A stretch of 64,000 nucleotides of DNA from Phycicoccus sp. Soil802 (GTDB taxonomy: Bacteria; Actinomycetota; Actinomycetes; Actinomycetales; Dermatophilaceae): contig NZ_LMSS01000003.1 of the NCBI RefSeq assembly GCF_001429605.1, positions 62,001 through 126,000 on the forward strand, in the 5' to 3' direction. A model generated the notes under the pieces. It searched no databases. It saw only the letters and a list, made by a program, of their open reading frames with translations, and was not told where the DNA came from. Both the position numbers and the translations under genes were made by a program. Positions 1 through 64,000 of the stretch are shown here, one piece after another (within the stretch, counting starts at the first letter, position 1; each line of letters begins with the position of its first letter).

Positions 1-1779
1 CGACGCGGCGGCGATCTTGCCCTCGTAGAAGTCGCGGTCCTTGGCCGAAACACCTTCCGTCCCAAGGGCCTTGGCGGCCACCGAGGCCTGTCGCAGCAAC
101 AGCCAGCCGATGATCAGGTCGCCGGCGGACAACAGGAGGCGGGAGGTGTTCTGGCCGACCTTGTAGAGGTTGGTGACGTCGCCACCGTCCTGCCGCGGGT
201 CGGACTTCATCAGCTCACCGACCATGTAGCCGAGGATGCCCTGGACGTCCTCGAGGCCCTTGCCGAGCAGCTCGCGCTCGGTGTCGAGGCGCCCGCCGTC
301 GGCCCCGAGGTCCTTGGCGAACTCCTGCACCTGCAAGGCCACGTGGGAGAGGGCCTGGGCCTTGTCGCGGATGATCTTGCGGAAGAAGAAGTCGAGGCCC
401 TGGATGGCGGTGGTGCCCTCGTAGAGGGTGTCGATCTTCGCGTCGCGGATGTACTGCTCGATCGGGTACTCCTGCAGAAAGCCGGAGCCGCCGAGGGTCT
501 GGAGCGACTCGGTGCCGAGCAGCACCCAGGCGCGCTCGGAGCCGACGCCCTTGACGATGGGGAGCAGCAGGTCGTTGACCCGGTTGGCCATCTCGGCCGG
601 GGTGTCTGCGGCGATCGCCTCGGAGCCGGACTCGAGGAAGGCCTGGTGGACGGTGTCCTGCTGGGTCGCGGTGTACATCACCAGGGCGCGCAGGCCCTCG
701 GCGTAGGCCTTCTGCGTCATCAGGGAGCGGCGGACGTCGGGGTGGTGGGTGATCGTGACGCGCGGCGCGGCCTTGTCGGTCTGCTGCGTCAGGTCGGCGC
801 CCTGGACGCGCTCCTTGGCGTAGTCGAGCGCGTTGAGGTACGCGGTCGACAGGGTCGAGATCGCCTTGGTGCCCACCAGCATGCGCGCGTGCTCGATGAC
901 GCGGAACATCTGCGCGATGCCGTCATGGGTGTCGCCGAGCAGGGTGCCGACAGCGGGCGCCTTGTCGCCGAACGTGATCTCGCAGGTCGTGGAGACCTTG
1001 AGGCCCATCTTGTGCTCGAGGTTGGTGACGTTGGCGCCGTTGCGCTCGCCCAGCTCACCGGTCTCGAGGTCGATCTGGAACTTCGGGACGATGAAGAGCG
1101 ACAGTCCCTTGGTGCCGGGGCCGGCGCCCTCGGGGCGGGCCAGCACGAAGTGGATGACGTTGTCGGTCATGTCGGACTCACCGGAGGTGATGAACCGCTT
1201 GACGCCCGTGACGTTCCAGGTGCCGTCGGCGTTCTCGGTGGCCTTGGTGCGGCCGGCGCCCACGTCGGAGCCGGCATCGGGCTCGGTCAGCACCATCGTG
1301 CAGTGCCAGCCCTTCTCGACGATCCAGTGGGCGAGCTTCTTCTGCTCGTCGTTGCCGAGGATGTAGAGGAGGTTGGCGAACGAGTAGGAGGCCGCGAACA
1401 TCGCGATCGCCGGGTTGGCGCCGAGCACCATCTCGTTCATGGCCCACTTGAGGCTGGGGGGAGCGACGGTGCCGTCGAGCTCGGCCGGCACGTCGACGCT
1501 CCAGAAGCCGGAGTCGACGTACGCCTGGTAGCTCTTCTTGAACGACTCGGGCATGGTCACCGAGTAGGTCTGCGGGTCGTAGACCGGCGGGTTGCGGTCG
1601 GCGTCCGAGAAGGACTCGGCCAGCTCGTGCTCGGCGAGGCGCGACACCTCCTTGAGCATCTCGCGGGCGGTGTCCGGGTCCACCTCCGAGTAGTGGCCCT
1701 GACCCAGCACCTCGCCGCGGCCGAAGACCTCGAAGAGGTTGAACTCCAGGTCGCGCAGGTTGCTCTTGTAGTGGCCCAT
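1..1779 (-). CDS. Acyl-CoA dehydrogenase, FadE5-like (3' end outside window)
   Basis: Flavin-dependent acyl-CoA dehydrogenase of fatty-acid beta-oxidation. The frame is open for 593 codons from an ATG at 1779 to the window edge, so the C-terminus is missing. The N-terminus ([14 protein letters not shown]) resembles the short extra N-terminal domain of the roughly 600-residue FadE5 subgroup. The central block contains the FAD/substrate motif TEPDAGSD and the FITSGE strand. The segment [12 protein letters not shown] carries the glutamate that serves as catalytic base in this family. It is transcribed away from the DUF6584 gene, and a TACCGGC/GCCGGTA inverted repeat lies in its upstream region. 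Family assignment is secure; acyl-chain preference cannot be read. Confidence 0.93.
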
Positions 1780-1830
1780 CGCGGGCACCTCCACGTCTCG
1801 AAACGTCGTTGTCGTCGTGCGTTCGTCCTG

Positions 1831-1855
1831 TACCGGCAGCGTGTACTGGCCGGTA
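1831..1855. promoter_or_regulatory. Inverted repeat upstream of fadE, candidate operator
   Basis: TACCGGC (1831-1837) and GCCGGTA (1849-1855) form a perfect 7-bp inverted repeat about 50 bp upstream of the acyl-CoA dehydrogenase start. The spacing is typical of a TetR-type operator. No regulator gene is adjacent, so the binding protein is unknown. Confidence 0.4.
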
Positions 1856-2006
1856 ACATCCATGATGCTACTGACGAGTAACGAATGCAAGGCGTCTGTG
1901 GGATTCCCCACCAAACGGACCACCCGGAGCAGGGCGATCGGGTATGCCGGGCCCGCACGGGAGGTGCCCGGGCGCCGGTTGGCGGCCACGCGGCATACTC
2001 ACGAGG

Positions 2007-2597
2007 GTGAGCGAGGAACCGCAGGAGCAGCCCGCGAGCCAGTCCAGTGGCGCCGTGCAGCGGGCCCGCGCCGACCTCGAGGCGGGTCGGGAGTGGAAGG
2101 CGCGCGAGCGGCTGGTCGGCCACCTTGCCGCGGAGTACGACGCGGAGGCGCTGGAGCTGCTCGGTGAGGTGAGCTACGCCATGCGCGACCTGCCGGCAGC
2201 GGGGGCGGCGTGGTTCGGCACGACCCGGCGCGGCAAGGACGTCGACGAGTCGGTCGAGGCGTGGCGCGAGCGGCACGGGGACCACTTCGCCCAGATGTGG
2301 AGCAGCCTGCCGCGGTCGGTGCGCGAGCTCGAGGGCAACAAGCGGGTGGATGCGCTGCGGCGCCGCGCCGAGCAGGTCGGCAGCTCCGGCGGGGCCGGGG
2401 GGGCGAGCAGCCCGGCACCGCCGGGACAGCCGAGGCCGGGCCAACCACGGCCGGGCCAGGCCCGCGCCTCCTCGGCGGACGACTCCGGTGAGGGCACCGA
2501 CGCGGCCACGGTCATCGCCCTCGCCCTGGGCGTGCTGTTCGTGGCGTGCGCCGTGATCGGGCTCGTCACCGTGCTCGGCTGGCTGGTGCCCGGATGA
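2007..2597 (+). CDS. DUF6584-type protein with C-terminal membrane helix
   Basis: I chose the GTG at 2007 (VSEEPQEQ), because the upstream in-frame extension is arginine/proline-rich and lies in the promoter region. Residues about 15-110 form a helical block (RARADLEAGREWKARERLVG...) that resembles the actinobacterial DUF6584 family from memory. A Pro/Gly/Ala-rich linker follows with PGQPRPGQ repeats, and the last 30 residues form one hydrophobic helix (ALALGVLFVACAVIGLVTVL). The protein is probably tail-anchored with its soluble domain in the cytoplasm. Its stop overlaps the start of the kinase gene by 4 nt (ATGA), so the two are co-translated. Function unknown. Confidence 0.75.
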   Translation: MSEEPQEQPASQSSGAVQRARADLEAGREWKARERLVGHLAAEYDAEALELLGEVSYAMRDLPAAGAAWFGTTRRGKDVDESVEAWRERHGDHFAQMWSSLPRSVRELEGNKRVDALRRRAEQVGSSGGAGGASSPAPPGQPRPGQPRPGQARASSADDSGEGTDAATVIALALGVLFVACAVIGLVTVLGWLVPG

Positions 2598-3292
2598 GCG
2601 GCGAGCCCTCGGTCAGCGTGGGAGGTCCGCCACTGGTGCGGCCGGCAGTGGTGGCGCAGGTGGCCGACTCCGTGCCCGTCGCGGTGGGGGAGGACTGCGT
2701 GCGGGTGGCGGTCGACGGGGTCGACGGGTCGGGCAAGACGGTCTTCGCCCACGAGCTCGCCGCAGAGCTGGCCGCGCGTGGCCGGTCGGTGGTGCGGGTC
2801 AGTGCCGACGACTGGCACCAGGTGCGCGAGCTCCGCTACGCCCGGGGCCGCACGTCGCCGGAAGGCTTCTGGCTCGACTCCTACGACTACCCGCGGCTGC
2901 GGGCCGAGGTGCTCGACCCGCTCGGGCCGGGTGGCTCGCGGGACTACCGGCCGCGGGGCCACGACCTCGAGACCGACGACGTGCTGACCGGTCCGACGAC
3001 CCGCGCACCGGCCGGTTCGGTGGTGCTGGTCGACGGGCTGTTCCTGCAGCGGGCCGAGCTGGAGGGCTGCTTCGAGCTCGCGATCTGGCTGGACGTGCCG
3101 TTCGAGGAGACCGCCGCGCGGATGGCGGAGCGCGACGGCACCCCGCCCGACCCCGAGGACCCGACCATGCAGCGCTACGTCGGGGCCCAGCGCACCTACT
3201 TCGAGCAGCGCTCCCCGTGGACGCGCGCCGACCTGGTCGTCGACAACACCGATCTGGCCGCTCCCTTCGTCGTCACCGGCCGGTTCGACTGA
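2594..3292 (+). CDS. Uridine kinase-like P-loop NTPase
   Basis: Cytosolic P-loop kinase of 232 residues. Walker A is GVDGSGKT at residues 42-49. The lid/substrate region has the DDWH, YDYPRL and TRAPAGSVVLVDGLFLQ motifs seen in uridine kinase/phosphoribulokinase-like proteins. The C-terminal YFEQRSPWTRADLVVDN is typical of actinobacterial 'uridine kinase family' proteins annotated without experiments. The start at 2594 overlaps the upstream stop (ATGA). The substrate could be a nucleoside or another small alcohol. The family is clear; the reaction is inferred. Confidence 0.8.
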   Translation: MSGEPSVSVGGPPLVRPAVVAQVADSVPVAVGEDCVRVAVDGVDGSGKTVFAHELAAELAARGRSVVRVSADDWHQVRELRYARGRTSPEGFWLDSYDYPRLRAEVLDPLGPGGSRDYRPRGHDLETDDVLTGPTTRAPAGSVVLVDGLFLQRAELEGCFELAIWLDVPFEETAARMAERDGTPPDPEDPTMQRYVGAQRTYFEQRSPWTRADLVVDNTDLAAPFVVTGRFD

Positions 3293-3395
3293 CCGGGGGC
3301 GGCTCACGCAGCCATGACTGACGCTGCCGTGACCGACGCTGTGCGCTCCGGCGTGGGTGCTTCGCCGTGTCGGTGCCCCGTGTCACCCTCGGGGC

Positions 3396-3587
3396 ATGGA
3401 CAACCTCTCGGACGTGCTGCTGCTCCGCGCAGTCCAGGCCTGGTGCGACGTGTGCCTGGGCGAGCGCATCCTCGTGCCGGTCGTCGACGAGCTTCCCGGT
3501 GGGTTCTGCTGCACGGTCTGCGACACCGCGGTCTTCTCGGGCCTGGACGACCTGCCCGCCGTCGCCGCACTGCGCCGCTCCGCCTGA
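3396..3587 (+). CDS. Small zinc-ribbon-like protein (63 aa)
   Basis: A 63-residue protein starting at ATG 3396. It carries two CxxC knuckles, CDVC at about residues 17-20 and CTVC near residue 38, the usual spacing of a zinc ribbon. Codon use matches neighbouring real genes and the frame ends just before a stem-loop. No other domain is visible. It could be a nucleic-acid- or protein-binding microprotein. It is a separate unit from the kinase, about 100 nt downstream. Confidence 0.6.
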   Translation: MDNLSDVLLLRAVQAWCDVCLGERILVPVVDELPGGFCCTVCDTAVFSGLDDLPAVAALRRSA

Positions 3588-3597
3588 CCTGACGGCA

Positions 3598-3641
3598 TTC
3601 GAGGTGAACCCGCCGGGATTCTCGGCCACGTTTACCTCGAA
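3598..3641. terminator. Stem-loop between convergent genes
   Basis: TTCGAGGTGAA (3598-3608) pairs with TTTACCTCGAA (3631-3641), an 11-bp stem with one G-U pair around a 22-nt loop. It sits exactly between the ends of the zinc-ribbon gene and the convergent mocR-type gene. There is no T-tract; this is probably a bidirectional stem-loop terminator. Confidence 0.5.
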
Positions 3642-5047
3642 CCGGGGAGCTCCAGGGCTTCGCCGAGGATCCGCGCGGCGTCGGGGAAGGCGCTGGGGTT
3701 GGGGCCGCTGTAGTTGAGCCGCAGGAACGGACCGGCCGGCTCGGCCGGGAACCACTCGGTGCCCGGCGCGATGAGCAGACCACCTCGTTCGCAGCGGGTC
3801 ACGAGGTCGGTGAGGTCGGTGCCGTCGGGCAGGCGCACCCAGAGGTTGAGACCACCCGTCGGCACCTGCTCCACGTGGGCCTGCGGGGCGTGGGTGTGGA
3901 GGCTGTCGAGCAGCAGGTCGCGACGGGCTCGGAGCTGCTCGCGGACGCTGCGCAGGTGGGTCTGCCAGGCCGGCTGGGTGACCACGTCCAGTGCGGCGGC
4001 CTGGAGCAGGCCGCTGACGTACATCGAGTCGGCGCCGCGGTCCACCAGGATCCGCTCACGCGCGGGGCCACGGGCGATGACGGCAGCGATGCGCAGCGCG
4101 GGAGAGACGCTCTTGGTGAGCGAGCGCAGGTAGATCACGTGGCCCGAATCATCCTGCGCCGCAACGGGTCTAGGTGTCGAGGTGATCCCGAAGTCGTGGG
4201 CCCAGTCGTCCTCGACCAAGAATGCCCCGTGGTCGCGCACCACCTCCAGCACCTGCTCAGCGCGCTCGACCGACCACTGCGCGCCGGTCGGGTTGGCGTA
4301 GTTGGGCTGCCCGTAGAAGAGGCGTGCGCCGCTCTCCTCGAAGGCCCGGGCCAGCTCGTCGGGGTCCGGTCCGTCCGGCCCCGACGGGACCGGCACCACC
4401 CGCACCCCCGCCTGGGCCGCGGCGGTGATGGCGCCCCAGTAGGTCGGCGACTCCATGAGCACGGGCTGACCGACGGCGACGAGGGCACGGAAGAGCGAGC
4501 TCAGCCCGCTCTGGCTGCCGGGCAGCACGATGACGTCGCTGGGCGAGGGCGGCGTGACGCCGACCGGGCTCGCCGCCCCGAGCTCGTGGGCGAACCACGA
4601 CTGGAGCTCGGGCAGCCCCGCGACGGGCGGCCTGGACAGCGTGGTGTCCCCGCGCACCGCGCGGGTGAGGGCGGAGCGCACCAGCCGCTCGGGCAGCAGC
4701 TCGCGCTCGGGATAGCCGGAGTGCAGGGCGATGATGTCGTTGGGCGCGCTGCGCATCGCGGTCGAGACCGCAGGGGTGCGCGACTGGGGTGCCCGCAGTG
4801 CCGCGGTCTGCCAGCCGTAGTCGGAGGGCCGCGCAGTCCGCACGGCCCGCACGAAGGTGCCGACCCCCGGCCGGCTCTCGACCAGCCCCTGCGCGGTCAG
4901 CTCGCGCAGCGCCCGCTGCACGGTGACCGGGCTGGCCTGGTGGCGCGCGACGAGGGTGCGGGTCGACGGCAGCCGCGCGCCGGGCGGGGCGTCCGCGATC
5001 CAGTCACGGAGTGTCGCCGCGATCCGTGAACTGCTATCGTCGTTCAT
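3632..5047 (-). CDS. MocR-family regulator (GntR wHTH + aminotransferase fold)
   Basis: A 471-residue PLP-dependent transcription factor. The N-terminal winged helix (about 1-75) contains LPSTRTLVARHQASPVTVQR and GLVESRPGVGTFV. The rest is a class I aminotransferase fold: LPGSQSGLSSLF, NYANPTGAQWS, VEDDWAHDFG and YLRSLTKSVSP, whose lysine should bind PLP. The start is ATG 5047, giving the normal GntR N-terminus; the frame runs on upstream but into the divergent gene. It faces an EamA exporter, a common arrangement in which MocR controls the neighbouring transporter. The start codons overlap by 2 nt and a palindrome covers its own -10, suggesting autoregulation. The ligand is unknown, probably an amino compound. 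Confidence 0.9.
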   Translation of the reverse strand: MNDDSSSRIAATLRDWIADAPPGARLPSTRTLVARHQASPVTVQRALRELTAQGLVESRPGVGTFVRAVRTARPSDYGWQTAALRAPQSRTPAVSTAMRSAPNDIIALHSGYPERELLPERLVRSALTRAVRGDTTLSRPPVAGLPELQSWFAHELGAASPVGVTPPSPSDVIVLPGSQSGLSSLFRALVAVGQPVLMESPTYWGAITAAAQAGVRVVPVPSGPDGPDPDELARAFEESGARLFYGQPNYANPTGAQWSVERAEQVLEVVRDHGAFLVEDDWAHDFGITSTPRPVAAQDDSGHVIYLRSLTKSVSPALRIAAVIARGPARERILVDRGADSMYVSGLLQAAALDVVTQPAWQTHLRSVREQLRARRDLLLDSLHTHAPQAHVEQVPTGGLNLWVRLPDGTDLTDLVTRCERGGLLIAPGTEWFPAEPAGPFLRLNYSGPNPSAFPDAARILGEALELPGSR

Positions 5048-5069
5048 GACGCAGCATAGTAGCGCTACT
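5034..5069. promoter_or_regulatory. Back-to-back leaderless promoters and MocR operator
   Basis: The plus strand has TATCGT at 5034-5039, a TANNNT -10 placed so transcription would begin at or next to ATG 5046. The minus strand has TACTAT (5061 to 5056), placed so transcription would begin at ATG 5047. The perfect 12-bp palindrome AGTAGCGCTACT (5058-5069) overlaps the minus-strand -10. I infer two leaderless transcripts and a MocR binding site. Confidence 0.55.
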
Positions 5070-5996
5070 CTCCCGGCATCGCTGGTGCTACCCGCTCGTG
5101 CCTCGGTGGGCCTCTGGTGGGGTCTGGTCGGAGTAGCAGCCTTTTCGTTCACGGTCCCGTTCACGCGCGTGGCGGTCGGCGGCCTGTCGCCCCTCTTCAT
5201 CGGGTCCGGTCGCGCTGTGGTGGCTGCCGTCCTCGCCGCCGTCGCGCTCGAGGCGACCCGCCAGCGTAGGCCGCGTGGTCGCCAGTGGACGCGGCTCGCC
5301 GTCGTGGGCGCCGGGGTCGTCATCGGCTTCCCGCTGCTGACGTCCTATGCGCTGACCACCGCTCCCGCGAGCCACGGCGCCGTCGTCATCGCCCTGCTCC
5401 CGGCAGCCACCGCCACGATGGCCGTGCTGCGCGGGCACGAGCGCCCGCCCGTGTCGTTCTGGGTGATCGCGGTGGTCGGCGCACTCGCCGCGATGGGCTT
5501 CGCGTCGGCCCAGTGGGGCGGTCTGGGCCAGCTGCGCTGGTCGGACCTGCTGCTGTTCGGGGCCGTGGTGGCTGCCGCGATCGGTTACGCCGAGGGTGGG
5601 CTGCTCGCCCGCGAGCTCGGGGCGTGGCAGACCGTGTCGTGGGCGCTCGTGCTCTGCTCGCCGCTGATGGTCGTCCTGGCTGTCCTGTCCATCAGCCACC
5701 AGGCTCCGTCGGCCACCGGCGTGCAGTGGGCAGCCTTCGCCTACCTCGGCGTCGTCAGCATGTTCCTCGGCTTCTTCGCCTGGTACCACGGACTCGCGAT
5801 CGGCCCGATGGCCCACGTGAGCCAGGTCCAGCTCGTCCAGCCGGTCCTGTCCATCTCGTGGGCGGCGCTCCTCCTGGGCGAGGAGCTGACCTGGACCACG
5901 GTCGTCGGTGGACTGGTCGTGATCGCGTGTGCCGGCGCGGCCGTGCGGGTGCGACTCGGCATCCCCACGCTGCCCGGTGCGGGGAGAGGAGACTGA
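5046..5996 (+). CDS. EamA/DMT-family exporter
   Basis: A 316-residue membrane protein with about ten hydrophobic helices in two EamA repeats. The first starts GLWWGLVGVAAFSFTVPFTRVA; the second contains AYLGVVSMFLGFFAWYHGLA and ends in QLVQPVLSISWAALLLGE, a typical drug/metabolite transporter signature. ATG 5046 is the first start; GTG codons near 5088 and 5106 are alternatives that would restore a leader. Divergent from the MocR gene and 4 nt upstream of the PaiB-like gene. Likely exports a metabolite sensed by MocR. Confidence 0.85.
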   Translation: MTQHSSATLPASLVLPARASVGLWWGLVGVAAFSFTVPFTRVAVGGLSPLFIGSGRAVVAAVLAAVALEATRQRRPRGRQWTRLAVVGAGVVIGFPLLTSYALTTAPASHGAVVIALLPAATATMAVLRGHERPPVSFWVIAVVGALAAMGFASAQWGGLGQLRWSDLLLFGAVVAAAIGYAEGGLLARELGAWQTVSWALVLCSPLMVVLAVLSISHQAPSATGVQWAAFAYLGVVSMFLGFFAWYHGLAIGPMAHVSQVQLVQPVLSISWAALLLGEELTWTTVVGGLVVIACAGAAVRVRLGIPTLPGAGRGD

Positions 5997-6000
5997 CGCC

Positions 6001-6633
6001 ATGTACGTGCCGCACGTCAATGCCCTGGACGACGAGCCGACGATCCGCGCCATGGTCGCGGAGATCGGCTCGGCGCAGCTGGTCACGACCGGTGCCGACG
6101 GCTACCCGCTGGCGACGCTGCTGCCGGTGGTCTGGCGCGGTGACACCGTCATCGCCCACTTCGCCCGGGCCAACGAGCACTGGAAGGCGATCGGTGCCGA
6201 CCAGCCCGCGCTGCTCGTCGTGACCGGGCCGCAGGCCTACATCTCGCCGACCTGGTACGCGGCCAAGGCCGAGCACGGCCGGGTCGTGCCGACCTGGAAC
6301 TACTCGGTCGTCCAGCTGACCGGGCGCGCGACGGTGCACGACGACGTCGAGTGGTTGCAGGGCGCGCTCGACGACCTGGTCGAGCACCACGAGGGGCATC
6401 GCGAGGCGCCGTGGCACCGCACGGATGCGCCCGAGAGGTACATCAGCGGCCAGCTGCGCGCCATCGTCGGGCTCGAGTTCGCGGTGGAGCGCGTGGAGGC
6501 CAAGGCCAAGCTCAGCCAGAACCGGTCCGACGCCGACCGCGCCGGGGTCATCGCGGGGCTGGACGCCGAGACGTTACCCGACGCCCACGCCGTCGCCGGG
6601 CAGATGCGGACCGGAGTGCTGCACCGCGCCTGA
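6001..6633 (+). CDS. PaiB-type FMN-binding protein
   Basis: A 210-residue protein of the PaiB/FMN-binding split-barrel family. Diagnostic features are the N-terminal MYVPHVNALDD, the barrel motif LLPVVWRGDTVIAHFARANEHW, the strand GPQAYISPTWYAAK and VPTWNYSVVQLTGRA, followed by the C-terminal KAKLSQNRSDADRAGV. In Bacillus PaiB acts as a repressor, but most homologues are uncharacterised FMN-binding proteins. It starts 4 nt after the EamA gene and should be in the same operon. Confidence 0.88.
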   Translation: MYVPHVNALDDEPTIRAMVAEIGSAQLVTTGADGYPLATLLPVVWRGDTVIAHFARANEHWKAIGADQPALLVVTGPQAYISPTWYAAKAEHGRVVPTWNYSVVQLTGRATVHDDVEWLQGALDDLVEHHEGHREAPWHRTDAPERYISGQLRAIVGLEFAVERVEAKAKLSQNRSDADRAGVIAGLDAETLPDAHAVAGQMRTGVLHRA

Positions 6634-6648
6634 GCCGGCGGGCGGTCC

Positions 6649-7605
6649 TCAGCCGTCGCTGAAGGGGCCCGAGAACGTCGTGACCACCGGGCGCGGTGCG
6701 GTGTCGACGGCCAGCCGGAACACGTCGGGGCGGTGGTAGTGGCCGACCGGGTCGAACATCCGCCGCGCCGACTTGACCTTCCCGAGGTCGAGCTCGGCGA
6801 CGAGCACCGCCTCCTCGTGGCGCGATGGTCCCGCGAGGACCTCGCCGTTCGGCCCGACGATGACGGTGTTGCCGGGCTCCACCCACTCGGGGTCGTCGGC
6901 GTCCACGCGCCACACCCGGTCGCGGTCGGGGAAGTCCTCCGGGATCTGGTCGACCCGCACACAGGGGTTCACGCCGATCACGAAGCAGCGGCCCTCGCGG
7001 GCGATGTGGCGCATCGTCGCGACCCAACCGTCACCTTGCGCGAGGGTCGGCGCGACCCAGACGTCGACGCCCTGCGAGTAGAGGTAGAACCGCGCGAGCG
7101 GCATGTAGTTCTCCCAGCAGATCAGCCCGCCGAGCCGCCCGAACGACGTCGGGTAGGTGTCGAGCGTCGAGCCGTCGCCCATGCCCCAGACGGTGCGCTC
7201 CGAGCCCGTCGGCATCAGCTTGCGGTGCTTGCCCATCAGTGAGCCGTCGGGAGCGAAGTAGAGCACCGTGTTGTAGATCGTGCTGCCGGTCGGCTCGCGC
7301 TCGTCGATCCCGATGACGAGGTAGACGCCGGCCTCCTTGGCCGCCGCGCCCATCCGCCGGGTCGCGTCGCTCGGCACGACCACCGCCTGGTCGGCCAGCA
7401 GCTCGAACCACTTCTCGTCGCCGTCCCAGATCGGCACCCCGTCGATCCAGATCGGCGTGCCCGGCACGAACGCCTCGGGGAACACGACCAGGTCCGCTGC
7501 ACGCACCTCCGGGCTGGCCAGCAGTGCCTCGACCTTGGCGAGCGTCGCCGCACGATCCATGAGGACGTATGCCGCCTGCACGGCTGCAACGGTCAGCGTG
7601 GCCAT
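6649..7605 (-). CDS. Nitrilase
   Basis: Carbon-nitrogen hydrolase of 318 residues. The catalytic triad is visible: Glu44 in FPEAFVPG, Lys129 in KHRKLMPT and Cys163 in GGLICWENYMPLARF. The CWEN form of the cysteine loop is typical of true nitrilases (nitrile to acid plus ammonia) rather than amidases. ATG 7605 (MATLTVAAVQ) is the family-typical beginning; an upstream in-frame extension is not. It ends 15 nt from the convergent PaiB-like gene. Substrate range cannot be predicted. Confidence 0.92.
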   Translation of the reverse strand: MATLTVAAVQAAYVLMDRAATLAKVEALLASPEVRAADLVVFPEAFVPGTPIWIDGVPIWDGDEKWFELLADQAVVVPSDATRRMGAAAKEAGVYLVIGIDEREPTGSTIYNTVLYFAPDGSLMGKHRKLMPTGSERTVWGMGDGSTLDTYPTSFGRLGGLICWENYMPLARFYLYSQGVDVWVAPTLAQGDGWVATMRHIAREGRCFVIGVNPCVRVDQIPEDFPDRDRVWRVDADDPEWVEPGNTVIVGPNGEVLAGPSRHEEAVLVAELDLGKVKSARRMFDPVGHYHRPDVFRLAVDTAPRPVVTTFSGPFSDG

Positions 7606-7679
7606 CTCGGGCCTCCAGTCCTGCGAAGTGCGGCTCCCTGCTCCGACCACTCAGACGATGACCCTGCCCCGGTCCGCGG

Positions 7680-8255
7680 TCAAGGGTGGTCCTGGCGGAC
7701 GCGCCACTCCTCTGCCAGCAGCGCGTAGAGATAGCCGTCCATCCACTCCCCCGAAGGGTGCAGGGCGTCCTTGACGGCGTGCTGTTCACGCCGCATGCCC
7801 ACTCGCTCCATCAGCCGGTAGGAGGGGGCGTTGCCGACGAAGCAGTCAGCGGTCACGCGGTGCAGCCCCAGGTCCTCGAAGCAGATCCGCAGCGCTGCCT
7901 CGACCGCCTCGGTCGCGTAGCCCTGGCCGGTCTCCTCCGGTCGCAGGGCCCACCCGAGCTCGGCCTGGACGCCCTTGGCCCGATCCGCCAGCTGGGGAGG
8001 CGCCCACACGTCCCCGATCTTGATCATCAGGTCGCCGATGACCGCTCCCTCGCGCTCGATGACGAGCAACAGGTCGAGTCGTTCGGGCGCCGCGAACCGC
8101 TCGTGGAAGTCCTCCGGGGGCTCGCCGAGCCACTCGGTCACCAGTGACGAGCTGCGGTATGACAGAACGGCATCCGTGTCGTCGACCGTCGCCCTTCGAA
8201 GCGTCAGTCGCGCTGTGGACACCGGCCATTCGACGTCGGAGAGCTCTCTGGGCAC
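7680..8255 (-). CDS. GNAT acetyltransferase, RimJ/RimL type
   Basis: A 191-residue acetyltransferase. TARLTLRRATVDDTDAVLSY is the usual RimJ-like start. The acetyl-CoA-binding region is ALRPEETGQGYATEAVEAAL (a Q/RxxGxG/A-like loop), and the C-terminal HRVTADCFVGNAPSYRLMERVGM is the Asn/Tyr helix common to this group. Lies upstream of the nitrilase on the same strand with a 74-nt gap. Substrate unknown. Confidence 0.85.
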   Translation of the reverse strand: MPRELSDVEWPVSTARLTLRRATVDDTDAVLSYRSSSLVTEWLGEPPEDFHERFAAPERLDLLLVIEREGAVIGDLMIKIGDVWAPPQLADRAKGVQAELGWALRPEETGQGYATEAVEAALRICFEDLGLHRVTADCFVGNAPSYRLMERVGMRREQHAVKDALHPSGEWMDGYLYALLAEEWRVRQDHP

Positions 8256-8339
8256 GGTCCATTGTGCGCCACGGTCCAGTTCGTCGCGTCAGGTCAGCGC
8301 CAGAAGGTGGCGAGGTGCTCGGCCAGCGCGAACGAGCGG

Positions 8340-9713
8340 CTAGCCCATCAGCTCCGCGAGGCGAGCGATCCCGGGCGGACCGTACTTCGCGAGACGCTCG
8401 GTGGCGTCGTCGAGCGCCTGCGACGGGACGTAGCCCGGAGGGGTGCGCGCCGGGTTGAGGGCGACGCCGGTGGCCCACTCCTTGATGTCCGGCTCGGCGG
8501 TGTAGGCCGCGGCGTTGCGACTGCCGAAGACGATCATCTGCGCCCACTCCTGCAACGAGTTCCCGTAGACCGACGGGGAGCAGATCCGGTTCTTCTCGTC
8601 GTCGTCGTCGCGGGTCGCCTCGATGTAGCCGGTCACGGCCGCACCGAAGGAGGGGAAGCCGGCCCTGATCGCCTGGAGCGTGATGACGTCGGGACGCCAG
8701 ACGGGGACGCGCCCGGGGTACTTCAGGCCGTCGGCGGCGCAGTGCACGACGAGGGCGTCCTTGGTGACGGCCACCGACCCGTCCCCGAAGGTGAGCCGCC
8801 CGCGGTCGACGGTCTGGATGTGCCCGCGCCGCACGACGTTCTCGAGGGTGCGCAGCTGGTCGAGCTCCCAGGTGGCCAGCGTCGGTGTCTTGGCCATGGT
8901 CGGCGTGACCGTGCGGTCGATGCGCAGCACGACGTCGCGCTCCTCGAGCCTCAGCATCACCTCGTCGAGGGTCTCCGCGCCGACCGCCGCCTCCACGATG
9001 TCGGCGCTCGCGCCCAGGAAGATCGCGGGGTCGGGCTGGATGAGGGCGCGGTTGTACATCCACGGTTCGCGGGCCCGCACCCAGCAGATCGAGTCAGGGT
9101 CGACGCCCCGCGAGAGCAGCCAGATGCAGGCGTCGGTCGCGGTCTTGCCGGCCCCCACGACGACGTACTGGCTGGGCGCCTCGTCGAGCTGCGCCAGCTC
9201 GTTGACGGGGATGAGCCGCACGTCGTCGGCGACGCCGAACGGGGCTGCCTTCTCGGCGGGGATGCTCGGGGCCAGGTAGCGGGCGTCGACCACCCGGCAC
9301 CCGGGACCGACCTCGAACCGCTCGCCGGAGACGCGCGAGGTGAAGCTGCGGTCACCGGCATACTCACTGTTGGGGAAGAACTCGACGCGGCCGGTGTCGA
9401 CCAGGCGGTCGAGGACCTTGGCGTAGTAGGCGCAGATCTCCGGCTGGCTGGCGCGCTCCTGCAGTCCCTTCTCGGGCCCGCGCTGCTGCAGCTGGCCGCC
9501 GCCGAGCAGGGTCGACGCGACCCCGTAGAAGGCGGAGGACTGGTGCAGCCGCACGAACGGGTACGCCGCGAGCCAGTGGCCGCTGACGCCGTGCCGGCGG
9601 TCGACCAGCGCGACGCGGACGTCAGCGGCGTGGTCGACCAGCGCATCCGTGAAGGCCATGCCCATGGCGCCGGCGCCGACGACGAGGTAGTCGACTTCGA
9701 GCGTGCGCGTCAT
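8340..9713 (-). CDS. FAD/NAD(P)-binding oxidoreductase, monooxygenase-like
   Basis: A 457-residue flavoprotein. The N-terminal Rossmann motif is VVGAGAMGMAF (about 11-21) for FAD and a second, VVGAGKTATDACIWLL, lies in mid-protein for NAD(P)H. Between them GVSGHWLAAYPFVRLHQSS resembles flavin-containing monooxygenases. The classical Baeyer-Villiger fingerprint is not obvious. Stand-alone gene; nothing nearby reveals its substrate. Confidence 0.75.
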   Translation of the reverse strand: MTRTLEVDYLVVGAGAMGMAFTDALVDHAADVRVALVDRRHGVSGHWLAAYPFVRLHQSSAFYGVASTLLGGGQLQQRGPEKGLQERASQPEICAYYAKVLDRLVDTGRVEFFPNSEYAGDRSFTSRVSGERFEVGPGCRVVDARYLAPSIPAEKAAPFGVADDVRLIPVNELAQLDEAPSQYVVVGAGKTATDACIWLLSRGVDPDSICWVRAREPWMYNRALIQPDPAIFLGASADIVEAAVGAETLDEVMLRLEERDVVLRIDRTVTPTMAKTPTLATWELDQLRTLENVVRRGHIQTVDRGRLTFGDGSVAVTKDALVVHCAADGLKYPGRVPVWRPDVITLQAIRAGFPSFGAAVTGYIEATRDDDDEKNRICSPSVYGNSLQEWAQMIVFGSRNAAAYTAEPDIKEWATGVALNPARTPPGYVPSQALDDATERLAKYGPPGIARLAELMG

Positions 9714-9853
9714 GCATCCACGCTGTCACCGAGTGGGCCGCTCGTCCATGCTGCAGATGGATGAGGCGTGCTAGTCAAGGCGGGCTGTGGGCGCGGACGT
9801 CTCAGGCGTGGCGCGGGCCATGGCTCATGCGGGCAGCGCGGGGCTGGAGATTG

Positions 9854-10297
9854 TCAGGAGGCCGGTGCCGCCCCGGCCCGTCGCCGGACGGCACGAGCCA
9901 GGTGGCCCATGTTCGCCTTCTCGTCGCGACGCAGCATGACCAAGAACAGCGGGAAGGCCAGCCGCAGCCACCCGTGCGGGGTCGGCTCGAAGACAGCGTC
10001 CAGGCGAGTGCCGTCCTGCACCGGTTCGAGGTGACACGTGAAGGTCACCTCCAGCGGACCTCCGTTGTGCATCGTCCAGCTACGCGGCCGGTCGAACGCC
10101 ACCGTCTCCATCTCGATGTATGGGCTGCCCTTCCACTTGGCCTTGTACCGCGTCCCCAGACCCACCGGGCCGTCGGTGAGCTTCTCCATGCTCTGGCACT
10201 TGGGGTTCCACTCGAGCTCCGCGCGATGGTCCGACAGGTAGTCGAACGCCACCTCCGGAGTGCAGGCCAGGATCACCGAGTTCCTGATTTCCGGCAT
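9854..10297 (-). CDS. SRPBCC (START-like) protein
   Basis: A 147-residue SRPBCC-fold protein: MPEIRNSVILACTPEVAFDYLSDHRAELEWNP, then GLGTRYKAKWKG and a C-terminal amphipathic helix (FPLFLVMLRRDEKAN). ATG 10297 is chosen because GGAGG lies 8 nt upstream. This fold binds hydrophobic ligands in a cavity. It is divergent from a TetR gene across an 86-bp region full of CACT/AGTG repeats, so that TetR probably controls it. Confidence 0.8.
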   Translation of the reverse strand: MPEIRNSVILACTPEVAFDYLSDHRAELEWNPKCQSMEKLTDGPVGLGTRYKAKWKGSPYIEMETVAFDRPRSWTMHNGGPLEVTFTCHLEPVQDGTRLDAVFEPTPHGWLRLAFPLFLVMLRRDEKANMGHLARAVRRRAGAAPAS

Positions 10298-10333
10298 GGT
10301 GCCCACCTCCCGATGGAAGCCAGTGTCACTACC

Positions 10334-10376
10334 TGTCACTCACTAGAGCACTCACTAGTGACATCTCTAGTAAACT
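10334..10376. promoter_or_regulatory. TetR operator region and leaderless promoter
   Basis: Direct repeats CACTCACTAG occur at 10337-10346 and 10349-10358. A perfect palindrome TCACTAGTGA is at 10352-10361, and TGTCAC/GTGACA (10334-10339, 10358-10363) forms an outer inverted repeat. TAAACT at 10371-10376 is a -10 placed for leaderless transcription of the TetR gene at ATG 10384. Likely TetR autoregulation and control of the SRPBCC gene. Confidence 0.55.
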
Positions 10377-10383
10377 CCGGCCC

Positions 10384-11073
10384 ATGGCGACGGTCAAGGG
10401 GGCAGCGACCACCCGGGCGGAGCGGGCGCGTCAGACTCGCCGCCGGATGCTCGACAGCGCTGGCGAGCTCTTCCTCAGGGATGGGTACGCCGAGACCACG
10501 ATGGACCGCATCGCCGATCGAGCGGGGGTCGCAGTCCAGACCTTGTACTACACCTTCCGCTCCAAGGGGCAGCTGCTCTGCGAGCTCGTCGAGGTGACTG
10601 CTGCGGGCGACGAGGAGGTTGCTCCCGTCGCGCAGCGCGCGTGGGTGGGGGAGATGCTCACGGCGACCTCCGGGCAGCGGGTCATCGCGCTAGCCGTGGA
10701 GCACGGAGCCGACATCTTCGTGCGGGCCGCGCCGCTCTGGCCGGCCGTCGCAGCTGCTGCGTCGGATCCGCACGTCGACCGCTACTGGGCGGGAGTGACC
10801 GCCGGCCGGCGGGCCGGCCAGGCCCGGATGGTCGCTCGGTTGGACGAGCTGGGCGCACTGCGTCCGGGACTCGACCCGGACCGCGCGACCGACGTGGTCG
10901 TCACGCTCTTCGGCCACGAGGCCTTCACCAGTCTCGTCACCCGCGCCCACTGGAGCGTGCCGGAGTACAAGGCGTGGCTGCTCACGACCCTTGCCCAGCA
11001 GCTGCTGCAGCGCCCCCGCCTGGCGCCGCGCGCCTACGCGGACCTGTCCTACAGCGCGCAGGTGACCAGGTAG
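10384..11073 (+). CDS. TetR/AcrR-family regulator
   Basis: A 229-residue TetR repressor. The N-terminal helix-turn-helix is TTMDRIADRAGVAVQTLYYT, followed by FRSKGQLLCELVE. The remainder is the variable ligand-binding helical domain. ATG 10384 gives the usual 12-20 residue arm before the HTH. Divergent from the SRPBCC gene, which is the likeliest target. Confidence 0.9.
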   Translation: MATVKGAATTRAERARQTRRRMLDSAGELFLRDGYAETTMDRIADRAGVAVQTLYYTFRSKGQLLCELVEVTAAGDEEVAPVAQRAWVGEMLTATSGQRVIALAVEHGADIFVRAAPLWPAVAAAASDPHVDRYWAGVTAGRRAGQARMVARLDELGALRPGLDPDRATDVVVTLFGHEAFTSLVTRAHWSVPEYKAWLLTTLAQQLLQRPRLAPRAYADLSYSAQVTR

Positions 11074-11176
11074 CGCGGTCCAGCATCAGTCGAGGCCTTC
11101 GAAGAGGTCGGTCAGACGCAGACGAGGGTGCGGTTCCGCGGCATACGAGCAGTATCGGCTCGGGCCTCGTGGCGGC

Positions 11177-11575
11177 CTAGATCGCGGCGACGCCGGCGGT
11201 GACGGCGAGGGCGAGCCCGAACGCATAGGTGCCCATCGCTCCGGTCATCCGCGGCGCGGACTCGGCGGCGAGACTCGCGCTGCGGAGCATCGAGACGGCG
11301 TGCAGGAGTCGCGAGGCGGTCGCCAGGACGATGAGGCCCTGGGCCCACGGCTGCGGGGACTGCCAGCCGACGAGCAGGAACAGCGCGATGAGGGTCGGCA
11401 CGTACTCGGCCGCGTTGCCGTGCGCGCGCTGCGCGATCAGCAGCGGGTCTGCGGGATCCGTTGGCATCTGGCTGCCTCCGCGCTTCGCGGCGTAACCACG
11501 GTTGAGCGAGACGTTGAATCCGAGGACGAAGATCGAGGCGGCCAGGACGGCCGAGCAGATGATGGCTGTGGTCAT
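11177..11575 (-). CDS. MAPEG-family membrane protein
   Basis: A 132-residue protein with four hydrophobic segments. It carries the MAPEG signature RAHGNAAEYVPTLIALFLL (family pattern RaHxNxxEnxp) preceded by the N-terminal helix IICSAVLAASIFVLGFNVSLNRG. Eukaryotic MAPEG members are glutathione-dependent transferases; bacterial members are mostly uncharacterised. Here it is the last gene of an operon with glutamate-cysteine ligase and glutathione-synthetase-like genes, its ATG overlapping the upstream stop by 4 nt. That makes a thiol-dependent role plausible. Confidence 0.88.
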   Translation of the reverse strand: MTTAIICSAVLAASIFVLGFNVSLNRGYAAKRGGSQMPTDPADPLLIAQRAHGNAAEYVPTLIALFLLVGWQSPQPWAQGLIVLATASRLLHAVSMLRSASLAAESAPRMTGAMGTYAFGLALAVTAGVAAI

Positions 11576-12558
11576 GACGGTTCCTTCCACGTGGGGTGGG
11601 TGAGTACGTGTGAGACGAGGTCGGCGCAGTAGGTCGTGCCGAGCAGGGCATCGGCCTTGCGGAGCGCGCCGGGTGAGGTCACGTTGACCTCGATGAGGTG
11701 CTCGCCGATGACGTCGAGGCCGACGCAGCGCAGGCCGTCTCGCTGCAGGGTCGGGGCGAGCCGAGCGACGATCTCGAGGTCGCGGTCGGTGAGCTCGGCC
11801 GGCCCGTCGGGGCTGACGATGCGGAAGTCGCCCGGCACCGGGTGCCGCAGGCTGGCGCCGACCGCGACGCCGTCGAGCACGTAGACCCGCTTGTTGCCGG
11901 CCTCGACCTCCGGCAGGTAGGGCTGCACGACGACCGCTCTCTGCCCACTGTGCGTGGAGGACTCGACGATCGACGCGAGGTTGGGGTCGCTGCTCGACAC
12001 GAGGAAGACGCCACGCCCGCTGAAGCCGTCAACCGGCTTCAGGACGATGCGCTCGTGCTCGGCCAGGAAGTGCCTGATCGTCTCGGCGTTCGCGGTGACG
12101 ACGGTCGGTGGCACGAGGTCGGGGAACGACAGCCCGAGCAGGTGCTCGCTGCAGGCGCGCAAACCCCTGGGGTCGTTGACCATCGCTGTGGGGGCGTCTG
12201 CCCTGTCTGTCCTGCCCACGAGGTCGAGGACATAGGTCGCCGCGAGGAAGTCGAGGTCGACGGGCGGCTCGAGGCGCATGAACACCGCCGCCACGTCGTC
12301 GATCCGCAGCTGCTCCTCGGGGCCGACGTCGTACCAGGGATCGGGAACGGTCCACCGGCAGCCGTCGGCCGGCGTCGAGGGCGCCAGCTTCAGCGCCCGC
12401 GCCCGAGCCATCGGGCGCCCGTCGACGATCTCGAGCTGCCGCGCCTCGGCAGCCCACACCTCGACGCCCATCTCCTGCGCGGCGTGCATGAGGCCGATGC
12501 TGGTGTCGAGGGAGGCATCGAGCCGGTCGAGCGGGTCGATGACGAAGAGCGTCTTCAC
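11572..12558 (-). CDS. Glutathione synthetase-like ATP-grasp ligase
   Basis: A 328-residue ATP-grasp ligase. MKTLFVIDPLDRLDASLDTS is GshB-like. ATP-binding motifs are IVLKPVDGFSGRGVFLV and AVVVQPYLPEVEAGNKRVYV. The C-terminal HLIEVNVTSPGALRKAD is close to the EINVTSP metal-binding signature of bacterial glutathione synthetase. GTG 12558 overlaps the GCS2 stop (GTGA) and has GGAGG upstream. Predicted to join gamma-glutamyl-cysteine with glycine or a similar amine using ATP. Confidence 0.85.
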   Translation of the reverse strand: MKTLFVIDPLDRLDASLDTSIGLMHAAQEMGVEVWAAEARQLEIVDGRPMARARALKLAPSTPADGCRWTVPDPWYDVGPEEQLRIDDVAAVFMRLEPPVDLDFLAATYVLDLVGRTDRADAPTAMVNDPRGLRACSEHLLGLSFPDLVPPTVVTANAETIRHFLAEHERIVLKPVDGFSGRGVFLVSSSDPNLASIVESSTHSGQRAVVVQPYLPEVEAGNKRVYVLDGVAVGASLRHPVPGDFRIVSPDGPAELTDRDLEIVARLAPTLQRDGLRCVGLDVIGEHLIEVNVTSPGALRKADALLGTTYCADLVSHVLTHPTWKEPS

Positions 12559-13454
12559 GCCGCCACCTCCTTGGCGTTGACTGCCTCCAGGAGCGCGGTC
12601 GGGTCGGCCGTCTGCCACTGGTCCCAGTAGGTCGGGAGGGTGGGTCGCAGGAGCTCGAGCGCCCGACGGCGCGTGTCCGCGTCGTACATCAGCGCCCAGA
12701 CGGTGCCCAGCAGCTCGATGGTCGGTCGCTGGGAGTCGAGGTACCGGAGCTCGAGGTACCCACCGCGCGGCCGGACCGGCGGAAAGAGCGTGTTCAGGTG
12801 GTAGCCGTCGTCCATCGCCTGCGGGATGGGGAGACGTGCGGCGGCGCCGGCGAACGCGGCATACGCCTCGATCGGATCGTGCACGTCGAGGTGGCGCCCG
12901 TCGTACCCGGTCCTGGCCGGGTCGATCCCCTGCCAGATGCGGGTGCGTGCGCGGTCGCCGCCGTAGGCCGCGACCAGTGCCGGGCCCGCGAGGTTGGCGA
13001 CCAGCCACTGCTCGTGGCCGGCCCGGCCGGGCAGCAGGTCGACGCACACCTGCAGGCTCGCGGTGAGCCGCATCATCCGTCGCCCGGCGTCGCCGTCGTG
13101 GTCGAACAGCTCCTGCATGGCGAGGTAGCGCGGCGTCTGGAGGGTGAGCGGCACGTCGTCGAGTGATCGCCACGGGTCGACGCCGGTGAGCGCGACTTCC
13201 GTTGCGGCTCCGACGGTCGCGAGGCACCAGTCGACCTCGCGGAGCAGTGCGGGGATGGACCGCTGCGGGGGCAGGCTCAGCTCCACCTGCCCGCCGGGCT
13301 CGAGGGTCGGGTGCCCGCGACGAGCCAGCTCACCATCGAGCTCCGGTATGCCGTCGCGCACGTGCATCTCGAGCTCGACGCCGATCATGCGGGGTCCCGT
13401 GGCGGGGCGGAACGCCCGCTGGACCGCTTCCCTCAGGTGCGCTGACTCAGTCAT
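12555..13454 (-). CDS. Glutamate-cysteine ligase, GCS2/EgtA-like, short form
   Basis: A 299-residue protein with the GCS2 ligase fold. MIGVELEMHV holds the acidic metal-binding residues, PGGQVELSLPPQ matches the glutamate/ATP site, and GYHLNTLFPPVRPRGGYLELRYLDSQ is the C-terminal arginine-bearing strand. EgtA proteins are usually over 400 residues, so this is compact. An AAGGAGAT ribosome-binding site precedes ATG 13454. First gene of the GCS2-GshB-MAPEG operon. Product most likely gamma-glutamylcysteine; a different gamma-glutamyl amide is possible. Confidence 0.82.
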   Translation of the reverse strand: MTESAHLREAVQRAFRPATGPRMIGVELEMHVRDGIPELDGELARRGHPTLEPGGQVELSLPPQRSIPALLREVDWCLATVGAATEVALTGVDPWRSLDDVPLTLQTPRYLAMQELFDHDGDAGRRMMRLTASLQVCVDLLPGRAGHEQWLVANLAGPALVAAYGGDRARTRIWQGIDPARTGYDGRHLDVHDPIEAYAAFAGAAARLPIPQAMDDGYHLNTLFPPVRPRGGYLELRYLDSQRPTIELLGTVWALMYDADTRRRALELLRPTLPTYWDQWQTADPTALLEAVNAKEVAA

Positions 13455-13471
13455 CGGATCTCCTTATTTCA

Positions 13472-13488
13472 CCGCAGTTGCACTGCGG
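13472..13488. promoter_or_regulatory. Perfect operator between TetR gene and thiol operon
   Basis: CCGCAGT-TGC-ACTGCGG is a perfect 7+3+7 inverted repeat. It is centred in the 49-bp gap between the GCS2 start (13454) and the divergent TetR start (13504). It is the obvious binding site for that TetR, controlling both directions. Confidence 0.65.
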
Positions 13489-13503
13489 CCAATTACCGAT
13501 AGA

Positions 13504-14154
13504 GTGACGCTCGTGGAAGAAGGTGTCAAGAGGCAGTACCGGTCGGCCGCTCGGACGGCGGCCGCCGAGGAGACGCGCGAGCGCATCCGTCAGGCGGCGA
13601 AGGAGCTCTTCATCGCGAAGGGCTACCAGGGCACGACGCTCAAGGATGTGGCGGAGCGTGCCGGAGTGGGGGAGCGCACGCTCTACGACAGCTACGGCAA
13701 CAAGTTCGGGCTGCTGCGGCACACCATCGCGATGTTGACGATGGGCGACGAGTCACGGGTGCCGGCCGCTGATCGGCCCGACGCAGTTGCGGCGCGCGAG
13801 CTGGACGACCCGCGTGCGGCTCTGGCCGCCCACCTCAAGCTCGGGACCGACCTGATGAACCGGGCCGGCGACCTGATCCTGATGGGCGAGGCCACTCCGG
13901 GCATGGACCCCGACCTGGAGCGGTCAGTGGCCCGCGGCACCGAGGCCGCCTACGACATCAATCTGCGGATGGCTCAGCGGCTCCACTCGCGCGGCGAGCT
14001 CAAGGCCGGGATGACCGCTGCGACCGCCGCAGACATCATGTTCACCCTGACGTCGCCGGGCGTCTTCAACACCCTGCGGCGCAGGCGGCGGTGGGGCCAG
14101 CAGCGCTACCAGGAGTGGGTCATCTCCTGTGCCACCCAACAGCTCCTGGCCTGA
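13504..14154 (+). CDS. TetR/AcrR-family regulator of the thiol operon
   Basis: A 216-residue TetR protein. The HTH is TLKDVAERAGVGERTLYDSY, preceded by the usual RERIRQAAKELFIAKGYQGT. Starts are GTG 13504 or GTG 13513. It is divergent from the GCS2 gene with a perfect palindrome between them. By analogy with TetR pairs it represses the thiol operon until a ligand, perhaps an electrophile, binds. The ligand is not deducible. Confidence 0.88.
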   Translation: MTLVEEGVKRQYRSAARTAAAEETRERIRQAAKELFIAKGYQGTTLKDVAERAGVGERTLYDSYGNKFGLLRHTIAMLTMGDESRVPAADRPDAVAARELDDPRAALAAHLKLGTDLMNRAGDLILMGEATPGMDPDLERSVARGTEAAYDINLRMAQRLHSRGELKAGMTAATAADIMFTLTSPGVFNTLRRRRRWGQQRYQEWVISCATQQLLA

Positions 14155-14276
14155 CTTGGCCCGAGGGAGGGGAAACGCTGCAGGTCAGGGGCCTGTGCGG
14201 TGGTCGCGAGGCGTAGGGTCGCGCTCATGTGCACCGCTCGAGCCAGGAACTACCTCGACCAGCAGGGGGGGTCGCG

Positions 14277-14957
14277 ATGGCCTTCCTGACCCGTTACTCG
14301 GACGATCCTTCCGCGCCGTCGGTCGGCTCGGCCCTGCGCGACCTCGCGGTGCGGGCGGCCGCCCCCGCTGTGGTGCTGTGGGTCCTGATCGTGGGCGGTG
14401 GTCTCTTCATCAAGGGGCCGCTCAAGGGGTTGAGCTCCGAGGACACGATCAGCAAGGACGTGCAGGAGACCCGCACCAGGACCTGGGACTCCATCACTAT
14501 GGTCTTGTCCCACATCGGCAACACCGAGATCGTCATCGGGGTCTGCGTGGTCGCTGTCGGACTGATCTGGTGGCGCACCCGCGAGTGGTGGCGGGCGCTG
14601 GTGCCAGCCATCGCGATCTCGCTCCAGGCCACCGTGTTCGTCATCGCGACCGCGGTCGTGGGCCGGCCGCGACCCCACGTCCCGCACCTCGATCCCGCGC
14701 CGCCGACCTCGAGCTACCCCAGCGGACACGTCGGCGCGGCGACCGCCCTCTACGTGTCGTTCGCCTTGCTCGCCCAGTCGATCGAGCGGCCTGCGCTGCG
14801 ACGCCTGGTCACGACGCTGTTCCTGGTGATCCCGGTGCTGGTGGCATACGCCCGGCTCTACCGAGGCATGCACCACCTCAGCGACATCCTCATCGGCGCC
14901 GCGAACGGCCTCGTCTGCGCCCTCCTCGCCTGGGCCTACCTCCGCCGCAAGGCCTGA
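14277..14957 (+). CDS. PAP2-family membrane phosphatase
   Basis: A 226-residue integral membrane phosphatase. The acid phosphatase motifs are visible: GRPRPHVPHL (C1), SSYPSGHVGAAT (C2) and ARLYRGMHHLSDILIG (C3, with catalytic His and Asp). Five or six hydrophobic helices surround them. ATG 14277 follows a G-rich stretch and gives the expected N-terminus. Likely substrates are undecaprenyl pyrophosphate, phosphatidic acid or related lipid phosphates at the outer membrane face. Confidence 0.88.
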   Translation: MAFLTRYSDDPSAPSVGSALRDLAVRAAAPAVVLWVLIVGGGLFIKGPLKGLSSEDTISKDVQETRTRTWDSITMVLSHIGNTEIVIGVCVVAVGLIWWRTREWWRALVPAIAISLQATVFVIATAVVGRPRPHVPHLDPAPPTSSYPSGHVGAATALYVSFALLAQSIERPALRRLVTTLFLVIPVLVAYARLYRGMHHLSDILIGAANGLVCALLAWAYLRRKA

Positions 14958-15030
14958 CCCGCTCGTCCGCAGGTCGTGCACCTCGACCGCGCTGAGACCT
15001 TCGTCATTTCGCCGCGCTGGCGGCCGGCTG

Positions 15031-16743
15031 TCAGCTGCCCGCGGAGTCCACCAGCTGCAGGTACTGGTGCACCTGCTGGATCGCGACGGACCCTTCTCCG
15101 GCCGCGGATGCCACGCGCTTCACCGACCCAGAGCGCACGTCGCCCACGGCGAAGACCCCGGGCATCGACGACTCGAACACGAAGGGCGCCCGGGCCGGCG
15201 ACCAGCCGTCGCCGGCGACCCCGGTCACGACGAATCCGTAACGGTCGCGGGCGACCTGTGCGGGGAGCCAGTCCGTGAGCGGCGTCGCGCCGATCAGGAT
15301 GAACACGGCGTCGGCAGGGAGGGTCTCGGTCGTGCCTCGCTCGAAGTCGTGCAGCGTGAGGCTCTCGAGCTCTCCGTCGCCCCTTCCGTCGACGATCTCG
15401 GTCCGGTAGCGGACGTCGATGTTGAGCTGTCCCTCGATCTCCTCGATCAGGTAGCGCGACATCGTTTCGGCGAGCGTGGTGCGTCGCACGAGGATCGTCA
15501 CCTTGCGGGCGTGCGCGGCCAGGTGGACGGCGGCCTGTCCGGCAGAGTTGCCGGCACCCACGACGAAGACCGAACGCCCGGTGAACCGCTCCGCCTCGGA
15601 GGCGGAGGCGCCGTAGAAGACGCCTCGTCCGACCAGCTCGTCGAGTGACGGAAGGCCCAGTTTTCGATAGCTGACCCCCATGGCGAGGACGACGGCGCCG
15701 GTCGCGATCTCGGCGCAGTTCGACGTGGTCAGGTACAGCCGATCCGCGTCGCTGCGGATCGCCTGGGTCTGGCACATCTGCAGGAACGTCGTGCCGAATA
15801 CCCACGCCTGCTGGTGCGCCCGGGTGGCGAGGTCGGCACCGGTGACTCCGCGCTGGAAGCCCAGGTAGTTGCGGATGAGCGAGCTCGACCCGGCCTGGCC
15901 GCCGATCGTCTCGCGTTCGATCACCAGGGTGCGCAACCCTTCCGAGGAGGCGTACACGGCTGCAGCGAGCCCTGAAGGCCCGGCGCCCACCACGGTGACG
16001 TCGTACTCGCGGGAGCCCTGGAGGCGGGTGCGCGCACCGTAGGCTTCGGCGATCTCGCTGTTGGTCGGGTCGACCAGGACCCGCCCATTGCGTTGAACGA
16101 CGACAGGAACGCCGGTGTCGGTCTCGCGGACCTCCTCCAGGATCTGCCTTCCCGCCGGCGAGCCTGTTGGGTGGAAGACGAACGGCACCCGGTTTCGGCT
16201 GAGCAGGCTGCGCAGCTCTGAAGCGCGGGCATCGCCCGCCTCGGCGACGATCGTCAGCTCCCGTGACAGCGATGCGTCTGAGCCGACCCACTCGTGGAGG
16301 TTCTCCGTCACCGTCCGGTGGAACAGCTCATCGCCCGCCCGCCAAGGCTTGATCGCGTAGTAGTCGATCTGCCCGAGTCCGATGCCCCGGCGCAGCGGGT
16401 GGGCGGTGGCATCCATCGCCCACTCGCCCCACGAGATCAGGAGGAGCCGGCGGGAATGGGGGAAGAGCTCCTTTGCCTGGGCCAGGAGCTCACACCCCGT
16501 GCCGTCGGGTAGCCACTGGTCGGACAGGACCAGGGCTACCCGCTCGCCGGTCTCCCGCAGTGCGCTCAGCTGGTCCAGTGCCGAGGTGGCCGCCCGGGCA
16601 GTTCGGATCTGGTACGCCCGGCCGTATCGGTCGTTCAGCTCCTCGCCCAGGAGCGCGATGGCGTCCGGGTCGTCGTCGACAGCCAGGATCACCGGACGTT
16701 GCTCGGGCGGGTCGACGTCGCGCGGAGCCGGGAAGGGGGCCAC
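15031..16743 (-). CDS. Receiver-thioredoxin reductase-like fusion without redox CxxC
   Basis: A 570-residue three-part protein. Residues 1-155 are a response-regulator receiver domain (DDD at 23-25, phosphoacceptor Asp75, Lys132). Residues about 160-240 look like a thioredoxin/glutaredoxin fold with the VPVVV cis-proline strand but no CxxC. Residues 246-570 are a thioredoxin-reductase-like flavoprotein (FAD motif GAGPSG 253-258, NADPH motif GAGNSA 396-401). Where thioredoxin reductase has CATCDG this one reads YGASASEA (377-384). Only three cysteines remain (about 84, 324, 343), none paired. It cannot do ordinary disulfide reduction. Divergent from a TPR gene. Confidence 0.87.
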   Translation of the reverse strand: MAPFPAPRDVDPPEQRPVILAVDDDPDAIALLGEELNDRYGRAYQIRTARAATSALDQLSALRETGERVALVLSDQWLPDGTGCELLAQAKELFPHSRRLLLISWGEWAMDATAHPLRRGIGLGQIDYYAIKPWRAGDELFHRTVTENLHEWVGSDASLSRELTIVAEAGDARASELRSLLSRNRVPFVFHPTGSPAGRQILEEVRETDTGVPVVVQRNGRVLVDPTNSEIAEAYGARTRLQGSREYDVTVVGAGPSGLAAAVYASSEGLRTLVIERETIGGQAGSSSLIRNYLGFQRGVTGADLATRAHQQAWVFGTTFLQMCQTQAIRSDADRLYLTTSNCAEIATGAVVLAMGVSYRKLGLPSLDELVGRGVFYGASASEAERFTGRSVFVVGAGNSAGQAAVHLAAHARKVTILVRRTTLAETMSRYLIEEIEGQLNIDVRYRTEIVDGRGDGELESLTLHDFERGTTETLPADAVFILIGATPLTDWLPAQVARDRYGFVVTGVAGDGWSPARAPFVFESSMPGVFAVGDVRSGSVKRVASAAGEGSVAIQQVHQYLQLVDSAGS

Positions 16744-16807
16744 GGCCCCATTGTGACGTCATCAAATCGTCAGCGACGAGTCCCGGCTTTCTTGCGACAA
16801 TGAGGCC

Positions 16808-18244
16808 ATGACCGAGCTCTCGACGGTGCCCGAGGCCAGCGAAGCGGCGTCGCGCTACGCGTGGGGCGAGGCATTCCAGCTCTTCGCGGCAGCGGACGCT
16901 GTCCAGCCGCTGGGTCCCGATGAGCTCGACCAGATGGCCGAATGCGCGTGGTGGATCGGAAAGATGCGCCACTGCATGGCGCTCCGTGAGCGCGCCTACG
17001 AGACGCACCTCAAGCTGGGCAACCCGCGCCGGGCTGCTCACGTGGCCATCGACCTGGCCCAGCACTACGGCGATCTCGGTGAACGCGGCACGGCCACGGC
17101 GTGGCTGCAGAACGCCACCCGCCTGCTCGACGGACAGCCCGAGAGCGCCGAGCACGGGTGGCTCAGCTTCGCGCGCAGCATCGCCGCCCGCGACGATGGC
17201 GACCTCGATGCGGCGGTCAAGCATGCCGCGCAGGCCGAGGCGCTGGGCTCACGTCATGGCGACAAGGACCTGTTCGCCCTGGGCCACGCTTTCCAAGGTA
17301 TCGCCCTGGTGTACACCGACGACCCCGAACAGGGCCTGCCGATGGTGGAGGAGGCGACAGAAGGCGCCGTGGCCGGGGACCTGGGTGCCCGGGCGACCGG
17401 AATGATCTACTGCATGATGATCGCGGTCAACGCCCAGGTGGCCGACTGGCAGGCAGCCGGCCGCTGGACCGAGGCGGCCACGCGGTGGTGCGACCGGCAG
17501 GCCATCAACGGGTTCCCCGGGGTCTGCAGGGTGCACCGCGCCGAGATCCTGCGCCTGCGAGGTTTCCTGGCCGAGGCCCAGGAAGAGGCTCTGACCGCGA
17601 CCACGGAGCTGGGCTCGTTCAACCTGATGTTCTCCGCGCTCGCCTTCCGGGAGCTGGGCGAGGTCCGGCTCAAGATGGGGGAGATCGACGCGGCTGAGGA
17701 GGCCTTCCGGCAGGCGGAGGAGATGGGTGTGACGCCGCAGCCGGGTCGCGCCCGGGCGCTCGTCCAGCGGGGTCGCCCGGGGGCCGCCGCCACCGCCCTG
17801 CGGCGGGTCCTCGGCAGCAAGGGCATGGGTGCCCTCGAGAGGGCGAAGCTCCTGCCCACCCAGCTCGAGGTGGCCCTGATGCTCGACGACCTCCCGACGG
17901 CGCGCATGGCCGCGACCGAGCTGGCCGAGATCGCCGTGAACCACCGGACCCCCGCCCTGCGGGCGATCGCCGACGCTGGCGAAGCCGCGGTCCAGCTCGC
18001 CCAGGGCGATCTTGCGGAGGCCGAGAGGGCGGCACGCAATGCGCACAAGCTCTTCACCGAGATCGACCTGACCTACGAGGCAGCCCGGGTCGCCTCGCTG
18101 CTCGGTCGCATCCACGAGGCCGCGGGCGACCTGGATCGTGCCCGGGCGCAGCACGAAGCCGCACTGACGACCTACGCCAGGATCGGGGCCGTGGTGGACG
18201 CCGCAGCCGAGCGGGCGGTCCTGGCCACACCCGGTCCGGCCTAG
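16808..18244 (+). CDS. Tetratricopeptide-repeat protein
   Basis: A 478-residue helical repeat protein. The repeats resemble the C-terminal part of LuxR/BTAD regulators (AAHVAIDLAQHYGDLGERGTA, AFRELGEVRLKMGEIDAAEE, VASLLGRIHEAAGDLDRARA), but there is no DNA-binding or nucleotide-binding domain. It may be a protein-interaction scaffold. It is divergent from the receiver-reductase fusion across 64 bp that contain TGACGTCA (16754-16761), so the two may be functionally linked. Confidence 0.75.
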   Translation: MTELSTVPEASEAASRYAWGEAFQLFAAADAVQPLGPDELDQMAECAWWIGKMRHCMALRERAYETHLKLGNPRRAAHVAIDLAQHYGDLGERGTATAWLQNATRLLDGQPESAEHGWLSFARSIAARDDGDLDAAVKHAAQAEALGSRHGDKDLFALGHAFQGIALVYTDDPEQGLPMVEEATEGAVAGDLGARATGMIYCMMIAVNAQVADWQAAGRWTEAATRWCDRQAINGFPGVCRVHRAEILRLRGFLAEAQEEALTATTELGSFNLMFSALAFRELGEVRLKMGEIDAAEEAFRQAEEMGVTPQPGRARALVQRGRPGAAATALRRVLGSKGMGALERAKLLPTQLEVALMLDDLPTARMAATELAEIAVNHRTPALRAIADAGEAAVQLAQGDLAEAERAARNAHKLFTEIDLTYEAARVASLLGRIHEAAGDLDRARAQHEAALTTYARIGAVVDAAAERAVLATPGPA

Positions 18245-18350
18245 CTGCGGTCAACGGCTTCACCCTGACCTGCGCTCACCCGTTGCGTGGCGATGGCCCC
18301 GGCAGCCTGTGGCTATCGACGTCCACCCCTGCAAGCGGTCCAATGGTTCC

Positions 18351-19658
18351 GTGTCGAATGCCTCTCCCGTCACGACGGCCCGGGGGGTCGAGCGGACCTA
18401 CCTGATGCTGTTGCTCGGTAACACCCTTGCCCAGGCGCTGATCTGGGGCATCAACACGATCTTCCTGCTCGACGCGGGCCTGTCGAACCTCGAGGCCTTC
18501 GCGGCGAACGCCTTCTTCACCGCAGGCATGGTGATCTTCGAGGTGCCCACGGGCGTGGTCGCCGACACGATCGGTCGCCGCGCGTCCTACCTGCTCGGCA
18601 CGATCACCCTCAGCGCGGCGACGCTGGCGTACGTGGGGCTCTGGCACTGGCACGCGGCGTTCTGGCTGTGGGCCCTGGCGTCCATCGCGCTGGGGCTGGG
18701 CTTCACCTTCTTCTCGGGTGCGGTCGAGGCGTGGCTCATCGACGCCCTGGCTGCGGTCAACTTCACCGGCACGGTCGAGTCGGTGTTCGGCCGCGGTCAG
18801 GTGGTGGGCGGGGCCGCGATGCTCGTCGGCTCGCTCGGCGGCGGTGTCATCGCCCAGCACACGTCGGTCGGCGTTCCCTTCGTCCTGCGCGCCGCGATCC
18901 TCGCGGTCATGTTCCTGTTCGCGTCAGTGGTGATGCACGACATCGGCTTCACGCCCGACCCGCGTGGGCGCCCGCTGGCCGAGATGCGGCACATCGTCGC
19001 GACCTCCGTGGACCTCGGGTGGCGGGTCCCTGCCGTCAAGTGGCTGATGGTCGAGTCGCTGTTCACCGGCGGCGTGGCCATCTACGCCTTCTACGCGCTG
19101 CAGCCGTACCTCCTCGAGCTCTACGGCGACCCCCACGCCTACCAGGTTGCCGGTCTCGCGGCCGCGATCGTCGCGGGGGCCCAGATCCTCGGAGGGCTGA
19201 TCGCTCCCCGCGTCCGCCGCCTCGTCCACCGCCGGACGAGCGCGCTGACCGCGATCTCGGCCCTGGGGACCCTGGCCCTGGCGCTCATGGGCTTGCTGCA
19301 GAGCTTCTGGGTCGTCATCACGCTGGTGAGCCTGTGGGGTCTGCTCTGGGCGGCAGCGATGCCGATCCGCCAGACCTACCTGAACGGCCTCATCCCCTCC
19401 AAGCAGCGGGCCACGATCTTGTCCTTCGACTCGCTGATGGGCTCCAGCGGTGGAGTCTGGGGGCAGCCGGTGCTGGGCAAGTCAGCGGACGTGTGGGGGT
19501 ACGGCCCGTCATACGTGGTCGGTGCCGCGATCTCCGCTCTCGCGCTGCCGGCACTTCTTCTCTCGCGTCGCCAGAACGCCCCGGCCGACTGGGTCACGAC
19601 CAGCCCCACCGCCCCCGGCGTGGCACCAACAACCCCGGCGGGATCAGAAGGCGCTTGA
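18351..19658 (+). CDS. MFS transporter
   Basis: A major facilitator transporter of 435 residues with about twelve hydrophobic helices. FEVPTGVVADTIGRRASYLLG is the loop 2-3 signature (D-x-x-GRR). I prefer GTG 18351 (VSNASPVTT) because the first helix follows directly; GTG 18309 would add 14 charged residues. The C-terminal tail is Pro/Thr/Ala-rich and disordered. No neighbouring enzyme indicates the substrate; drug or metabolite efflux is the default guess. Confidence 0.82.
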   Translation: MSNASPVTTARGVERTYLMLLLGNTLAQALIWGINTIFLLDAGLSNLEAFAANAFFTAGMVIFEVPTGVVADTIGRRASYLLGTITLSAATLAYVGLWHWHAAFWLWALASIALGLGFTFFSGAVEAWLIDALAAVNFTGTVESVFGRGQVVGGAAMLVGSLGGGVIAQHTSVGVPFVLRAAILAVMFLFASVVMHDIGFTPDPRGRPLAEMRHIVATSVDLGWRVPAVKWLMVESLFTGGVAIYAFYALQPYLLELYGDPHAYQVAGLAAAIVAGAQILGGLIAPRVRRLVHRRTSALTAISALGTLALALMGLLQSFWVVITLVSLWGLLWAAAMPIRQTYLNGLIPSKQRATILSFDSLMGSSGGVWGQPVLGKSADVWGYGPSYVVGAAISALALPALLLSRRQNAPADWVTTSPTAPGVAPTTPAGSEGA

Positions 19659-19660
19659 CC

Positions 19661-20089
19661 TCACAGCATTCCCTGGCTGCGCGCCCGCTCCACGACCGAT
19701 TCCAGGTCGAGGCCGTACGCCGAGCGGCCGGTCGCCGCAAATGCCGTCAGCCGCTCCGCGGCGCGTTCGAAGAGTCGTTCGGCTCCAACCCGATTGCCGC
19801 GGGCCGCATGCGTCATGGCAACGCAGACCTGCGCAAGCCCTTGCCACAGGTCGCGTTCGTCGACCGGTCCGGCCTTCCACCGCGCCTCCAGGACCTCATG
19901 GGCTGAGAACGGACGGCCTGCTGCCACGAGCTCGCGAGCCGTCTTCAGCGTCTCCAGGGGAGGCAGGGCCTCCTCCGACACCGGCTCGACGCCTTCGGCG
20001 CCATAGGGCAACGGGCGGCCCAAGGCGTCGCGAGGCCTGGCCTGGCGCGCGCGGCCTTCGATGTCACGGTCACGATCGGGTCCGGTCAT
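19661..20089 (-). CDS. DUF309 protein
   Basis: A 142-residue protein with the DUF309 core RPFSAHEVLEARWK and WQGLAQVCVAMTHAARGN. The conserved His-Glu and Trp are characteristic of this small helical family. Biochemical function is unknown. The stop lies 2 nt from the convergent MFS gene. Confidence 0.82.
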   Translation of the reverse strand: MTGPDRDRDIEGRARQARPRDALGRPLPYGAEGVEPVSEEALPPLETLKTARELVAAGRPFSAHEVLEARWKAGPVDERDLWQGLAQVCVAMTHAARGNRVGAERLFERAAERLTAFAATGRSAYGLDLESVVERARSQGML

Positions 20090-20137
20090 ACGACCAGTCT
20101 CCCAACAGATGGCGCCGCCGGGCGGTTCACCGAGGCG

Positions 20138-20551
20138 TCACCTCGCTGGCGCGCTTGCGAAGAACGCGTCCACCTCCTCCTGGTCGGCGCACCAACCCCA
20201 CGCCTCGACGATGCGCGCGTCGTGGTCGAAGCGGAGGACGTGCCCACCCGTCGTGTCGAGCGCGCGGCCCAGCCTGCGTCCCTGGATGCGGCACACAGAG
20301 ACCACGATCTCCTGGTTGGCGGCCAAGGACTCGACGGCGATCTGCCACTCCTCGAGCGGCTGCATGCGTGCGGGCATGTCGGTGAAGTAGGCGTCCTGCG
20401 AGTAGTCACCGGACAGGTCGGTGTCACCCGGAACGTGCCACACGAAGTCGCTCGCGAAGAACCGCCGTCGTTCCTCGTCGGTCGCGGCCGATCCGGCCGC
20501 GTAGAACGCTCTTGCTGCAGCCAGGTTGCTGCGCTGGGAGTCACCCACCAC
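20138..20551 (-). CDS. SnoaL/NTF2-like protein
   Basis: A 137-residue NTF2-fold protein: NLAAARAFYAAGSAATDEERRR, the core DFVWHVPGDTDLSG, and the terminal strand VLRFDHDARIVEAWGW. It starts with tandem GTG codons at 20551. This fold covers isomerases, cyclases, dehydratases and ligand carriers, so no activity is assigned. Confidence 0.72.
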   Translation of the reverse strand: MVGDSQRSNLAAARAFYAAGSAATDEERRRFFASDFVWHVPGDTDLSGDYSQDAYFTDMPARMQPLEEWQIAVESLAANQEIVVSVCRIQGRRLGRALDTTGGHVLRFDHDARIVEAWGWCADQEEVDAFFASAPAR

Positions 20552-20587
20552 GCCATTATCGCCGCGTGCAGCCAGCGCTGGAAGGAG

Positions 20588-21433
20588 TCAGCGGCGCGCG
20601 GTGATGAGCCAGGCACCAGACCCAAGGCGCACGCCGTCCTCGCCCGCATGTGCGGCCATCACCTCGTGGAGGTTCGCCTCGGCCTGCCGCTTGCCGGCGT
20701 CGTCCAGCTTGTCGAACAGCCACCGCATCTGGCCGACCACGAACGCGGTTGCGGTGCCCGCGTCGGGCCCGAACCACAGCGGTTCGTCACAGGCCGCGAA
20801 CACGACATCGGCCCAGCCGGCCCCGTGGAGCACGTCGCGCACCCGGTCGGGGTCACTGAGAGTGAACGGCCCCGGCGCATCGGGCGGCGGTGGAGGCATC
20901 GGCAGCACCCGCCCGATCGCTCCGAAGAACTCGCGGAGCCATTCGTTGTCCTCGATCCCGCGCCACACGAGCATCGCCAGCCGGCCGCCAGGTCGCGTCG
21001 CCCTGGCCAGGTTGGCGAACGCCATCGCCGGGTCCGCAAAGAACATCGTGCCGGTCCGGCTGGCGATCACGTCGAAGGACCCAGGCCCGAAGTCGTGCAC
21101 CTGAGCATCGGCCTGCACGAAGCTCGCCGGGAGCCCGCCGGCCCGACCCCGCGCCACCGCGAGCTGGGCAGTCGACAGGTCGACGCCCAGTGCGGTCGCG
21201 CCCGGCGCCTGACGCACCACATCGATCGCGAGCTCACCCGAACCACACCCCACGTCGAGGATCCGCTCCCCCGGCTGTGCCCCGATCGCCGCCAGCAGGG
21301 TCGGCTGGTAGAGGGCGACGGAGGCGTTGTAGGTCGCTGAGTGCTCGGCCCAATAGGCCCCGTGCTCGCCATCCCAGTCGCGGAGGATCCGCGCGTTGCG
21401 TGGGTCGATCTCCAGCGTCATGTCGTCCATCAT
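20588..21433 (-). CDS. Class I SAM-dependent methyltransferase
   Basis: A 281-residue methyltransferase. SAM motif I is ERILDVGCGSGELAIDV; post-motif I is ALGVDLST; motif II/III regions are SFDVIASRTGTMFF and LARATRPGGRLAML. ATG 21433 has GAGGAGG 5 nt upstream. Divergent from a PadR regulator across a 62-bp region with direct repeats, so it is probably PadR-controlled. Acceptor unknown. Confidence 0.87.
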   Translation of the reverse strand: MMDDMTLEIDPRNARILRDWDGEHGAYWAEHSATYNASVALYQPTLLAAIGAQPGERILDVGCGSGELAIDVVRQAPGATALGVDLSTAQLAVARGRAGGLPASFVQADAQVHDFGPGSFDVIASRTGTMFFADPAMAFANLARATRPGGRLAMLVWRGIEDNEWLREFFGAIGRVLPMPPPPPDAPGPFTLSDPDRVRDVLHGAGWADVVFAACDEPLWFGPDAGTATAFVVGQMRWLFDKLDDAGKRQAEANLHEVMAAHAGEDGVRLGSGAWLITARR

Positions 21434-21448
21434 CGACGCCTCCTCGAA

Positions 21449-21490
21449 TAGTCCCAAAGAGAGTATGTGATATTTTTAGTCCCGAAGGGA
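21449..21490. promoter_or_regulatory. Direct repeats, candidate PadR operator
   Basis: TAGTCCCAAAGAGA (21449-21462) and TAGTCCCGAAGGGA (21477-21490) are 14-nt direct repeats with 12 identities. They lie 28 bp apart in an AT-rich gap between the methyltransferase and PadR genes. The second contains TCCC-GAA-GGGA. Likely autoregulatory binding sites. Confidence 0.45.
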
Positions 21491-21495
21491 GGGTC

Positions 21496-22137
21496 ATGTC
21501 AACCACACCTCCACGACTCACGACGACGACCTATGGCGTGCTCGGCCTCCTGGCGGTTCGCCCGCACTCGACCTACGAGCTCGCCAAAGCGATGGGCCGC
21601 AGCGTCGGCCGGGCGTGGCCACGCGCCCAGAGCAAGCTGTTCGAGGAGCCCAAGAAGCTGGTCAGCCACGGATATGCCAGCGCTCGCGAGGACTTCGTCG
21701 GTCGCCGTCCGCGCACCGTGTACACGATCACCCGGTCCGGCCGACGCGCGCTCGCCACCTGGCTCGCCGACCCCGGCGACGGACCAGTGCTTGAGTTCGA
21801 AGGACTGGTCAAGCTGGTGTTTGCGGACCACGGCACCCGCGACGATGCGCTCGCCACCATTGCCCGCGCCCGTGAGTGGGCAGTCGAGATGAATGCCGGA
21901 AGCCTCGAGGCCGGCGAGAGGTTCGTCGAGAACAGCGGGCTGTACGAACAGCGCCGCGCCACCACGCTGCTCTTCGGCGCCTTCTTCACTGACTTCTACG
22001 CGCTGGTCGCCACCTGGGCGGAATGGGCCGAAGCCGAGGTGGCCGGCTGGCCCGAGGACATCGCCAGTCACCGCATCCCGCCCGAGCGGATCCGCGAAGT
22101 GCTCGAACGGGCGCGCTGGTCCCAGCAACCGGATTGA
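21496..22137 (+). CDS. PadR-family regulator
   Basis: A 213-residue PadR protein. The winged helix reads TYGVLGLLAVRPHSTYELAKAM then RVYTI-like PRTVYTITRSGRRAL. The C-terminal half is a helical dimerisation domain (TTLLFGAFFTDFYALVATWAEW). ATG 21496 has GGAGGG just upstream. Divergent from the methyltransferase gene. Inducer unknown. Confidence 0.86.
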   Translation: MSTTPPRLTTTTYGVLGLLAVRPHSTYELAKAMGRSVGRAWPRAQSKLFEEPKKLVSHGYASAREDFVGRRPRTVYTITRSGRRALATWLADPGDGPVLEFEGLVKLVFADHGTRDDALATIARAREWAVEMNAGSLEAGERFVENSGLYEQRRATTLLFGAFFTDFYALVATWAEWAEAEVAGWPEDIASHRIPPERIREVLERARWSQQPD

Positions 22138-22214
22138 CGTACCCATGCCTTCGGCTTCGGCCCTCGCCGCGGTGGGGCGCCAGGTCGTAGGGTGGCGGCC
22201 GAGAGGAGGCGGCG

Positions 22215-22811
22215 ATGGCCGATCCCGTGCGCGACATCATCGGGGACTACCAGGCCTTCGCCGCGCAGCAGGCCGAGCGCCTCCTGTCCCGAGGCATCGA
22301 CATCCGCCCCTACGCGCTCAGCCACCTGGCCTTCCGAGTGCCGGAGTGGGACCAGTACGTGCACGTGCGGACCCTGCTGGAACGGCACGCGGTCGCCAAT
22401 CGCGAGAACGTCTGGAACGGTCGCCCGATCTCCTTGATCGTCCCCGCGGTTCCGCTCGAGGTCCTGGACGGCAAGGCCGTCCCGCTCATCGAGCTCATCC
22501 CGCCTGTGCACCAGCGCGTCTACAAGATGGGGCTGGAGCACCTCGGCGTGGTGGTCGGCGACACCTTCGACGCCTTCGTCGAGACCCACAAGCCCGTCCT
22601 CACGGGACAGCAGTTCCAAGGCCCGAACAGCACACCGGACCCCGTCTACGTCCTGTTCGAGGACTTCACGCACGTGAAGTTCTATCGGCTCTCCTTGCGG
22701 GCATCCGTCGAGCTGGATGCCGGCCCGTTCGCTGACGGGTTCGACCACGTCGACGACTGGGAGCCCCAGCGACTCGTGACCGCGACCGGTCCGAACCCAC
22801 TGCCGCGATGA
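22215..22811 (+). CDS. YecM-like VOC-fold protein
   Basis: A 198-residue protein resembling E. coli YecM. Shared elements are LSHLAFRVPEWDQY (DHLALR in YecM), RENVWNGRPISLI (SENMINGRPICLF), VYKMGLEHLGVVV (EGWEHIEIV) and the C-terminal HVKFY (TIKFH). These positions correspond to the predicted metal site of the vicinal-oxygen-chelate fold. AGGAGG lies 5 nt before ATG 22215. Activity unknown. Confidence 0.7.
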   Translation: MADPVRDIIGDYQAFAAQQAERLLSRGIDIRPYALSHLAFRVPEWDQYVHVRTLLERHAVANRENVWNGRPISLIVPAVPLEVLDGKAVPLIELIPPVHQRVYKMGLEHLGVVVGDTFDAFVETHKPVLTGQQFQGPNSTPDPVYVLFEDFTHVKFYRLSLRASVELDAGPFADGFDHVDDWEPQRLVTATGPNPLPR

Positions 22812-22854
22812 GCGGCGCCTGCGGCTCGGCCCTGCTCGCAGAAGGGTCGTGACC

Positions 22855-23337
22855 ATGGCCCGGGGATCGGATGGGCAGGCGCGCAGTCCGCGGCTGCCTC
22901 CGACCTGGTTCATCCATCTGGCGTGGCGCACCCACCGAGGCCTGTACCGAGTCTCGCGTGGGCGCGTCGGTCTGTGGCGACCCAAGCAAAACCGTTGGGG
23001 CACCTTGCGACTCACGACCACGGGACGACGATCGGGTCAGCCGCGAAGTGTGATCCTCGGGTACTTCGAGGACGGCCCGAACCTGGTCACGTTGGCGATG
23101 AACGGTTGGGCCGACGGCGAGCCTGCGTGGTGGCTGAATCTCCAGGAACAGCCGGTCGCCGCGGTTGACCTCGCCGGCGGTGGGGGCACCGTGAGGGCAC
23201 GCGCGGCCGAAGGGGAGGAGCGTGATCGGCTGTGGGCGCGATGGCGTGAGATCGACACCCAGCTGGATGCGTATGCCGCGCTGCGCACCACTGAGACTGC
23301 GGTCGTGGTCCTCGAGCTCGTCCCCAAGACCAGCTAG
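22855..23337 (+). CDS. Ddn-like F420/FMN-type nitroreductase fold protein
   Basis: A 160-residue split-barrel protein of the DUF385/Ddn family. Diagnostic elements are LRLTTTGRRSGQPRSVILGYF and LVTLAMNGWADGEPAWWLNLQEQP (the AxxxGxxxxPxWxxNL pattern of deazaflavin-dependent nitroreductases). ATG 22855 or GTG 22849 may start it. Family members use F420H2 in mycobacteria; many homologues are untested. Confidence 0.83.
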   Translation: MARGSDGQARSPRLPPTWFIHLAWRTHRGLYRVSRGRVGLWRPKQNRWGTLRLTTTGRRSGQPRSVILGYFEDGPNLVTLAMNGWADGEPAWWLNLQEQPVAAVDLAGGGGTVRARAAEGEERDRLWARWREIDTQLDAYAALRTTETAVVVLELVPKTS

Positions 23338-23429
23338 CGCGGCGCACTAGGCGCGATGGCCGATGACAGGGACCGCCGGCCCGGTCCACCATGAACAGCA
23401 CCAACGAAGCGGCTGCATGAGGAGGACCA

Positions 23430-23684
23430 GTGCTGTTCCACATCACGCAGGTTCACAGTCCTGAGCTCTGCCCCCGAGACGAGGGCGGCTCGAACTCGCT
23501 GTATGACGACAGCGTCGAGGGGGTCACGCTGATCGGTCGCTACGGCGCGAACGCCCAGCACACCCTCTTCCTGGTCGTCGAGGCCGACGACGTCAACGCC
23601 GTGCACAAGTTCCTCTGGCCCGGCTTCAAGCGCTGCACCAGCACGATCACGCCGGTCAGCGAGATCCCCGTCCCGAAGGACTGA
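23430..23684 (+). CDS. Small hypothetical protein (84 aa)
   Basis: GTG 23430 follows GAGGA. The 84-residue product (MLFHITQVHSPELCP, then HTLFLVVEADDVNAVHKFLWPG) has a beta-alpha-beta pattern like ferredoxin-fold dimeric proteins such as DUF3303 or muconolactone-isomerase-like families. I do not recognise it firmly. It lacks membrane segments and has two cysteines. Confidence 0.6.
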   Translation: MLFHITQVHSPELCPRDEGGSNSLYDDSVEGVTLIGRYGANAQHTLFLVVEADDVNAVHKFLWPGFKRCTSTITPVSEIPVPKD

Positions 23685-23954
23685 TCCAGCCGCAAGGGCA
23701 ACCCGGCCCGAGGCGGCACGCACGCGGCATACCGCGCGACGGAACACCGCAGTCAGCGCCACGTGATCGCGGCGGCAGCGCAGCACGTGCCTGTCCGTTA
23801 GTTGCCGGTTCAGTGGCCGTTCAGGCCGTCGAGGCTCAGCCTTCTGGCTGCATCTCCATGCATACCCACGAGGGGACCGTGGCTGGACCGTGGATGGTGC
23901 TCTACTCGGCGGGCCCGACTTCGGCCGATATTTGACAGAAAGCATCCACATTTC
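23685..23954. other. Intergenic region upstream of the secreted Ig-repeat protein
   Basis: 270 bp without a gene. It holds one copy of the recurrent CGGCATAC octamer (23725-23732). Its last 60 bp are less GC-rich (GATATTTGACAGAAAGCATC), consistent with the promoter and leader of the downstream gene. I see no clear terminator for the 84-aa gene. Confidence 0.5.
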
Positions 23955-26900
23955 ATGATCTCTCTTCGCCGCCGCCTGCTTGCCGCAGGTGTCACCGTCA
24001 GCACCATGACGGCCGCGGCCGTCATCGCAGCCACTCCGTCCGCCGCCGCCATCACCACTGACACGGCCCAGACCTTCTTCGCCACCGGGAGCGTCCAGAC
24101 CTGGACCGTGCCCGCTGGAGTCACGCAGCTCTACGTCGACATCGCCGGTGCGCAGGGCGGCGCGGCATACGGCGGAGGCTGGGGCGGAGCCGAGCTGACC
24201 GGCACGATCTCCGTGACCCCGGGCGACACGCTCCACATCATCGCCGGCAGCATGGGCCGCGACGGCGTGAGGTTCGGTGCCGGGGCCGGCGGTGGCGGCG
24301 GGTCATTCGTCTACACCACCGCGGACCAGAGCGGCATCCTGGCTGCGGCGGGCGGCGGCGGAGGCGCGGGATCGAACGTGTTCCCCTTCGAAGCCAGCAC
24401 CAGCACCTCCGGCGTGGCAGGTGGCAACGGCGGTGGCGCTGGAGGCACCAGCGGCAACGGCGGCGGTGCCGGCACCGCCGGCGGTGGCGGCGGGCTGCTC
24501 AGCAACGGTGGCAGCGCCCAGGGCGGCGGCGGCCAGTCCGTCGCGAATGGTGCGTCCGGCGGCTCAGGCAGCTATGGAGTCGGCGGCTTCGGCGGTGGCG
24601 GCGGGTCGACTGGCTTCGCAGGCGCCGGCGGTGGCGGTTACAGCGGCGGCGGTGGCGGCCGATACAACGGCAACAACGGCGGCGGTGGCGGCGGCGGGTC
24701 CTACTTCGCGGGCACGCTGACCGGTGCGGTCTCCGGCCACGGCGGCCACGGCATCGTCACGTTGTCCTACCCCGCACACCTCACCGCGAGCTCGCCCGCG
24801 GCCGGGCTTCCCGGTTCCTCCGTGACCATCGACGGCACCGGGCTCGCGGGAGCGACCGTGACCATCGGTGGATACGCCGCCCCGGTGACGTCTTCGAGCG
24901 ACACCCAGGTCGTGGTCACCGTTCCCGCGCCCCCGACGCCCCCCAACGGAAGGCAGAACGTCGCCGTGACCACGGCGGGCGGAGTCACCCTCCCCGCGGT
25001 CGGGGCGTTCACCTACCTGACAGGCGCGCCGGTGTTCACTGCGGCAGCCCCCACCACCGGAACCGTGGGGGAGGCGTACTCGTCCACGTTCACCGCGTCC
25101 GGCTACCCCGACCCCACCTTCACCGTGTCCAGCGGAACGCTGCCGGCAGGGCTCACCCTGACCAGCGCCGGAGTGCTCTCCGGCACTCCGACCAGCGCCG
25201 GGACCTCCACCTTCACGGTCACCGCGAGCAACGGTCTCTCCCCCGACGCGGTCAGCAGCCTCCAGACGATCACGGTCGACCAGGCCCCGCAGGCCATCAC
25301 GTTCACCACGGTCGCGCCCAGCGCTGCCGTGCTGGGAGACACCTATCCGGTCGCGGCCACCGGCGGGGGTTCGGCCAACCCGGTGACGCTCTCCATCGAT
25401 GCGGCCAGCACCTCTACGTGCTCGATCAGCGGTTCGACCGTCACCTTCGACCACGCCGGCACCTGCGTCGTGGACGCCGACCAGGACGGCAACGCCGACT
25501 ACCTGACCGCTCCTCAGGCCCAACAGACCATCGCCGTCGGCGTCGTCGCACAGGCCATCACCTTCGCTCCCCTCACCTCCCCTGCGACCGTGGGCAACAC
25601 CCAGAGCCTCACCGCGGTGGGAGGCGCGTCGGGCAGCCCGGTCACCTTCACCGTCGCACCGGCCACGACCGGCTCGGCCTGCTCGATCGTCGGGACGACC
25701 CTGTCGTTCGACCAGGCCGGCACCTGTGTCGTTGCCGCCAACCAGGCTGGCAGTGCCGACTACGCCGCTGCCCCTGAGGTGAGCCAGACCGTGACCGTCG
25801 CGCTCGCGCCGACCTCGCTGTCGGTTGCCCTCAGCCCGGCCACGTCGGTCTTCGGCCAGACCGCAAGGGCAACCGCCACCGTGGGCGGTGGCCAAGCTGG
25901 GAACGTCCAGTTCTCCGTCGACGGCACCGTCCGCGGAGCACCCGTGACCGTGAGCAACGGCAAGGCGACCAGCCCCGCGCTGGGGACCCTCACGCCGGGC
26001 GCTCACCAGGTCGGGGCGGTCTTTGCGCCTCTCCAGGCGACGAAGTACGCACCGTCCAGCGCAACGCCTCAGACGCTGGTCGTCAACCAGGCTGCGACGA
26101 CACCGACCATCACCGTGCGAGCCAGCAGCATCACGGCCCGGATCGCCCCGGTGGCACCGGGCTCGGGTACCCCGAGCGGTACGGTCAGGTTCACCGTCGA
26201 CGGCACCTCGGTCGGGACTGCGACGCTTGCCGCAGGAGTCGCAACGCTGAGCTACTTACTCCCCACCAGCAAGGCCGACGAGGTTGCCGTCCAGTACCTG
26301 GGCGACGCCAGGTTCCTCGCCTCGTCCGCCACCACCACCCGGCACAACCCGACCATCACGGCGAAGGTCACCAGCGCGTACCCGAAGAGCAAGAGCGGGT
26401 GGTACCGCAGTGCGGTCACGGTGAGCTTCACCTGCACGCCGAACGGCGCCGACCTGGTCGCCGCCTGCCCGCAACCGGCCACGCTCGGCAAGAACGGCGC
26501 CGCGCAGTCCGTCTCCCGCACCATCCTCGCTGAGGACGGTGGTGCCGCGACCGTCTCGGTGACCGGCATCAACGTCGACCAGACCCGCCCGACGGTGGCG
26601 GTCACCGGAGTCTCGACTTCGGCGCCGTACTTCGCCACCGCACCGGCCGGGCGCTGCTCGGCTCGTGATGGGCTCTCCGGCGTTGCGTCCTGCACCATCA
26701 GCCGGCGGGTCAGCGGCGGCAGCGCCGTCTACACCGCGACGGCGACGGACAAGGCCGGCAACGTCTCGACGACGCGGCTCACCGCCAAGGTGTCCACCTT
26801 CGTGATCCAGGGCGCGACCTTCAGCAACGGCATGTACGTGGTGCACCCGGGTCGCACCTACACGATGCTGGCCGCCGCGACGAGCCAGCCGCGGTATGTC

Positions 26901-27080
26901 GACGCCATGCCCTACCCCAAGGCGCCGCGCGGTCTGGACAACAAGTTCTACTGGACCGGCACCAACCGGTGGGCCCTCGGCGTGACCTTCAGCACGGTGA
27001 TGCTCCACCAGCGCACCTGGAACATCGGCATGCGAGTCGGTGACCGGACCCAGGTGCTGACGGTCCAGGTCGTCCGCTAG
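23955..27080 (+). CDS. Secreted glycine-rich, Ig-like-repeat surface protein
   Basis: A 1041-residue exported protein. ATG 23955 opens a signal peptide (MISLRRRLLAAGVTVSTM, cleavage near residue 32). A jelly-roll-like start (TFFATGSVQTWTVPAGVTQL) is followed by about 200 Gly-rich residues (runs of GGGGG), an IPT/TIG-like domain (about 275-356) and a putative-Ig domain (about 360-430, LPAGLTLTSAGVLSGTPTS). Then come two roughly 80-residue tandem repeats beginning QAITF and holding a Cys pair (TCSISG...GTCVVDA), and two Big_3-like domains. No LPXTG or membrane anchor is seen, so it is secreted or non-covalently wall-bound. Probable adhesion or matrix role. Confidence 0.82.
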   Translation: MISLRRRLLAAGVTVSTMTAAAVIAATPSAAAITTDTAQTFFATGSVQTWTVPAGVTQLYVDIAGAQGGAAYGGGWGGAELTGTISVTPGDTLHIIAGSMGRDGVRFGAGAGGGGGSFVYTTADQSGILAAAGGGGGAGSNVFPFEASTSTSGVAGGNGGGAGGTSGNGGGAGTAGGGGGLLSNGGSAQGGGGQSVANGASGGSGSYGVGGFGGGGGSTGFAGAGGGGYSGGGGGRYNGNNGGGGGGGSYFAGTLTGAVSGHGGHGIVTLSYPAHLTASSPAAGLPGSSVTIDGTGLAGATVTIGGYAAPVTSSSDTQVVVTVPAPPTPPNGRQNVAVTTAGGVTLPAVGAFTYLTGAPVFTAAAPTTGTVGEAYSSTFTASGYPDPTFTVSSGTLPAGLTLTSAGVLSGTPTSAGTSTFTVTASNGLSPDAVSSLQTITVDQAPQAITFTTVAPSAAVLGDTYPVAATGGGSANPVTLSIDAASTSTCSISGSTVTFDHAGTCVVDADQDGNADYLTAPQAQQTIAVGVVAQAITFAPLTSPATVGNTQSLTAVGGASGSPVTFTVAPATTGSACSIVGTTLSFDQAGTCVVAANQAGSADYAAAPEVSQTVTVALAPTSLSVALSPATSVFGQTARATATVGGGQAGNVQFSVDGTVRGAPVTVSNGKATSPALGTLTPGAHQVGAVFAPLQATKYAPSSATPQTLVVNQAATTPTITVRASSITARIAPVAPGSGTPSGTVRFTVDGTSVGTATLAAGVATLSYLLPTSKADEVAVQYLGDARFLASSATTTRHNPTITAKVTSAYPKSKSGWYRSAVTVSFTCTPNGADLVAACPQPATLGKNGAAQSVSRTILAEDGGAATVSVTGINVDQTRPTVAVTGVSTSAPYFATAPAGRCSARDGLSGVASCTISRRVSGGSAVYTATATDKAGNVSTTRLTAKVSTFVIQGATFSNGMYVVHPGRTYTMLAAATSQPRYVDAMPYPKAPRGLDNKFYWTGTNRWALGVTFSTVMLHQRTWNIGMRVGDRTQVLTVQVVR
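24275..24720 (+). repeat. Low-complexity glycine-codon region
   Basis: Dense GGC/GGT glycine codons encode the Gly-rich domain of the secreted protein. Repeated GGCGGTGGCGG-like units make the DNA internally repetitive and prone to replication slippage or assembly error. Confidence 0.7.
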
Positions 27081-27108
27081 GCGAGGTCGGAGCGCTTCGG
27101 CACCTGAA

Positions 27109-27159
27109 CCACGAGGAAGAGGACCCCGACGGAAAGCGTCGGGGTCCTCTTCCTCGTGG
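27109..27159. terminator. Perfect 23-bp stem-loop terminator
   Basis: A 23-nt arm at 27109-27131 (beginning CCACGAGGAAGAGG) is perfectly complementary to 27137-27159, with loop GAAAG. It lies 29 nt after the secreted-protein stop and faces the convergent DUF2306 gene, so it should work in both directions. No T-run follows. Confidence 0.8.
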
Positions 27160-27252
27160 ATCGACTCGTCGAACGCTGAGCCGACGGGCCGCCAGAGACG
27201 GGCCCTCGGACGACGCGATGGCCCACCGAGCGCGTCGGGCGGTGCGCAGCGC

Positions 27253-27798
27253 CTACGGAGCGGCGTCGAGAGCCCCGAAGCCGTCGCCGTCGCCTGACCT
27301 GCCGACCTGGGCGTGGGCCGGCACCCCCGCCCGGCCGAGGAGTCGGATGAGGACGGCGACGGCCGCGAGCCCGACGGCGACGATCGCCAGGGTCAGCAGG
27401 CTCATCCCGAGCCAGTTCGACTGGAACGCCTGCGGGACCAGGCGACTCGGCACGGCGGTGACGCCGATGAACGCACCCCACAACCCGGCATACGTCCCGA
27501 TCATGTTGCCGGCGTGGGCACGGATGTTGCCACGCCGCGCGTTCCACAGACCCAGGCTCAGGGTGACGATCGTGAACGCGCTCAGGCCGTGGATCCACGA
27601 GAAGCTGCCGGGGCGCAGCTGCTGGATCCAGAACGAGCTGAACGCTGTGAAGTACATGAGCACCAACCAGATCCAGCCGATCGTCCGGTGCGGGCGGTCA
27701 CCCCGCTTGCGCCGCAGCACGTTGACGGCGCCGAACACCATGGCGAACGACGCAGCGAACGCATGGATGGCGATAAGGACGTTCCACGAGTGGTCCAC
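27253..27798 (-). CDS. DUF2306 membrane protein
   Basis: A 181-residue protein with five hydrophobic helices and DUF2306 features: LRRKRGDRPHRTIGWIWLVLM, SSFWIQQLRPG and FSWIHGLSAFTIVTLSLGLW, then RRGNIRAHAGNMIG. These conserved His residues recall haem- or quinone-binding membrane proteins, but function is unknown. GTG 27798 has AGGAG upstream. A perfect palindrome lies 14 bp upstream. Confidence 0.8.
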   Translation of the reverse strand: MDHSWNVLIAIHAFAASFAMVFGAVNVLRRKRGDRPHRTIGWIWLVLMYFTAFSSFWIQQLRPGSFSWIHGLSAFTIVTLSLGLWNARRGNIRAHAGNMIGTYAGLWGAFIGVTAVPSRLVPQAFQSNWLGMSLLTLAIVAVGLAAVAVLIRLLGRAGVPAHAQVGRSGDGDGFGALDAAP

Positions 27799-27811
27799 GA
27801 AGGCTCCTGTT

Positions 27812-27828
27812 GGATAGTGACACTATCC
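27812..27828. promoter_or_regulatory. Perfect palindrome, orphan operator
   Basis: GGATAGT-GAC-ACTATCC is a perfect 7+3+7 inverted repeat just upstream of the DUF2306 ribosome-binding site. It resembles TetR- or MarR-type operators. No regulator gene adjoins it, so the repressor must be encoded elsewhere. Confidence 0.55.
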
Positions 27829-27895
27829 ACTGTATGCCGCGTGCCTCGCCCCGCGCAACCGCACCTCCCAGCCGCGTCAAGCCGCGGCCCCGGGG

Positions 27896-28495
27896 CTAGA
27901 GGTACTGGCCGGTCGGCCCGCTGTCGCCGGTGTCGGGCCGCAGCCCCGGGGGCGCGGCCACGCCCGGCCCGCCCTCGGGGGCGTGCCCGGGGGGCAGTGC
28001 CCGGCGGATCTGCTGGAGCTGCTGCTGGGCGGCCATCTGCTGGGCGAACAGCGCGGTCTGGATGCCGTGGAACAAACCCTCCAGCCAGCCCACCAGCTGT
28101 GCCTGCGCGATCCGGAGCTCGGCGTCCGTGGGTGCCACGTCGTCCTTGAAGGGCAACGCGATCCGCTCCAGCTCGTCGATCAGCTCGGGCGCGAGACCGT
28201 CCTCGAGCTCCTTGATCGAGCGCCGGTGGATCTCCGCGAGCCGGACCCGCCCCGCCTCGTCGAGGGGCGCGTTGCGCACCTCCTCGAGGAGCTGCTTGAT
28301 CATCGAGCCGATCCGCATCACCTTGGCCGGCTGCTCGACGAGGTCGGCCGGGTTGGTGGGGCCGTCCTCGCTGTCGTGGTGGGGCGCGACGCCCATGCCG
28401 TCCTGGGTCACGACGACGACGCGTTGCTGTCCGTCCTGGTCGCTCCCGGGCTGACCGCCCGCGTCGTCCTGCTGGTCATGTGGCTGCTGGCTCAT
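27896..28495 (-). CDS. bpa: Bacterial proteasome activator Bpa (PafE)
   Basis: A 199-residue protein that matches the ATP-independent proteasome activator family. The core DLVEQPAKVMRIGSMIKQLL, SIKELEDGLAPELIDELERI and AQLVGWLEGLFHGIQTALFA is highly conserved. The C-terminus GQYL is the HbYX-like tail that docks into the 20S proteasome. The N-terminal arm and the Pro/Gly-rich stretch before the tail are disordered, as usual. ATG 28495 is chosen; ATG 28504 is possible. It is far from any proteasome genes in this window. Presence implies a 20S proteasome in the organism. Confidence 0.93.
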   Translation of the reverse strand: MSQQPHDQQDDAGGQPGSDQDGQQRVVVVTQDGMGVAPHHDSEDGPTNPADLVEQPAKVMRIGSMIKQLLEEVRNAPLDEAGRVRLAEIHRRSIKELEDGLAPELIDELERIALPFKDDVAPTDAELRIAQAQLVGWLEGLFHGIQTALFAQQMAAQQQLQQIRRALPPGHAPEGGPGVAAPPGLRPDTGDSGPTGQYL

Positions 28496-28532
28496 GCCTT
28501 CCATCCTGCCCCACGACGAGAGGTGCGCCGTC

Positions 28533-31394
28533 CTAGTCGGCGCGCCGAGTCATCGCCGGCGCCCTTCGGATCGCCAGGGCCGACAGGGCCCCGGCGAGCA
28601 GGGGAACCCCGAGCACCACCAGGAGGAGTGGGGTCCACGGGATGGCCAGGTAGGGCCCCGTCACGTGGTCGACACCGGTGACGGAGTCGTACTCGTAGCT
28701 CCGAGTCAGGGGATAGGTGATCGCGATGCCCGGCACGAGCCCGACCGCGATGCCGAGGACAGCACCGATGAAGCCGACCACCATGGCCTGGGCCGCGGCG
28801 AAGGCCCGTCGGGTGCGACGGGTCGCGCCCACCGCCGCGAGGGTGCCGGTGTCGGCCTGCTGCTCGGCCATCGACAGGGCGGTCGAGATCAGCGTGACGA
28901 TCAGCAGGAGCAACGCTGCGACGGCCATCATGATCTTCATGACCTTCTCGTCGTAGCGCTGGAAGCCGCGCTCGACGTGGAGCCCGCCCTCGTCGCCCAC
29001 CAGCTCGTCGAGCTGCTTCTCGGTGGCCTCGTCGATGGCGCCGCCGTCCGGGGCGTGCAGCAGGACCATGGTCTGGAAGGTGGGCCAGCCCAACCGCTTG
29101 GCCGTCTCCGGGGTCACGAAGGCTCCGGTCTGGGCCGGCATCGCACCAGTGCGTCCAGTTGGTGCCACCGCGACCACCGGGAGCTTGGCCGTCGCGGTCG
29201 TGACGACGTTCGTGGGCGAGTAGCTGCTCTGGTCGATCACGAAGGTGCCGTGGGCGACGGTGAGGGTGGGCACCTTCGCCAGCGCGGGCACGCCGACGGC
29301 GATCCCACCCTCGTCGATGACCCGACCCTGTGCCTCGGTGAGCCGCAGCCGGGCCTTGATCTCGCTGGCCGGGAGCACGCCGATCTGTCCGTTGTCGTAG
29401 GACAACGTCCCGAGGGCGCCGCAGGCCCCCTCGGTGGAACTGTGGTCGAGCGTGTTCTGGACGGTGCACCCCTGGGGCACGCCGGTCACGAAGGGCTGCG
29501 GCCGCTGCGCGTCGGCCGCCGACGGCCCGTAGGGGTCCTCGGGCCCCCGGAGGAGGAGCAGCGGGGTGCTGCGCACGGCTCCCCCGACCTTGCCCAGCGC
29601 GGCTCCGACCGCGAGCTGCGTCTCGGTGTCGCCGGTGTAGATGGTGCCCTCACCCGGCAGGGCCTGGGGCTGGTAGGTCGCCATCTGCTGCTTGGTGTCG
29701 CTGGCCAGCCCGATGCTGAAGGCAGTCAGCGCGACGACACCCGCGAGGATCGCGGCCACCGTGGGAGTCGACCGGCTGCGGTGCCGAGCGGCGTCGCGGA
29801 TCGCGATCCGGGGAGCCACCGGGAAACGCGCGGCGAGCGCGCCGAACGCGACGAGGATCGCCGGCACGAGCAGGAGGGTGCCGAGCACCAGTCCGACCGC
29901 GCCGACCGCGACACGGAAGTCGCCGCCGGCCTGCTGCTGCGCTGCGGACAGGACCACGGCCCCGCCGACCAACGCGAGGACGAGGCCGACGACCGGGACC
30001 ACCTTGTTGAGCCTGGGCGACACGCTCTGGCCGCGCATCACGCCGATGATGTCGAGCCGGCCCAACCGCAGCGAGGGCAGGAGGGCTGCCACGACCGCGC
30101 TGAGCACGGCGCAGGGGACGAGGATGGCAAAGGCGCCCCACGGGATGTCGAGGGCGATCGAGGCGAAGGACGACTCGGGGTGGGTGCTGACCCACCACCA
30201 CAGGCCGGCCCGCACGGCGAGGGTCCCGAGGACCACGCCGCCGAGCGCCGAGATGACGCCGAGGACGAGGGCCTGGGCCAGCACGGTGCGCCGCAGCTGG
30301 CGGGTCTCCGCGCCGTTGGTGGCGGCCAGGGCGAGGGTGCGCCGCTGACGGGTGGCGCTGACCGCGAAGGCCGGGCCGACCAGCAGCGTGGTGAGGATGA
30401 ACAGCATCACGCCACCGATGACCGCGATCATCCGGCCGGTGTCCTGGGTGAAGCTGTCCTGGGGGCGGAGCTCGGGCGGCAGCGCGCTCTCCGGCGGCGG
30501 GTCCTCGAGGACGGCACGGCTGTAGACCGTCAGGCCGTAGGTGTTGAGCCGCTGGACGTCCTCCCACGTCACCGGACCACCGCCGACCACCACCCACGAC
30601 CCCGGCGCGCCGATGCCGGCGCTCTCGGCTCCGGCCCCGTCGGGCATCGACGGCACCACGAAGTCGGGCATGCCGCCCCACTCCAGCAGCGCACTGGCGG
30701 TGCCGACGACCTGGACCGAACGCTCCGTGCCGCCCGCGGACAAGGTCACCGAGCCGGAGCGCGGCATTCCCTTGCGCTCACCGGCTGGGGTGATGACGAT
30801 CTCGTCCGGCCCGTTCCCCCAGGAGCCCGAGCTGAGCCGGGCCTTGTCGCCGAGGTCTGCCACCCGCGGGTCCACCACCAGGCCGGAGACGCGGACACGA
30901 CGCTCGCCGACCACGAGCCGCATCTGCGTCTCCCCGACGGCAACGGCCGTCCCGCCCCCGACCAGCCGGCCGATCGCTGCGGCGTTGTCCGGCGCCGCGG
31001 CGTCGGCGGAGAAGCCGGGGATCGTGGCGGCCGGGTTGTCGTCACTCCACCCGGTGCCACCTTGGTTGGGGTCCGGGGTCTGTTGGATCTTCCCGGCCTG
31101 GGGGCCTTGGACCAGCGCCTGGCCGGGTCCCATCCGGGCCGTTATGAGGTCGCCCGCGTCAGCCTGCTCAGTGGCGCCCAGGGTTGCCGCGCCGGCCAGC
31201 AGCCCGACCGGGATGGCCACCATCAGGAAGACGAGGATCGACCGCCCCTTGTGCCGACGGACGTCGCGCCTGGCCATCCGCAGGGCCACCCGCCAGGACG
31301 CCCGCCACCGGGAGAGCCGGGAGCTCTTCACGTCGCCGCGGTCAGCGTCCTCCGGAAGGCCGGCGGGTGCCTTGGGTTCCATCAAGGTGGTCAC
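28533..31394 (-). CDS. ABC transporter permease, FtsX/MacB type
   Basis: A 953-residue permease with two FtsX domains. The first transmembrane helix ([22 protein letters not shown], near 55) precedes a large extracytoplasmic domain; FtsX units follow near residues 320-450 and at the C-terminus ([22 protein letters not shown]). GTG 31394 begins 10 nt after the ATPase stop. Last gene of the PadR-ATPase-permease operon. Probably exports a lipid or peptide, or senses the envelope. Confidence 0.9.
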
Positions 31395-31404
31395 GGCCGG
31401 TGCC

Positions 31405-32157
31405 TCAGGCAGTCGGCTCGAGGAGCGCTTCGGCCGTCTCGGCCGAGCCGGTGCTGTCGACGACCACGCCGTCGCGCAGGAAGACCACCCGGTCGGCCCA
31501 CGCCGCGTGCCGCGCCTCGTGGGTGACCAGCAGTCCCGCCGCCCCGGCGTCGCAGCGCTCGCGCAGGACGCGGAGCACCCCCTCGCCGGTGTGCGAGTCG
31601 AGCGCCCCGGTGGGCTCGTCGGCCAGGACCAGCCGCCGGTCGCCGACCAGGGCGCGGGCGATGGCGACCCGCTGCTGCTGGCCGCCGGACATCTTGTCGG
31701 GGTAGCGGTCGGCGAGCTCCTGCACGCCGACCATGGTCAGCGCGTCGACGGCGCGACGGCGGGCCCGGCTGACCCGCTGGCCGTCGAGCTCGAGCGGGAG
31801 CGCGACGTTCTCGACCGCGGTCAGTGACGGGATGAGGTTGAAGTCCTGGAAGACGAACCCGACGCGGCGCCGCCGGAGCCGGGCCAGCGCGTCGCCCTTG
31901 AGGGTGCCGATGCTCTGGCCCTCGATGAGGACCTGTCCGCTCGTGGCGGCGTCGAGCCCGCCGGCGAGGTTGAGCAGCGTGGACTTGCCCGAACCGCTCG
32001 GCCCCATGACGGCCACGAGCTCGCCGGCCCGGACCGCGAGGCTGACCCCGGCCAGGGCACGGACGGCCGTGCCATCGGTGCCGTGCACCCGGGTGACGTT
32101 GTCGAGCCGGAGGATGGCCTCGTGGTCGGTCCGGGGTGTGGTGTCGCTGCTGCTCAT
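31405..32157 (-). CDS. ABC transporter ATP-binding protein (MacB/LolD type)
   Basis: A 250-residue ATPase. Walker [11 protein letters not shown]-loop [12 protein letters not shown], signature [15 protein letters not shown], Walker [16 protein letters not shown] and H-loop [10 protein letters not shown] are all intact. ATG 32157 overlaps the PadR stop (ATGA). It powers the FtsX-type permease encoded next. Confidence 0.94.
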
Positions 32158-32813
32158 CGTGGTGCCCCCTTGGTCGTCGTGCTCTGATCACCTGCGATGG
32201 CCCCCATCGCAGGGTCGGTCGTGGTCGCCGTGGTGCCCGGGGTGGCGCTCGCGGGCCGCCGCGGGCGGTTCGCCTCGCGCACCAGCCGGGCCTCGACGTG
32301 GTCGAGCCAGCGGACCTCGGCCTCGCCGGCGTAGATGAGGTTCTCGAGGACCAGCAGCCAGGCCAGGTCGACCTGTCCGTCGCCGTCCTCGGCCGCCTCG
32401 TGGTGGGTGGTCGCCCGCTGCTTGAGGCGGGTGAGGTCCTGCAGGTGACGCAGGGTCGCAGTGCGCTGGGTCTGGACGACGCGGTGCACGTCGACCCCCT
32501 CCACGGTGACGGCGAGCGCGAGCTTGATGACCAGCTCGTCGCGCGGGGTCGTCTCACGGGTGACCGGGGAGACCCACCACCGGGCGACCTCGGCCTGTCC
32601 CGCGCGGGTCAGGCGGTAGGAGATCCGTCCTTCGGCGTCCTCGCCGATCGCCTCGACGAGCCCGTCCCGCTCGAGGCGGGCGAGCGTCGTGTAGACCTGC
32701 CCGACGTTCAGGGGCCAGGTCCCCCCGGTCCTGGCCTCGAACTCGGAACGCAGCTGCGCGCCATACATCGGCTCTGTCGCCAGCAGGGCCAACAGCCCCT
32801 GTTTGACCGACAC
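32154..32813 (-). CDS. PadR-family regulator of the ABC operon
   Basis: A 219-residue PadR protein. The winged helix is KQGLLALLATEPMYGAQLRS, then VGQVYTTLARLERDGLVEAI with the wing EGRISYRLTRAGQAEVARWW. A coiled C-terminal domain and a Thr/Ala-rich tail follow. Its stop overlaps the ATPase start, so it is co-transcribed with the exporter it should repress. An ACAT...ATGT palindrome lies upstream. Confidence 0.9.
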   Translation of the reverse strand: MSVKQGLLALLATEPMYGAQLRSEFEARTGGTWPLNVGQVYTTLARLERDGLVEAIGEDAEGRISYRLTRAGQAEVARWWVSPVTRETTPRDELVIKLALAVTVEGVDVHRVVQTQRTATLRHLQDLTRLKQRATTHHEAAEDGDGQVDLAWLLVLENLIYAGEAEVRWLDHVEARLVREANRPRRPASATPGTTATTTDPAMGAIAGDQSTTTKGAPR

Positions 32814-32845
32814 GCGGCGCCCCGATCCCCTTGGTGGTGTCCCCT

Positions 32846-32878
32846 ACATACCCAGTATCACTACTGGTGAGGAGATGT
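32846..32878. promoter_or_regulatory. Candidate PadR operator
   Basis: CCAGTA-TCAC-TACTGG (32852-32867) is a perfect 6-bp inverted repeat, flanked by ACAT (32846-32849) and ATGT (32875-32878). ATGT/ACAT half-sites are typical of PadR operators. It is placed directly upstream of the padR-ABC operon. Confidence 0.5.
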
Positions 32879-33005
32879 ATACCGAGTATCCCGAGGGCTC
32901 GTCAAGCCATTCCCGACTTCTGGCCACAGATGTCCCACGCGAGGCCCTGGGCTGGCGCCACCTGCCACACCGGTGGCCAGAAGTGGGGAAGGAGGGTTGC
33001 CTGCC

Positions 33006-33368
33006 TCAGCGGGCGAGCAGGACCGCGGCGAGGGCGAGGACGCCGGGGAGGGCCTGCACCAGGAGGATCCGGCGGCTGGCGGTGGCCGCTCCGTAGAGCC
33101 CGGCGACGACGACGCAGAGCAGGAAGAAGACCTGGAAGCCGAACCGCAGGTGCTCGGGCCCGACCAGGCCCCAGACCAGGCCCGCGGCGAGGAACCCGTT
33201 GTAGAGCCCCTGGTTGCCGGCCAGCGTCTTGGTCTGCTGGGCGAACTCGGGGGTCAGCCCGAAGGCGGCCTGTCCACGCGGGGTGGTCCACAGGACCATC
33301 TCCAGCACCACGATGTAGACGTGGATGAGGGCGACCAGGGCGACGAGCACGGTGGCGACGGCGGTCAT
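33006..33368 (-). CDS. DUF1304 membrane protein
   Basis: A 120-residue four-helix membrane protein. LVALIHVYIVVLEMVLWTTPRG, AGNQGLYNGFLAAGLVWGL and the C-terminal LLVQALPGVLALAAVLLA match the DUF1304 family. Function unknown. It starts 4 nt after the quinone oxidoreductase gene and belongs to the mobA-qor-DUF1304 operon. Confidence 0.85.
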   Translation of the reverse strand: MTAVATVLVALVALIHVYIVVLEMVLWTTPRGQAAFGLTPEFAQQTKTLAGNQGLYNGFLAAGLVWGLVGPEHLRFGFQVFFLLCVVVAGLYGAATASRRILLVQALPGVLALAAVLLAR

Positions 33369-33372
33369 GGCG

Positions 33373-34362
33373 TCAGTCTCCCAGAGAGGTGGTCAGCAGG
33401 ATCTTGCCGATGTGCCCGCTGTCCTCGAGCTCGCGGTGCGCCTCGCCCGCGTCGGCGAGCAGGTGGCGACCGTGCACCACCGGCACGACGCGGCCGGACT
33501 CGACGAGCGGCCAGACGTGCTCCCGGACCGCCGCGACGATGGCGGCCTTCTCGTCGGCGGGCCGGGCCCGCAGCGAGGTGGCGATGACCGCGACCCGCTT
33601 GCGCAGCATGAGGCCGAGGTCGACCTCCGCCTTGCCCCCGCCCTGCAGCCCGATGACGACCAGTCGGCCGTTGACGGCGAGGGCCTCGACGTTGCGGGAG
33701 AGGTACTTCGCGCCCATGTTGTCGAGGATGACGTCGACGCCCGCGCCACCGGTCGCCGAGCGCACCTCCTCGACGAAGTCCTGCTCGCGGTAGTTGACGA
33801 GGATCTCCGCACCCAGGGCCCGACAGGCCTCGAGCTTGGCGGCCGAACCCGCTGTCACCGCGACCCGCGCGCCCACCTCGCGGGCCAGCTGGATGGCCAT
33901 CGTGCCGATGCCCGACGAACCACCGTGGACGAGGAAGGTCTGGCCCGGGAGCAGGTTGGCCGTCATGAACACGTTGGACCACACCGTGCTGACCACCTCC
34001 GGGAGCGCAGCGGCGTCCTCCAGCGAGACCCCCGCCGGCACGGGCAGGAGCTGCCCGGCCGGCACGCACACGAGCTCGGCGTAGCCGCCACCCGACAGCA
34101 GGGCGCACACCTCGTCGCCCACGGACCACCCGTCGACGCCGTCGCCGAGGGCGTCCACGGTGCCGCTGACCTCCAGCCCGGGGTAGTCGGGGGCGCCCGC
34201 CGGTGGTGGATAGAAGCCCATCCGCTGCATCACGTCGGCGCGGTTCACGCCGGCCGCCGCGACGCGGACCCGCACCTCCCCGGGTGCGGGCTGGGGGTCG
34301 GGGACGTCGGCCAGGACGAGCGCGGACGCGTCGCCGGGCTCCGGGATGGTGATCGCCTTCAC
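33373..34362 (-). CDS. Zinc-independent quinone oxidoreductase (MDR, zeta-crystallin type)
   Basis: A 329-residue NADPH:quinone oxidoreductase-like enzyme. MKAITIPEPGDAS and VAAAGVNRADVMQRMGFYPP are the typical N-terminus; FLVHGGSSGIGTMAIQLA is the nucleotide-binding motif. The catalytic and structural zinc cysteines of alcohol dehydrogenases are absent. Its ATG overlaps the mobA-like stop (ATGA). Reduces quinones or alkenals. Confidence 0.9.
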   Translation of the reverse strand: MKAITIPEPGDASALVLADVPDPQPAPGEVRVRVAAAGVNRADVMQRMGFYPPPAGAPDYPGLEVSGTVDALGDGVDGWSVGDEVCALLSGGGYAELVCVPAGQLLPVPAGVSLEDAAALPEVVSTVWSNVFMTANLLPGQTFLVHGGSSGIGTMAIQLAREVGARVAVTAGSAAKLEACRALGAEILVNYREQDFVEEVRSATGGAGVDVILDNMGAKYLSRNVEALAVNGRLVVIGLQGGGKAEVDLGLMLRKRVAVIATSLRARPADEKAAIVAAVREHVWPLVESGRVVPVVHGRHLLADAGEAHRELEDSGHIGKILLTTSLGD

Positions 34363-34943
34363 GGGTCGAGCCTATGGCGGGCCCGGTCGAGGTCTGCGGC
34401 GGTGTCGACGTCCAACGAGGCGTGGTCCCCGACCGACACCGTGACCGTGCTCAGCGGGTCGAGCAGCCGCATCAGCGGGGTGCCGGCTGCGGGCTGTGGC
34501 ACCGCTGCGCGCAGCGCTGCGGTCCGGTATGCCGCGAGCAACGGTTGGAGGCGTCCGTCGCCGTCGCGACCGATCACCGCGTCGAGCTCGGGGGACCGGT
34601 CGAGGGTGGCCACGAGCTCGGGAGCGGGCCCCGCGGCATACGGCATGTCACCACCGAGCAGGACGAGGACGGGACCGTCGAGCAGCACCAGCGCGGCCGC
34701 GATCGCGGCCACCGGGCCGCCACCGGGTGGGTCCTCGCGGCACCAGGTGACGGGTCGGTGTGTGGGTCTGGGCTCGCCGACGCAGACGACCGGCCAGTCG
34801 CCCGGGAGGCCGTCGACCAGGTGGTCGAGCAGGGAGCTGCCCGCGAGGTCGGCCCGGGTCTTGTCGCCGCCGAACCGCCGTCCGGTGCCCCCGCACAGGA
34901 CCACCGCGGTCGGGGCTGGGGAAATGGTGTCTGCCGAGGTCAC
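34359..34943 (-). CDS. Molybdenum cofactor guanylyltransferase (MobA-like)
   Basis: A 194-residue nucleotidyltransferase. VVLCGGTGRRFGGDKTRADLAG is the N-terminal GTP-binding loop of MobA; VLVLLGGDMPYAAG carries the metal-binding Asp; LQPLLAAYRTAAL follows. GTG 34943 gives the motif the usual distance from the N-terminus. The CMP/GTP choice is not certain, but the family is. Leads the operon with qor and DUF1304. Confidence 0.85.
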   Translation of the reverse strand: MTSADTISPAPTAVVLCGGTGRRFGGDKTRADLAGSSLLDHLVDGLPGDWPVVCVGEPRPTHRPVTWCREDPPGGGPVAAIAAALVLLDGPVLVLLGGDMPYAAGPAPELVATLDRSPELDAVIGRDGDGRLQPLLAAYRTAALRAAVPQPAAGTPLMRLLDPLSTVTVSVGDHASLDVDTAADLDRARHRLDP

Positions 34944-35043
34944 GAGCCCATTCTGGTGGGTCGAGGGGGGTGCTGCGGGGGTTCCGGGAGAGGGCGCCTC
35001 GGGTCTAGGTTGACGAGATTCGACCGCACTCGAAGGAGAACTG

Positions 35044-36507
35044 ATGACGCTCGAGAGAAGGACGTTTCTGAAGGGGAGCGCAGCGGTGGCAGGAGGCGTG
35101 GCGATGGCCGGGCCGTTTGCCGGACTGGTGGCAGGCCCTGCCGCGGCGATCGGTGCAGCGCCGTTCCGTGGCCTGCGCGCGACGCCCGACCTGCGCGACG
35201 GCAAGGTGCGGCTGCACCTGCCCGAGGGCTTCAGCTACCGCTCGTTCCATGACACCCAGGCGGTGCCGCCGCCGCTGGTCGACGGCAAGACCATGCCCGG
35301 ACGGCACGACGGCATGGGGGCCTTCGAGGGACCGGACGGAGCCGTGACCCTGATCCGCAACCACGAGGTCGCCGGCAGCGGGACCCCGTTCGGGGCGGTG
35401 GGGTCGTGGACCTACGACACGGGTGCTCGAGGTGGCTGTGTGCACGTCGACGTCACCGGCGAGGGCGAGGTCCTCGGCGAGCACACCGCCATCAACGGCA
35501 CCGCGAACAACTGCTCGGGTGGGCAGATGCCCTGGGGCGCCTGGGTGACCTGCGAGGAGACGGTCAACGGTCCCGACGTCGGACCGGACTTCACCGGAGC
35601 CTCGAACGCGGGTTTCGCGAAGAAGCACGGCTACGTCTTCGAGGTCCCGGTCACGGGCCGCTCGGCGGCGATGCCGATCACCCAGGCGGGTCGGTTCGCC
35701 CACGAGGCGGTGTCGTTCGATCCGCGTGAGGGTCGGCTCTACCTCACCGAGGACAACTTCGCCTTCCCGTCGGGCTTCTACCGCTACACGCCGGGGACCA
35801 ACCCGATGGAGAGCGGCCACCTCGACAACGACGGCCACCTGCAGATGCTGGCCGTCAAGGGCCAGCCGAACGCCCACCTCGAGGGTCACCAGGACAAGGG
35901 CGCCGTCTACGACGTCGAGTGGGTGGACATCGCCGACCCCGACCCGACCTTCACCCCCGGGCCAGGCGGCGTGCTGCCGACGAACGACTCCGCACTGGTG
36001 GCCGTCGGCGACCAGGGTCGGGCCCTGGGCGCAGCCGGCTTCTCCCGGCTCGAGGGCCAGATCTACGACAACGGCGTCGTCTACTTCACGTCGACGCAGG
36101 GTGGTGGCGACGCCGAGACCGGACCCGAGCTCATCGCGGGGTACGGCAACGGGTTCGGCCAGGTGTGGGCCTACGACACCCGGTCGGAGAAGCTCCGCCT
36201 CGTCTACCAGTCGCCGGGCAAGCAGACCTTCGACTTCCCCGACAACATCACGGTGAGCAACCGCGGCACCCTGGTCGTGTGCGAGGACAGCAACCAGGAC
36301 AACTACATCCGCGGCCTGAACAAGGGCGGCCAGCTCTGGGACATCGCGCTCAACCGGGCGGCCAACGCCATCGGCACGCCGCGGTTCGACGACGAGTTCG
36401 CGGGCTCGACGTTCAGCCCGGACAAGTCGACGTTGTTCGTCAACATCCAGGCCAGTGCCGGCCTCACCTTCGCCATCTGGGGGCCGTGGCACACGATCGG
36501 CGTCTGA
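35044..36507 (+). CDS. PhoX/DUF839-type alkaline phosphatase, Tat-exported
   Basis: A 487-residue protein with a twin-arginine signal (ERRTFLKGSAAVAGGV, cleavage near AAA-IGAAPF). The mature part is a DUF839 beta-propeller: GRHDGMGAFEG, LIRNHEVAG, WGAWVTCEET, RFAHEAVSFDP, YLTEDNFAFPSGFYRY, FPDNITVSNRGTLVVCEDS. These hold the acidic residues and cysteine that bind the Fe-Ca cluster in PhoX. Ribosome-binding site GAAGGAG precedes ATG 35044. Predicted to release phosphate from phosphoesters outside the cell. Confidence 0.88.
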   Translation: MTLERRTFLKGSAAVAGGVAMAGPFAGLVAGPAAAIGAAPFRGLRATPDLRDGKVRLHLPEGFSYRSFHDTQAVPPPLVDGKTMPGRHDGMGAFEGPDGAVTLIRNHEVAGSGTPFGAVGSWTYDTGARGGCVHVDVTGEGEVLGEHTAINGTANNCSGGQMPWGAWVTCEETVNGPDVGPDFTGASNAGFAKKHGYVFEVPVTGRSAAMPITQAGRFAHEAVSFDPREGRLYLTEDNFAFPSGFYRYTPGTNPMESGHLDNDGHLQMLAVKGQPNAHLEGHQDKGAVYDVEWVDIADPDPTFTPGPGGVLPTNDSALVAVGDQGRALGAAGFSRLEGQIYDNGVVYFTSTQGGGDAETGPELIAGYGNGFGQVWAYDTRSEKLRLVYQSPGKQTFDFPDNITVSNRGTLVVCEDSNQDNYIRGLNKGGQLWDIALNRAANAIGTPRFDDEFAGSTFSPDKSTLFVNIQASAGLTFAIWGPWHTIGV

Positions 36508-36537
36508 GCGCTGCCGCCGCCGGCCGGCCCGCGAGGG

Positions 36538-37263
36538 TCAGCCGGCGGCGGTGGGCTGCCGCGGCGGGCAGCTGGCGGTGGCGAGGTACTCGAAGTGCCA
36601 CCACTCGTTGTCATAGGTGCGACAGATGCCGTAGGCCGCGCCGTGCGCCTGCAGCCACGTCGCCGCCGCCTGGGGGTGGACGTCGACGGCGTAGCCCTTG
36701 ACGTGGGCCGACTTCAGCGGCGCGAGCACCCACTTCGACGCCTCGGCGCGTGAGCCGTACCGGGCGACCGCGCGGTCGAACAGGATCTGCTGCCACTGCT
36801 CGCTGCGCCACGCCGACCTGATCTCGGGGGTCAGCCCGTCGGCCCGGGCGTCAGCGAAGGCGCGCGTGAAGGCGGCAGCCGCAGGTGCCTGCATGTTCGT
36901 CGTGCCCGGGACTGCCGCCGACAGGGCGAGGCTGGTGGTCGGCGTGGGGATGCGGTCGGTGACCACGGGCTGAAAGCCGTTGGCAGCACTGCCCTTTGCC
37001 TTGTTGCTCGGACCCGAGCTGGTCGACCGGACCTTCGGTGTCGGCTTGGCGGACGACTGCTTCGCCTGCTTGGCGGAGCGACCCCCGGCAGGTGCGCTGC
37101 TCGATGGGCGGGCAGCCGCGGAGGTGTGGCCGTCGTCGTCGCCGTGCCACGCGGCATACCCGGCGGTCGCGGCCGACGCGACGAGCAGCGCGGTGACGAG
37201 GAGGGTGCGGCGGAGGCGCTGGCGGCGTCGCCGCCCCGCCGACACGTGTGTCGTCGTGCCCAT
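36538..37263 (-). CDS. D-alanyl-D-alanine carboxypeptidase, VanY/M15B type
   Basis: A 241-residue exported peptidase. An Arg-rich start and one helix (TLLVTALLVASAATAGYAAW) precede a Ser/Lys/Pro linker. The catalytic domain has SAWRSEQWQQILFD, the zinc motif SAHVKGYAVDVHP (HxxGxxxD) and NEWWHFEY with catalytic Glu and third His. It is likely membrane-anchored and trims peptidoglycan stem peptides. Confidence 0.9.
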   Translation of the reverse strand: MGTTTHVSAGRRRRQRLRRTLLVTALLVASAATAGYAAWHGDDDGHTSAAARPSSSAPAGGRSAKQAKQSSAKPTPKVRSTSSGPSNKAKGSAANGFQPVVTDRIPTPTTSLALSAAVPGTTNMQAPAAAAFTRAFADARADGLTPEIRSAWRSEQWQQILFDRAVARYGSRAEASKWVLAPLKSAHVKGYAVDVHPQAAATWLQAHGAAYGICRTYDNEWWHFEYLATASCPPRQPTAAG

Positions 37264-37317
37264 GACCTCACCCCCGTCGCCGCGGTCGCCTCGATTCTGG
37301 CAGCCGAGCGGGTGAAG

Positions 37318-38079
37318 TCAGTGGACCCCGCCGATGCGGGCCGACAGCGTGGCGGCGGCACGGGACACCGCGGCGACGAGCCTGGCGCGCTCGGTCTCGT
37401 CGACGCCGTCGCGAGGGAAGGTCAGGGCGACGCCTGCGACGGGGTGGCCGGTGTGGTCGAGGACGGCCTGGGCCACCGAGGAGAGGCCGGCACTCACCGA
37501 GTCGTCCTCGGTGGCGTAGCCGCGGGTGCGGACGGCGGTCAGCTCGCGGCGCAGCTCGCTGACCGACGTCGGCCCGTGGCCGTCGCGCTGGACCAGGGCG
37601 TCGCGGTGCGGGAAGAGGGCCCGTACCTGCGCGGCCGGCAACCGCGCGAGCATGGCCAGCCCACTGGCGGTCAGCGTCGCCGGCAGCCGGACGCCGACGT
37701 CGGTGACGAGCAGCGGGCGTCCGGGGGCGCGCTCCTCGATGACGTAGAGGACGTCGCGGCCGTGCAGGACGGCGAGGTGGGCGTTGTGGGTGGTCTGGTC
37801 GACCAGCCGCCCGAGCAGCGGCCGGGCGATGCGCTGCAGCGGCGCCTGCCGCTGGTAGGCCGAGCCGAGCTCGAAGGCGGCCACGCCCAGCCCGTAGCGA
37901 CGCTCCTCCTCCAGGTGCGTGACGAAGCCGGCGTCCCTCAGCACCGCGAGCAGGTGGTACGTCGTCGAGCGGGGCAGGCCCAGCTCGCGCGCGATCGAGC
38001 CGGCGGGGAGCGGCTCGGTGTGCCGGGCCAGCAGGGTGAGCAGGGTCAGGGCGTGCCGGGCGGCGGGTGCGTTGGCCAC
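37318..38079 (-). CDS. IclR-family regulator
   Basis: A 253-residue IclR protein. The winged helix is AGSIARELGLPRSTTYHLLA then GFVTHLEEERRYGLGVAAFE; the effector domain runs from about 85 with LTASGLAMLARLP, RTRGYATEDDSVSAGLSSVA and VAGVALTFPRDGV. It lies 44 nt after the RraA gene on the same strand, at the end of the tct operon, and may control that operon in response to an acid. Confidence 0.9.
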   Translation of the reverse strand: MANAPAARHALTLLTLLARHTEPLPAGSIARELGLPRSTTYHLLAVLRDAGFVTHLEEERRYGLGVAAFELGSAYQRQAPLQRIARPLLGRLVDQTTHNAHLAVLHGRDVLYVIEERAPGRPLLVTDVGVRLPATLTASGLAMLARLPAAQVRALFPHRDALVQRDGHGPTSVSELRRELTAVRTRGYATEDDSVSAGLSSVAQAVLDHTGHPVAGVALTFPRDGVDETERARLVAAVSRAAATLSARIGGVH

Positions 38080-38123
38080 CTCCGCAGTGTCTCAGGTGCG
38101 AGACGGTGCGGTATGCAGTGCCG

Positions 38124-38597
38124 TCAGGCGCGGGTGACCAGCACCCCGTCCTCGTCGGCGAACAACCGCTGCCCCGGCGCGAAGTCGACGCCTCCGAAGC
38201 TGACGACGACGTCGCGCTCGCCGACCCCGTCCTTGGCGCTTTTGCGCGGGTTCGAGCCCAGCGCGAGCACGCCCAGGGGCAGCTCGCGCAGGGCGGCGAC
38301 GTCGCGCACCGCGCCACGGATCACGACGCCGGCCCACTCGTGGGCGACCGCGCTGGCGGCGATGAGGTCACCCATCAGGGCCGACTCGAGCGAGGCGCCA
38401 CCGTCGACGACCAGCACGCGCCCGGCACCCGGCTCGGCCAGGGTGGCCTTGACCATCGCGTTGTCACGGTGGCAGCGGATCGTCGTGAGCTCGCCCTCGA
38501 ACGAGAGGTGGCCCCCGTAGTGCCGGAGCTGGAGGGAGCAGGACTGGAGCTCCTCGCCCCGCTCGTCGTAGAGGTCGGCCGTCGACACCGTGCCCAT
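38124..38597 (-). CDS. RraA-family protein / HMG aldolase-like
   Basis: A 157-residue RraA-fold protein: TADLYDERGEELQ, the core VLVVDGGASLESALMGDLIA, HEWAGVVIRGAVRDVAAL and LGVLALGSNPRKSAKDGVG. The Gly-Asp-(x)n-Arg-(x)-Asp pattern (GD near residue 75, RGAVRD near 95) is found both in RNase E regulators and in 4-hydroxy-4-methyl-2-oxoglutarate/oxaloacetate aldolases. Placement in a tricarboxylate-transport operon favours the aldolase/decarboxylase role. Confidence 0.85.
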   Translation of the reverse strand: MGTVSTADLYDERGEELQSCSLQLRHYGGHLSFEGELTTIRCHRDNAMVKATLAEPGAGRVLVVDGGASLESALMGDLIAASAVAHEWAGVVIRGAVRDVAALRELPLGVLALGSNPRKSAKDGVGERDVVVSFGGVDFAPGQRLFADEDGVLVTRA

Positions 38598-38607
38598 CAG
38601 CTGGCCG

Positions 38608-39012
38608 TCACTCCTTGGGGGCCTTGACCGCGAGCACGGGTGCCTCGGCCTCGAGCAGCACGGTCTGGGCGGCGCTGCCCATGATCAGCTTGCCCACCGG
38701 CGTGCGACGTCGCAGGCCTATGACGATCAGCTCGGCGTTCGTCTCCTCCGCAACCCGGAGCAGCTGGTCGGCCGGGTCGCGGGCCTCGATCGCCTGGGCG
38801 ACCTCGTGCTCCACCCCCGACGCGTCCAGCTTGGCCTTGACCGCGTCCCAGTCGGCCGCCGAGGCGTACCGCGGGTCGACGAGTGCGTCGCCGCGACTGA
38901 CGTTGAGCACCACGAGGCGGGTGCCCCGCAGGGTGGCCTCCTCGATCGCGCGGTCGAGGGCCGCTTGACCCTCTGGGCGGGGCACGTAGCCCACGACGAT
39001 CGCCATGGTCAC
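38608..39012 (-). CDS. Universal stress protein
   Basis: A 132-134-residue Usp domain: [20 protein letters not shown], the nucleotide-binding [20 protein letters not shown] and [17 protein letters not shown] (a GxxGxxx(9)G(S/T)-like pattern, here G-KLIMG-SAA). GTG 39012 overlaps the tctA stop (GTGA); ATG 39006 is an alternative. It is co-transcribed with the TctABC transporter, a recurrent but unexplained association. Confidence 0.88.
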
Positions 39013-40571
39013 TGACCTTCCTGGTTGGCGGACTGGGGGGTCAGGTGCGGCACGTGGTGCGTGCCGTCGCCGTCGCCGTCCCCGGCCCGGCTGGAGCGGA
39101 TGCGGTCGATGACCACCGGCGCCACGACCAGGATGACCGCGATGACGTAGACCGTCACCGAGAACGGCGTGTTGACGAGCCCGGAGAGCTGGCCGTCGCT
39201 GATCTGCAGGGCCTGGCGCAGCTGGTACTCCGCGACCGGTCCGAGGATGATGCCGATGATCGCGGGCACCACGGGGAGGCCGTACCGGCGCATGAAGAAC
39301 CCGAGGATGCCGATGATCAGCAACAGCCACAGGTCGAAGGCCGACGTGTTCGTGGCGTAGGCGCCGATGCTGGCGAAGAACAGGATGCCCGAGTAGAGGT
39401 AGGGGCGGGGGATGTTCAGCAGCTTGGCCCAGACGGTCGCCAGGGGCAGGTTGAGCGCGAGCAGGATGGTGTTGCCGATGAACAGGGACGCGATGAGCGC
39501 CCACACCAGGTCCGCGTGGTCGCTCAGCAGCCGCGGACCCGGGTCGATGCCGTAGCTCTGGAAGGCGCCCAGCATGACGGCAGCGGTCGCGGTCGTCGGG
39601 ATGCCGAGGGTCAGCAGCGGGACGAGCCCACCAGCCGCAGAGGCGTTGTTGGTCGCCTCAGGGCCCGCGACGCCCTCGATGGCGCCGTGGCCGAACTCCT
39701 CGGGGTGCTTGCTGAGCTTGCGCTCCAGCGCGTAGGACAGGAACGTCGGGATCTCTGCGCCACCGGCGGGGATCGCGCCGAACGGGAAGCCGATCGCGGT
39801 GCCCCGCAGCCACGGCTTCCAGGAGCGGCGCCAGTCCTCCCGGCCCATCCGGGCGCCGTCGACCTTCACGACCTCGGCGTGTCCGCGACGCAGGTGGGCC
39901 GCGACCCACAGTGCCTCGCCGACGGCGAACAGCCCGACCGCCACGACGACGACGTCGATGCCGTCGGCCAGCTGCGGGATGCCGAGGGTGAGTCGCTGCT
40001 GACCGCCGGCGGACCGGTCGATCCCGATGGTGCCGATGAGCAGGCCGATGCCCAGCGAGGCGAGCCCGCGGATCTTGGACGACCCCAGCACGGTGGTGAC
40101 CGCGATGAAGGCCAACAGCATGATGGCGAACTTGTCCGGGGCCCCGAGCTTGATCGCCAGCTTGACGATCTCCGGCGCCAGCAGGGCCAGGCCGAGCGTG
40201 CCGATCGTGCCGGCGATGAAGGACCCGATGGCAGCCGTGGCGAGGGCTGCCGCTCCGCGACCCCTCTTGGCCATCTTGTTGCCCTCGATGGCGGTGATGA
40301 CCGACGCGCTCTCGCCGGGGGTGTTGAGCAGGATCGAGGTGGTCGAGCCGCCGTACATGCCGCCGTAGTAGATGCCGGCGAACATGATGAACGCCTGGGT
40401 CGCCTCGAGGCGCAAGGTCAGCGGCAGGAGCAGGGCGATGGTCATGGCCGGGCCGATGCCGGGCAGCACACCGATGGCGGTACCGAGCACGACGCCGATC
40501 ACGGCGTAGAGCAGGTTCACCGGCGTGAGGGCGGTGCCGAAACCGTCGATGAGGGCGTTGATGCCGTCCAT
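39009..40571 (-). CDS. tctA: Tripartite tricarboxylate transporter, large membrane subunit TctA
   Basis: A 520-residue membrane protein with about twelve helices. [20 protein letters not shown] and the second inverted copy [21 protein letters not shown] are the duplicated TctA motifs; [18 protein letters not shown] is diagnostic. ATG 40571 is chosen; GTG 40574 overlaps the tctB stop. Together with TctB and TctC it imports a di- or tricarboxylate using the ion gradient. Confidence 0.95.
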
Positions 40572-41083
40572 CACAGAATTCCCTTCAGCAGGCCGACGGG
40601 GAGCTTGATGTCCAACCCGAGGAAGAACAGGTACCAGGACCCCACGGACAGCAGGATCGAGATCAGGGCCATCCGCACGTAGTGCCGAGCGCCGAGGGCG
40701 AAGGTCGTCCCGAAGAACAGGATCGCGCCTGAGATCGGCCAGCCCACGCGCTCGATGAGCAGCGCATTGGCCACGAACGCCCCGACCAGGAGTCCGATGG
40801 TGCGCCAGTCGCTGCCGTGCGAGAGGTCGACGTCCTCGCCGCCCTCCGCCTCTCCGCGTCCACCGCGCGCCAGGTCGATCACGAGCAGCACGGCCATCGC
40901 GACCAGGAGCACGCCGACGACGATCGGCATGGTCTTGGCGCTGACCGGCCCGCGTGAGGCCGTGTCGGTGAGGCTCAGGCCGTCGACGATGGCCCAGCCG
41001 CCGAGGACCAGCAGGAGGAGGGCCACCCCGTACTCGGAGCGGCCCTCCTTCTGCGTGGCCGTTGCCGTTGGCGTGGAAGACAT
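40571..41083 (-). CDS. tctB: Tripartite tricarboxylate transporter, small membrane subunit TctB
   Basis: A 170-residue four-helix membrane protein: [40 protein letters not shown] and a C-terminal [19 protein letters not shown], as in TctB. The ATG overlaps the tctC stop (ATGA). A charged cytoplasmic loop ([13 protein letters not shown]) separates the helix pairs. Confidence 0.93.
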
Positions 41084-42087
41084 CAGGCCAGGCCCAGTTC
41101 CTTGAGGATGCTGGAGACGCTCTCGTTCTGGGCGGTGAGGAAGGTCTTGAACTCGTCACCGGTCTGGAACGCGTCGGTCCAGCCCTGCTTGGCCAGGGTG
41201 TCCTTCCACTGCTGGCTACCGTGCATGGCGGTCACGAGGTCGACGTACTGCTTCGTCTTGGCCTCGCTGAGCCCGGGAGGGCCGACGATCCCGCGCCAGT
41301 TGGTGAACTCGAGGTCGACACCGAGGCTCTTCAGCGTCGGGGCGTCCACGCCCTCCACCGGCTCCGCGCTGGTCACGGCGAGGATCTTCACGTCACCCGA
41401 CTTGGCCTGCTCGGCGACCTCGCCGATGCCGGTGGCTGCGAACGCCACCTTCTTGCCGAGCACGCCGGTGAGCAGCTCGCCGCCACCGTCGTACGCGACG
41501 TAGTTCACGTCCTTGGGCGTGACGCCCACGGCCTTCGCGAGCAGCATCGGGGTGAGGTGGTCCGGGCCGCCGGGGTTGGAGGCGCCGCCCACGGGCAGCT
41601 TGCCCGGGTTGGCCTTCCAGGCGGCGACGAGCTTGTCGAGGGTGTCGTAGGGGGAGCCCTTCGGCACGACGATGGCCTCCGACTCCTCGATCAGCTTGGC
41701 GATCGGGACGGTGTCGTTGAGGGTGGCCTTCGACTTGTTCGTGTAGACGGCCCCGACGACGCCGAGCCCCATCTGCATGAGGATGTCGTCGTTGCCCTTT
41801 TCGTTGACGAGCCGCTGCAGCCCGACCGTGCCACCCGCACCGGCGGAGTTGAACACCTCGATGCTCTCGGCGAGCTTGGCGTCCTGCATGGCCTTGGCCG
41901 CGAGGCGGGCCGTCGTGTCGTAGCCGCTGCCGGGGGAGTTGGGGACGAGGATCCGCAGACCCTTGACGGGTCCGGAAGAGCTGCTGGCGTCGGACGACGC
42001 GTCGTCGCCGCTCACGCCACAGGCGCTGAGGGCGAGACCGGCGACCGTGGCGGCTGCCACGATCTTGATGGGGGTCCGTACACGCAC
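41083..42087 (-). CDS. tctC: Tripartite tricarboxylate transporter, substrate-binding lipoprotein TctC
   Basis: A 334-residue solute-binding protein with a lipoprotein signal ([21 protein letters not shown], lipobox LSAC). The mature part shows Bug/TctC features: [40 protein letters not shown] and [17 protein letters not shown]. First gene of tctC-tctB-tctA-usp-rraA, divergent from a CitA-type kinase gene. The ligand is a carboxylate of unknown identity. Confidence 0.94.
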
Positions 42088-42232
42088 GGGAGACTCCTTT
42101 GTCTGAGGGGTGTTCGTGGCACACGGTGCCCGGCTGTGGGCCTGCTGTCACGGTTAGGTGCGCAAACTCTGTTTCGTCCTTTGTGCTCACGGGCTGCTGG
42201 CCCGACGGCGGCCGCCCCGACACAATCAGGGT

Positions 42233-43867
42233 GTGGAGGTTCGATGGCGCGCCCGGCTGGCGGCTCGACGCTGGCCGTGGCAGCGTCGCTGGACGCTGGC
42301 CAGCCGCATGCTCGCGATGCAGCTCGGGATCGTCTGCGTCGTCCTCGTGGGGGTGGCCGCGGTCTCGCTCGCGCAGTCCGACGCCAGGGCACGCGACACC
42401 GAAGGCCGTCGCGCGCTGGCGATCGCGGAGCGTCTTGCCGTGACTGCGGGGGTGCGCGAGGCAGCCGCGTCGGGTGGCCGGGAGTACCTGGGCCAGGCCA
42501 CGTCGGTGGTGGAGTCGGGCCGCACCTTCTCCAGCTCGACCACGGTGCTCCTGGCGCTTCGTGACCGACGGGTGATCGCTTCGAGCGACGCGCTGCCGCG
42601 GGCCCCGCTCTACCTCCAGGAGACCGATGCCTTCGACGGACGGTCGTGGGTGGGGACCGAGCAGGGCACCGGTGCGGCCTTCGCCATGGCGCCGATCATC
42701 AACGTCGACAACCGCGAGACCGATGGCGTGGTGGCCGTCGTGCGGGCCTACCCCTCCGTCCTCGACAACCTCGCTGCTGCGGTGCCGAACCTGTTGACCT
42801 ACCTGGGGATCGCGAGCCTGCTCGGCGTCGCCGGGTCGCTCCTGCTGGCCCGTCGCGTCAAGCGCCAGACCCTCGGCCTCGAGCCGCGTGAGATCGCCGG
42901 ACTGGTCGAGCAGCGCGAGGCCCTGCTCCACGGCATCAAGGAGGGCGTCCTGGCCGTCGACCTCGACCACCGGATCACGATGGTCAACGACGAGGCGGCG
43001 CACCTGCTCGGCATACCCCTCACCTCCGGGGGCCGCACGCTCCAGGAGGTCGACGCCACCGGACGGGCTGCGCTGATCTTCACCGAGGCGGTCGAGCTCA
43101 CCGACCACGTCATGCCCGTGCGCGGCCGGGTGCTGACCGTCAACCGGATGCCGGTCCGCAGCCGCGGGCGACACATCGGCTGGGTGGCCACGATGCGCGA
43201 CCGCACCGAGATGCTCGAGCTGCAGCGCGAGCTCGACCTCACCAAGAGCACCACCGACACGCTGCGCGCGCAGGCCCACGAGTTCAGCAACCGGATGCAC
43301 GTCGTCAGCGGGCTGATCGCGCTGGAGGAGTACGACGGTGTGCGCAACTACGTCCGCCAGATCACTGACGACTCCACGACCCTGACCACGAATGTCGTGA
43401 CGCGGGTGCAGGATCCGGCCGTCGCAGCGCTGCTCATCGCCAAGGCGAGTCAGGCGACGGAGCGCGGGGTGGACCTCGTCGTCGACCCGTCCAGCGACGT
43501 GCCCCAGCTCGACGACGCGCTCGCGGCCGACGTCAACACCGTGATGGGGAACCTCATCGACAACGCCTTCGACGCTGCGGCGGGCAGTGACTCGCCCACC
43601 GTGCGGGTGGCGCTGGCGCACACCGGGGAGGCCGTCACCGTGACGGTGCGGGACAGCGGCCCGGGCGTCGACTCGACGATCGGCGAGATGGTCTTCGACC
43701 GCGGCTTCACCACCAAGTCGACGGCCACTGCCCAGGAGCGCGGGATCGGCCTCGCGATCGTCCGCGTGATCTGCCGCAACCGTGGCGGCGACATCGTGGT
43801 CGGCAACGACGAGGGTGCGGTCTTCGTGGCGACCCTGCCGGTGCTGCTCGGTCAGGGCGTCTCGTGA
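42233..43867 (+). CDS. CitA/DcuS-type sensor histidine kinase
   Basis: A 544-residue membrane kinase starting at GTG 42233. Transmembrane helices near 25-45 and 185-205 flank an extracytoplasmic PAS-like sensor. A cytoplasmic PAS domain (LLHGIKEGVLAVDLDHRITM) is followed by the dimerisation/phosphorylation segment RAQAHEFSNRMHVVSGLI, whose first His is the likely phosphosite. The ATPase has NLIDNAFDAAA (N box), RDSGPGVD (G1) and RGIGLAIVR (G2). Divergent from tctC, whose operon it probably induces on sensing the carboxylate. Confidence 0.93.
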   Translation: MEVRWRARLAARRWPWQRRWTLASRMLAMQLGIVCVVLVGVAAVSLAQSDARARDTEGRRALAIAERLAVTAGVREAAASGGREYLGQATSVVESGRTFSSSTTVLLALRDRRVIASSDALPRAPLYLQETDAFDGRSWVGTEQGTGAAFAMAPIINVDNRETDGVVAVVRAYPSVLDNLAAAVPNLLTYLGIASLLGVAGSLLLARRVKRQTLGLEPREIAGLVEQREALLHGIKEGVLAVDLDHRITMVNDEAAHLLGIPLTSGGRTLQEVDATGRAALIFTEAVELTDHVMPVRGRVLTVNRMPVRSRGRHIGWVATMRDRTEMLELQRELDLTKSTTDTLRAQAHEFSNRMHVVSGLIALEEYDGVRNYVRQITDDSTTLTTNVVTRVQDPAVAALLIAKASQATERGVDLVVDPSSDVPQLDDALAADVNTVMGNLIDNAFDAAAGSDSPTVRVALAHTGEAVTVTVRDSGPGVDSTIGEMVFDRGFTTKSTATAQERGIGLAIVRVICRNRGGDIVVGNDEGAVFVATLPVLLGQGVS

Positions 43868-44541
43868 TCTCGGTGCTCGTCGTCGACGACGACTTCATGG
43901 TGGCGCGCCTGCACTCCAGCGTCGTCGCCCGTGAGGAGGGCTTCGAGGTCGCCGGCATCGCCAGCACCGGCAAGGACGCCCTGCGGGCGGTCGAGGCCAC
44001 CCGGCCCGACCTCGTGCTGCTCGACATCTACCTCCCGGACATGACCGGACTGGAGGTGCTGCGTCGGTTGCGGGAGGGCGGCAGCGAGGACCTGGACGTG
44101 ATCGTCATCAGTGCCGCCCGCGACCTCGACACACTGCGAACCGCCTTGCGCGGCGGCGTTTTCCACTACCTCGTGAAGCCCTTCGAGATCGAGTCGCTCC
44201 AGCAAAGACTGCGTGAGTATGCCGTGCACCGGGCCGAGCTGGATGACCTCACCGAGGTGGGTCAGGAAGACGTGGACCGGGTGTTCCGGGCCGGGGCCGT
44301 CGTCCGGTCCGGGGTAGGCCTGCCCAAGGGCATCAGCCCGGAGACCACCGACCTCGTGCTGCAGGCGCTCGAGGCGGCCGACGAGGACGGTCTCTCCGCC
44401 ACCGAGTGCGCCGAGTCCACCGGGCTGTCACGCAGCAGCACCCGGCGCTACCTCGAGCACCTGGTGTCGGTGGGCCGGGCCGAGATGCGGCCGCGCTACG
44501 GCGCCGCGGGTCGGCCTGAGCGGCGCTACCGGCTGCGCTGA
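43864..44541 (+). CDS. CitB/DcuR-type response regulator
   Basis: A 225-residue regulator. The receiver domain has VVDDD (8-12), phosphoacceptor Asp in LVLLDIYLPDMTG and Lys in FHYLVKPFEI. The C-terminal winged helix is LSATECAESTGLSRSSTRRYLEHL. GTG 43864 overlaps the kinase stop (GTGA). Partner of the upstream kinase. Confidence 0.93.
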   Translation: MISVLVVDDDFMVARLHSSVVAREEGFEVAGIASTGKDALRAVEATRPDLVLLDIYLPDMTGLEVLRRLREGGSEDLDVIVISAARDLDTLRTALRGGVFHYLVKPFEIESLQQRLREYAVHRAELDDLTEVGQEDVDRVFRAGAVVRSGVGLPKGISPETTDLVLQALEAADEDGLSATECAESTGLSRSSTRRYLEHLVSVGRAEMRPRYGAAGRPERRYRLR

Positions 44542-44566
44542 ACGCCGTTTTGCCAAGGATCCAGCG

Positions 44567-45232
44567 TCAGTCGGACCGGTCGAGCCGGTCCGCGATGGCG
44601 TTGAGCGCGGTGTCGCGGGCCGCGAGGACGTGTGCCTCGGCGAGTGCGCGAGCCCGCTCCGGGTCGCGCGTCACCAGGGCCTCGAGGATCTGGCGGTGCT
44701 CGGCCAGGGCGGCGGTGCGACGCTCCTGCGACTGGTTGGTGAAGGCGCGGTAGCGAGCCATCTGGCCGTCGACCTGGGCGTGCAGCCTGGACGCCCACCC
44801 GTGCCCGGCGATGTCGCCGATGGTCAGGTGGAAGTCGTGGCCGGCGTTCATCGCGTCGGTCGGCAGGTCGACCAGCGCGGCGTTGCGCTCGACCAGGCCG
44901 CGCAGGGTGGCGACGCCGTCGTCATCGAGCCGACTCGCGGCCTCGGCCGTCATCAGCCCCTCCAGGGAGGCCCGCACCGAGTAGAGCTCCTCGATCTCGC
45001 GGGCGCTCAGCGGACGGACCACCATGCCTCCGGTCGGGAGCTGGTCGAGCAGGTCCTCGGCGAGCAGCAGCCGCAGCGCCTCCCTCAGGGGGGTGCGGCT
45101 GACCTGCATGCGGGTGGCGAGCTCGGGCTCGAACAGGCGCTGCCCCGGCTTGAGCTCGAGGTCGAGGATCTGCCGGCGCAGCTCGGTGTAGACGAGCTGT
45201 CCGCCGGACGCCCGGCGCGGGCGGTCCACCAT
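44567..45232 (-). CDS. GntR/FadR-family (FCD) regulator
   Basis: A 221-residue regulator. The N-terminal winged helix is PGQRLFEPELATRMQVSRTP and LREALRLLLAEDL; the C-terminal FCD domain has the metal-ligand positions DAMNAGHDFHLTIGDIAG and EHRQILEALVTRDPERARAL. ATG 45232 lies 25 nt from a perfect 22-bp palindrome shared with the divergent dehydrogenase operon. FCD domains bind carboxylates, fitting control of acid catabolism. Confidence 0.92.
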   Translation of the reverse strand: MVDRPRRASGGQLVYTELRRQILDLELKPGQRLFEPELATRMQVSRTPLREALRLLLAEDLLDQLPTGGMVVRPLSAREIEELYSVRASLEGLMTAEAASRLDDDGVATLRGLVERNAALVDLPTDAMNAGHDFHLTIGDIAGHGWASRLHAQVDGQMARYRAFTNQSQERRTAALAEHRQILEALVTRDPERARALAEAHVLAARDTALNAIADRLDRSD

Positions 45233-45256
45233 CTGGTCTCCGTTCTCGATCTAGTT

Positions 45257-45278
45257 GCATACTTGTATACAAGTATGC
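45257..45278. promoter_or_regulatory. Perfect 22-bp palindrome, GntR operator
   Basis: GCATACTTGTA followed immediately by its reverse complement. The core TTGTATACAA fits FadR-type half-sites. On the plus strand TATGCT (45274-45279) overlaps its right edge and could be the -10 of the Ldh2 operon, so binding would block transcription both ways. Confidence 0.75.
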
Positions 45279-45320
45279 TTTCCTCTCCTCAGTCTTGCAC
45301 AGCCGAACCGAGGAGGACGA

Positions 45321-46391
45321 GTGGACTTCGCAGCGAGCGACCTGTCGCGGTTCGCCACGGACGTGCTGGTCGCGGAGGGAGTCCCCGAGGCCGACGCCGC
45401 CCTGCTGGCCGACTCGCTCGTCACGGCCGAGCTGTGGGGTCACGCCTCGCACGGCATGCTCCGGCTGCCCTGGTACGTCACCCGCCTGCGGTCCGGGGCG
45501 ATGGAGCGCACCACCGCAGCCGAGGTGGTCCGCGACGGTGGCGCGGTAGTGGTGCTCGAGGGGGGCCACGGCATCGGCCAGGTGCTGACCCAGCGGGCGG
45601 TCGAGCTCGGGATCGATCGCGCCCGCGTCCATGGCATCAGCGGGGTGGCCATCCGCAACTCCGGTCACTTCGGCACCGCCGCGTACTTCACCCGCCAGGC
45701 CGCCGAGGCGGGTTGCATCGCCCTTCTGATCACCAACGCCAGTCCTGCCATGGCCCCCTGGGGCGGCCAGGTCAAGGCGATCGGCACCAACCCCTGGTCC
45801 ATCGCCGCCCCGGCCGGCCGCCACGGCGTGGTCGTGATGGACCTCGCCAACACGGCCGTCGCCCGCGGCAAGGTCTACCTCGCGGCCGAGCGCGGCGAGG
45901 CGATCCCCGAGGGCTGGGCGGCCACTGCAGACGGGACCCCGACCACCGACCCCGCCGAGGCCATCGCCGGCCTGATCCTGCCGATGGCCGGACCCAAGGG
46001 CTACGTCATCTCGTTCATGATGGACGTCCTCGCGGGCGTGCTCACGGGCAGCTCCTTCGGTGACGGGGTCGCCGGTCCCTACGACCCCGACCGCCGCAGC
46101 GGGGCCGGCCACCTGCTCATCACCATCGACGTCTCCGCCGTGTCCGACGCGGCCGAGTTCTCGGCCCGCATCGAGGCCCTGGTCGACCAGACCCGCGGGG
46201 GTGAGCTCGCCGCCTGGGCGGACGAGATCCTCGTCCCCGGCGAGCTCGAGGACCGCACCCGAGCGCGGTTGGCCGCACACGGCATACCCCTGGCTGCCAC
46301 CACGCGGGACGCGCTGGCGACGCTCGGCCGGGAGGCCCGCGTCGCCCTGCCTGCCCCGCTCACCCCGACTGGACCGGAGGTCCTCGCATGA
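45321..46391 (+). CDS. Ldh2-family NAD(P)-dependent malate/lactate-type dehydrogenase
   Basis: A 356-residue oxidoreductase of the non-Rossmann Ldh2/MDH2 family. HGMLRLPWYVTRLRSGAME holds the family His; VAIRNSGHFGTAAYFTRQAA the catalytic His; APWGGQVKAIGTNPWSIAAP the cofactor loop; GPKGYVISFMMDVLAGVLTG the C-terminal signature. GTG 45321 has AGGAGG 5 nt upstream, which decides against upstream starts. First gene of a five-gene operon. Likely oxidises a 2-hydroxy acid (malate, lactate, ureidoglycolate, sulfolactate or a sugar acid). Confidence 0.9.
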   Translation: MDFAASDLSRFATDVLVAEGVPEADAALLADSLVTAELWGHASHGMLRLPWYVTRLRSGAMERTTAAEVVRDGGAVVVLEGGHGIGQVLTQRAVELGIDRARVHGISGVAIRNSGHFGTAAYFTRQAAEAGCIALLITNASPAMAPWGGQVKAIGTNPWSIAAPAGRHGVVVMDLANTAVARGKVYLAAERGEAIPEGWAATADGTPTTDPAEAIAGLILPMAGPKGYVISFMMDVLAGVLTGSSFGDGVAGPYDPDRRSGAGHLLITIDVSAVSDAAEFSARIEALVDQTRGGELAAWADEILVPGELEDRTRARLAAHGIPLAATTRDALATLGREARVALPAPLTPTGPEVLA

Positions 46392-46702
46392 TCGCCCTCG
46401 TCGTCTCCCTCGACGTCGTCCCCGGCCGCCTCGACGAGTTCTCCGAGGCCATCGCCACCAATGCCGAGCGGTCGTTCACCGACGAGCCGGGCTGCCTCTA
46501 CTTCGACGTGGTGCAGGACCTGGCCGACGACCACCACTTCGTGTTCTACGAGCTCTACGCCGACGAGGAGGCCGTCACCGCCCACCGCGCCGCTCCGCAC
46601 TTCGCGCAGTGGCGGGCTGCTGCCGACCGGTGCGTCGTGCCGGGCAGCCAGGTGAACACCCTTGCCGCGCACCGGTTCCACCACTCGCAGGGGGAGTCGT
46701 GA
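46388..46702 (+). CDS. Antibiotic biosynthesis monooxygenase (ABM)-domain protein
   Basis: A 104-residue ferredoxin-fold protein: ALVVSLDVVPGRLDEFSEAI, SFTDEPGCLYFDVVQDL and HHFVFYELYADEEAVTAHRA, as in YgiN-type quinol monooxygenases. The terminal HRFHHSQ is His-rich. ATG 46388 overlaps the Ldh2 stop (ATGA). Many such proteins in catabolic operons have no proven oxygenase activity. Confidence 0.87.
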   Translation: MIALVVSLDVVPGRLDEFSEAIATNAERSFTDEPGCLYFDVVQDLADDHHFVFYELYADEEAVTAHRAAPHFAQWRAAADRCVVPGSQVNTLAAHRFHHSQGES

Positions 46703-47805
46703 AGCTCCTCGTCCTGCCCGGTGACGGCATCGGTCCGGAGATCACCGACGCCACGGTCGCGGTGCTCGGGGCGCTCGACGACCAGCTCGGGCTCGGCCTC
46801 GAGCTCGAGCAGCGCGACATCGGGCTGGCCTCCCTGGCGGCCGTCGGCACGACCCTGCCCGACGACGTGGTGGCCAGGGTGACCGAGGTCGACGGCACCG
46901 TCCTCGGCCCGGTCTCGCACTACGACTACCCGGCCCGCGACCAGGGCGGGATCAACCCGTCCGCCGAGCTGCGGACGCGGTTCGCGCTGCACTCCAACAT
47001 CCGCCCCTGCCGCTCCGTGGACGGGTTGAGCGTGCTGCGCACCCCGATGGACCTCGTGATCGTCAGGGAGAACACCGAGGGGTTCTACGCCGACCGCAAC
47101 ATGTATGCCGGTAGCGGCGAGTTCATGCCCGACGAGGACTCGGCGTTCTCGATCCGCAAGGTCACGGCACAGGCGTCCCGACGGGTGGCCAGGACCGCGT
47201 TCACGCTGGCCCGCTCCCGGCGCCGACACGTCACCGCGGTGCACAAGGCCAACGTCCTCAAGCTGTCGGACGGCCTGTTCCTGCGGTGCGTCCGCGAGGT
47301 CGCCGAGGAGTTCCCCGACGTCGAGCTCCGTGAGCTGATCGTCGACGCGGCTGCCGCCAGGCTGATCCGCGACCCCGGGTCGTTCGACGTCGTGGTGACC
47401 ACCAACATGTTCGGCGACATCCTCAGCGACGAGGCCTCCGAGCTGTGCGGCAGCCTGGGCCTCGGTGGGGCGGTCAACGCCGGCGACGGGATCTGTGTCG
47501 CGCAGGCCCAGCACGGGTCGGCCCCCGACATCGCCGGGCAGGGGATCGCCAACCCGGTCTCACTGATCCTCTCGGCGGGCATGCTGCTCGACTGGCACGG
47601 TGCCCGCTCCGGGAGGCCCGAGCTGCGCGGCGCGTGGGACCACCTCGACCGCGCCGTCACCTCCGTCGTCGCCGACCCCGCCACCCGCACCCGCGACCTC
47701 GGCGGCTCCCTCGGCACCGCCGACTTCACCCGCGCCCTCATCGACGCACTGACCCACATGACGCCGACCCAGATGGCACCGACCCAGGAGGTCTCCCGTG
47801 GCTGA
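46699..47805 (+). CDS. Isocitrate/isopropylmalate/tartrate-type decarboxylating dehydrogenase
   Basis: A 368-residue beta-decarboxylating dehydrogenase. LVLPGDGIGPEITDATVAVL is the N-terminus; ELRTRFALHSNIRPCRSV carries substrate-binding arginines; VIVRENTEGFYADRNMY is the ENTEG substrate loop; TAVHKANVLKLSDGLF has the catalytic Lys; NMFGDILSDEASELCGSLGL binds Mg. GTG 46699 overlaps the ABM stop (GTGA). Specificity (isocitrate, isopropylmalate, tartrate, malate) is not settled by sequence; its operon points to catabolism. Confidence 0.88.
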   Translation: MKLLVLPGDGIGPEITDATVAVLGALDDQLGLGLELEQRDIGLASLAAVGTTLPDDVVARVTEVDGTVLGPVSHYDYPARDQGGINPSAELRTRFALHSNIRPCRSVDGLSVLRTPMDLVIVRENTEGFYADRNMYAGSGEFMPDEDSAFSIRKVTAQASRRVARTAFTLARSRRRHVTAVHKANVLKLSDGLFLRCVREVAEEFPDVELRELIVDAAAARLIRDPGSFDVVVTTNMFGDILSDEASELCGSLGLGGAVNAGDGICVAQAQHGSAPDIAGQGIANPVSLILSAGMLLDWHGARSGRPELRGAWDHLDRAVTSVVADPATRTRDLGGSLGTADFTRALIDALTHMTPTQMAPTQEVSRG

Positions 47806-48232
47806 CCAGCCGCTCGCCCCCAACCTGCTGATCCGACCCGACGCGGTCCGTCCGTTCGACCGCGGCAACGGCGTCGTCACGATCCCGTACGTCGGGAAGT
47901 GGAACTGCGAGACCAACCGGGTCACGACCGGTCAGACGCAGTTCCAGCCCGGCACCGGCCTGCCTCTGCACAGCCACAACGTCGAGGAGTCGGTGCTCGT
48001 CCTCGAGGGCGAGGCGGTTGCCGAGATCGGCGAGGAGCGTTTCGACCTCGAGGCCGGCGAGGCGACCTGGGTGCCGGCTGGCATCCCGCACCGGTTCTAC
48101 AACCGCGGGGAGGGCGTCATGCGGATCTACTGGGTCTACGGCGGCCGCGACGTGACCCGCACGATCACCGCGACGGGAGAGACCTTCGAGCACCTCTCGG
48201 AGAGCGACCGTGGGGGGTTGAGCACCCCGTGA
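47798..48232 (+). CDS. Cupin-domain protein
   Basis: A 144-residue single cupin. Motif 1 is GTGLPLHSHNVEESVLVLEGEA (metal-binding His-x-His and Glu). Motif 2 is EAGEATWVPAGIPHRFYNRG with the third His. GTG 47798 overlaps the end of the dehydrogenase gene by 8 nt. It may isomerise or sense the pathway intermediate. Confidence 0.88.
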   Translation: MADQPLAPNLLIRPDAVRPFDRGNGVVTIPYVGKWNCETNRVTTGQTQFQPGTGLPLHSHNVEESVLVLEGEAVAEIGEERFDLEAGEATWVPAGIPHRFYNRGEGVMRIYWVYGGRDVTRTITATGETFEHLSESDRGGLSTP

Positions 48233-49656
48233 GCGCCGACGTCACCACCACCGGCACGGTCTCGACCAGCACGGTCACGACCACCAACCCCGCCGACGGG
48301 ACCACGCTGGCGAGCTATCCGTCGATGGGTCCCGCCGAGGTCGAGCAGGCTGTCGCGCTCGGTGCCGACGCGGCCCGCGGCTGGGGCCGGGTCCCCGTCG
48401 CCGACCGCGCGGCGCTGCTCACCCGGTTCGCCGCCCACCTGCGCGCCGACGCCGAGCGGTATGCCGCCCTGGTCACCGCGGAGATGGGCAAGCCCTTGGC
48501 GCAGGCGCGGGGAGAGGTCGAGAAGTCGGCGGTCACCGCCGACTACTACGCTGCGAGGGCCGCGACGATCCTGGCTCCGCGAGAGGTCGAGATCGACTCT
48601 CCCGCAGGGGTTTCCGCTTTCGTCACGCCCGAGCCCCTGGGTCTCGTGCTGGCCGTGATGCCGTGGAACTTCCCGGTCTGGCAGGTGATGCGGTTCGCGA
48701 TCCCCACCCTGGCGGCCGGCAACGGTGTGCTGCTGAAGCACTCGCCCAACGTCACCGGGACGGCCTTGGCCCTGGCCGAGGCGTTCGAGCGGGTCGGCTT
48801 CCCCGCCCACCTCGTGACGGCCCTGGTCCTGGTCGAGGACGACGTGCCCGACACCGTCGGCGGGCTGATCGCCGACGACCGGGTCGCCGCCGTCACCCTC
48901 ACCGGCAGCAACCGGGCCGGTGAGATGGTCGGCGCTGCCGCAGGTCGCGCGTCCAAGCGGTCGGTCCTGGAGCTCGGCGGGTCCGACGCGTTCGTGGTCC
49001 TCTCCGACGCGGATGTCCCGGCCGCCGCGGCGGCTGCCGTGGGGGCCCGCTTCACGAACTCCGGCCAGAGCTGTGTCTGTGCCAAGCGGTTCGTCGTCGA
49101 GGCGCCCGTGGCTGAGGAGTTCACCAGGCTGTTCCTCGAGGGCGTCGAAGCCCTGTCCGTCGGCGACCCGACCGACCCGGCCACCAGCGTGGGACCGCTC
49201 GCGCGCGGCGACCTGCGCGCCGCCCTCCAGCGGCAGGTCGACCAGTCGGTCGCGGCCGGAGCCACGCTGGCGGCCGGCGGGCACAGCATCGACGGCCCCG
49301 GGTCCTTCTACGAGCCGACCGTCCTGCTCGACACCGGACCCGGCATGCCGGCCTTCGACGAGGAGACCTTCGGCCCGGTCGCGGCGATCGCCGTGGCCGC
49401 CGACGAGGACGAAGCCGTCCGGCTGGCCAACGCGACGCCGTACGGGCTGGGGCTCAGCGTCTGGAGCCGGTCCACCGAGCGGGCCCTGGGGGTCGCCCGC
49501 AGGGTCACCTCCGGAGCTGCCTTCGTCAACGCGGTCGTCGCCTCCGACCCGAGGGTGCCCTTCGGTGGCACGAAGCGCAGCGGCTACGGTCGCGAGCTCG
49601 CCGAGGCCGGCATCCTCGAGTTCACCAACCAGCGCACCTACTGGGTGTCCGCCTGA
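48229..49656 (+). CDS. NAD(P)-dependent aldehyde dehydrogenase
   Basis: A 475-residue aldehyde dehydrogenase of the succinate-semialdehyde type. MPWNFPVWQVMRFAIPTLAA is the cofactor/oxyanion segment, LELGGSDAFVVL the catalytic Glu, NSGQSCVCAKRFVV the catalytic Cys, and EETFGPVAAIAV the cofactor ribose Glu. GTG 48229 overlaps the cupin stop (GTGA). Last gene of the GntR-controlled operon; converts a pathway semialdehyde to an acid. Confidence 0.92.
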   Translation: MSADVTTTGTVSTSTVTTTNPADGTTLASYPSMGPAEVEQAVALGADAARGWGRVPVADRAALLTRFAAHLRADAERYAALVTAEMGKPLAQARGEVEKSAVTADYYAARAATILAPREVEIDSPAGVSAFVTPEPLGLVLAVMPWNFPVWQVMRFAIPTLAAGNGVLLKHSPNVTGTALALAEAFERVGFPAHLVTALVLVEDDVPDTVGGLIADDRVAAVTLTGSNRAGEMVGAAAGRASKRSVLELGGSDAFVVLSDADVPAAAAAAVGARFTNSGQSCVCAKRFVVEAPVAEEFTRLFLEGVEALSVGDPTDPATSVGPLARGDLRAALQRQVDQSVAAGATLAAGGHSIDGPGSFYEPTVLLDTGPGMPAFDEETFGPVAAIAVAADEDEAVRLANATPYGLGLSVWSRSTERALGVARRVTSGAAFVNAVVASDPRVPFGGTKRSGYGRELAEAGILEFTNQRTYWVSA

Positions 49657-49660
49657 CCGG

Positions 49661-50671
49661 TCAGCTGCTCGCCGACCAGTCGTGCCAGTCCGCGGGGAGC
49701 TCGAGCCGCCGGAACGCCTCGGTCGCCGTCGCCGGCACCTCGAGGGTGCGCCAGGTCGTGCCGCCGTCGCTCGAGGCGACCAGGACCACGCCCTTGGGCA
49801 GCCGCTCACCGTCGTTTCCCGACTCGGGCATCCGGTAGAAGGCCAGCACACCCTTCTCCCTGGTGTCCGCGGGTGCGAACACCGTGTCGGTGCTGGTGGG
49901 GAGCGCGTGCTCCTGGACCTGGCCTCGGCCGTCGACCCAGACCGCGCGGTGGCCCGTCACCCCCCACAGGAGGGTGTCCTGGGTCGGTGCCCAGCGGGCG
50001 ACGGGCACGTCCATGCCCATCAGCCGCCGGTTCGCCACGTCGACCACGCACAGCGCACCGGACCCGCAGGCCACCACGTCCGTGCCGGGGCGCGCGGGCA
50101 GCAGCGTGCTCGTGCGCACGTCCCGCAGGGCAACCGGGTCGCGCAGGTCCGCCCGCAGGATCATCGGCGGGACCCCCTCGCGGGACAGGTCGACGTAGAA
50201 GGCACCGCCCGGCAGTGCGTCGTAGCTCTCGTACTGCGACAGCCCCCACATGTGCCGGCTGCTCCGGCCGCCCTGGGTGACCTCGACCGCCACCTCGCAG
50301 TCGACGCTGTTGAAGCTCGGCACGAGGCTGCGGCAGCGAGTCCACACCCTGGCCTCGGCGCCCGCGTCGTCGGGCGAGCGCAGGGTCCGCAGGAGCGTCG
50401 ACCGGGGGTGGCCGACCACCTCGTCCACGGTCAGGAAGTCCACGGCGCCTCGCACGACGTCCGTCGTGCCGGTCCGGTCGGTCGGTGGGGTCGCCTCGCG
50501 GTGACCGCCCGAGGTCGTCACCACGGCTGCCAGGGCCACCACAGCCGCGCACGTGATGCTCGCGACGGCGGCCGAGCGGCGGCGACGTCGGCCGGCCACG
50601 GCGACCAGCTCGGCGAAGTCGGGGGCCGCGACCTGGTCGGCGACCCGGCGCAGGTCCATGAGGTCAGACAT
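49661..50671 (-). CDS. Membrane protein encoded with a sigma factor
   Basis: A 336-residue protein. A cytoplasmic N-terminus (MSDLMDLRRVADQV) is followed by an RRRRR patch, one transmembrane helix (AAVASITCAAVVALAAVV, about 35-52) and an extracytoplasmic domain of propeller-like strands (VLVASSDGGTTWRTLEVPA resembles a BNR/sialidase-type repeat). No zinc anti-sigma HxxxCxxC motif is seen. It overlaps the sigma gene by 8 nt, so it may be an unconventional regulator of that factor. Family unknown. Confidence 0.7.
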   Translation of the reverse strand: MSDLMDLRRVADQVAAPDFAELVAVAGRRRRRSAAVASITCAAVVALAAVVTTSGGHREATPPTDRTGTTDVVRGAVDFLTVDEVVGHPRSTLLRTLRSPDDAGAEARVWTRCRSLVPSFNSVDCEVAVEVTQGGRSSRHMWGLSQYESYDALPGGAFYVDLSREGVPPMILRADLRDPVALRDVRTSTLLPARPGTDVVACGSGALCVVDVANRRLMGMDVPVARWAPTQDTLLWGVTGHRAVWVDGRGQVQEHALPTSTDTVFAPADTREKGVLAFYRMPESGNDGERLPKGVVLVASSDGGTTWRTLEVPATATEAFRRLELPADWHDWSASS

Positions 50672-51152
50672 GTTCGGACTCCTCCCTCAGCAGCTCCGCC
50701 AGGGCGGCACGGGCCCTGGAGAGCCGCGACTTGACGGTGCCCTCCGGGATGTCGAGCTCGGCGGCCACCTGGGTCGTCGACAGGTCGGCGACGTAGTGCA
50801 GGACTGCCGTGAGCCGCAGGTCGTGGGGCAGCTGGGCGAGTGCGGTGACCAGGGCCACGTGGTCGGGAGTCAGCTCCACCGCCCCCGGTCCGCCCGGCGC
50901 CGGCACCCGCACGCGACGGACGACACCCAGGTGGCGCCACCCGTTGCGGACGTGGTTCACGGCGACGGTGCGCAGCCAGGCCTCCGGGTTGTCGACCCTG
51001 GCGAAGTGGGCACCCTGCCGGATGGCCTTGATGAACGCCTCCTGCACGGCGTCCTCGGCCTCGGCCAGGTCGCCGCAGACGCCGAGCAGCTGCACGACGA
51101 GCCGCTGGTATGACGCGTCGTAGACCCGGCTCACGACCTCGTGACGCTCCAT
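50664..51152 (-). CDS. ECF-type sigma factor (SigE-like family)
   Basis: A 162-residue sigma factor. Region 2 is YDASYQRLVVQLLGVCGDLA with AEDAVQEAFIKAIRQ and NPEAWLRTVAVNHVRNGWR. Region 4 is LPHDLRLTAVLHYVADLSTT with QVAAELDIPEGTVKSRLSRA. ATG 51152. Cotranscribed with the membrane protein that follows. Confidence 0.9.
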   Translation of the reverse strand: MERHEVVSRVYDASYQRLVVQLLGVCGDLAEAEDAVQEAFIKAIRQGAHFARVDNPEAWLRTVAVNHVRNGWRHLGVVRRVRVPAPGGPGAVELTPDHVALVTALAQLPHDLRLTAVLHYVADLSTTQVAAELDIPEGTVKSRLSRARAALAELLREESEHV

Positions 51153-51264
51153 GGCACCTCGGCTCCGTCCTCAGTCCGATGTTGACATCCTGACGACACC
51201 TGGGGGAGTGGTTCGGTTCGCGTCCACCGCGCCCGAGTCTCTCCACGCGTCTCGCATCCGAGAC

Positions 51265-51301
51265 GGTATGCCGCGTGCGCGGGGCGCGCTGGCGGCATAC
51301 C
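51265..51301. repeat. Inverted pair of the CGGCATAC element upstream of hutH
   Basis: GGTATGCCGC (51265-51274) and GCGGCATACC (51292-51301) are perfect 10-bp inverted arms around a 17-nt GC-rich loop. They lie 18 bp before the hutH start, in the gap to the divergent sigma-factor gene. Could be an operator, an RNA hairpin in the hutH leader, or one of the window-wide octamer elements. Confidence 0.65.
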
Positions 51302-51318
51302 TCCGCTGCAATGGAGGC

Positions 51319-52884
51319 ATGACCACCACTGCCACCTCCGTGCCGACGGTCACCGTCGGCACCGGCCCCATCTCGTTCGACGACGTCGTGGCGGTCGCCC
51401 GCCATGACGCCCGGGTCGAGATCTCTCCGGAGTCGCTCACCGAGGTGCGCCGCACCCGCGCCGTGATCGAGGCGCTGGCCGACGACACGGTCGCGCACTA
51501 CGGCGTCTCCACCGGGTTCGGCGCCCTGGCCACCCGGCACATCCCCGTCGAGCTGCGGGCCCAGCTCCAGCGGTCGCTGGTCCGCTCGCACGCGGCGGGC
51601 TCCGGCGCGGAGGTCGAGCGAGAGGTGGTGCGGGCCCTCATGCTGCTGCGCATCTCGACGCTCGCGACCGGCCGCACGGGCATCCGCGAGGAGACCCTGA
51701 CGACCTACGTCGGGATGCTCAACGCCGGCATCACCCCGGTGGTCCACGAGTACGGCTCGCTCGGCTGCTCGGGCGACCTCGCCCCGCTGTCGCACTGTGC
51801 GCTGGCGCTGATGGGCGAGGGCGTCGTCCGCGACGCCGAGGGTGTGCGGATGCCGACCAGCGAGGCGTTCGCCGCGGCCGGGATCACGCCGGTCGAGCTG
51901 CGCGAGAAGGAGGGCCTGGCCCTCATCAACGGCACCGACGGCATGCTCGGCATGCTCGTCCTCGCGATCACCGACCTGCGGATGCTGCTCAAGGTCGCCG
52001 ACGTCACCGCAGCGATGAGCGTCGAGGGCCAGCTCGGCACGGACGACGTGTTCGCCGCGGACCTGCACGCGCTCCGTCCCCAGCCCGGTCAGGCGCTGTC
52101 CGCCGCGAACCTGCGAAAGATCATGCAGGACAGCGGGATCCGTGACAGCCACCGTGACCCGGAGGCGTGCACGCGGGTCCAGGACGCCTACTCGCTGCGG
52201 TGCTCACCGCAGGTGGCGGGCGGGGTCCGCGACACCGTCGAGTATGCCGCGACCGTCGCCGGCTTCGAGCTCGCCTCCGCGGTCGACAACCCGGTGGTGA
52301 CGCCCGACGGCCGGGTCGAGTCCAACGGCAACTTCCACGGGGCGCCGGTCGCCTACGTGCTGGACTTCCTCGCGATCGTCGCAGCCGACCTGGCGTCGAT
52401 CTCCGAGCGTCGCACTGACCGCTTCCTCGACGTGTCGCGCAACCACGGGCTGCACGCGTTCCTCGCTGACGACCCCGGCGTCGACAGCGGCCACATGATC
52501 GCCCAGTACACCCAGGCCGCGATCGTCTCGGAGATGAAGCGGCTCGCCGCACCCGCGTCGGTCGACTCGATCCCCTCCAGCGCGATGCAGGAGGACCACG
52601 TGTCGATGGGGTGGTCGGCGGCGCGCAAGCTGCGCCGCTCGGTCGACGGGCTCACCCGGGTGCTGGCGGTCGAGCTGCTCACGGCGGCCCGCGCCCTCGA
52701 CCTGCGGGCTCCGCTCACCCCCGCGCCCGCCACGGCGGCGGTCGTGCAGGCACTGCGCGACGCCGGCGCCCCCGCACCGGGCACCGACCGCTTCCTCGCC
52801 CCGGAGATCGAGACCGCGGTCCAGCTCGTCGCCACCGGTGCGGCGGTCGCAGCAGCAGAGTCCGTCACCGGCCCCCTCAACTGA
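51319..52884 (+). CDS. hutH: Histidine ammonia-lyase
   Basis: A 521-residue histidase (L-histidine to urocanate plus ammonia). YGVSTGFGALATRHIPV holds the catalytic Tyr, and GSLGCSGDLAPLSHCALALM surrounds the MIO-forming triad. Here that triad is Cys150-Ser151-Gly152 rather than the usual Ala-Ser-Gly. SNGNFHGAPVAYVLDFLAI and SSAMQEDHVSMGW are further active-site motifs. ATG 51319 is the family-typical start; a longer upstream frame would cross the inverted repeat. Probably in an operon with hutU, 45 nt downstream. Confidence 0.95.
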   Translation: MTTTATSVPTVTVGTGPISFDDVVAVARHDARVEISPESLTEVRRTRAVIEALADDTVAHYGVSTGFGALATRHIPVELRAQLQRSLVRSHAAGSGAEVEREVVRALMLLRISTLATGRTGIREETLTTYVGMLNAGITPVVHEYGSLGCSGDLAPLSHCALALMGEGVVRDAEGVRMPTSEAFAAAGITPVELREKEGLALINGTDGMLGMLVLAITDLRMLLKVADVTAAMSVEGQLGTDDVFAADLHALRPQPGQALSAANLRKIMQDSGIRDSHRDPEACTRVQDAYSLRCSPQVAGGVRDTVEYAATVAGFELASAVDNPVVTPDGRVESNGNFHGAPVAYVLDFLAIVAADLASISERRTDRFLDVSRNHGLHAFLADDPGVDSGHMIAQYTQAAIVSEMKRLAAPASVDSIPSSAMQEDHVSMGWSAARKLRRSVDGLTRVLAVELLTAARALDLRAPLTPAPATAAVVQALRDAGAPAPGTDRFLAPEIETAVQLVATGAAVAAAESVTGPLN

Positions 52885-52929
52885 CACCACGGCATACCCG
52901 ACTCGTCGAAAGCACTCAAGGAGAACGAC

Positions 52930-54588
<1,659 letters not shown>

Positions 54589-54609
54589 CCGGCCCACCCG
54601 GAGCGACCA

Positions 54610-54641
54610 AGGGGCGGCCCCGAGTTGCCGGGGTCGCCCCT
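54610..54641 (+). terminator. hutU terminator stem-loop
   Basis: AGGGGCGGCCCCG (54610-54622) pairs with CGGGGTCGCCCCT (54629-54641), a 13-bp stem with one G-U pair and a 6-nt loop, 21 nt after the hutU stop. It separates hutHU from the phosphoesterase gene. Confidence 0.7.
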
Positions 54642-54683
54642 CCGGCGTACACCTGAAGGACCGGGTGCAGTGCTGGAGGGGCG

Positions 54684-56141
54684 ATGCGACACGTCTTGGG
54701 GAAGTCGATAACGGTTGTCCTGGCGGCACTGACGGCGGTGACGGTGGTCGGCGCCAGTCCCCCGACGGCGGTCGCGGACACGGTCTGTGACCGCATGGAC
54801 CGGGCCACCTGGCACGTCGCGCGTCCGGACACCGGCGCCAGTCTCCTGACGCCGTGGGCGGACGAGGCCACCAAGGCGGCCGCCTACGGCTTCACCGACC
54901 CGCAGGGCACCCCCTTCCGCTCCTCCGTCACCCCGCGGGTCGGACTGGTGGCAGTGGACCGGATGTTCAGCTCCCGCATCAACGACTTCCAGTGGGTGGT
55001 CGACGGGTCGACCGCCCAACGCGAGGCGCTGGCCGCGGGCTATGCCGACCAGGGCCCCGGCTTCTACGCCTCCGGGTTGCGGGTCCCCGGCTGCACCCGG
55101 GCGATCGCCTCCTTCGTCCGCCAGGGCCGACACCGCTACGCGCCGGCCGCCGAGGCCCCCGCCTTGCTGGCCGCCGGGTGGGTGCGGGTCCGCACTGCCT
55201 TCCACACGCCCCTGATCGAGCCGTCGACCGCGCCCCCCGCCGATCCGGTCTTCACCTTCGCCGTGATGCCCGACACCCAGAACGAGGTGAACAGCACGGA
55301 CATCCGCTTCCCGAAGCGGGTGGACTGGCTGGTCACGAACCGCGCCCTCCTCGACCTCAGGTGGGTCCTGCACAGCGGCGACCTCCAGAACTGGGACACC
55401 CCGGCGCACGAACAGTTCGCGAACATGAGCAGGTGGATCGAGACCCTCGAGGCGAACGGCCTGCCCTTCCTCGCGGTGCCGGGCAACCACGACACCGCAG
55501 CGGTCTGTCCGGGCGGGTCGGCGTGCCCGAACGCCAACACCAACGTCACGGTGCGCGACACCAGGACCTGGAACGCGTACTACCCGCCCTACCGGTTCGG
55601 GCTGCAGGGCGTCTACGAGACCGGCAAGTCGGACAACGGCTGGCGCACCTTCTCGGCGGGCGGGGTGGGGTGGCTGGTGCTGGACCTCGAGCTCTGGCCG
55701 CGCACCGGGGTGATCGACTGGGCGAAGAACGTCGTGGCCACCCATCCCCACCACAACGTCATCGTCGTGACGCACTCCTTCCTCACGTCGAAGGGAGCCA
55801 TCTCCGCGAGCAACGGTGGCTACGGTGCGACCGCCCCGACGACCCTGTGGGCGGCGCTCGACGACTTCCCCAACGTCGTGATGTTCTTCAGTGGGCACGT
55901 CGGCCAGGCCTTCAACACCTCGGCCACCGCGGTCGACGGCCACAAGGTGGCGATGTTCCTGCAGACCATGCACGCCCCGTACACCAACCCCGTCCGGCTC
56001 GTCACCGTCGACACCAAGGCCCGCACCATCCACACCTGGGTGCGGTCCAACGTCGACCGCTCCTACCCCGTCGGCCAGCAGGACGTCACCCGCGTCTACC
56101 CCTACACCGCGACCATCTCCCTCATGCGCTGGGTGCGCTGA
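54684..56141 (+). CDS. Secreted metallophosphoesterase with N-terminal DUF5648-like domain
   Basis: A 485-residue exported protein. Signal peptide: SITVVLAALTAVTVVGASPP, cleavage near AVA-DTVC. Residues about 35-175 form an FYxS/HxYAP-like repeat domain (GPGFYASGLRVPGCTRAIAS, RQGRHRYAPAAEAPALLAAG) resembling DUF5648 wall-binding repeats. The C-terminal calcineurin-like domain has FAVMPDTQ, LHSGDLQNW, AVPGNHDTAAV, VVTHSFL and FFSGHVGQ. It is about 60-70% similar by eye to the next gene's catalytic domain. Acts outside the cell on unknown phosphoesters. Confidence 0.85.
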   Translation: MRHVLGKSITVVLAALTAVTVVGASPPTAVADTVCDRMDRATWHVARPDTGASLLTPWADEATKAAAYGFTDPQGTPFRSSVTPRVGLVAVDRMFSSRINDFQWVVDGSTAQREALAAGYADQGPGFYASGLRVPGCTRAIASFVRQGRHRYAPAAEAPALLAAGWVRVRTAFHTPLIEPSTAPPADPVFTFAVMPDTQNEVNSTDIRFPKRVDWLVTNRALLDLRWVLHSGDLQNWDTPAHEQFANMSRWIETLEANGLPFLAVPGNHDTAAVCPGGSACPNANTNVTVRDTRTWNAYYPPYRFGLQGVYETGKSDNGWRTFSAGGVGWLVLDLELWPRTGVIDWAKNVVATHPHHNVIVVTHSFLTSKGAISASNGGYGATAPTTLWAALDDFPNVVMFFSGHVGQAFNTSATAVDGHKVAMFLQTMHAPYTNPVRLVTVDTKARTIHTWVRSNVDRSYPVGQQDVTRVYPYTATISLMRWVR

Positions 56142-56183
56142 GTCGCATCCGTCACCAAGCGTCACCGGGCGCTCCTCCGGACG

Positions 56184-56216
56184 GCGTATGCCGGGTGGTG
56201 ACCACCCGGCATACGC
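56184..56216. repeat. 33-bp near-perfect palindrome carrying two GTATGCCG elements
   Basis: A 16-nt arm (56184-56199, GCGTATGCCGGGTGGT) and its exact complement (56201-56216) around a single central G. Located 42 nt after the first phosphoesterase stop and 31 nt before the second start. As RNA it would be a stable hairpin, probably a terminator or attenuator; each arm contains the recurrent octamer. Confidence 0.75.
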
Positions 56217-56247
56217 TGGCTCGACGGGGCGGTGCAACTGAGGTGGG

Positions 56248-57360
56248 GTGACCGGCATGGGGCGAGCGGGGAGGGGGCGACGCGCGCTCGGGCTCGGCGC
56301 CCTGACCTGCGCCCTCGCCCTCATGACCGTCGGGTGCACGACTCCGGAGCCTCCGAGGAGCCCGGGCACCACGGCGACGGCCGCGCCCACCGGCACCGCT
56401 GCGGTGTCCGGCACTCCGGCACCCACGGCGGAGCCGCTCCCTCCGGTCGCCGACCCGGCCACGACCTTCTCGTTCGCCGTCATCCCGGACACCCAGCCCG
56501 AGGTGAAGGCCGACGACCCACGCACCGACAAGCGGGTCGCGTGGCTCCTCGCCCACCGTGAGCAGCTGAACCTCCAGTGGGTGCTGCACAGCGGTGACGT
56601 CCAGGACTGGGACACCCCGGACCACCAGCAGTGGGTGAGCATGAGCACCCGGTTCGCGGCCCTGGCGGCGGCCGGCCTCCCGTTCATCGCGGCGCCCGGC
56701 AACCACGACACAGCGGCCGTGTGCGAGGGCGGCTCGGCGTGCCCTGGGGCGGACACTGCGGTGACGGTACGCGACACGACGCTCTGGAACAGGTACTACC
56801 CCCCGTCCTACTTCGGCTTCGAGGGACTGGCCGAGCCGGGCAAGTCTGACAACGGCTTCCGCACGTTCCGGGCCGGTGGTGACGACTGGCTCGTCCTCAG
56901 CCTCGAGATCTGGCCGCGGCAGCAGGTCGTCGACTGGGCCAAGGGCGTGGTCGCCGCACACCCGCACCACAACGTCATCGTGCTGACGCACATGTTCCTG
57001 GAGGGGGACGGGTCGATCTCCACGACCAACGGCGGCTACGGCGCGACCACCCCGACCCAGCTGTGGGATGCGCTCAAGGGCTACCCCAACGTCGTCATGA
57101 CCTTCTCGGGTCACACGGGTCAGGTCTTCTCCGGCTCGGTGCCTGCCCCCGATGGCCACCGCGTGGCGATGTTCCTGCAGGCCATGCACGCCCCCGACAC
57201 CAACCCGGTCCGCATCGTCACCGTGGACACCACCGCCGGGACCATCACGACGCAGGTGCGGTCCAGCTTCGACCGCTCCAAACCCCTGGGACAGCAGGAC
57301 GTCGAGGAGGTCTACCCCTACTCGACGACGATCACCGGGATGCGCTGGGTGCGTCCCTAG
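56248..57360 (+). CDS. Metallophosphoesterase lipoprotein
   Basis: A 370-residue (GTG 56248) or 367-residue (ATG 56257) protein. A lipoprotein signal (LGALTCALALMTVGC, lipobox TVGC) is followed by a Pro/Thr/Ala linker. The calcineurin-like domain has FAVIPDTQPEV, LHSGDVQDWDTP, AAPGNHDTAAVC, VLTHMFL and TFSGHTGQ, the same unusual DTQ first motif as the preceding gene. It is a tandem paralogue lacking the DUF5648-like domain and tethered to the membrane instead. Confidence 0.87.
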   Translation: MTGMGRAGRGRRALGLGALTCALALMTVGCTTPEPPRSPGTTATAAPTGTAAVSGTPAPTAEPLPPVADPATTFSFAVIPDTQPEVKADDPRTDKRVAWLLAHREQLNLQWVLHSGDVQDWDTPDHQQWVSMSTRFAALAAAGLPFIAAPGNHDTAAVCEGGSACPGADTAVTVRDTTLWNRYYPPSYFGFEGLAEPGKSDNGFRTFRAGGDDWLVLSLEIWPRQQVVDWAKGVVAAHPHHNVIVLTHMFLEGDGSISTTNGGYGATTPTQLWDALKGYPNVVMTFSGHTGQVFSGSVPAPDGHRVAMFLQAMHAPDTNPVRIVTVDTTAGTITTQVRSSFDRSKPLGQQDVEEVYPYSTTITGMRWVRP

Positions 57361-57869
57361 GCGGGTTCGGTGACGTCGGCGACCTGCGCGTCCAGGGCCC
57401 GGAGCACGTCGTCGGAGTGCGCGGTCGCGGCCACGCCGTGGGCCCCGGCGCCGATCGAGATCAGGCGCCCGGTGACGGTCGTGTCCGCGACGACCGGGAG
57501 CGCGGTGGTCGAGCCGAACGGCGTGATCGTGCCGCGCTCGTAGCCGGTCACCTCCTTGGCGACGGCCGCGTCCGGCATCGACATCCGGTTGACGCCCAGC
57601 AGCGCCCGCAGCTTGGGCCACGAGATCTCCCGGCCGCCCGGCACCAGGACGAACAGGAAGTCGTCCTCGGCGCGCCGCACCACCAGGGTCTTGATGATGT
57701 CCTGCGGCTCGACGCCCCGCGCTGCGGCCGCCTCCTCGAGGGAGCCGACCCGACCGTGACGGGTCAGGGTGTGCTCGATCCCGCTGGCGGCCAGGGCGGC
57801 CGCGGCCCGCGCCTCGCCCTCGGTCGGGATGCCGTCCCGGGTGGGGTCGGAGCCGGTGTCCTGGGTCAT
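57357..57869 (-). CDS. YbaK/EbsC-type aminoacyl-tRNA deacylase
   Basis: A 170-residue protein of the YbaK/ProX editing family: ALAASGIEHTLTRHGRVGSL, AAARGVEPQDIIKTLVVR with the conserved Lys, YERGTITPFGSTTALPVVAD and the terminal GAGAHGVAATAHSDDVLRAL. Expected to hydrolyse mischarged tRNA (Cys/Ala/Pro editing). Its TAG stop shares the CTAG at 57357-57360 with the convergent phosphoesterase stop. Confidence 0.9.
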   Translation of the reverse strand: MTQDTGSDPTRDGIPTEGEARAAAALAASGIEHTLTRHGRVGSLEEAAAARGVEPQDIIKTLVVRRAEDDFLFVLVPGGREISWPKLRALLGVNRMSMPDAAVAKEVTGYERGTITPFGSTTALPVVADTTVTGRLISIGAGAHGVAATAHSDDVLRALDAQVADVTEPA

Positions 57870-58048
57870 GTCGCCATGCTAGGTTCCCGGCGCAGGTTGC
57901 GTCTGCCGGGCACCGGTCTGGGATCCGAGACGCAATGCCCGGAGTCCTGCCGTGCGACGGCGGTCCCTGGTGTGGAATGGTCTCGGTGCCGGTTGAGCAG
58001 AGCGTCGAGTGGACCTCGCCGTCGGCGCGGCAGAGCTGAGAGGACACC

Positions 58049-59257
58049 GTGAGCTTCGAGTCGATGTGGTCTGACCTGCATCCGGTCGGACGCAGCGCCC
58101 AGAGCGGCGGCTACCGCCGGTTCGCGTGGACCCGCGAGGACCACGACCTGCGCGAGTGGTTCGCGGGGGAGTGCGCGGCGCGCGGGCTCGACCTCACCGA
58201 GGACCGGATGGGCAACCAGTGGGCGTGGTGGGGAGACCCTGACTCGGCCGCGGCCAAGGGGGACAAGGGCGTCGTCACGGGCTCCCACCTCGACAGCGTG
58301 CCGGACGGTGGCGCCTTCGACGGCCCGCTCGGGGTCGTCAGCGCCCTCGCGGCGGTGGACGCGTTGCAGGCCAACGGGTTCCAGCCCTCCAGGCCGATCG
58401 GTGTCGTCAACTTCGTCGACGAGGAAGGTGCCCGGTTCGGGGTCGCCTGCGCCGGCTCACGTGTCATCACCGGAGCCATGACCGCTCGCCGCGCGCGCAG
58501 CCTCACCGACGCCGACGGCACGACGATGGCCGACGCGCTCAAGGCGGCCGGGCGCGACCCGCACCAGATCGGTCGGGACGACGACGCGCTGCGGCGGATC
58601 GGCAGCTTCGTCGAGCTGCACGTCGAGCAGGGCCGTGGGCTCATCGACCTCGACCACCCCATCGCGGTCGGCAGCGACATCTGGCCGCACGGGCGGTGGC
58701 GGCTCGACTTCGCCGGCGAGGCCAACCACGCGGGCACGACCAGGCTCGAGGACCGGCACGACGCGATGCTCGGGTATGCCGCCGCGGTGCTCGCCGCCCG
58801 CGAGGCCGCCATCACCCACGGGTGCGTCGCCACCATCGGCAAGGTAGCCGTGACGCCCGGTGGCGTCAACGCGATCCCCAGCGCCGTGACCGGCTGGCTC
58901 GACGCCCGGGGCGCCAGCCCGCGCGCGGTCCGTCGCGCGGTCTCCGACATCACCGCGATGGTCGAGCAGTCGGGCGGCAAGATCACGCAGGAGTCCTGGA
59001 CCCCGTCCACGCCGTTCGACACCTCGCTGAGCGCGCGGCTGGGCACCCGGCTCGGCGGCATACCGGTGCTCGGGACGGGGGCCGGGCACGACGCCGGCAT
59101 CCTCGCGAACGCCGGCATCCCGACCGCCATGCTCTTCGTCCGCAACCCCACCGGCGTCTCGCACTCCCCGGAGGAGTTCGCCGAGACGTCCGACTGCCTC
59201 GAAGGGGTCGCGGCCCTCACCGCGGTGCTCGAGGACCTCGCCGGGGACGCAGCATGA
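58049..59257 (+). CDS. M20-family amidohydrolase in hut operon (allantoate amidohydrolase-like)
   Basis: A 402-residue metal-dependent amidohydrolase of the allantoate amidohydrolase/N-carbamoylase group. Metal ligands lie in VVTGSHLDSVPDGGAFDGPL, VNFVDEEGARFGVACAGSR, SFVELHVEQGRGLIDLDHPI and the terminal GAGHDAGIL/HSPEE. GTG 58049 starts it; its stop overlaps hutF (ATGA). Since hutF makes N-formyl-L-glutamate, this enzyme probably replaces HutG and releases glutamate plus formate. That role is inferred from position. Confidence 0.87.
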   Translation: MSFESMWSDLHPVGRSAQSGGYRRFAWTREDHDLREWFAGECAARGLDLTEDRMGNQWAWWGDPDSAAAKGDKGVVTGSHLDSVPDGGAFDGPLGVVSALAAVDALQANGFQPSRPIGVVNFVDEEGARFGVACAGSRVITGAMTARRARSLTDADGTTMADALKAAGRDPHQIGRDDDALRRIGSFVELHVEQGRGLIDLDHPIAVGSDIWPHGRWRLDFAGEANHAGTTRLEDRHDAMLGYAAAVLAAREAAITHGCVATIGKVAVTPGGVNAIPSAVTGWLDARGASPRAVRRAVSDITAMVEQSGGKITQESWTPSTPFDTSLSARLGTRLGGIPVLGTGAGHDAGILANAGIPTAMLFVRNPTGVSHSPEEFAETSDCLEGVAALTAVLEDLAGDAA

Positions 59258-60579
59258 CGACCTACTGGGCGGAGCACGCCTGGCTGCCCACGGGACTGGC
59301 GACCGATGTGCGGTTCGACGTCGTCGACGGCGTCTTCGCGGGGGTGCACCGCCGCGCGAGGGCGGAGGCCGGTGACGTCCGCCTGCACGGGGTGGTCCTG
59401 CCCGGGCTGGCCAACGCGCACAGCCACGCCTTCCACCGCGCGCTGCGCGGCCGCACCCACGGCGACGGCGGCAACTTCTGGACCTGGCGCCAGCAGATGT
59501 ATGCCGTCACGCGGCACCTCACGCCGGACACCTACCTCGCCCTCGCCCGGGCGGTCTTCGCCGAGATGGTGCTGTCCGGCACCACGGTTGTCGGGGAGTT
59601 CCACTACCTGCACCACGACCTGGCGGGGCGGCCCTACGCCGACCCCAACGCGATGGGCGAAGCAGTCATCGAGGCCGCCCGCGAGGCCGGCCTGCGGCTG
59701 ACGCTCCTCGACACCTGCTACCTCGCCGGGGGCCTGTCGGGCGACGGGCACCTGCCCCTCGACGACGTGCAGCGGCGCTTCACCGACGGGGACGTCGACC
59801 GGTGGGCGGCCCGCGTCGCCGCGCTCAGCCCCGACGCGACCACCCGCATCGGGGCGGCGGTCCACTCGGTGCGCGCCGTGCCCCGCGACGACCTGCGCGC
59901 GATGGCCGAGGTCACCCGCGGTCGGATCGTGCACGCCCACGTGAGCGAGCAGCCGGCTGAGAACCTCGCCACCCAGATGTTCTACGGCGCCACCCCCACC
60001 GAGCTGCTCGACGAGGCGGGGCTGCTGGGCGACCGGTTCAGCGCGGTCCATGCCACCCACCTGTCCGACCACGACATCCAGCTGCTCGGTGGGTCGTCGT
60101 CGACCGCGTGCTTCTGCCCCACGACCGAGCGCGACCTCGCGGACGGCATCGGCCCGGCCCGTGCGTTGGCGGAGGCCGGTGCCCGGCTGTCGCTCGGCTC
60201 CGACCAGCACGCCGTGATCGACCCGTTCGAGGAGATCCGGGGGCTCGAGATGCACGAGCGACTGGCGAGCAACGAGCGCGGCCGCTTCACCCCCGACGAG
60301 CTGATGACCGCCGCCTCGGTGGACGGCTACCGCAGCCTCGGGTGGCAGGACGCCGGGCTCATCGCCGACGGCGCCGCCGCCGACTTCGTCGTCGTGCGTA
60401 CCGACACGGTCAACACCGCGGGTGCCAAGGCGGGCCAGATCCTCTACAGCGCAACCCGATCCGATGTCGACACCGTCGTCGTCGGCGGGCAGGTGGTGGT
60501 CGAGTCCGGCCGCCACCGGCTCGGTGACGTGGCGGCCATGCTCGGCAAGGCGCTGTCCGACGTCAGGGACCACCAGTGA
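59254..60579 (+). CDS. hutF: Formimidoylglutamate deiminase
   Basis: A 441-residue amidohydrolase-superfamily enzyme. [20 protein letters not shown] carries the HxH metal site; [19 protein letters not shown] is a HutF hallmark; [27 protein letters not shown] and [19 protein letters not shown] supply the other ligands and the catalytic Asp. Converts N-formimidoylglutamate to N-formylglutamate and ammonia. ATG 59254 overlaps the M20 gene stop. Confidence 0.93.
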
Positions 60580-61739
60580 GCAGCACCGTCGTCACCGGCA
60601 TCGGCGAGCTCGTCACCTGCGACGGGACCACCCCCGACGGCCTGGGGCTGCGTCACGGCGCCGCCGTCGTCGTGGAGGACGACCGGATCGTCTGGGTCGG
60701 CTCGTCCTCGGAGGCGCCGGCGGCCGACCGCGCCGTCGACGTGGAGGGTCGCGCGGTGCTGCCCGGCTTCGTCGACTCCCACGCGCACCTGGTGTTCGCC
60801 GGCGACCGCGGTGACGAGTTCGCCGCCCGCATGGCCGGCACGCCCTACGACGGGGGCGGGATCGGGGTTTCCGTCGCGGCGACCCGCGACGCCTCGGACG
60901 ACGAGCTGCGGTCCCTGGTCGCGGGCCGGGTCGCGGAGATGCGCGCCCAGGGCACGACGACCGTCGAGATCAAGAGCGGCTACGGGCTGACCGTCCAGGA
61001 CGAGGCGCGGGCGCTGCGCATCGCCCGCGAGTTCACCCCCGAGACCACGTTCCTCGGCGCCCACGTGGTGCCCCGCGAGTACGCGGGTGACCGCGCGGCA
61101 TACCTGGAGCTGGTCACGGGGCCGATGCTGGAAGCAGCAGCTCCGCACGCGAGGTGGGTCGACGTCTTCTGCGAGCCGCACTCCGCGCACGCCTTCACCG
61201 AGGACGAGGCGCTGGCCGTCCTCGTCGCCGGACGGCACGCAGGGCTCGAGCTGCGCGTGCACGGCAACCAGCTCGGCCACGGACCCGGCGTGCGCCTCGC
61301 CGTCGAGCTGGGGGCGGCCAGCGTCGACCACTGCACCTACCTGTCCGACGCGGACGTCGAGGCACTCGCCGGAGCGGCGGACACGACGGTGGCGACCCTG
61401 CTGCCGGGGGTCGAGTTCTCGACCCGCTCGCCGTACCCGGACGCGGCGGCCCTGCTGCGGGCCGGGGTGTCGATCGCCCTCGCGACCGACTGCAACCCGG
61501 GCACCTGCTACTCGTCGTCGATGCCGTTCGTCATCGCGCTCGCCGTGCGCGAGATGGGCCTGACGCCGGGTCAGGCCGTGCTCGCGGCGACCGTCGGCTC
61601 GGCGAAGTCGTTGCGCCGCACCGACATCGGTCGCATCGAGGTCGGGGCGCGCGCTGACCTGACCGTGCTCGACGCGCCGTCCCACGTGCACCTGTCCTAC
61701 CGCGCCGGGGTCCCGATCGCCCGGGCGCTCGACCTCTAG
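60576..61739 (+). CDS. hutI: Imidazolonepropionase
   Basis: A 387-residue hydrolase, third step of histidine use. [20 protein letters not shown] (HxH), [56 protein letters not shown] and [15 protein letters not shown] are the imidazolonepropionase motifs. GTG 60576 overlaps the hutF stop (GTGA). Last gene of the second hut unit. Confidence 0.94.
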
Positions 61740-61746
61740 CGACGCG

Positions 61747-62025
61747 TCAGGCGTCGCCCTCCTGCATGGCCTTGGGGAGGTGGCCGGCCGACTTCTGGTA
61801 GTACTGGGCCGCCTTCCGGGTCACGATCACCTTGGCCGCCCCGACCGCGAGACCGGTCAGCGCCGCGAACGCGATGGCGTCCTTCCATGGCGTCCGCGGG
61901 TCGCGCGGGTCGACGACGGCGTCCCGGCCGGCCTTCTTCCAGACCGTGGTGACCAGCTTGTTGGCGATGACGCCGGCGAGCACCGCCGACCCGGTCCCGA
62001 GCACTCGCCACACCAGTGGTCCCAT
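61747..62025 (-). CDS. DUF4235 membrane protein
   Basis: A 92-residue protein: an N-terminal helix (VLGTGSAVLAGVIANKLVTT), the motif VWKKAGRDAVVDPRDPRTPW and a second helix (DAIAFAALTGLAVGAAKVIV), as in actinobacterial DUF4235. Function unknown. Convergent with hutI, 7 nt apart. Confidence 0.85.
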   Translation of the reverse strand: MGPLVWRVLGTGSAVLAGVIANKLVTTVWKKAGRDAVVDPRDPRTPWKDAIAFAALTGLAVGAAKVIVTRKAAQYYQKSAGHLPKAMQEGDA

Positions 62026-62119
62026 GTCGCACCTCTCCCGTTCCGATCGCCTGCCGATCGCTGTCCCGGCCGCGGCAAACTGCTGCTGACCTGCGCCTCC
62101 ACCCTGTCACATCGTGGAG

Positions 62120-62125
62120 TAGTCT
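62120..62125 (+). promoter_or_regulatory. Candidate -10 of the riboswitch transcript
   Basis: TAGTCT fits TANNNT and lies about 10-15 nt before the first riboswitch helix, so transcription would begin near 62132. Confidence 0.4.
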
Positions 62126-62134
62126 TCGACGCGT

Positions 62135-62221
62135 AACGACAGGGGAGCGCGCAAGCGCTGAGAGTGCGGGAGACCGCAGACCCTCACACCTGATCCGGTT
62201 CGCACCGGCGTAGGGAGTCGA
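62135..62221 (+). promoter_or_regulatory. TPP riboswitch (THI element)
   Basis: The conserved THI-box parts are in order. They are AGGGGAGC (62141-62148), the CTGAGAG core (62158-62164), a variable GC helix, ACCTGATCCGG (62188-62198), then the GTAGGGAG 3' strand pairing back to the start. It precedes ykoE by about 100 nt. Downstream, CACCTGT/ACAGGTG (62231-62261) forms a hairpin, and CTCTCCCG near 62265 is complementary to CGGGAGA at the ykoE ribosome-binding site. Control is probably at translation initiation: TPP bound, RBS masked. Confidence 0.93.
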
Positions 62222-62320
62222 GATCTCAGACACCTGTCGGGCGAGTGCGCCACCACAGGTGCTCCTCTCCCGGCAGCTGTCTCCCCGAGGTATCCACCGG
62301 ATCCCACGGGAGAAGAAAAC

Positions 62321-63007
62321 ATGAGCACCACCAACACCCCGGCCACCTCGGCCGGCAGCACCTCGTCCACCTCGCCCACCTCCACCCCGCCACGTCGCGG
62401 GAGCATCCGCGCCAGCGGGCAGCTCTGGGGTTGGCGGACCGTCGACCTCCTGACGGTCTCCTTCCTCGGCGCCGCGTTCGGCGTCGCCTACTGGGCCTGG
62501 GGTCTGGCCTACACCGCACCGGCCGCGGGGCTCGAGGCCCTCTTCCCGCCGCTGCAGGGCATCACGGGCGCGCCCTGGTTGATGGCCGGGGTCGTGGGCG
62601 GCCTGGTCATCCGCCGCCCGGGCTCCGCCCTGCTCTGCGAGGTCGTGGCGGCCCTCGTCTCGATGCTTCCCGGCACCAAGTGGGGTTTCACCACCCTCGT
62701 CTCGGGGATCTTGCAGGGTCTCGGCGCGGAGATCGCCTTCCTGCTCCTCGGGTATGCCGCGTTCGGCCTCGGTGCCGCACTCCTCGCCGGCGCCCTCTCC
62801 GCACCGCTGGAAGCTCTCTACGAGTGGCAGACGTGGTGGACGGACTGGGACCTGGGCTACAAGCTCGCCTACGCCGGCATCCTCACCGTCGCGGGCGCGA
62901 TCATCGCCGGTGGCCTCGGGTGGCTGCTGACGCGAGGGCTGGCCCGAGCTGGCGCCCTGGGCGCCTTCCCCGCAGGGCAGGAAGCCCGGGAGTCACACGC
63001 TGTCTGA
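62321..63007 (+). CDS. ykoE: ECF transporter S component, YkoE type
   Basis: A 228-residue membrane protein with about six helices: VDLLTVSFLGAAFGVAYWAW, GAPWLMAGVVGGLVIRRPGS, EVVAALVSMLPGTKWGFTTL and QGLGAEIAFLLLGYAAFGLG. These match the YkoE subunit of the HMP/thiamine-precursor ECF uptake system. The N-terminus is Ser/Thr/Pro-rich. RBS GGGAGAAG precedes ATG 62321. Riboswitch-controlled, so thiamine starvation induces it. Confidence 0.92.
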   Translation: MSTTNTPATSAGSTSSTSPTSTPPRRGSIRASGQLWGWRTVDLLTVSFLGAAFGVAYWAWGLAYTAPAAGLEALFPPLQGITGAPWLMAGVVGGLVIRRPGSALLCEVVAALVSMLPGTKWGFTTLVSGILQGLGAEIAFLLLGYAAFGLGAALLAGALSAPLEALYEWQTWWTDWDLGYKLAYAGILTVAGAIIAGGLGWLLTRGLARAGALGAFPAGQEARESHAV

Positions 63008-64000
63008 CCACCCCGGTCCCGGCGCCCCGTCGGGGCGCCGGGGTCAGCTCGAGGTCCGGGGACTGACCTGGCGGCCCTACGGCCGTCGCGACCCGGTCAT
63101 CCCCGGACTCGACCTCGACATCCCGCCCGGCCAACGGGTCCTGCTCGTCGGCCCCAGCGGTTCGGGCAAGTCCACGCTGCTGCGAGCGCTGGCGGGCGTG
63201 CTCGAGGTCGCCGACTCGGGTGAGCGCGGCGGCACCGTGCTGCTCGACGGCGCCGTCCCGGGGACCCGGGCCGGCGATGTCGGTCTCGTCCTCCAGGAGC
63301 CCGGTGCGGGCATCGTCTCGGCGACCGTCGGACGGGACGTGGCCTTCGGCCTCGAGAACATCGGCATGCCGCGGGCGGACATGCCCGCGCGCGTCGCCGC
63401 TGCGCTGGCCGCGGTCGACCTCACGATGCCGCAGGACACCCCGACGTTCGCACTGTCCGGGGGTGAGCAGCAACGGCTCGCCCTCGCGGGAGCGCTCGCC
63501 CTCGAGCCTGCCGTCCTGTTGCTCGACGAACCCACCGCGATGCTCGACCCGGTGAACGCAGAGTCGGTCCGGCGCACGGTCGACGAGGTCACCAGGTCCC
63601 GCGGGCTGACGACGGTCGTCGTCGAGCACCGGCTCGGCCCGTGGCTCGACCTCGTCGACTGGTTGGTCGTCCTCGACCCCACGGGCCGGGTCGTGGCGGA
63701 CGGCGAGCCTGCTTCGGTGCTCGCCCTGCACGGGGAATCCCTTGCTGCCCAGGGCATCTGGGTGCCCGGGTTCCCCGATCCGCAACCACGCGGCATACCT
63801 GCTGGGGTGTTCGAGCCGTCGTCGACGGGCGCCAACGTGCTGACCCTCGACGCGGCAGACGTCACCATCAGAAGGTCGGTGCGGGCGCTCGACGGCTCGA
63901 CCCGCACCACGGTCGCGGTGCAGGACCAGTGGTTCCAGGCCCGCGCCGGGCAGGTGCACGCGCTGGTGGGCCCCAGCGGTGCCGGCAAGTCGACCCTCCT
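63000..64000 (+). CDS. ykoD: ECF transporter duplicated ATPase, YkoD type (3' end outside window)
   Basis: The open frame runs to the window edge and encodes a fused double ATPase. The first domain has Walker [10 protein letters not shown], signature LSGGEQQRLALAGAL and Walker B VLLLDEPTAMLDP; the second Walker A (GPSGAGKST) begins at the very end. No ATG, GTG or TTG lies in frame between the stop at 62928-62930 and Walker A. CTG 63000 (LSDHPGPGAP) has GGGAG 7 nt upstream and overlaps the ykoE stop by 8 nt, so I take it as the start. Energises YkoE with a YkoC membrane subunit expected downstream. Confidence 0.9.
   Translation, partial: MSDHPGPGAPSGRRGQLEVRGLTWRPYGRRDPVIPGLDLDIPPGQRVLLVGPSGSGKSTLLRALAGVLEVADSGERGGTVLLDGAVPGTRAGDVGLVLQEPGAGIVSATVGRDVAFGLENIGMPRADMPARVAAALAAVDLTMPQDTPTFALSGGEQQRLALAGALALEPAVLLLDEPTAMLDPVNAESVRRTVDEVTRSRGLTTVVVEHRLGPWLDLVDWLVVLDPTGRVVADGEPASVLALHGESLAAQGIWVPGFPDPQPRGIPAGVFEPSSTGANVLTLDAADVTIRRSVRALDGSTRTTVAVQDQWFQARAGQVHALVGPSGAGKSTL
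63018..63042 (+). repeat. Perfect 12-bp stem at the ykoD 5' end
   Basis: CCCGGCGCCCCG (63018-63029) and CGGGGCGCCGGG (63031-63042) form a perfect stem around one T, beginning 18 nt after the CTG start. Such a stable early-coding hairpin could hold the ribosome on the start codon or limit ykoD translation. Confidence 0.55.

What the first reader, a model, noticed from the sequence alone, without database searches (positions are those of the whole stretch)
1942..63798. A recurrent octamer, CGGCATAC, is dispersed through genes and spacers
I located 32 copies by reading. GTATGCCG starts on the plus strand at 1942, 7567, 13346, 23271, 27832, 34527, 44217, 47103, 48459, 51266, 52242, 56186, 58774, 59499 and 62752. 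CGGCATAC starts at 1991, 9356, 11139, 12857, 23725, 24163, 27486, 34634, 37152, 43009, 46280, 51293, 52890, 56207, 59056, 61096 and 63791. At about 70% GC my hand estimate is 2-3 by chance. The usual wider form is CGCGGCATACC. In genes it often reads Ala-Tyr as GCA-TAC or Tyr-Ala as TAT-GCC, although GCA and TAT are minority codons here. Ten copies are intergenic, three times as inverted pairs. This distribution resembles DNA-uptake sequences or another genome-wide architectural or methylation motif, not a gene-specific operator.
Basis: partly seen in the sequence, partly recalled or inferred. Interest (0 to 1): 0.72.

Follow-up and report, generated by a model that had tools for sequence, protein, structure and literature searches.

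The report
Genome-wide DNA-uptake-like octamer in actinobacteria
One actinobacterial family carries thousands of copies of an eight-letter DNA tag that changes in small steps from genus to genus; it looks like the self-DNA label that some Gram-negative bacteria use when they take up free DNA, and we found no report of such a label in actinobacteria.

Summary
All 32 copies of CGGCATAC/GTATGCCG lie at the stated coordinates. The whole genome has 2,241 copies against 51 for the reversed control, about one per 1.9 kb. Synonymous-codon shuffling yields 9 coding copies where 182 are seen in a 464-kb sample. Single-mismatch neighbours stay near background, and there is no replication-strand bias. Aligned sites are kept between species at 74%, versus 40-46% for permuted octamers.

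The motif belongs to one family, Dermatophilaceae/Intrasporangiaceae: 108 of 186 genomes reach 100 copies/Mb, and by my reading of the table none of 386 genomes elsewhere in the class does. Some lineages carry variants instead of it or beside it: CGGCATCC, CGGCATTC, CGNCATAC, CCGCATAC, and probably CGCCGTAC and GCCGCTAC.

The best explanation is a DNA uptake sequence with dialects, as in Neisseriaceae, presumably working through ComEA/ComEC and a Tad pilus. Uptake preference and a receptor are not shown, and the competence genes do not distinguish motif-rich from motif-less relatives. I found no earlier report in the open-licence library.

The parts
1942..1949 (-). CGGCATAC copy; left arm of inverted intergenic pair
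1991..1998 (+). CGGCATAC copy; right arm of inverted pair
7567..7574 (-). CGGCATAC copy, in gene 6649-7605
9356..9363 (+). CGGCATAC copy, in gene 8340-9713
11139..11146 (+). CGGCATAC copy, intergenic
12857..12864 (+). CGGCATAC copy, in gene 12555-13388
13346..13353 (-). CGGCATAC copy, in gene 12555-13388
23271..23278 (-). CGGCATAC copy, in gene 23050-23337
23725..23732 (+). CGGCATAC copy, intergenic
24163..24170 (+). CGGCATAC copy, in gene 24006-27080
27486..27493 (+). CGGCATAC copy, in gene 27253-27798
27832..27839 (-). CGGCATAC copy, intergenic
34527..34534 (-). CGGCATAC copy, in gene 34359-34904
34634..34641 (+). CGGCATAC copy, in gene 34359-34904
37152..37159 (+). CGGCATAC copy, in gene 36538-37245
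43009..43016 (+). CGGCATAC copy, in gene 42308-43867
44217..44224 (-). CGGCATAC copy, in gene 43864-44541
46280..46287 (+). CGGCATAC copy, in gene 45321-46391
47103..47110 (-). CGGCATAC copy, in gene 46699-47805
48459..48466 (-). CGGCATAC copy, in gene 48229-49656
51266..51273 (-). CGGCATAC copy; left arm of inverted intergenic pair (27 bp start to start)
51293..51300 (+). CGGCATAC copy; right arm of inverted pair
52242..52249 (-). CGGCATAC copy, in gene 51319-52884
52890..52897 (+). CGGCATAC copy, intergenic
56186..56193 (-). CGGCATAC copy; left arm of a 29-bp inverted repeat 44 bp after a called gene end, predicted RNA MFE -35.5
56207..56214 (+). CGGCATAC copy; right arm of the same inverted repeat
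58774..58781 (-). CGGCATAC copy, in gene 58049-59257
59056..59063 (+). CGGCATAC copy, in gene 58049-59257
59499..59506 (-). CGGCATAC copy, in gene 59254-60579
61096..61103 (+). CGGCATAC copy, in gene 60576-61739
62752..62759 (-). CGGCATAC copy, in gene 62321-63007
63791..63798 (+). CGGCATAC copy, in gene 63198-63998

Best explanation
CGGCATAC is the DNA uptake sequence (self-DNA label) of a dialect system in the family Dermatophilaceae/Intrasporangiaceae. Inferred mechanism: a surface DNA receptor, probably a minor pilin of the Tad/Flp competence pilus or a partner of ComEA, binds the octamer on free double-stranded DNA. Labelled (kin) DNA is pulled in preferentially, passed through ComEA/ComEC and recombined. 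Because labelled alleles enter more often, the label accumulates and is kept across the chromosome, in either orientation and wherever protein sequence tolerates it. When the receptor's specificity drifts, the label changes genome-wide, giving genus-level dialects. Shown: the label, its genome-wide excess, its conservation between species, its family restriction, the dialects, and ComEA/ComEC/Tad genes in the genome. Inferred: receptor, preferential uptake, and natural competence itself.
For: Whole-genome count 2,241 vs 51 reversed control. Core 254 vs 6.7 expected in 464 kb; all 24 single-mismatch neighbours between 0 and about 3 times expectation. CDS 182 vs 9.0 +/- 2.7 under synonymous shuffling; intergenic 0.92 vs genic 0.47/kb. 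Of 23 close pairs (60 bp or less; 14.8 expected) in 784 kb of three genomes, 14 are in hairpin (-+) orientation, 7 +- and 2 direct. Co-oriented with replication in 195 of 411 sites, p = 0.32. Kept in 69 of 93 aligned sites vs 46% of 9,455 permuted octamers (G003) and 51 of 69 vs 40% of 7,508 (G004). A 30-kb low-GC island holds 4 sites vs 17.5 expected, P = 1.2e-4. 108 of 186 family genomes at 100/Mb or more; none of 386 class genomes outside the family, by reading the table. Dialects: CGGCATCC in g27, g17 and g64, where g64 has two CGGCATCC-dominant and two mixed species; CGWCATAC excess in g28 and g4; CGGCATTC in G022 and CCGCATAC in G030; probably CGCCGTAC in G140 and GCCGCTAC in G162, both standing out from 41 other samples and from three sets of outside loci. 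ComEA and ComEC, a comF-like gene and two tad clusters in the genome; tad genes are required for transformation in the actinobacterium Micrococcus luteus, and the same paper shows its comEA/EC locus mutants (PMC4322843, passages).
Against: No uptake experiment, and two searches for competence in this family returned no paper. ComEC (73 of 78 genomes) and the tad-2 ATPase (184 of 186 at E 1e-3 or better, 168 over the curated cut-off) are also present in motif-less genomes, so they do not predict the motif. Three motif-rich family genomes gave no ComEC match (G039, G042, G043; 340, 330 and 760 contigs) and the ComEC match of motif-rich G005 is in two pieces. Minor pilins of 17 tad-2 clusters gave no clean discriminator. 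G084 lacks the motif and any evident dialect but keeps the tad-2 ATPase. Depletion in acquired DNA rests on one island whose limits I drew after seeing the gap; the 10-kb gap in the window holds ordinary genes. In G004 the fifth letter of the octamer diverges as much as the flanks. Intergenic enrichment is absent in the small samples of G011, G013 (main form) and G022.
Confidence: 0.7

Rival explanations
1. Recombination hotspot of the Chi type: the octamer regulates a RecBCD/AddAB/AdnAB-like enzyme during break repair.
For: Short, asymmetric, frequent and conserved between species; Chi sequences also differ among taxa (recalled).
Against: No orientation bias with replication: 195 of 411 co-oriented. 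Intergenic enrichment and hairpin-oriented pairs are not expected. About 38-fold excess over dinucleotide expectation. One-letter dialect switches and mixed states inside one genus would need repeated re-tuning of an essential enzyme.
Confidence: 0.08
2. Chromosome-architecture site: binding site of a nucleoid-associated or chromosome-organising protein.
For: Even spread in both orientations over the sampled 400 kb, conserved.
Against: Single species lose it while their genus-mates keep it (G084, G140, G162) or shift to other octamers; one acquired island is depleted, which a housekeeping DNA-binding protein would not need. No candidate protein was sought.
Confidence: 0.1
3. Methylation or restriction-related motif (including a HIP1-like maintained site).
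For: HIP1 of cyanobacteria is another sharply over-represented octamer (recalled). A C5 methylase lies in a genomic island, with no known link to the motif.
Against: Restriction sites are usually avoided, not enriched (recalled). The octamer is not palindromic, unlike HIP1 (recalled). It drifts through several dialects.
Confidence: 0.07
4. By-product of codon usage, mutation bias or adapter contamination.
For: The octamer happens to lie inside the Illumina P7 primer (a primer quoted in the abstract of PMC4763429, listing), and Tyr-Ala/Ala-Tyr codon pairs host it.
Against: Synonymous shuffling yields 9 of 182 coding copies and intergenic density is higher. Flanks are diverse genomic DNA, and sites are conserved in orthologous alignments.
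Confidence: 0.02

Closest known systems
DNA uptake sequences (DUS) of Neisseriaceae with ComP receptor
   Same: Short asymmetric motif at thousands of copies per genome, several dialects differing by few bases with a conserved inner core, distribution following phylogeny, some family members without it (PMC3630211, passages: eight dialects, CTG core, n = 3,269 and 2,245 in two eikDUS genomes, five Neisseriaceae genomes without an obvious DUS).
   Different: Unrelated sequence (firm variants here share C..CAT.C); Gram-positive Actinomycetota; Tad/Flp pilus rather than the Neisseria type IV pilus; no receptor known; uptake preference not tested.
Uptake signal sequences (USS) of Pasteurellaceae
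   Same: Dense genome-wide short motif linked to competence; one orientation commoner inside genes (here 116 opposite vs 66 same; compare the abstract of PMC2346458, listing).
   Different: Different sequence and phylum; USS is a 9-bp core (abstract of PMC1626085, listing) and its receptor is only predicted (abstract of PMC12616744, listing).
HIP1 of cyanobacteria
   Same: Sharply over-represented octamer dispersed through genes and spacers (recalled).
   Different: HIP1 is a palindrome (recalled); CGGCATAC is not, and it has genus-level dialects.
Tad/Flp competence pilus of Micrococcus luteus
   Same: Two tad clusters plus ComEA/ComEC in the genome as in M. luteus (PMC4322843, passages).
   Different: The phrase 'uptake sequence' does not occur in that paper's main text. 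CGGCATAC is at background in the 30 sampled genomes of other families of the order.

Membership tests
DNA uptake sequence (DUS/USS) systems | Extreme genome-wide over-representation of a short motif, beyond codon usage | tested here: met
   2,241 vs 51; CDS 182 vs 9.0 in 464 kb
DNA uptake sequence (DUS/USS) systems | Spread over the chromosome in both orientations without replication-strand bias | tested here: met
   195 of 411 co-oriented around dnaA in samples of three genomes; 1,098 vs 1,143 on contig strands
DNA uptake sequence (DUS/USS) systems | Enriched between genes and found as close inverted pairs able to form hairpins | tested here: met
   Own genome 0.92 vs 0.47 per kb; 14 of 23 close pairs in hairpin orientation. 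Not seen in small samples of G011, G013 (main form) and G022
DNA uptake sequence (DUS/USS) systems | Taxonomically coherent, with dialects | tested here: met
   108 of 186 family genomes, none of 386 outside by reading; dialects; label clustered on a ComEC tree, 10 changes vs 17.1 shuffled
DNA uptake sequence (DUS/USS) systems | Depleted in recently acquired DNA | tested here: inconclusive
   One low-GC island, 4 vs 17.5 expected; a single case, limits drawn after seeing the gap
DNA uptake sequence (DUS/USS) systems | Host encodes a natural transformation apparatus | tested here: met
   ComEA, ComEC, comF-like gene, two tad clusters; also present in motif-less relatives
DNA uptake sequence (DUS/USS) systems | Competent cells prefer DNA carrying the motif | not testable with these tools
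   Needs a transformation assay
DNA uptake sequence (DUS/USS) systems | Sequence-specific extracellular receptor (ComP-like minor pilin) | tested here: inconclusive
   Small pilins of 17 tad-2 clusters inspected, no discriminator; other candidates not examined
Chi recombination sites | Orientation bias with replication | tested here: not met
   195 of 411, p = 0.32
HIP1-type palindromic repeats | Palindromic octamer | tested here: not met
   CGGCATAC differs from its reverse complement GTATGCCG
DNA methyltransferase/restriction motif | Modified base in the motif | not testable with these tools
   No long-read modification data held

The most novel reading that the evidence does not exclude
Gram-positive bacteria have evolved, independently of Neisseria and Haemophilus, a self-DNA labelling system: a family-wide set of at least five octamer dialects (seven with the two probable ones), read by a Tad-pilus-based competence machine, that sets who exchanges genes with whom among these actinobacteria, with dialect switches visible inside single genera.
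Probability: 0.6. Interest if true: 0.92.

Novelty: new variant of a known kind. Interest (0 to 1): 0.8.

Why it matters
Uptake sequences are known from two Gram-negative families (recalled; the abstract of PMC7811141, listing, names Pasteurellaceae and Neisseriaceae). A Gram-positive system with many dialects would show that sequence-biased uptake arises repeatedly and does not need an outer membrane or a Neisseria-type pilus. It would also give over a hundred sequenced genomes in which to study how a receptor and thousands of genomic sites change together. Carriers include Knoellia, Terrabacter, Intrasporangium, Ornithinimicrobium and Phycicoccus elongatus. It can be tested at once, by adding the matching octamer to donor DNA.

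Tried and rejected
Chance, dinucleotide and codon explanations: rejected. Chi/KOPS-like polar motif: no strand bias in 411 sites around dnaA in three genomes. Sequencing adapter: the octamer is within the Illumina P7 primer, but flanks and conservation exclude contamination. Competence gene presence as a predictor: ComEC in 73 of 78 relatives and tad-2 ATPase in 184 of 186 family genomes do not discriminate. Tad-2 small pilins: an 'RC-DA' cysteine motif in the TadE-like protein looked promising, but it also occurs in motif-less G033 and G046 and is missing in motif-rich G022. The strong (about 220-bit) TadA type of the tad-1 cluster is not the best match in motif-rich G013, G014, G022, G032, G037 and G044, so tad-1 is not required for the motif.

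Dialect candidates rejected or left open. CGNCGTAC in G033 looked like a dialect until I counted loci outside the family: nine Nocardioidaceae-like loci have about the same densities (0.31-0.50/kb) and similar coding excess, so I dropped it; CGGCGTAC in G079 falls with it. GGGCGTAC in G034 (12 coding copies vs 5.5) is weak. CGGCATCC in g2 (346-382/Mb in two species; G011 CDS 23 vs 6.8) is left open, because G067, outside the family, reaches 1,548 copies in 3.8 Mb. The control (reversed CSWCATAC) is inflated by the motif itself, so I did not use it.

Paper searches for the motif, or for uptake sequences or competence in these bacteria, showed nothing on point. Limits: one search matched 2,606 papers, of which 10 were listed (adapter and primer text in those whose abstract start showed the letters), and one search matched 201, of which 15 were listed; the library holds open-licence PMC papers only.


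Full report
Observation. The window is G000:C3:62001-126000 of a 4.29-Mb genome. There the octamer occurs 1,098 + 1,143 times, and the same letters read backwards 26 + 25 times.

Anatomy. In 400 kb around dnaA plus the window, the octamer occurs 254 times against 6.7 expected from dinucleotides, and each of the 24 single-mismatch neighbours lies between 0 and about 3 times its expectation; the highest are CGGCCTAC (40 vs 13.2) and CGGCATCC (89 vs 40.9). Flank preferences are weak: C at -5 and -2, G at -1, C at +1. My own gene calls (a simple codon-model caller) put 182 copies in genes and 72 between genes, 0.47 and 0.92 per kb. Permuting synonymous codons leaves 9.0 +/- 2.7 coding copies (30 rounds, maximum 14). 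In genes, 108 copies read TAT-GCC and 45 read GCA-TAC.

Pairs and strands. In 784 kb from three genomes, 23 neighbouring pairs lie within 60 bp (14.8 expected). Fourteen are GTATGCCG...CGGCATAC, 7 the opposite inversion and 2 direct. Several are 29-bp inverted repeats near gene ends with strong predicted hairpins, as at window 56186. Around the origin, 195 of 411 sites are co-oriented with replication (p = 0.32), so this is not a polar motif.

Conservation. Between this genome and two species of the same genus (86% and 84% identical in alignable DNA), 69 of 93 and 51 of 69 aligned sites are unchanged, against 46% of 9,455 and 40% of 7,508 octamers of the same letters in other orders. Divergence falls over the octamer and rises beside it, except that in G004 the fifth letter diverges like the flanks. 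The motif is therefore maintained.

Acquired DNA. One low-GC stretch (C2:264-294 kb, 63% GC) with a C5 methylase and a kinase-helicase gene has 4 sites against 17.5 expected (P = 1.2e-4); its limits were drawn after the gap was seen. It is a single case, and the 10-kb gap in the window (13.3-23.3 kb) holds ordinary genes.

Distribution. In the family (186 genomes, 53 genera), density is two-humped: 108 genomes have 100/Mb or more, up to 1,356/Mb. In 394 genomes drawn over the class, 8 belong to the family; by reading the table, none of the other 386 reaches 100/Mb. The highest is G244 (386 copies in 7.5 Mb), and the largest well-counted excess over control is G504 (170 vs 27). Thirty genomes of 19 sister families in the order have at most 167 copies (G066, control 184). 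Named relatives from a ComEC scan identify the family as Dermatophilaceae/Intrasporangiaceae (the label is recalled). Carriers include Knoellia remsis (11 in 14.7 kb), Phycicoccus elongatus Lp2 (22 in 22.2 kb), Terrabacter Root85 (12), Humibacillus (15 and 13), Intrasporangium oryzae (10), Ornithinimicrobium tianjinense (7) and Arsenicicoccus (6). Phycicoccus jejuensis, two Janibacter, Intrasporangium flavum and Dermacoccus abyssi have none in their stretch. Of the 55 loci L118, L120-L124 and L126-L174, nearly all from other families, one Streptomyces stretch has 5 and the others 0-2. The window's own genus is not named in these data.

Dialects, firm. CGGCATCC: G036 987/Mb, G026 and G089 763 and 698/Mb, G100 and G101 1,211 and 1,248/Mb; G102 and G103, same genus as the last two, carry 686-700/Mb of it together with 380-396/Mb of CGGCATAC; coding counts exceed synonymous shuffles in G036 (30 vs 4.8) and G026 (21 vs 3.2). 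Third position relaxed (CGNCATAC, beside CGGCATAC): g28 and g4. CGGCATTC beside CGGCATAC in G022 (9 coding copies vs 0.7; a 15-kb sample) and CCGCATAC in G030 (14 vs 1.4; 60 kb).

Dialects, probable. G140, whose genus-mate G141 has 722/Mb of CGGCATAC, carries CGCCGTAC instead: 104 in 140 kb, coding 79 vs 22.4, intergenic 1.41/kb; its 0.74/kb exceeds 41 other samples (at most 0.35) and three sets of outside loci (0.18-0.31), though other TAC-containing octamers are also raised there. G162, whose 30 genus-mates carry CGGCATAC, has GCCGCTAC (0.31/kb; coding 38 vs 7-8; at most 0.15/kb in 41 other samples and 0.06 outside). G084 shows none. CGNCGTAC in G033 was dropped, because Nocardioidaceae-like loci match it.

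Tree. On a 50-row ComEC tree the CGGCATAC label needs 10 changes against 17.1 for shuffled labels (1 of 500 shuffles as low), so it is inherited but repeatedly gained or lost (16 of 44 inner branches open, bootstrap not settled).

Machinery. This genome has comEA and comEC side by side and a comF-like gene (below its curated cut-off). It also has two tad clusters: one of the helicase/secretion type (TIGR03819 ATPase, TIGR03817 helicase), and one recognised from a PF00437 match and by reading. Flp-, TadE- and TadF-like genes beside the TIGR03819 ATPase were identified by reading and found by tblastn in most of the loci of 17 relatives. Micrococcus luteus needs its two tad clusters for transformation (PMC4322843, passages read). 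These genes do not tell motif-rich from motif-less relatives, nor do the small tad-2 pilins.

Reading. A short asymmetric motif at thousands of copies, kept by selection or by drive, indifferent to strand, favoured between genes, confined to one family and drifting through one-letter dialects is the known signature of DNA uptake sequences. The Neisseriaceae study found eight dialects with an invariant CTG core, consistent with phylogeny (PMC3630211, passages).

Limits. Gene calls are approximate. Dialect calls outside the whole-genome counts rest on 15-160 kb samples. Classes use thresholds I chose (100, 300, 400 and 600 per Mb).

Noticed in passing
L021:933-980 (G000:C2:100933); L185 from about 9825 (G004): A parS-like sequence GTTCCACGTGAAAC (parS consensus recalled) lies in the loop between two inverted CGGCATAC copies, on the same side of dnaA, about 16 and 11 kb from it in the two species.
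   Followed up: no
G000:C2:264203-294000 (L029, L030): Low-GC island with C5 cytosine methylase, kinase-helicase fusion and several proteins without Pfam match; looks like a defence-type island.
   Followed up: partly
L120, L122, L123, L126, L129, L130, L140, L173, L174; also G033, G079, G142 samples: CGNCGTAC octamers are about 3-5 times commoner in coding sequence than synonymous shuffling predicts in Nocardioidaceae-like loci (for example CGACGTAC 60 vs 13.1) and are also raised in some motif-less family members; codon context or another motif.
   Followed up: partly
G046 and G047 samples (L058, L059, L092, L209): A different octamer, CCCCCTTC/CCCCTTCG, is enriched (CCCCTTCG 48 vs 7.0 in 60 kb of G046; CCCCCTTC 10 vs 1.2 in 20 kb of G047) in genomes without CGGCATAC.
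   Followed up: no
G016 sample (L040, L041): ACCGCCTCC and ACCGGCTCC enriched (16 vs 1.2 and 11 vs 1.3); cause unknown; this genome's tad-2 ATPase match is weak (E 1.2e-52).
   Followed up: no
own genome, 464-kb sample: CGGCCTAC is about threefold over dinucleotide expectation (40 vs 13.2) and is among the commonest states at orthologous sites where CGGCATAC is not kept (3 and 4 cases); possibly a weakly accepted variant.
   Followed up: partly
G067 (family f19, outside the family): CGGCATCC occurs 1,548 times vs 184 reversed control in 3.8 Mb, the highest value for that octamer among the 30 non-family genomes.
   Followed up: no
window 13346-23271: Ten-kilobase stretch without any copy; genes match TetR, PAP2, oxidoreductase, TPR, MFS, SnoaL, methyltransferase, PadR and YecM.
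   Followed up: yes
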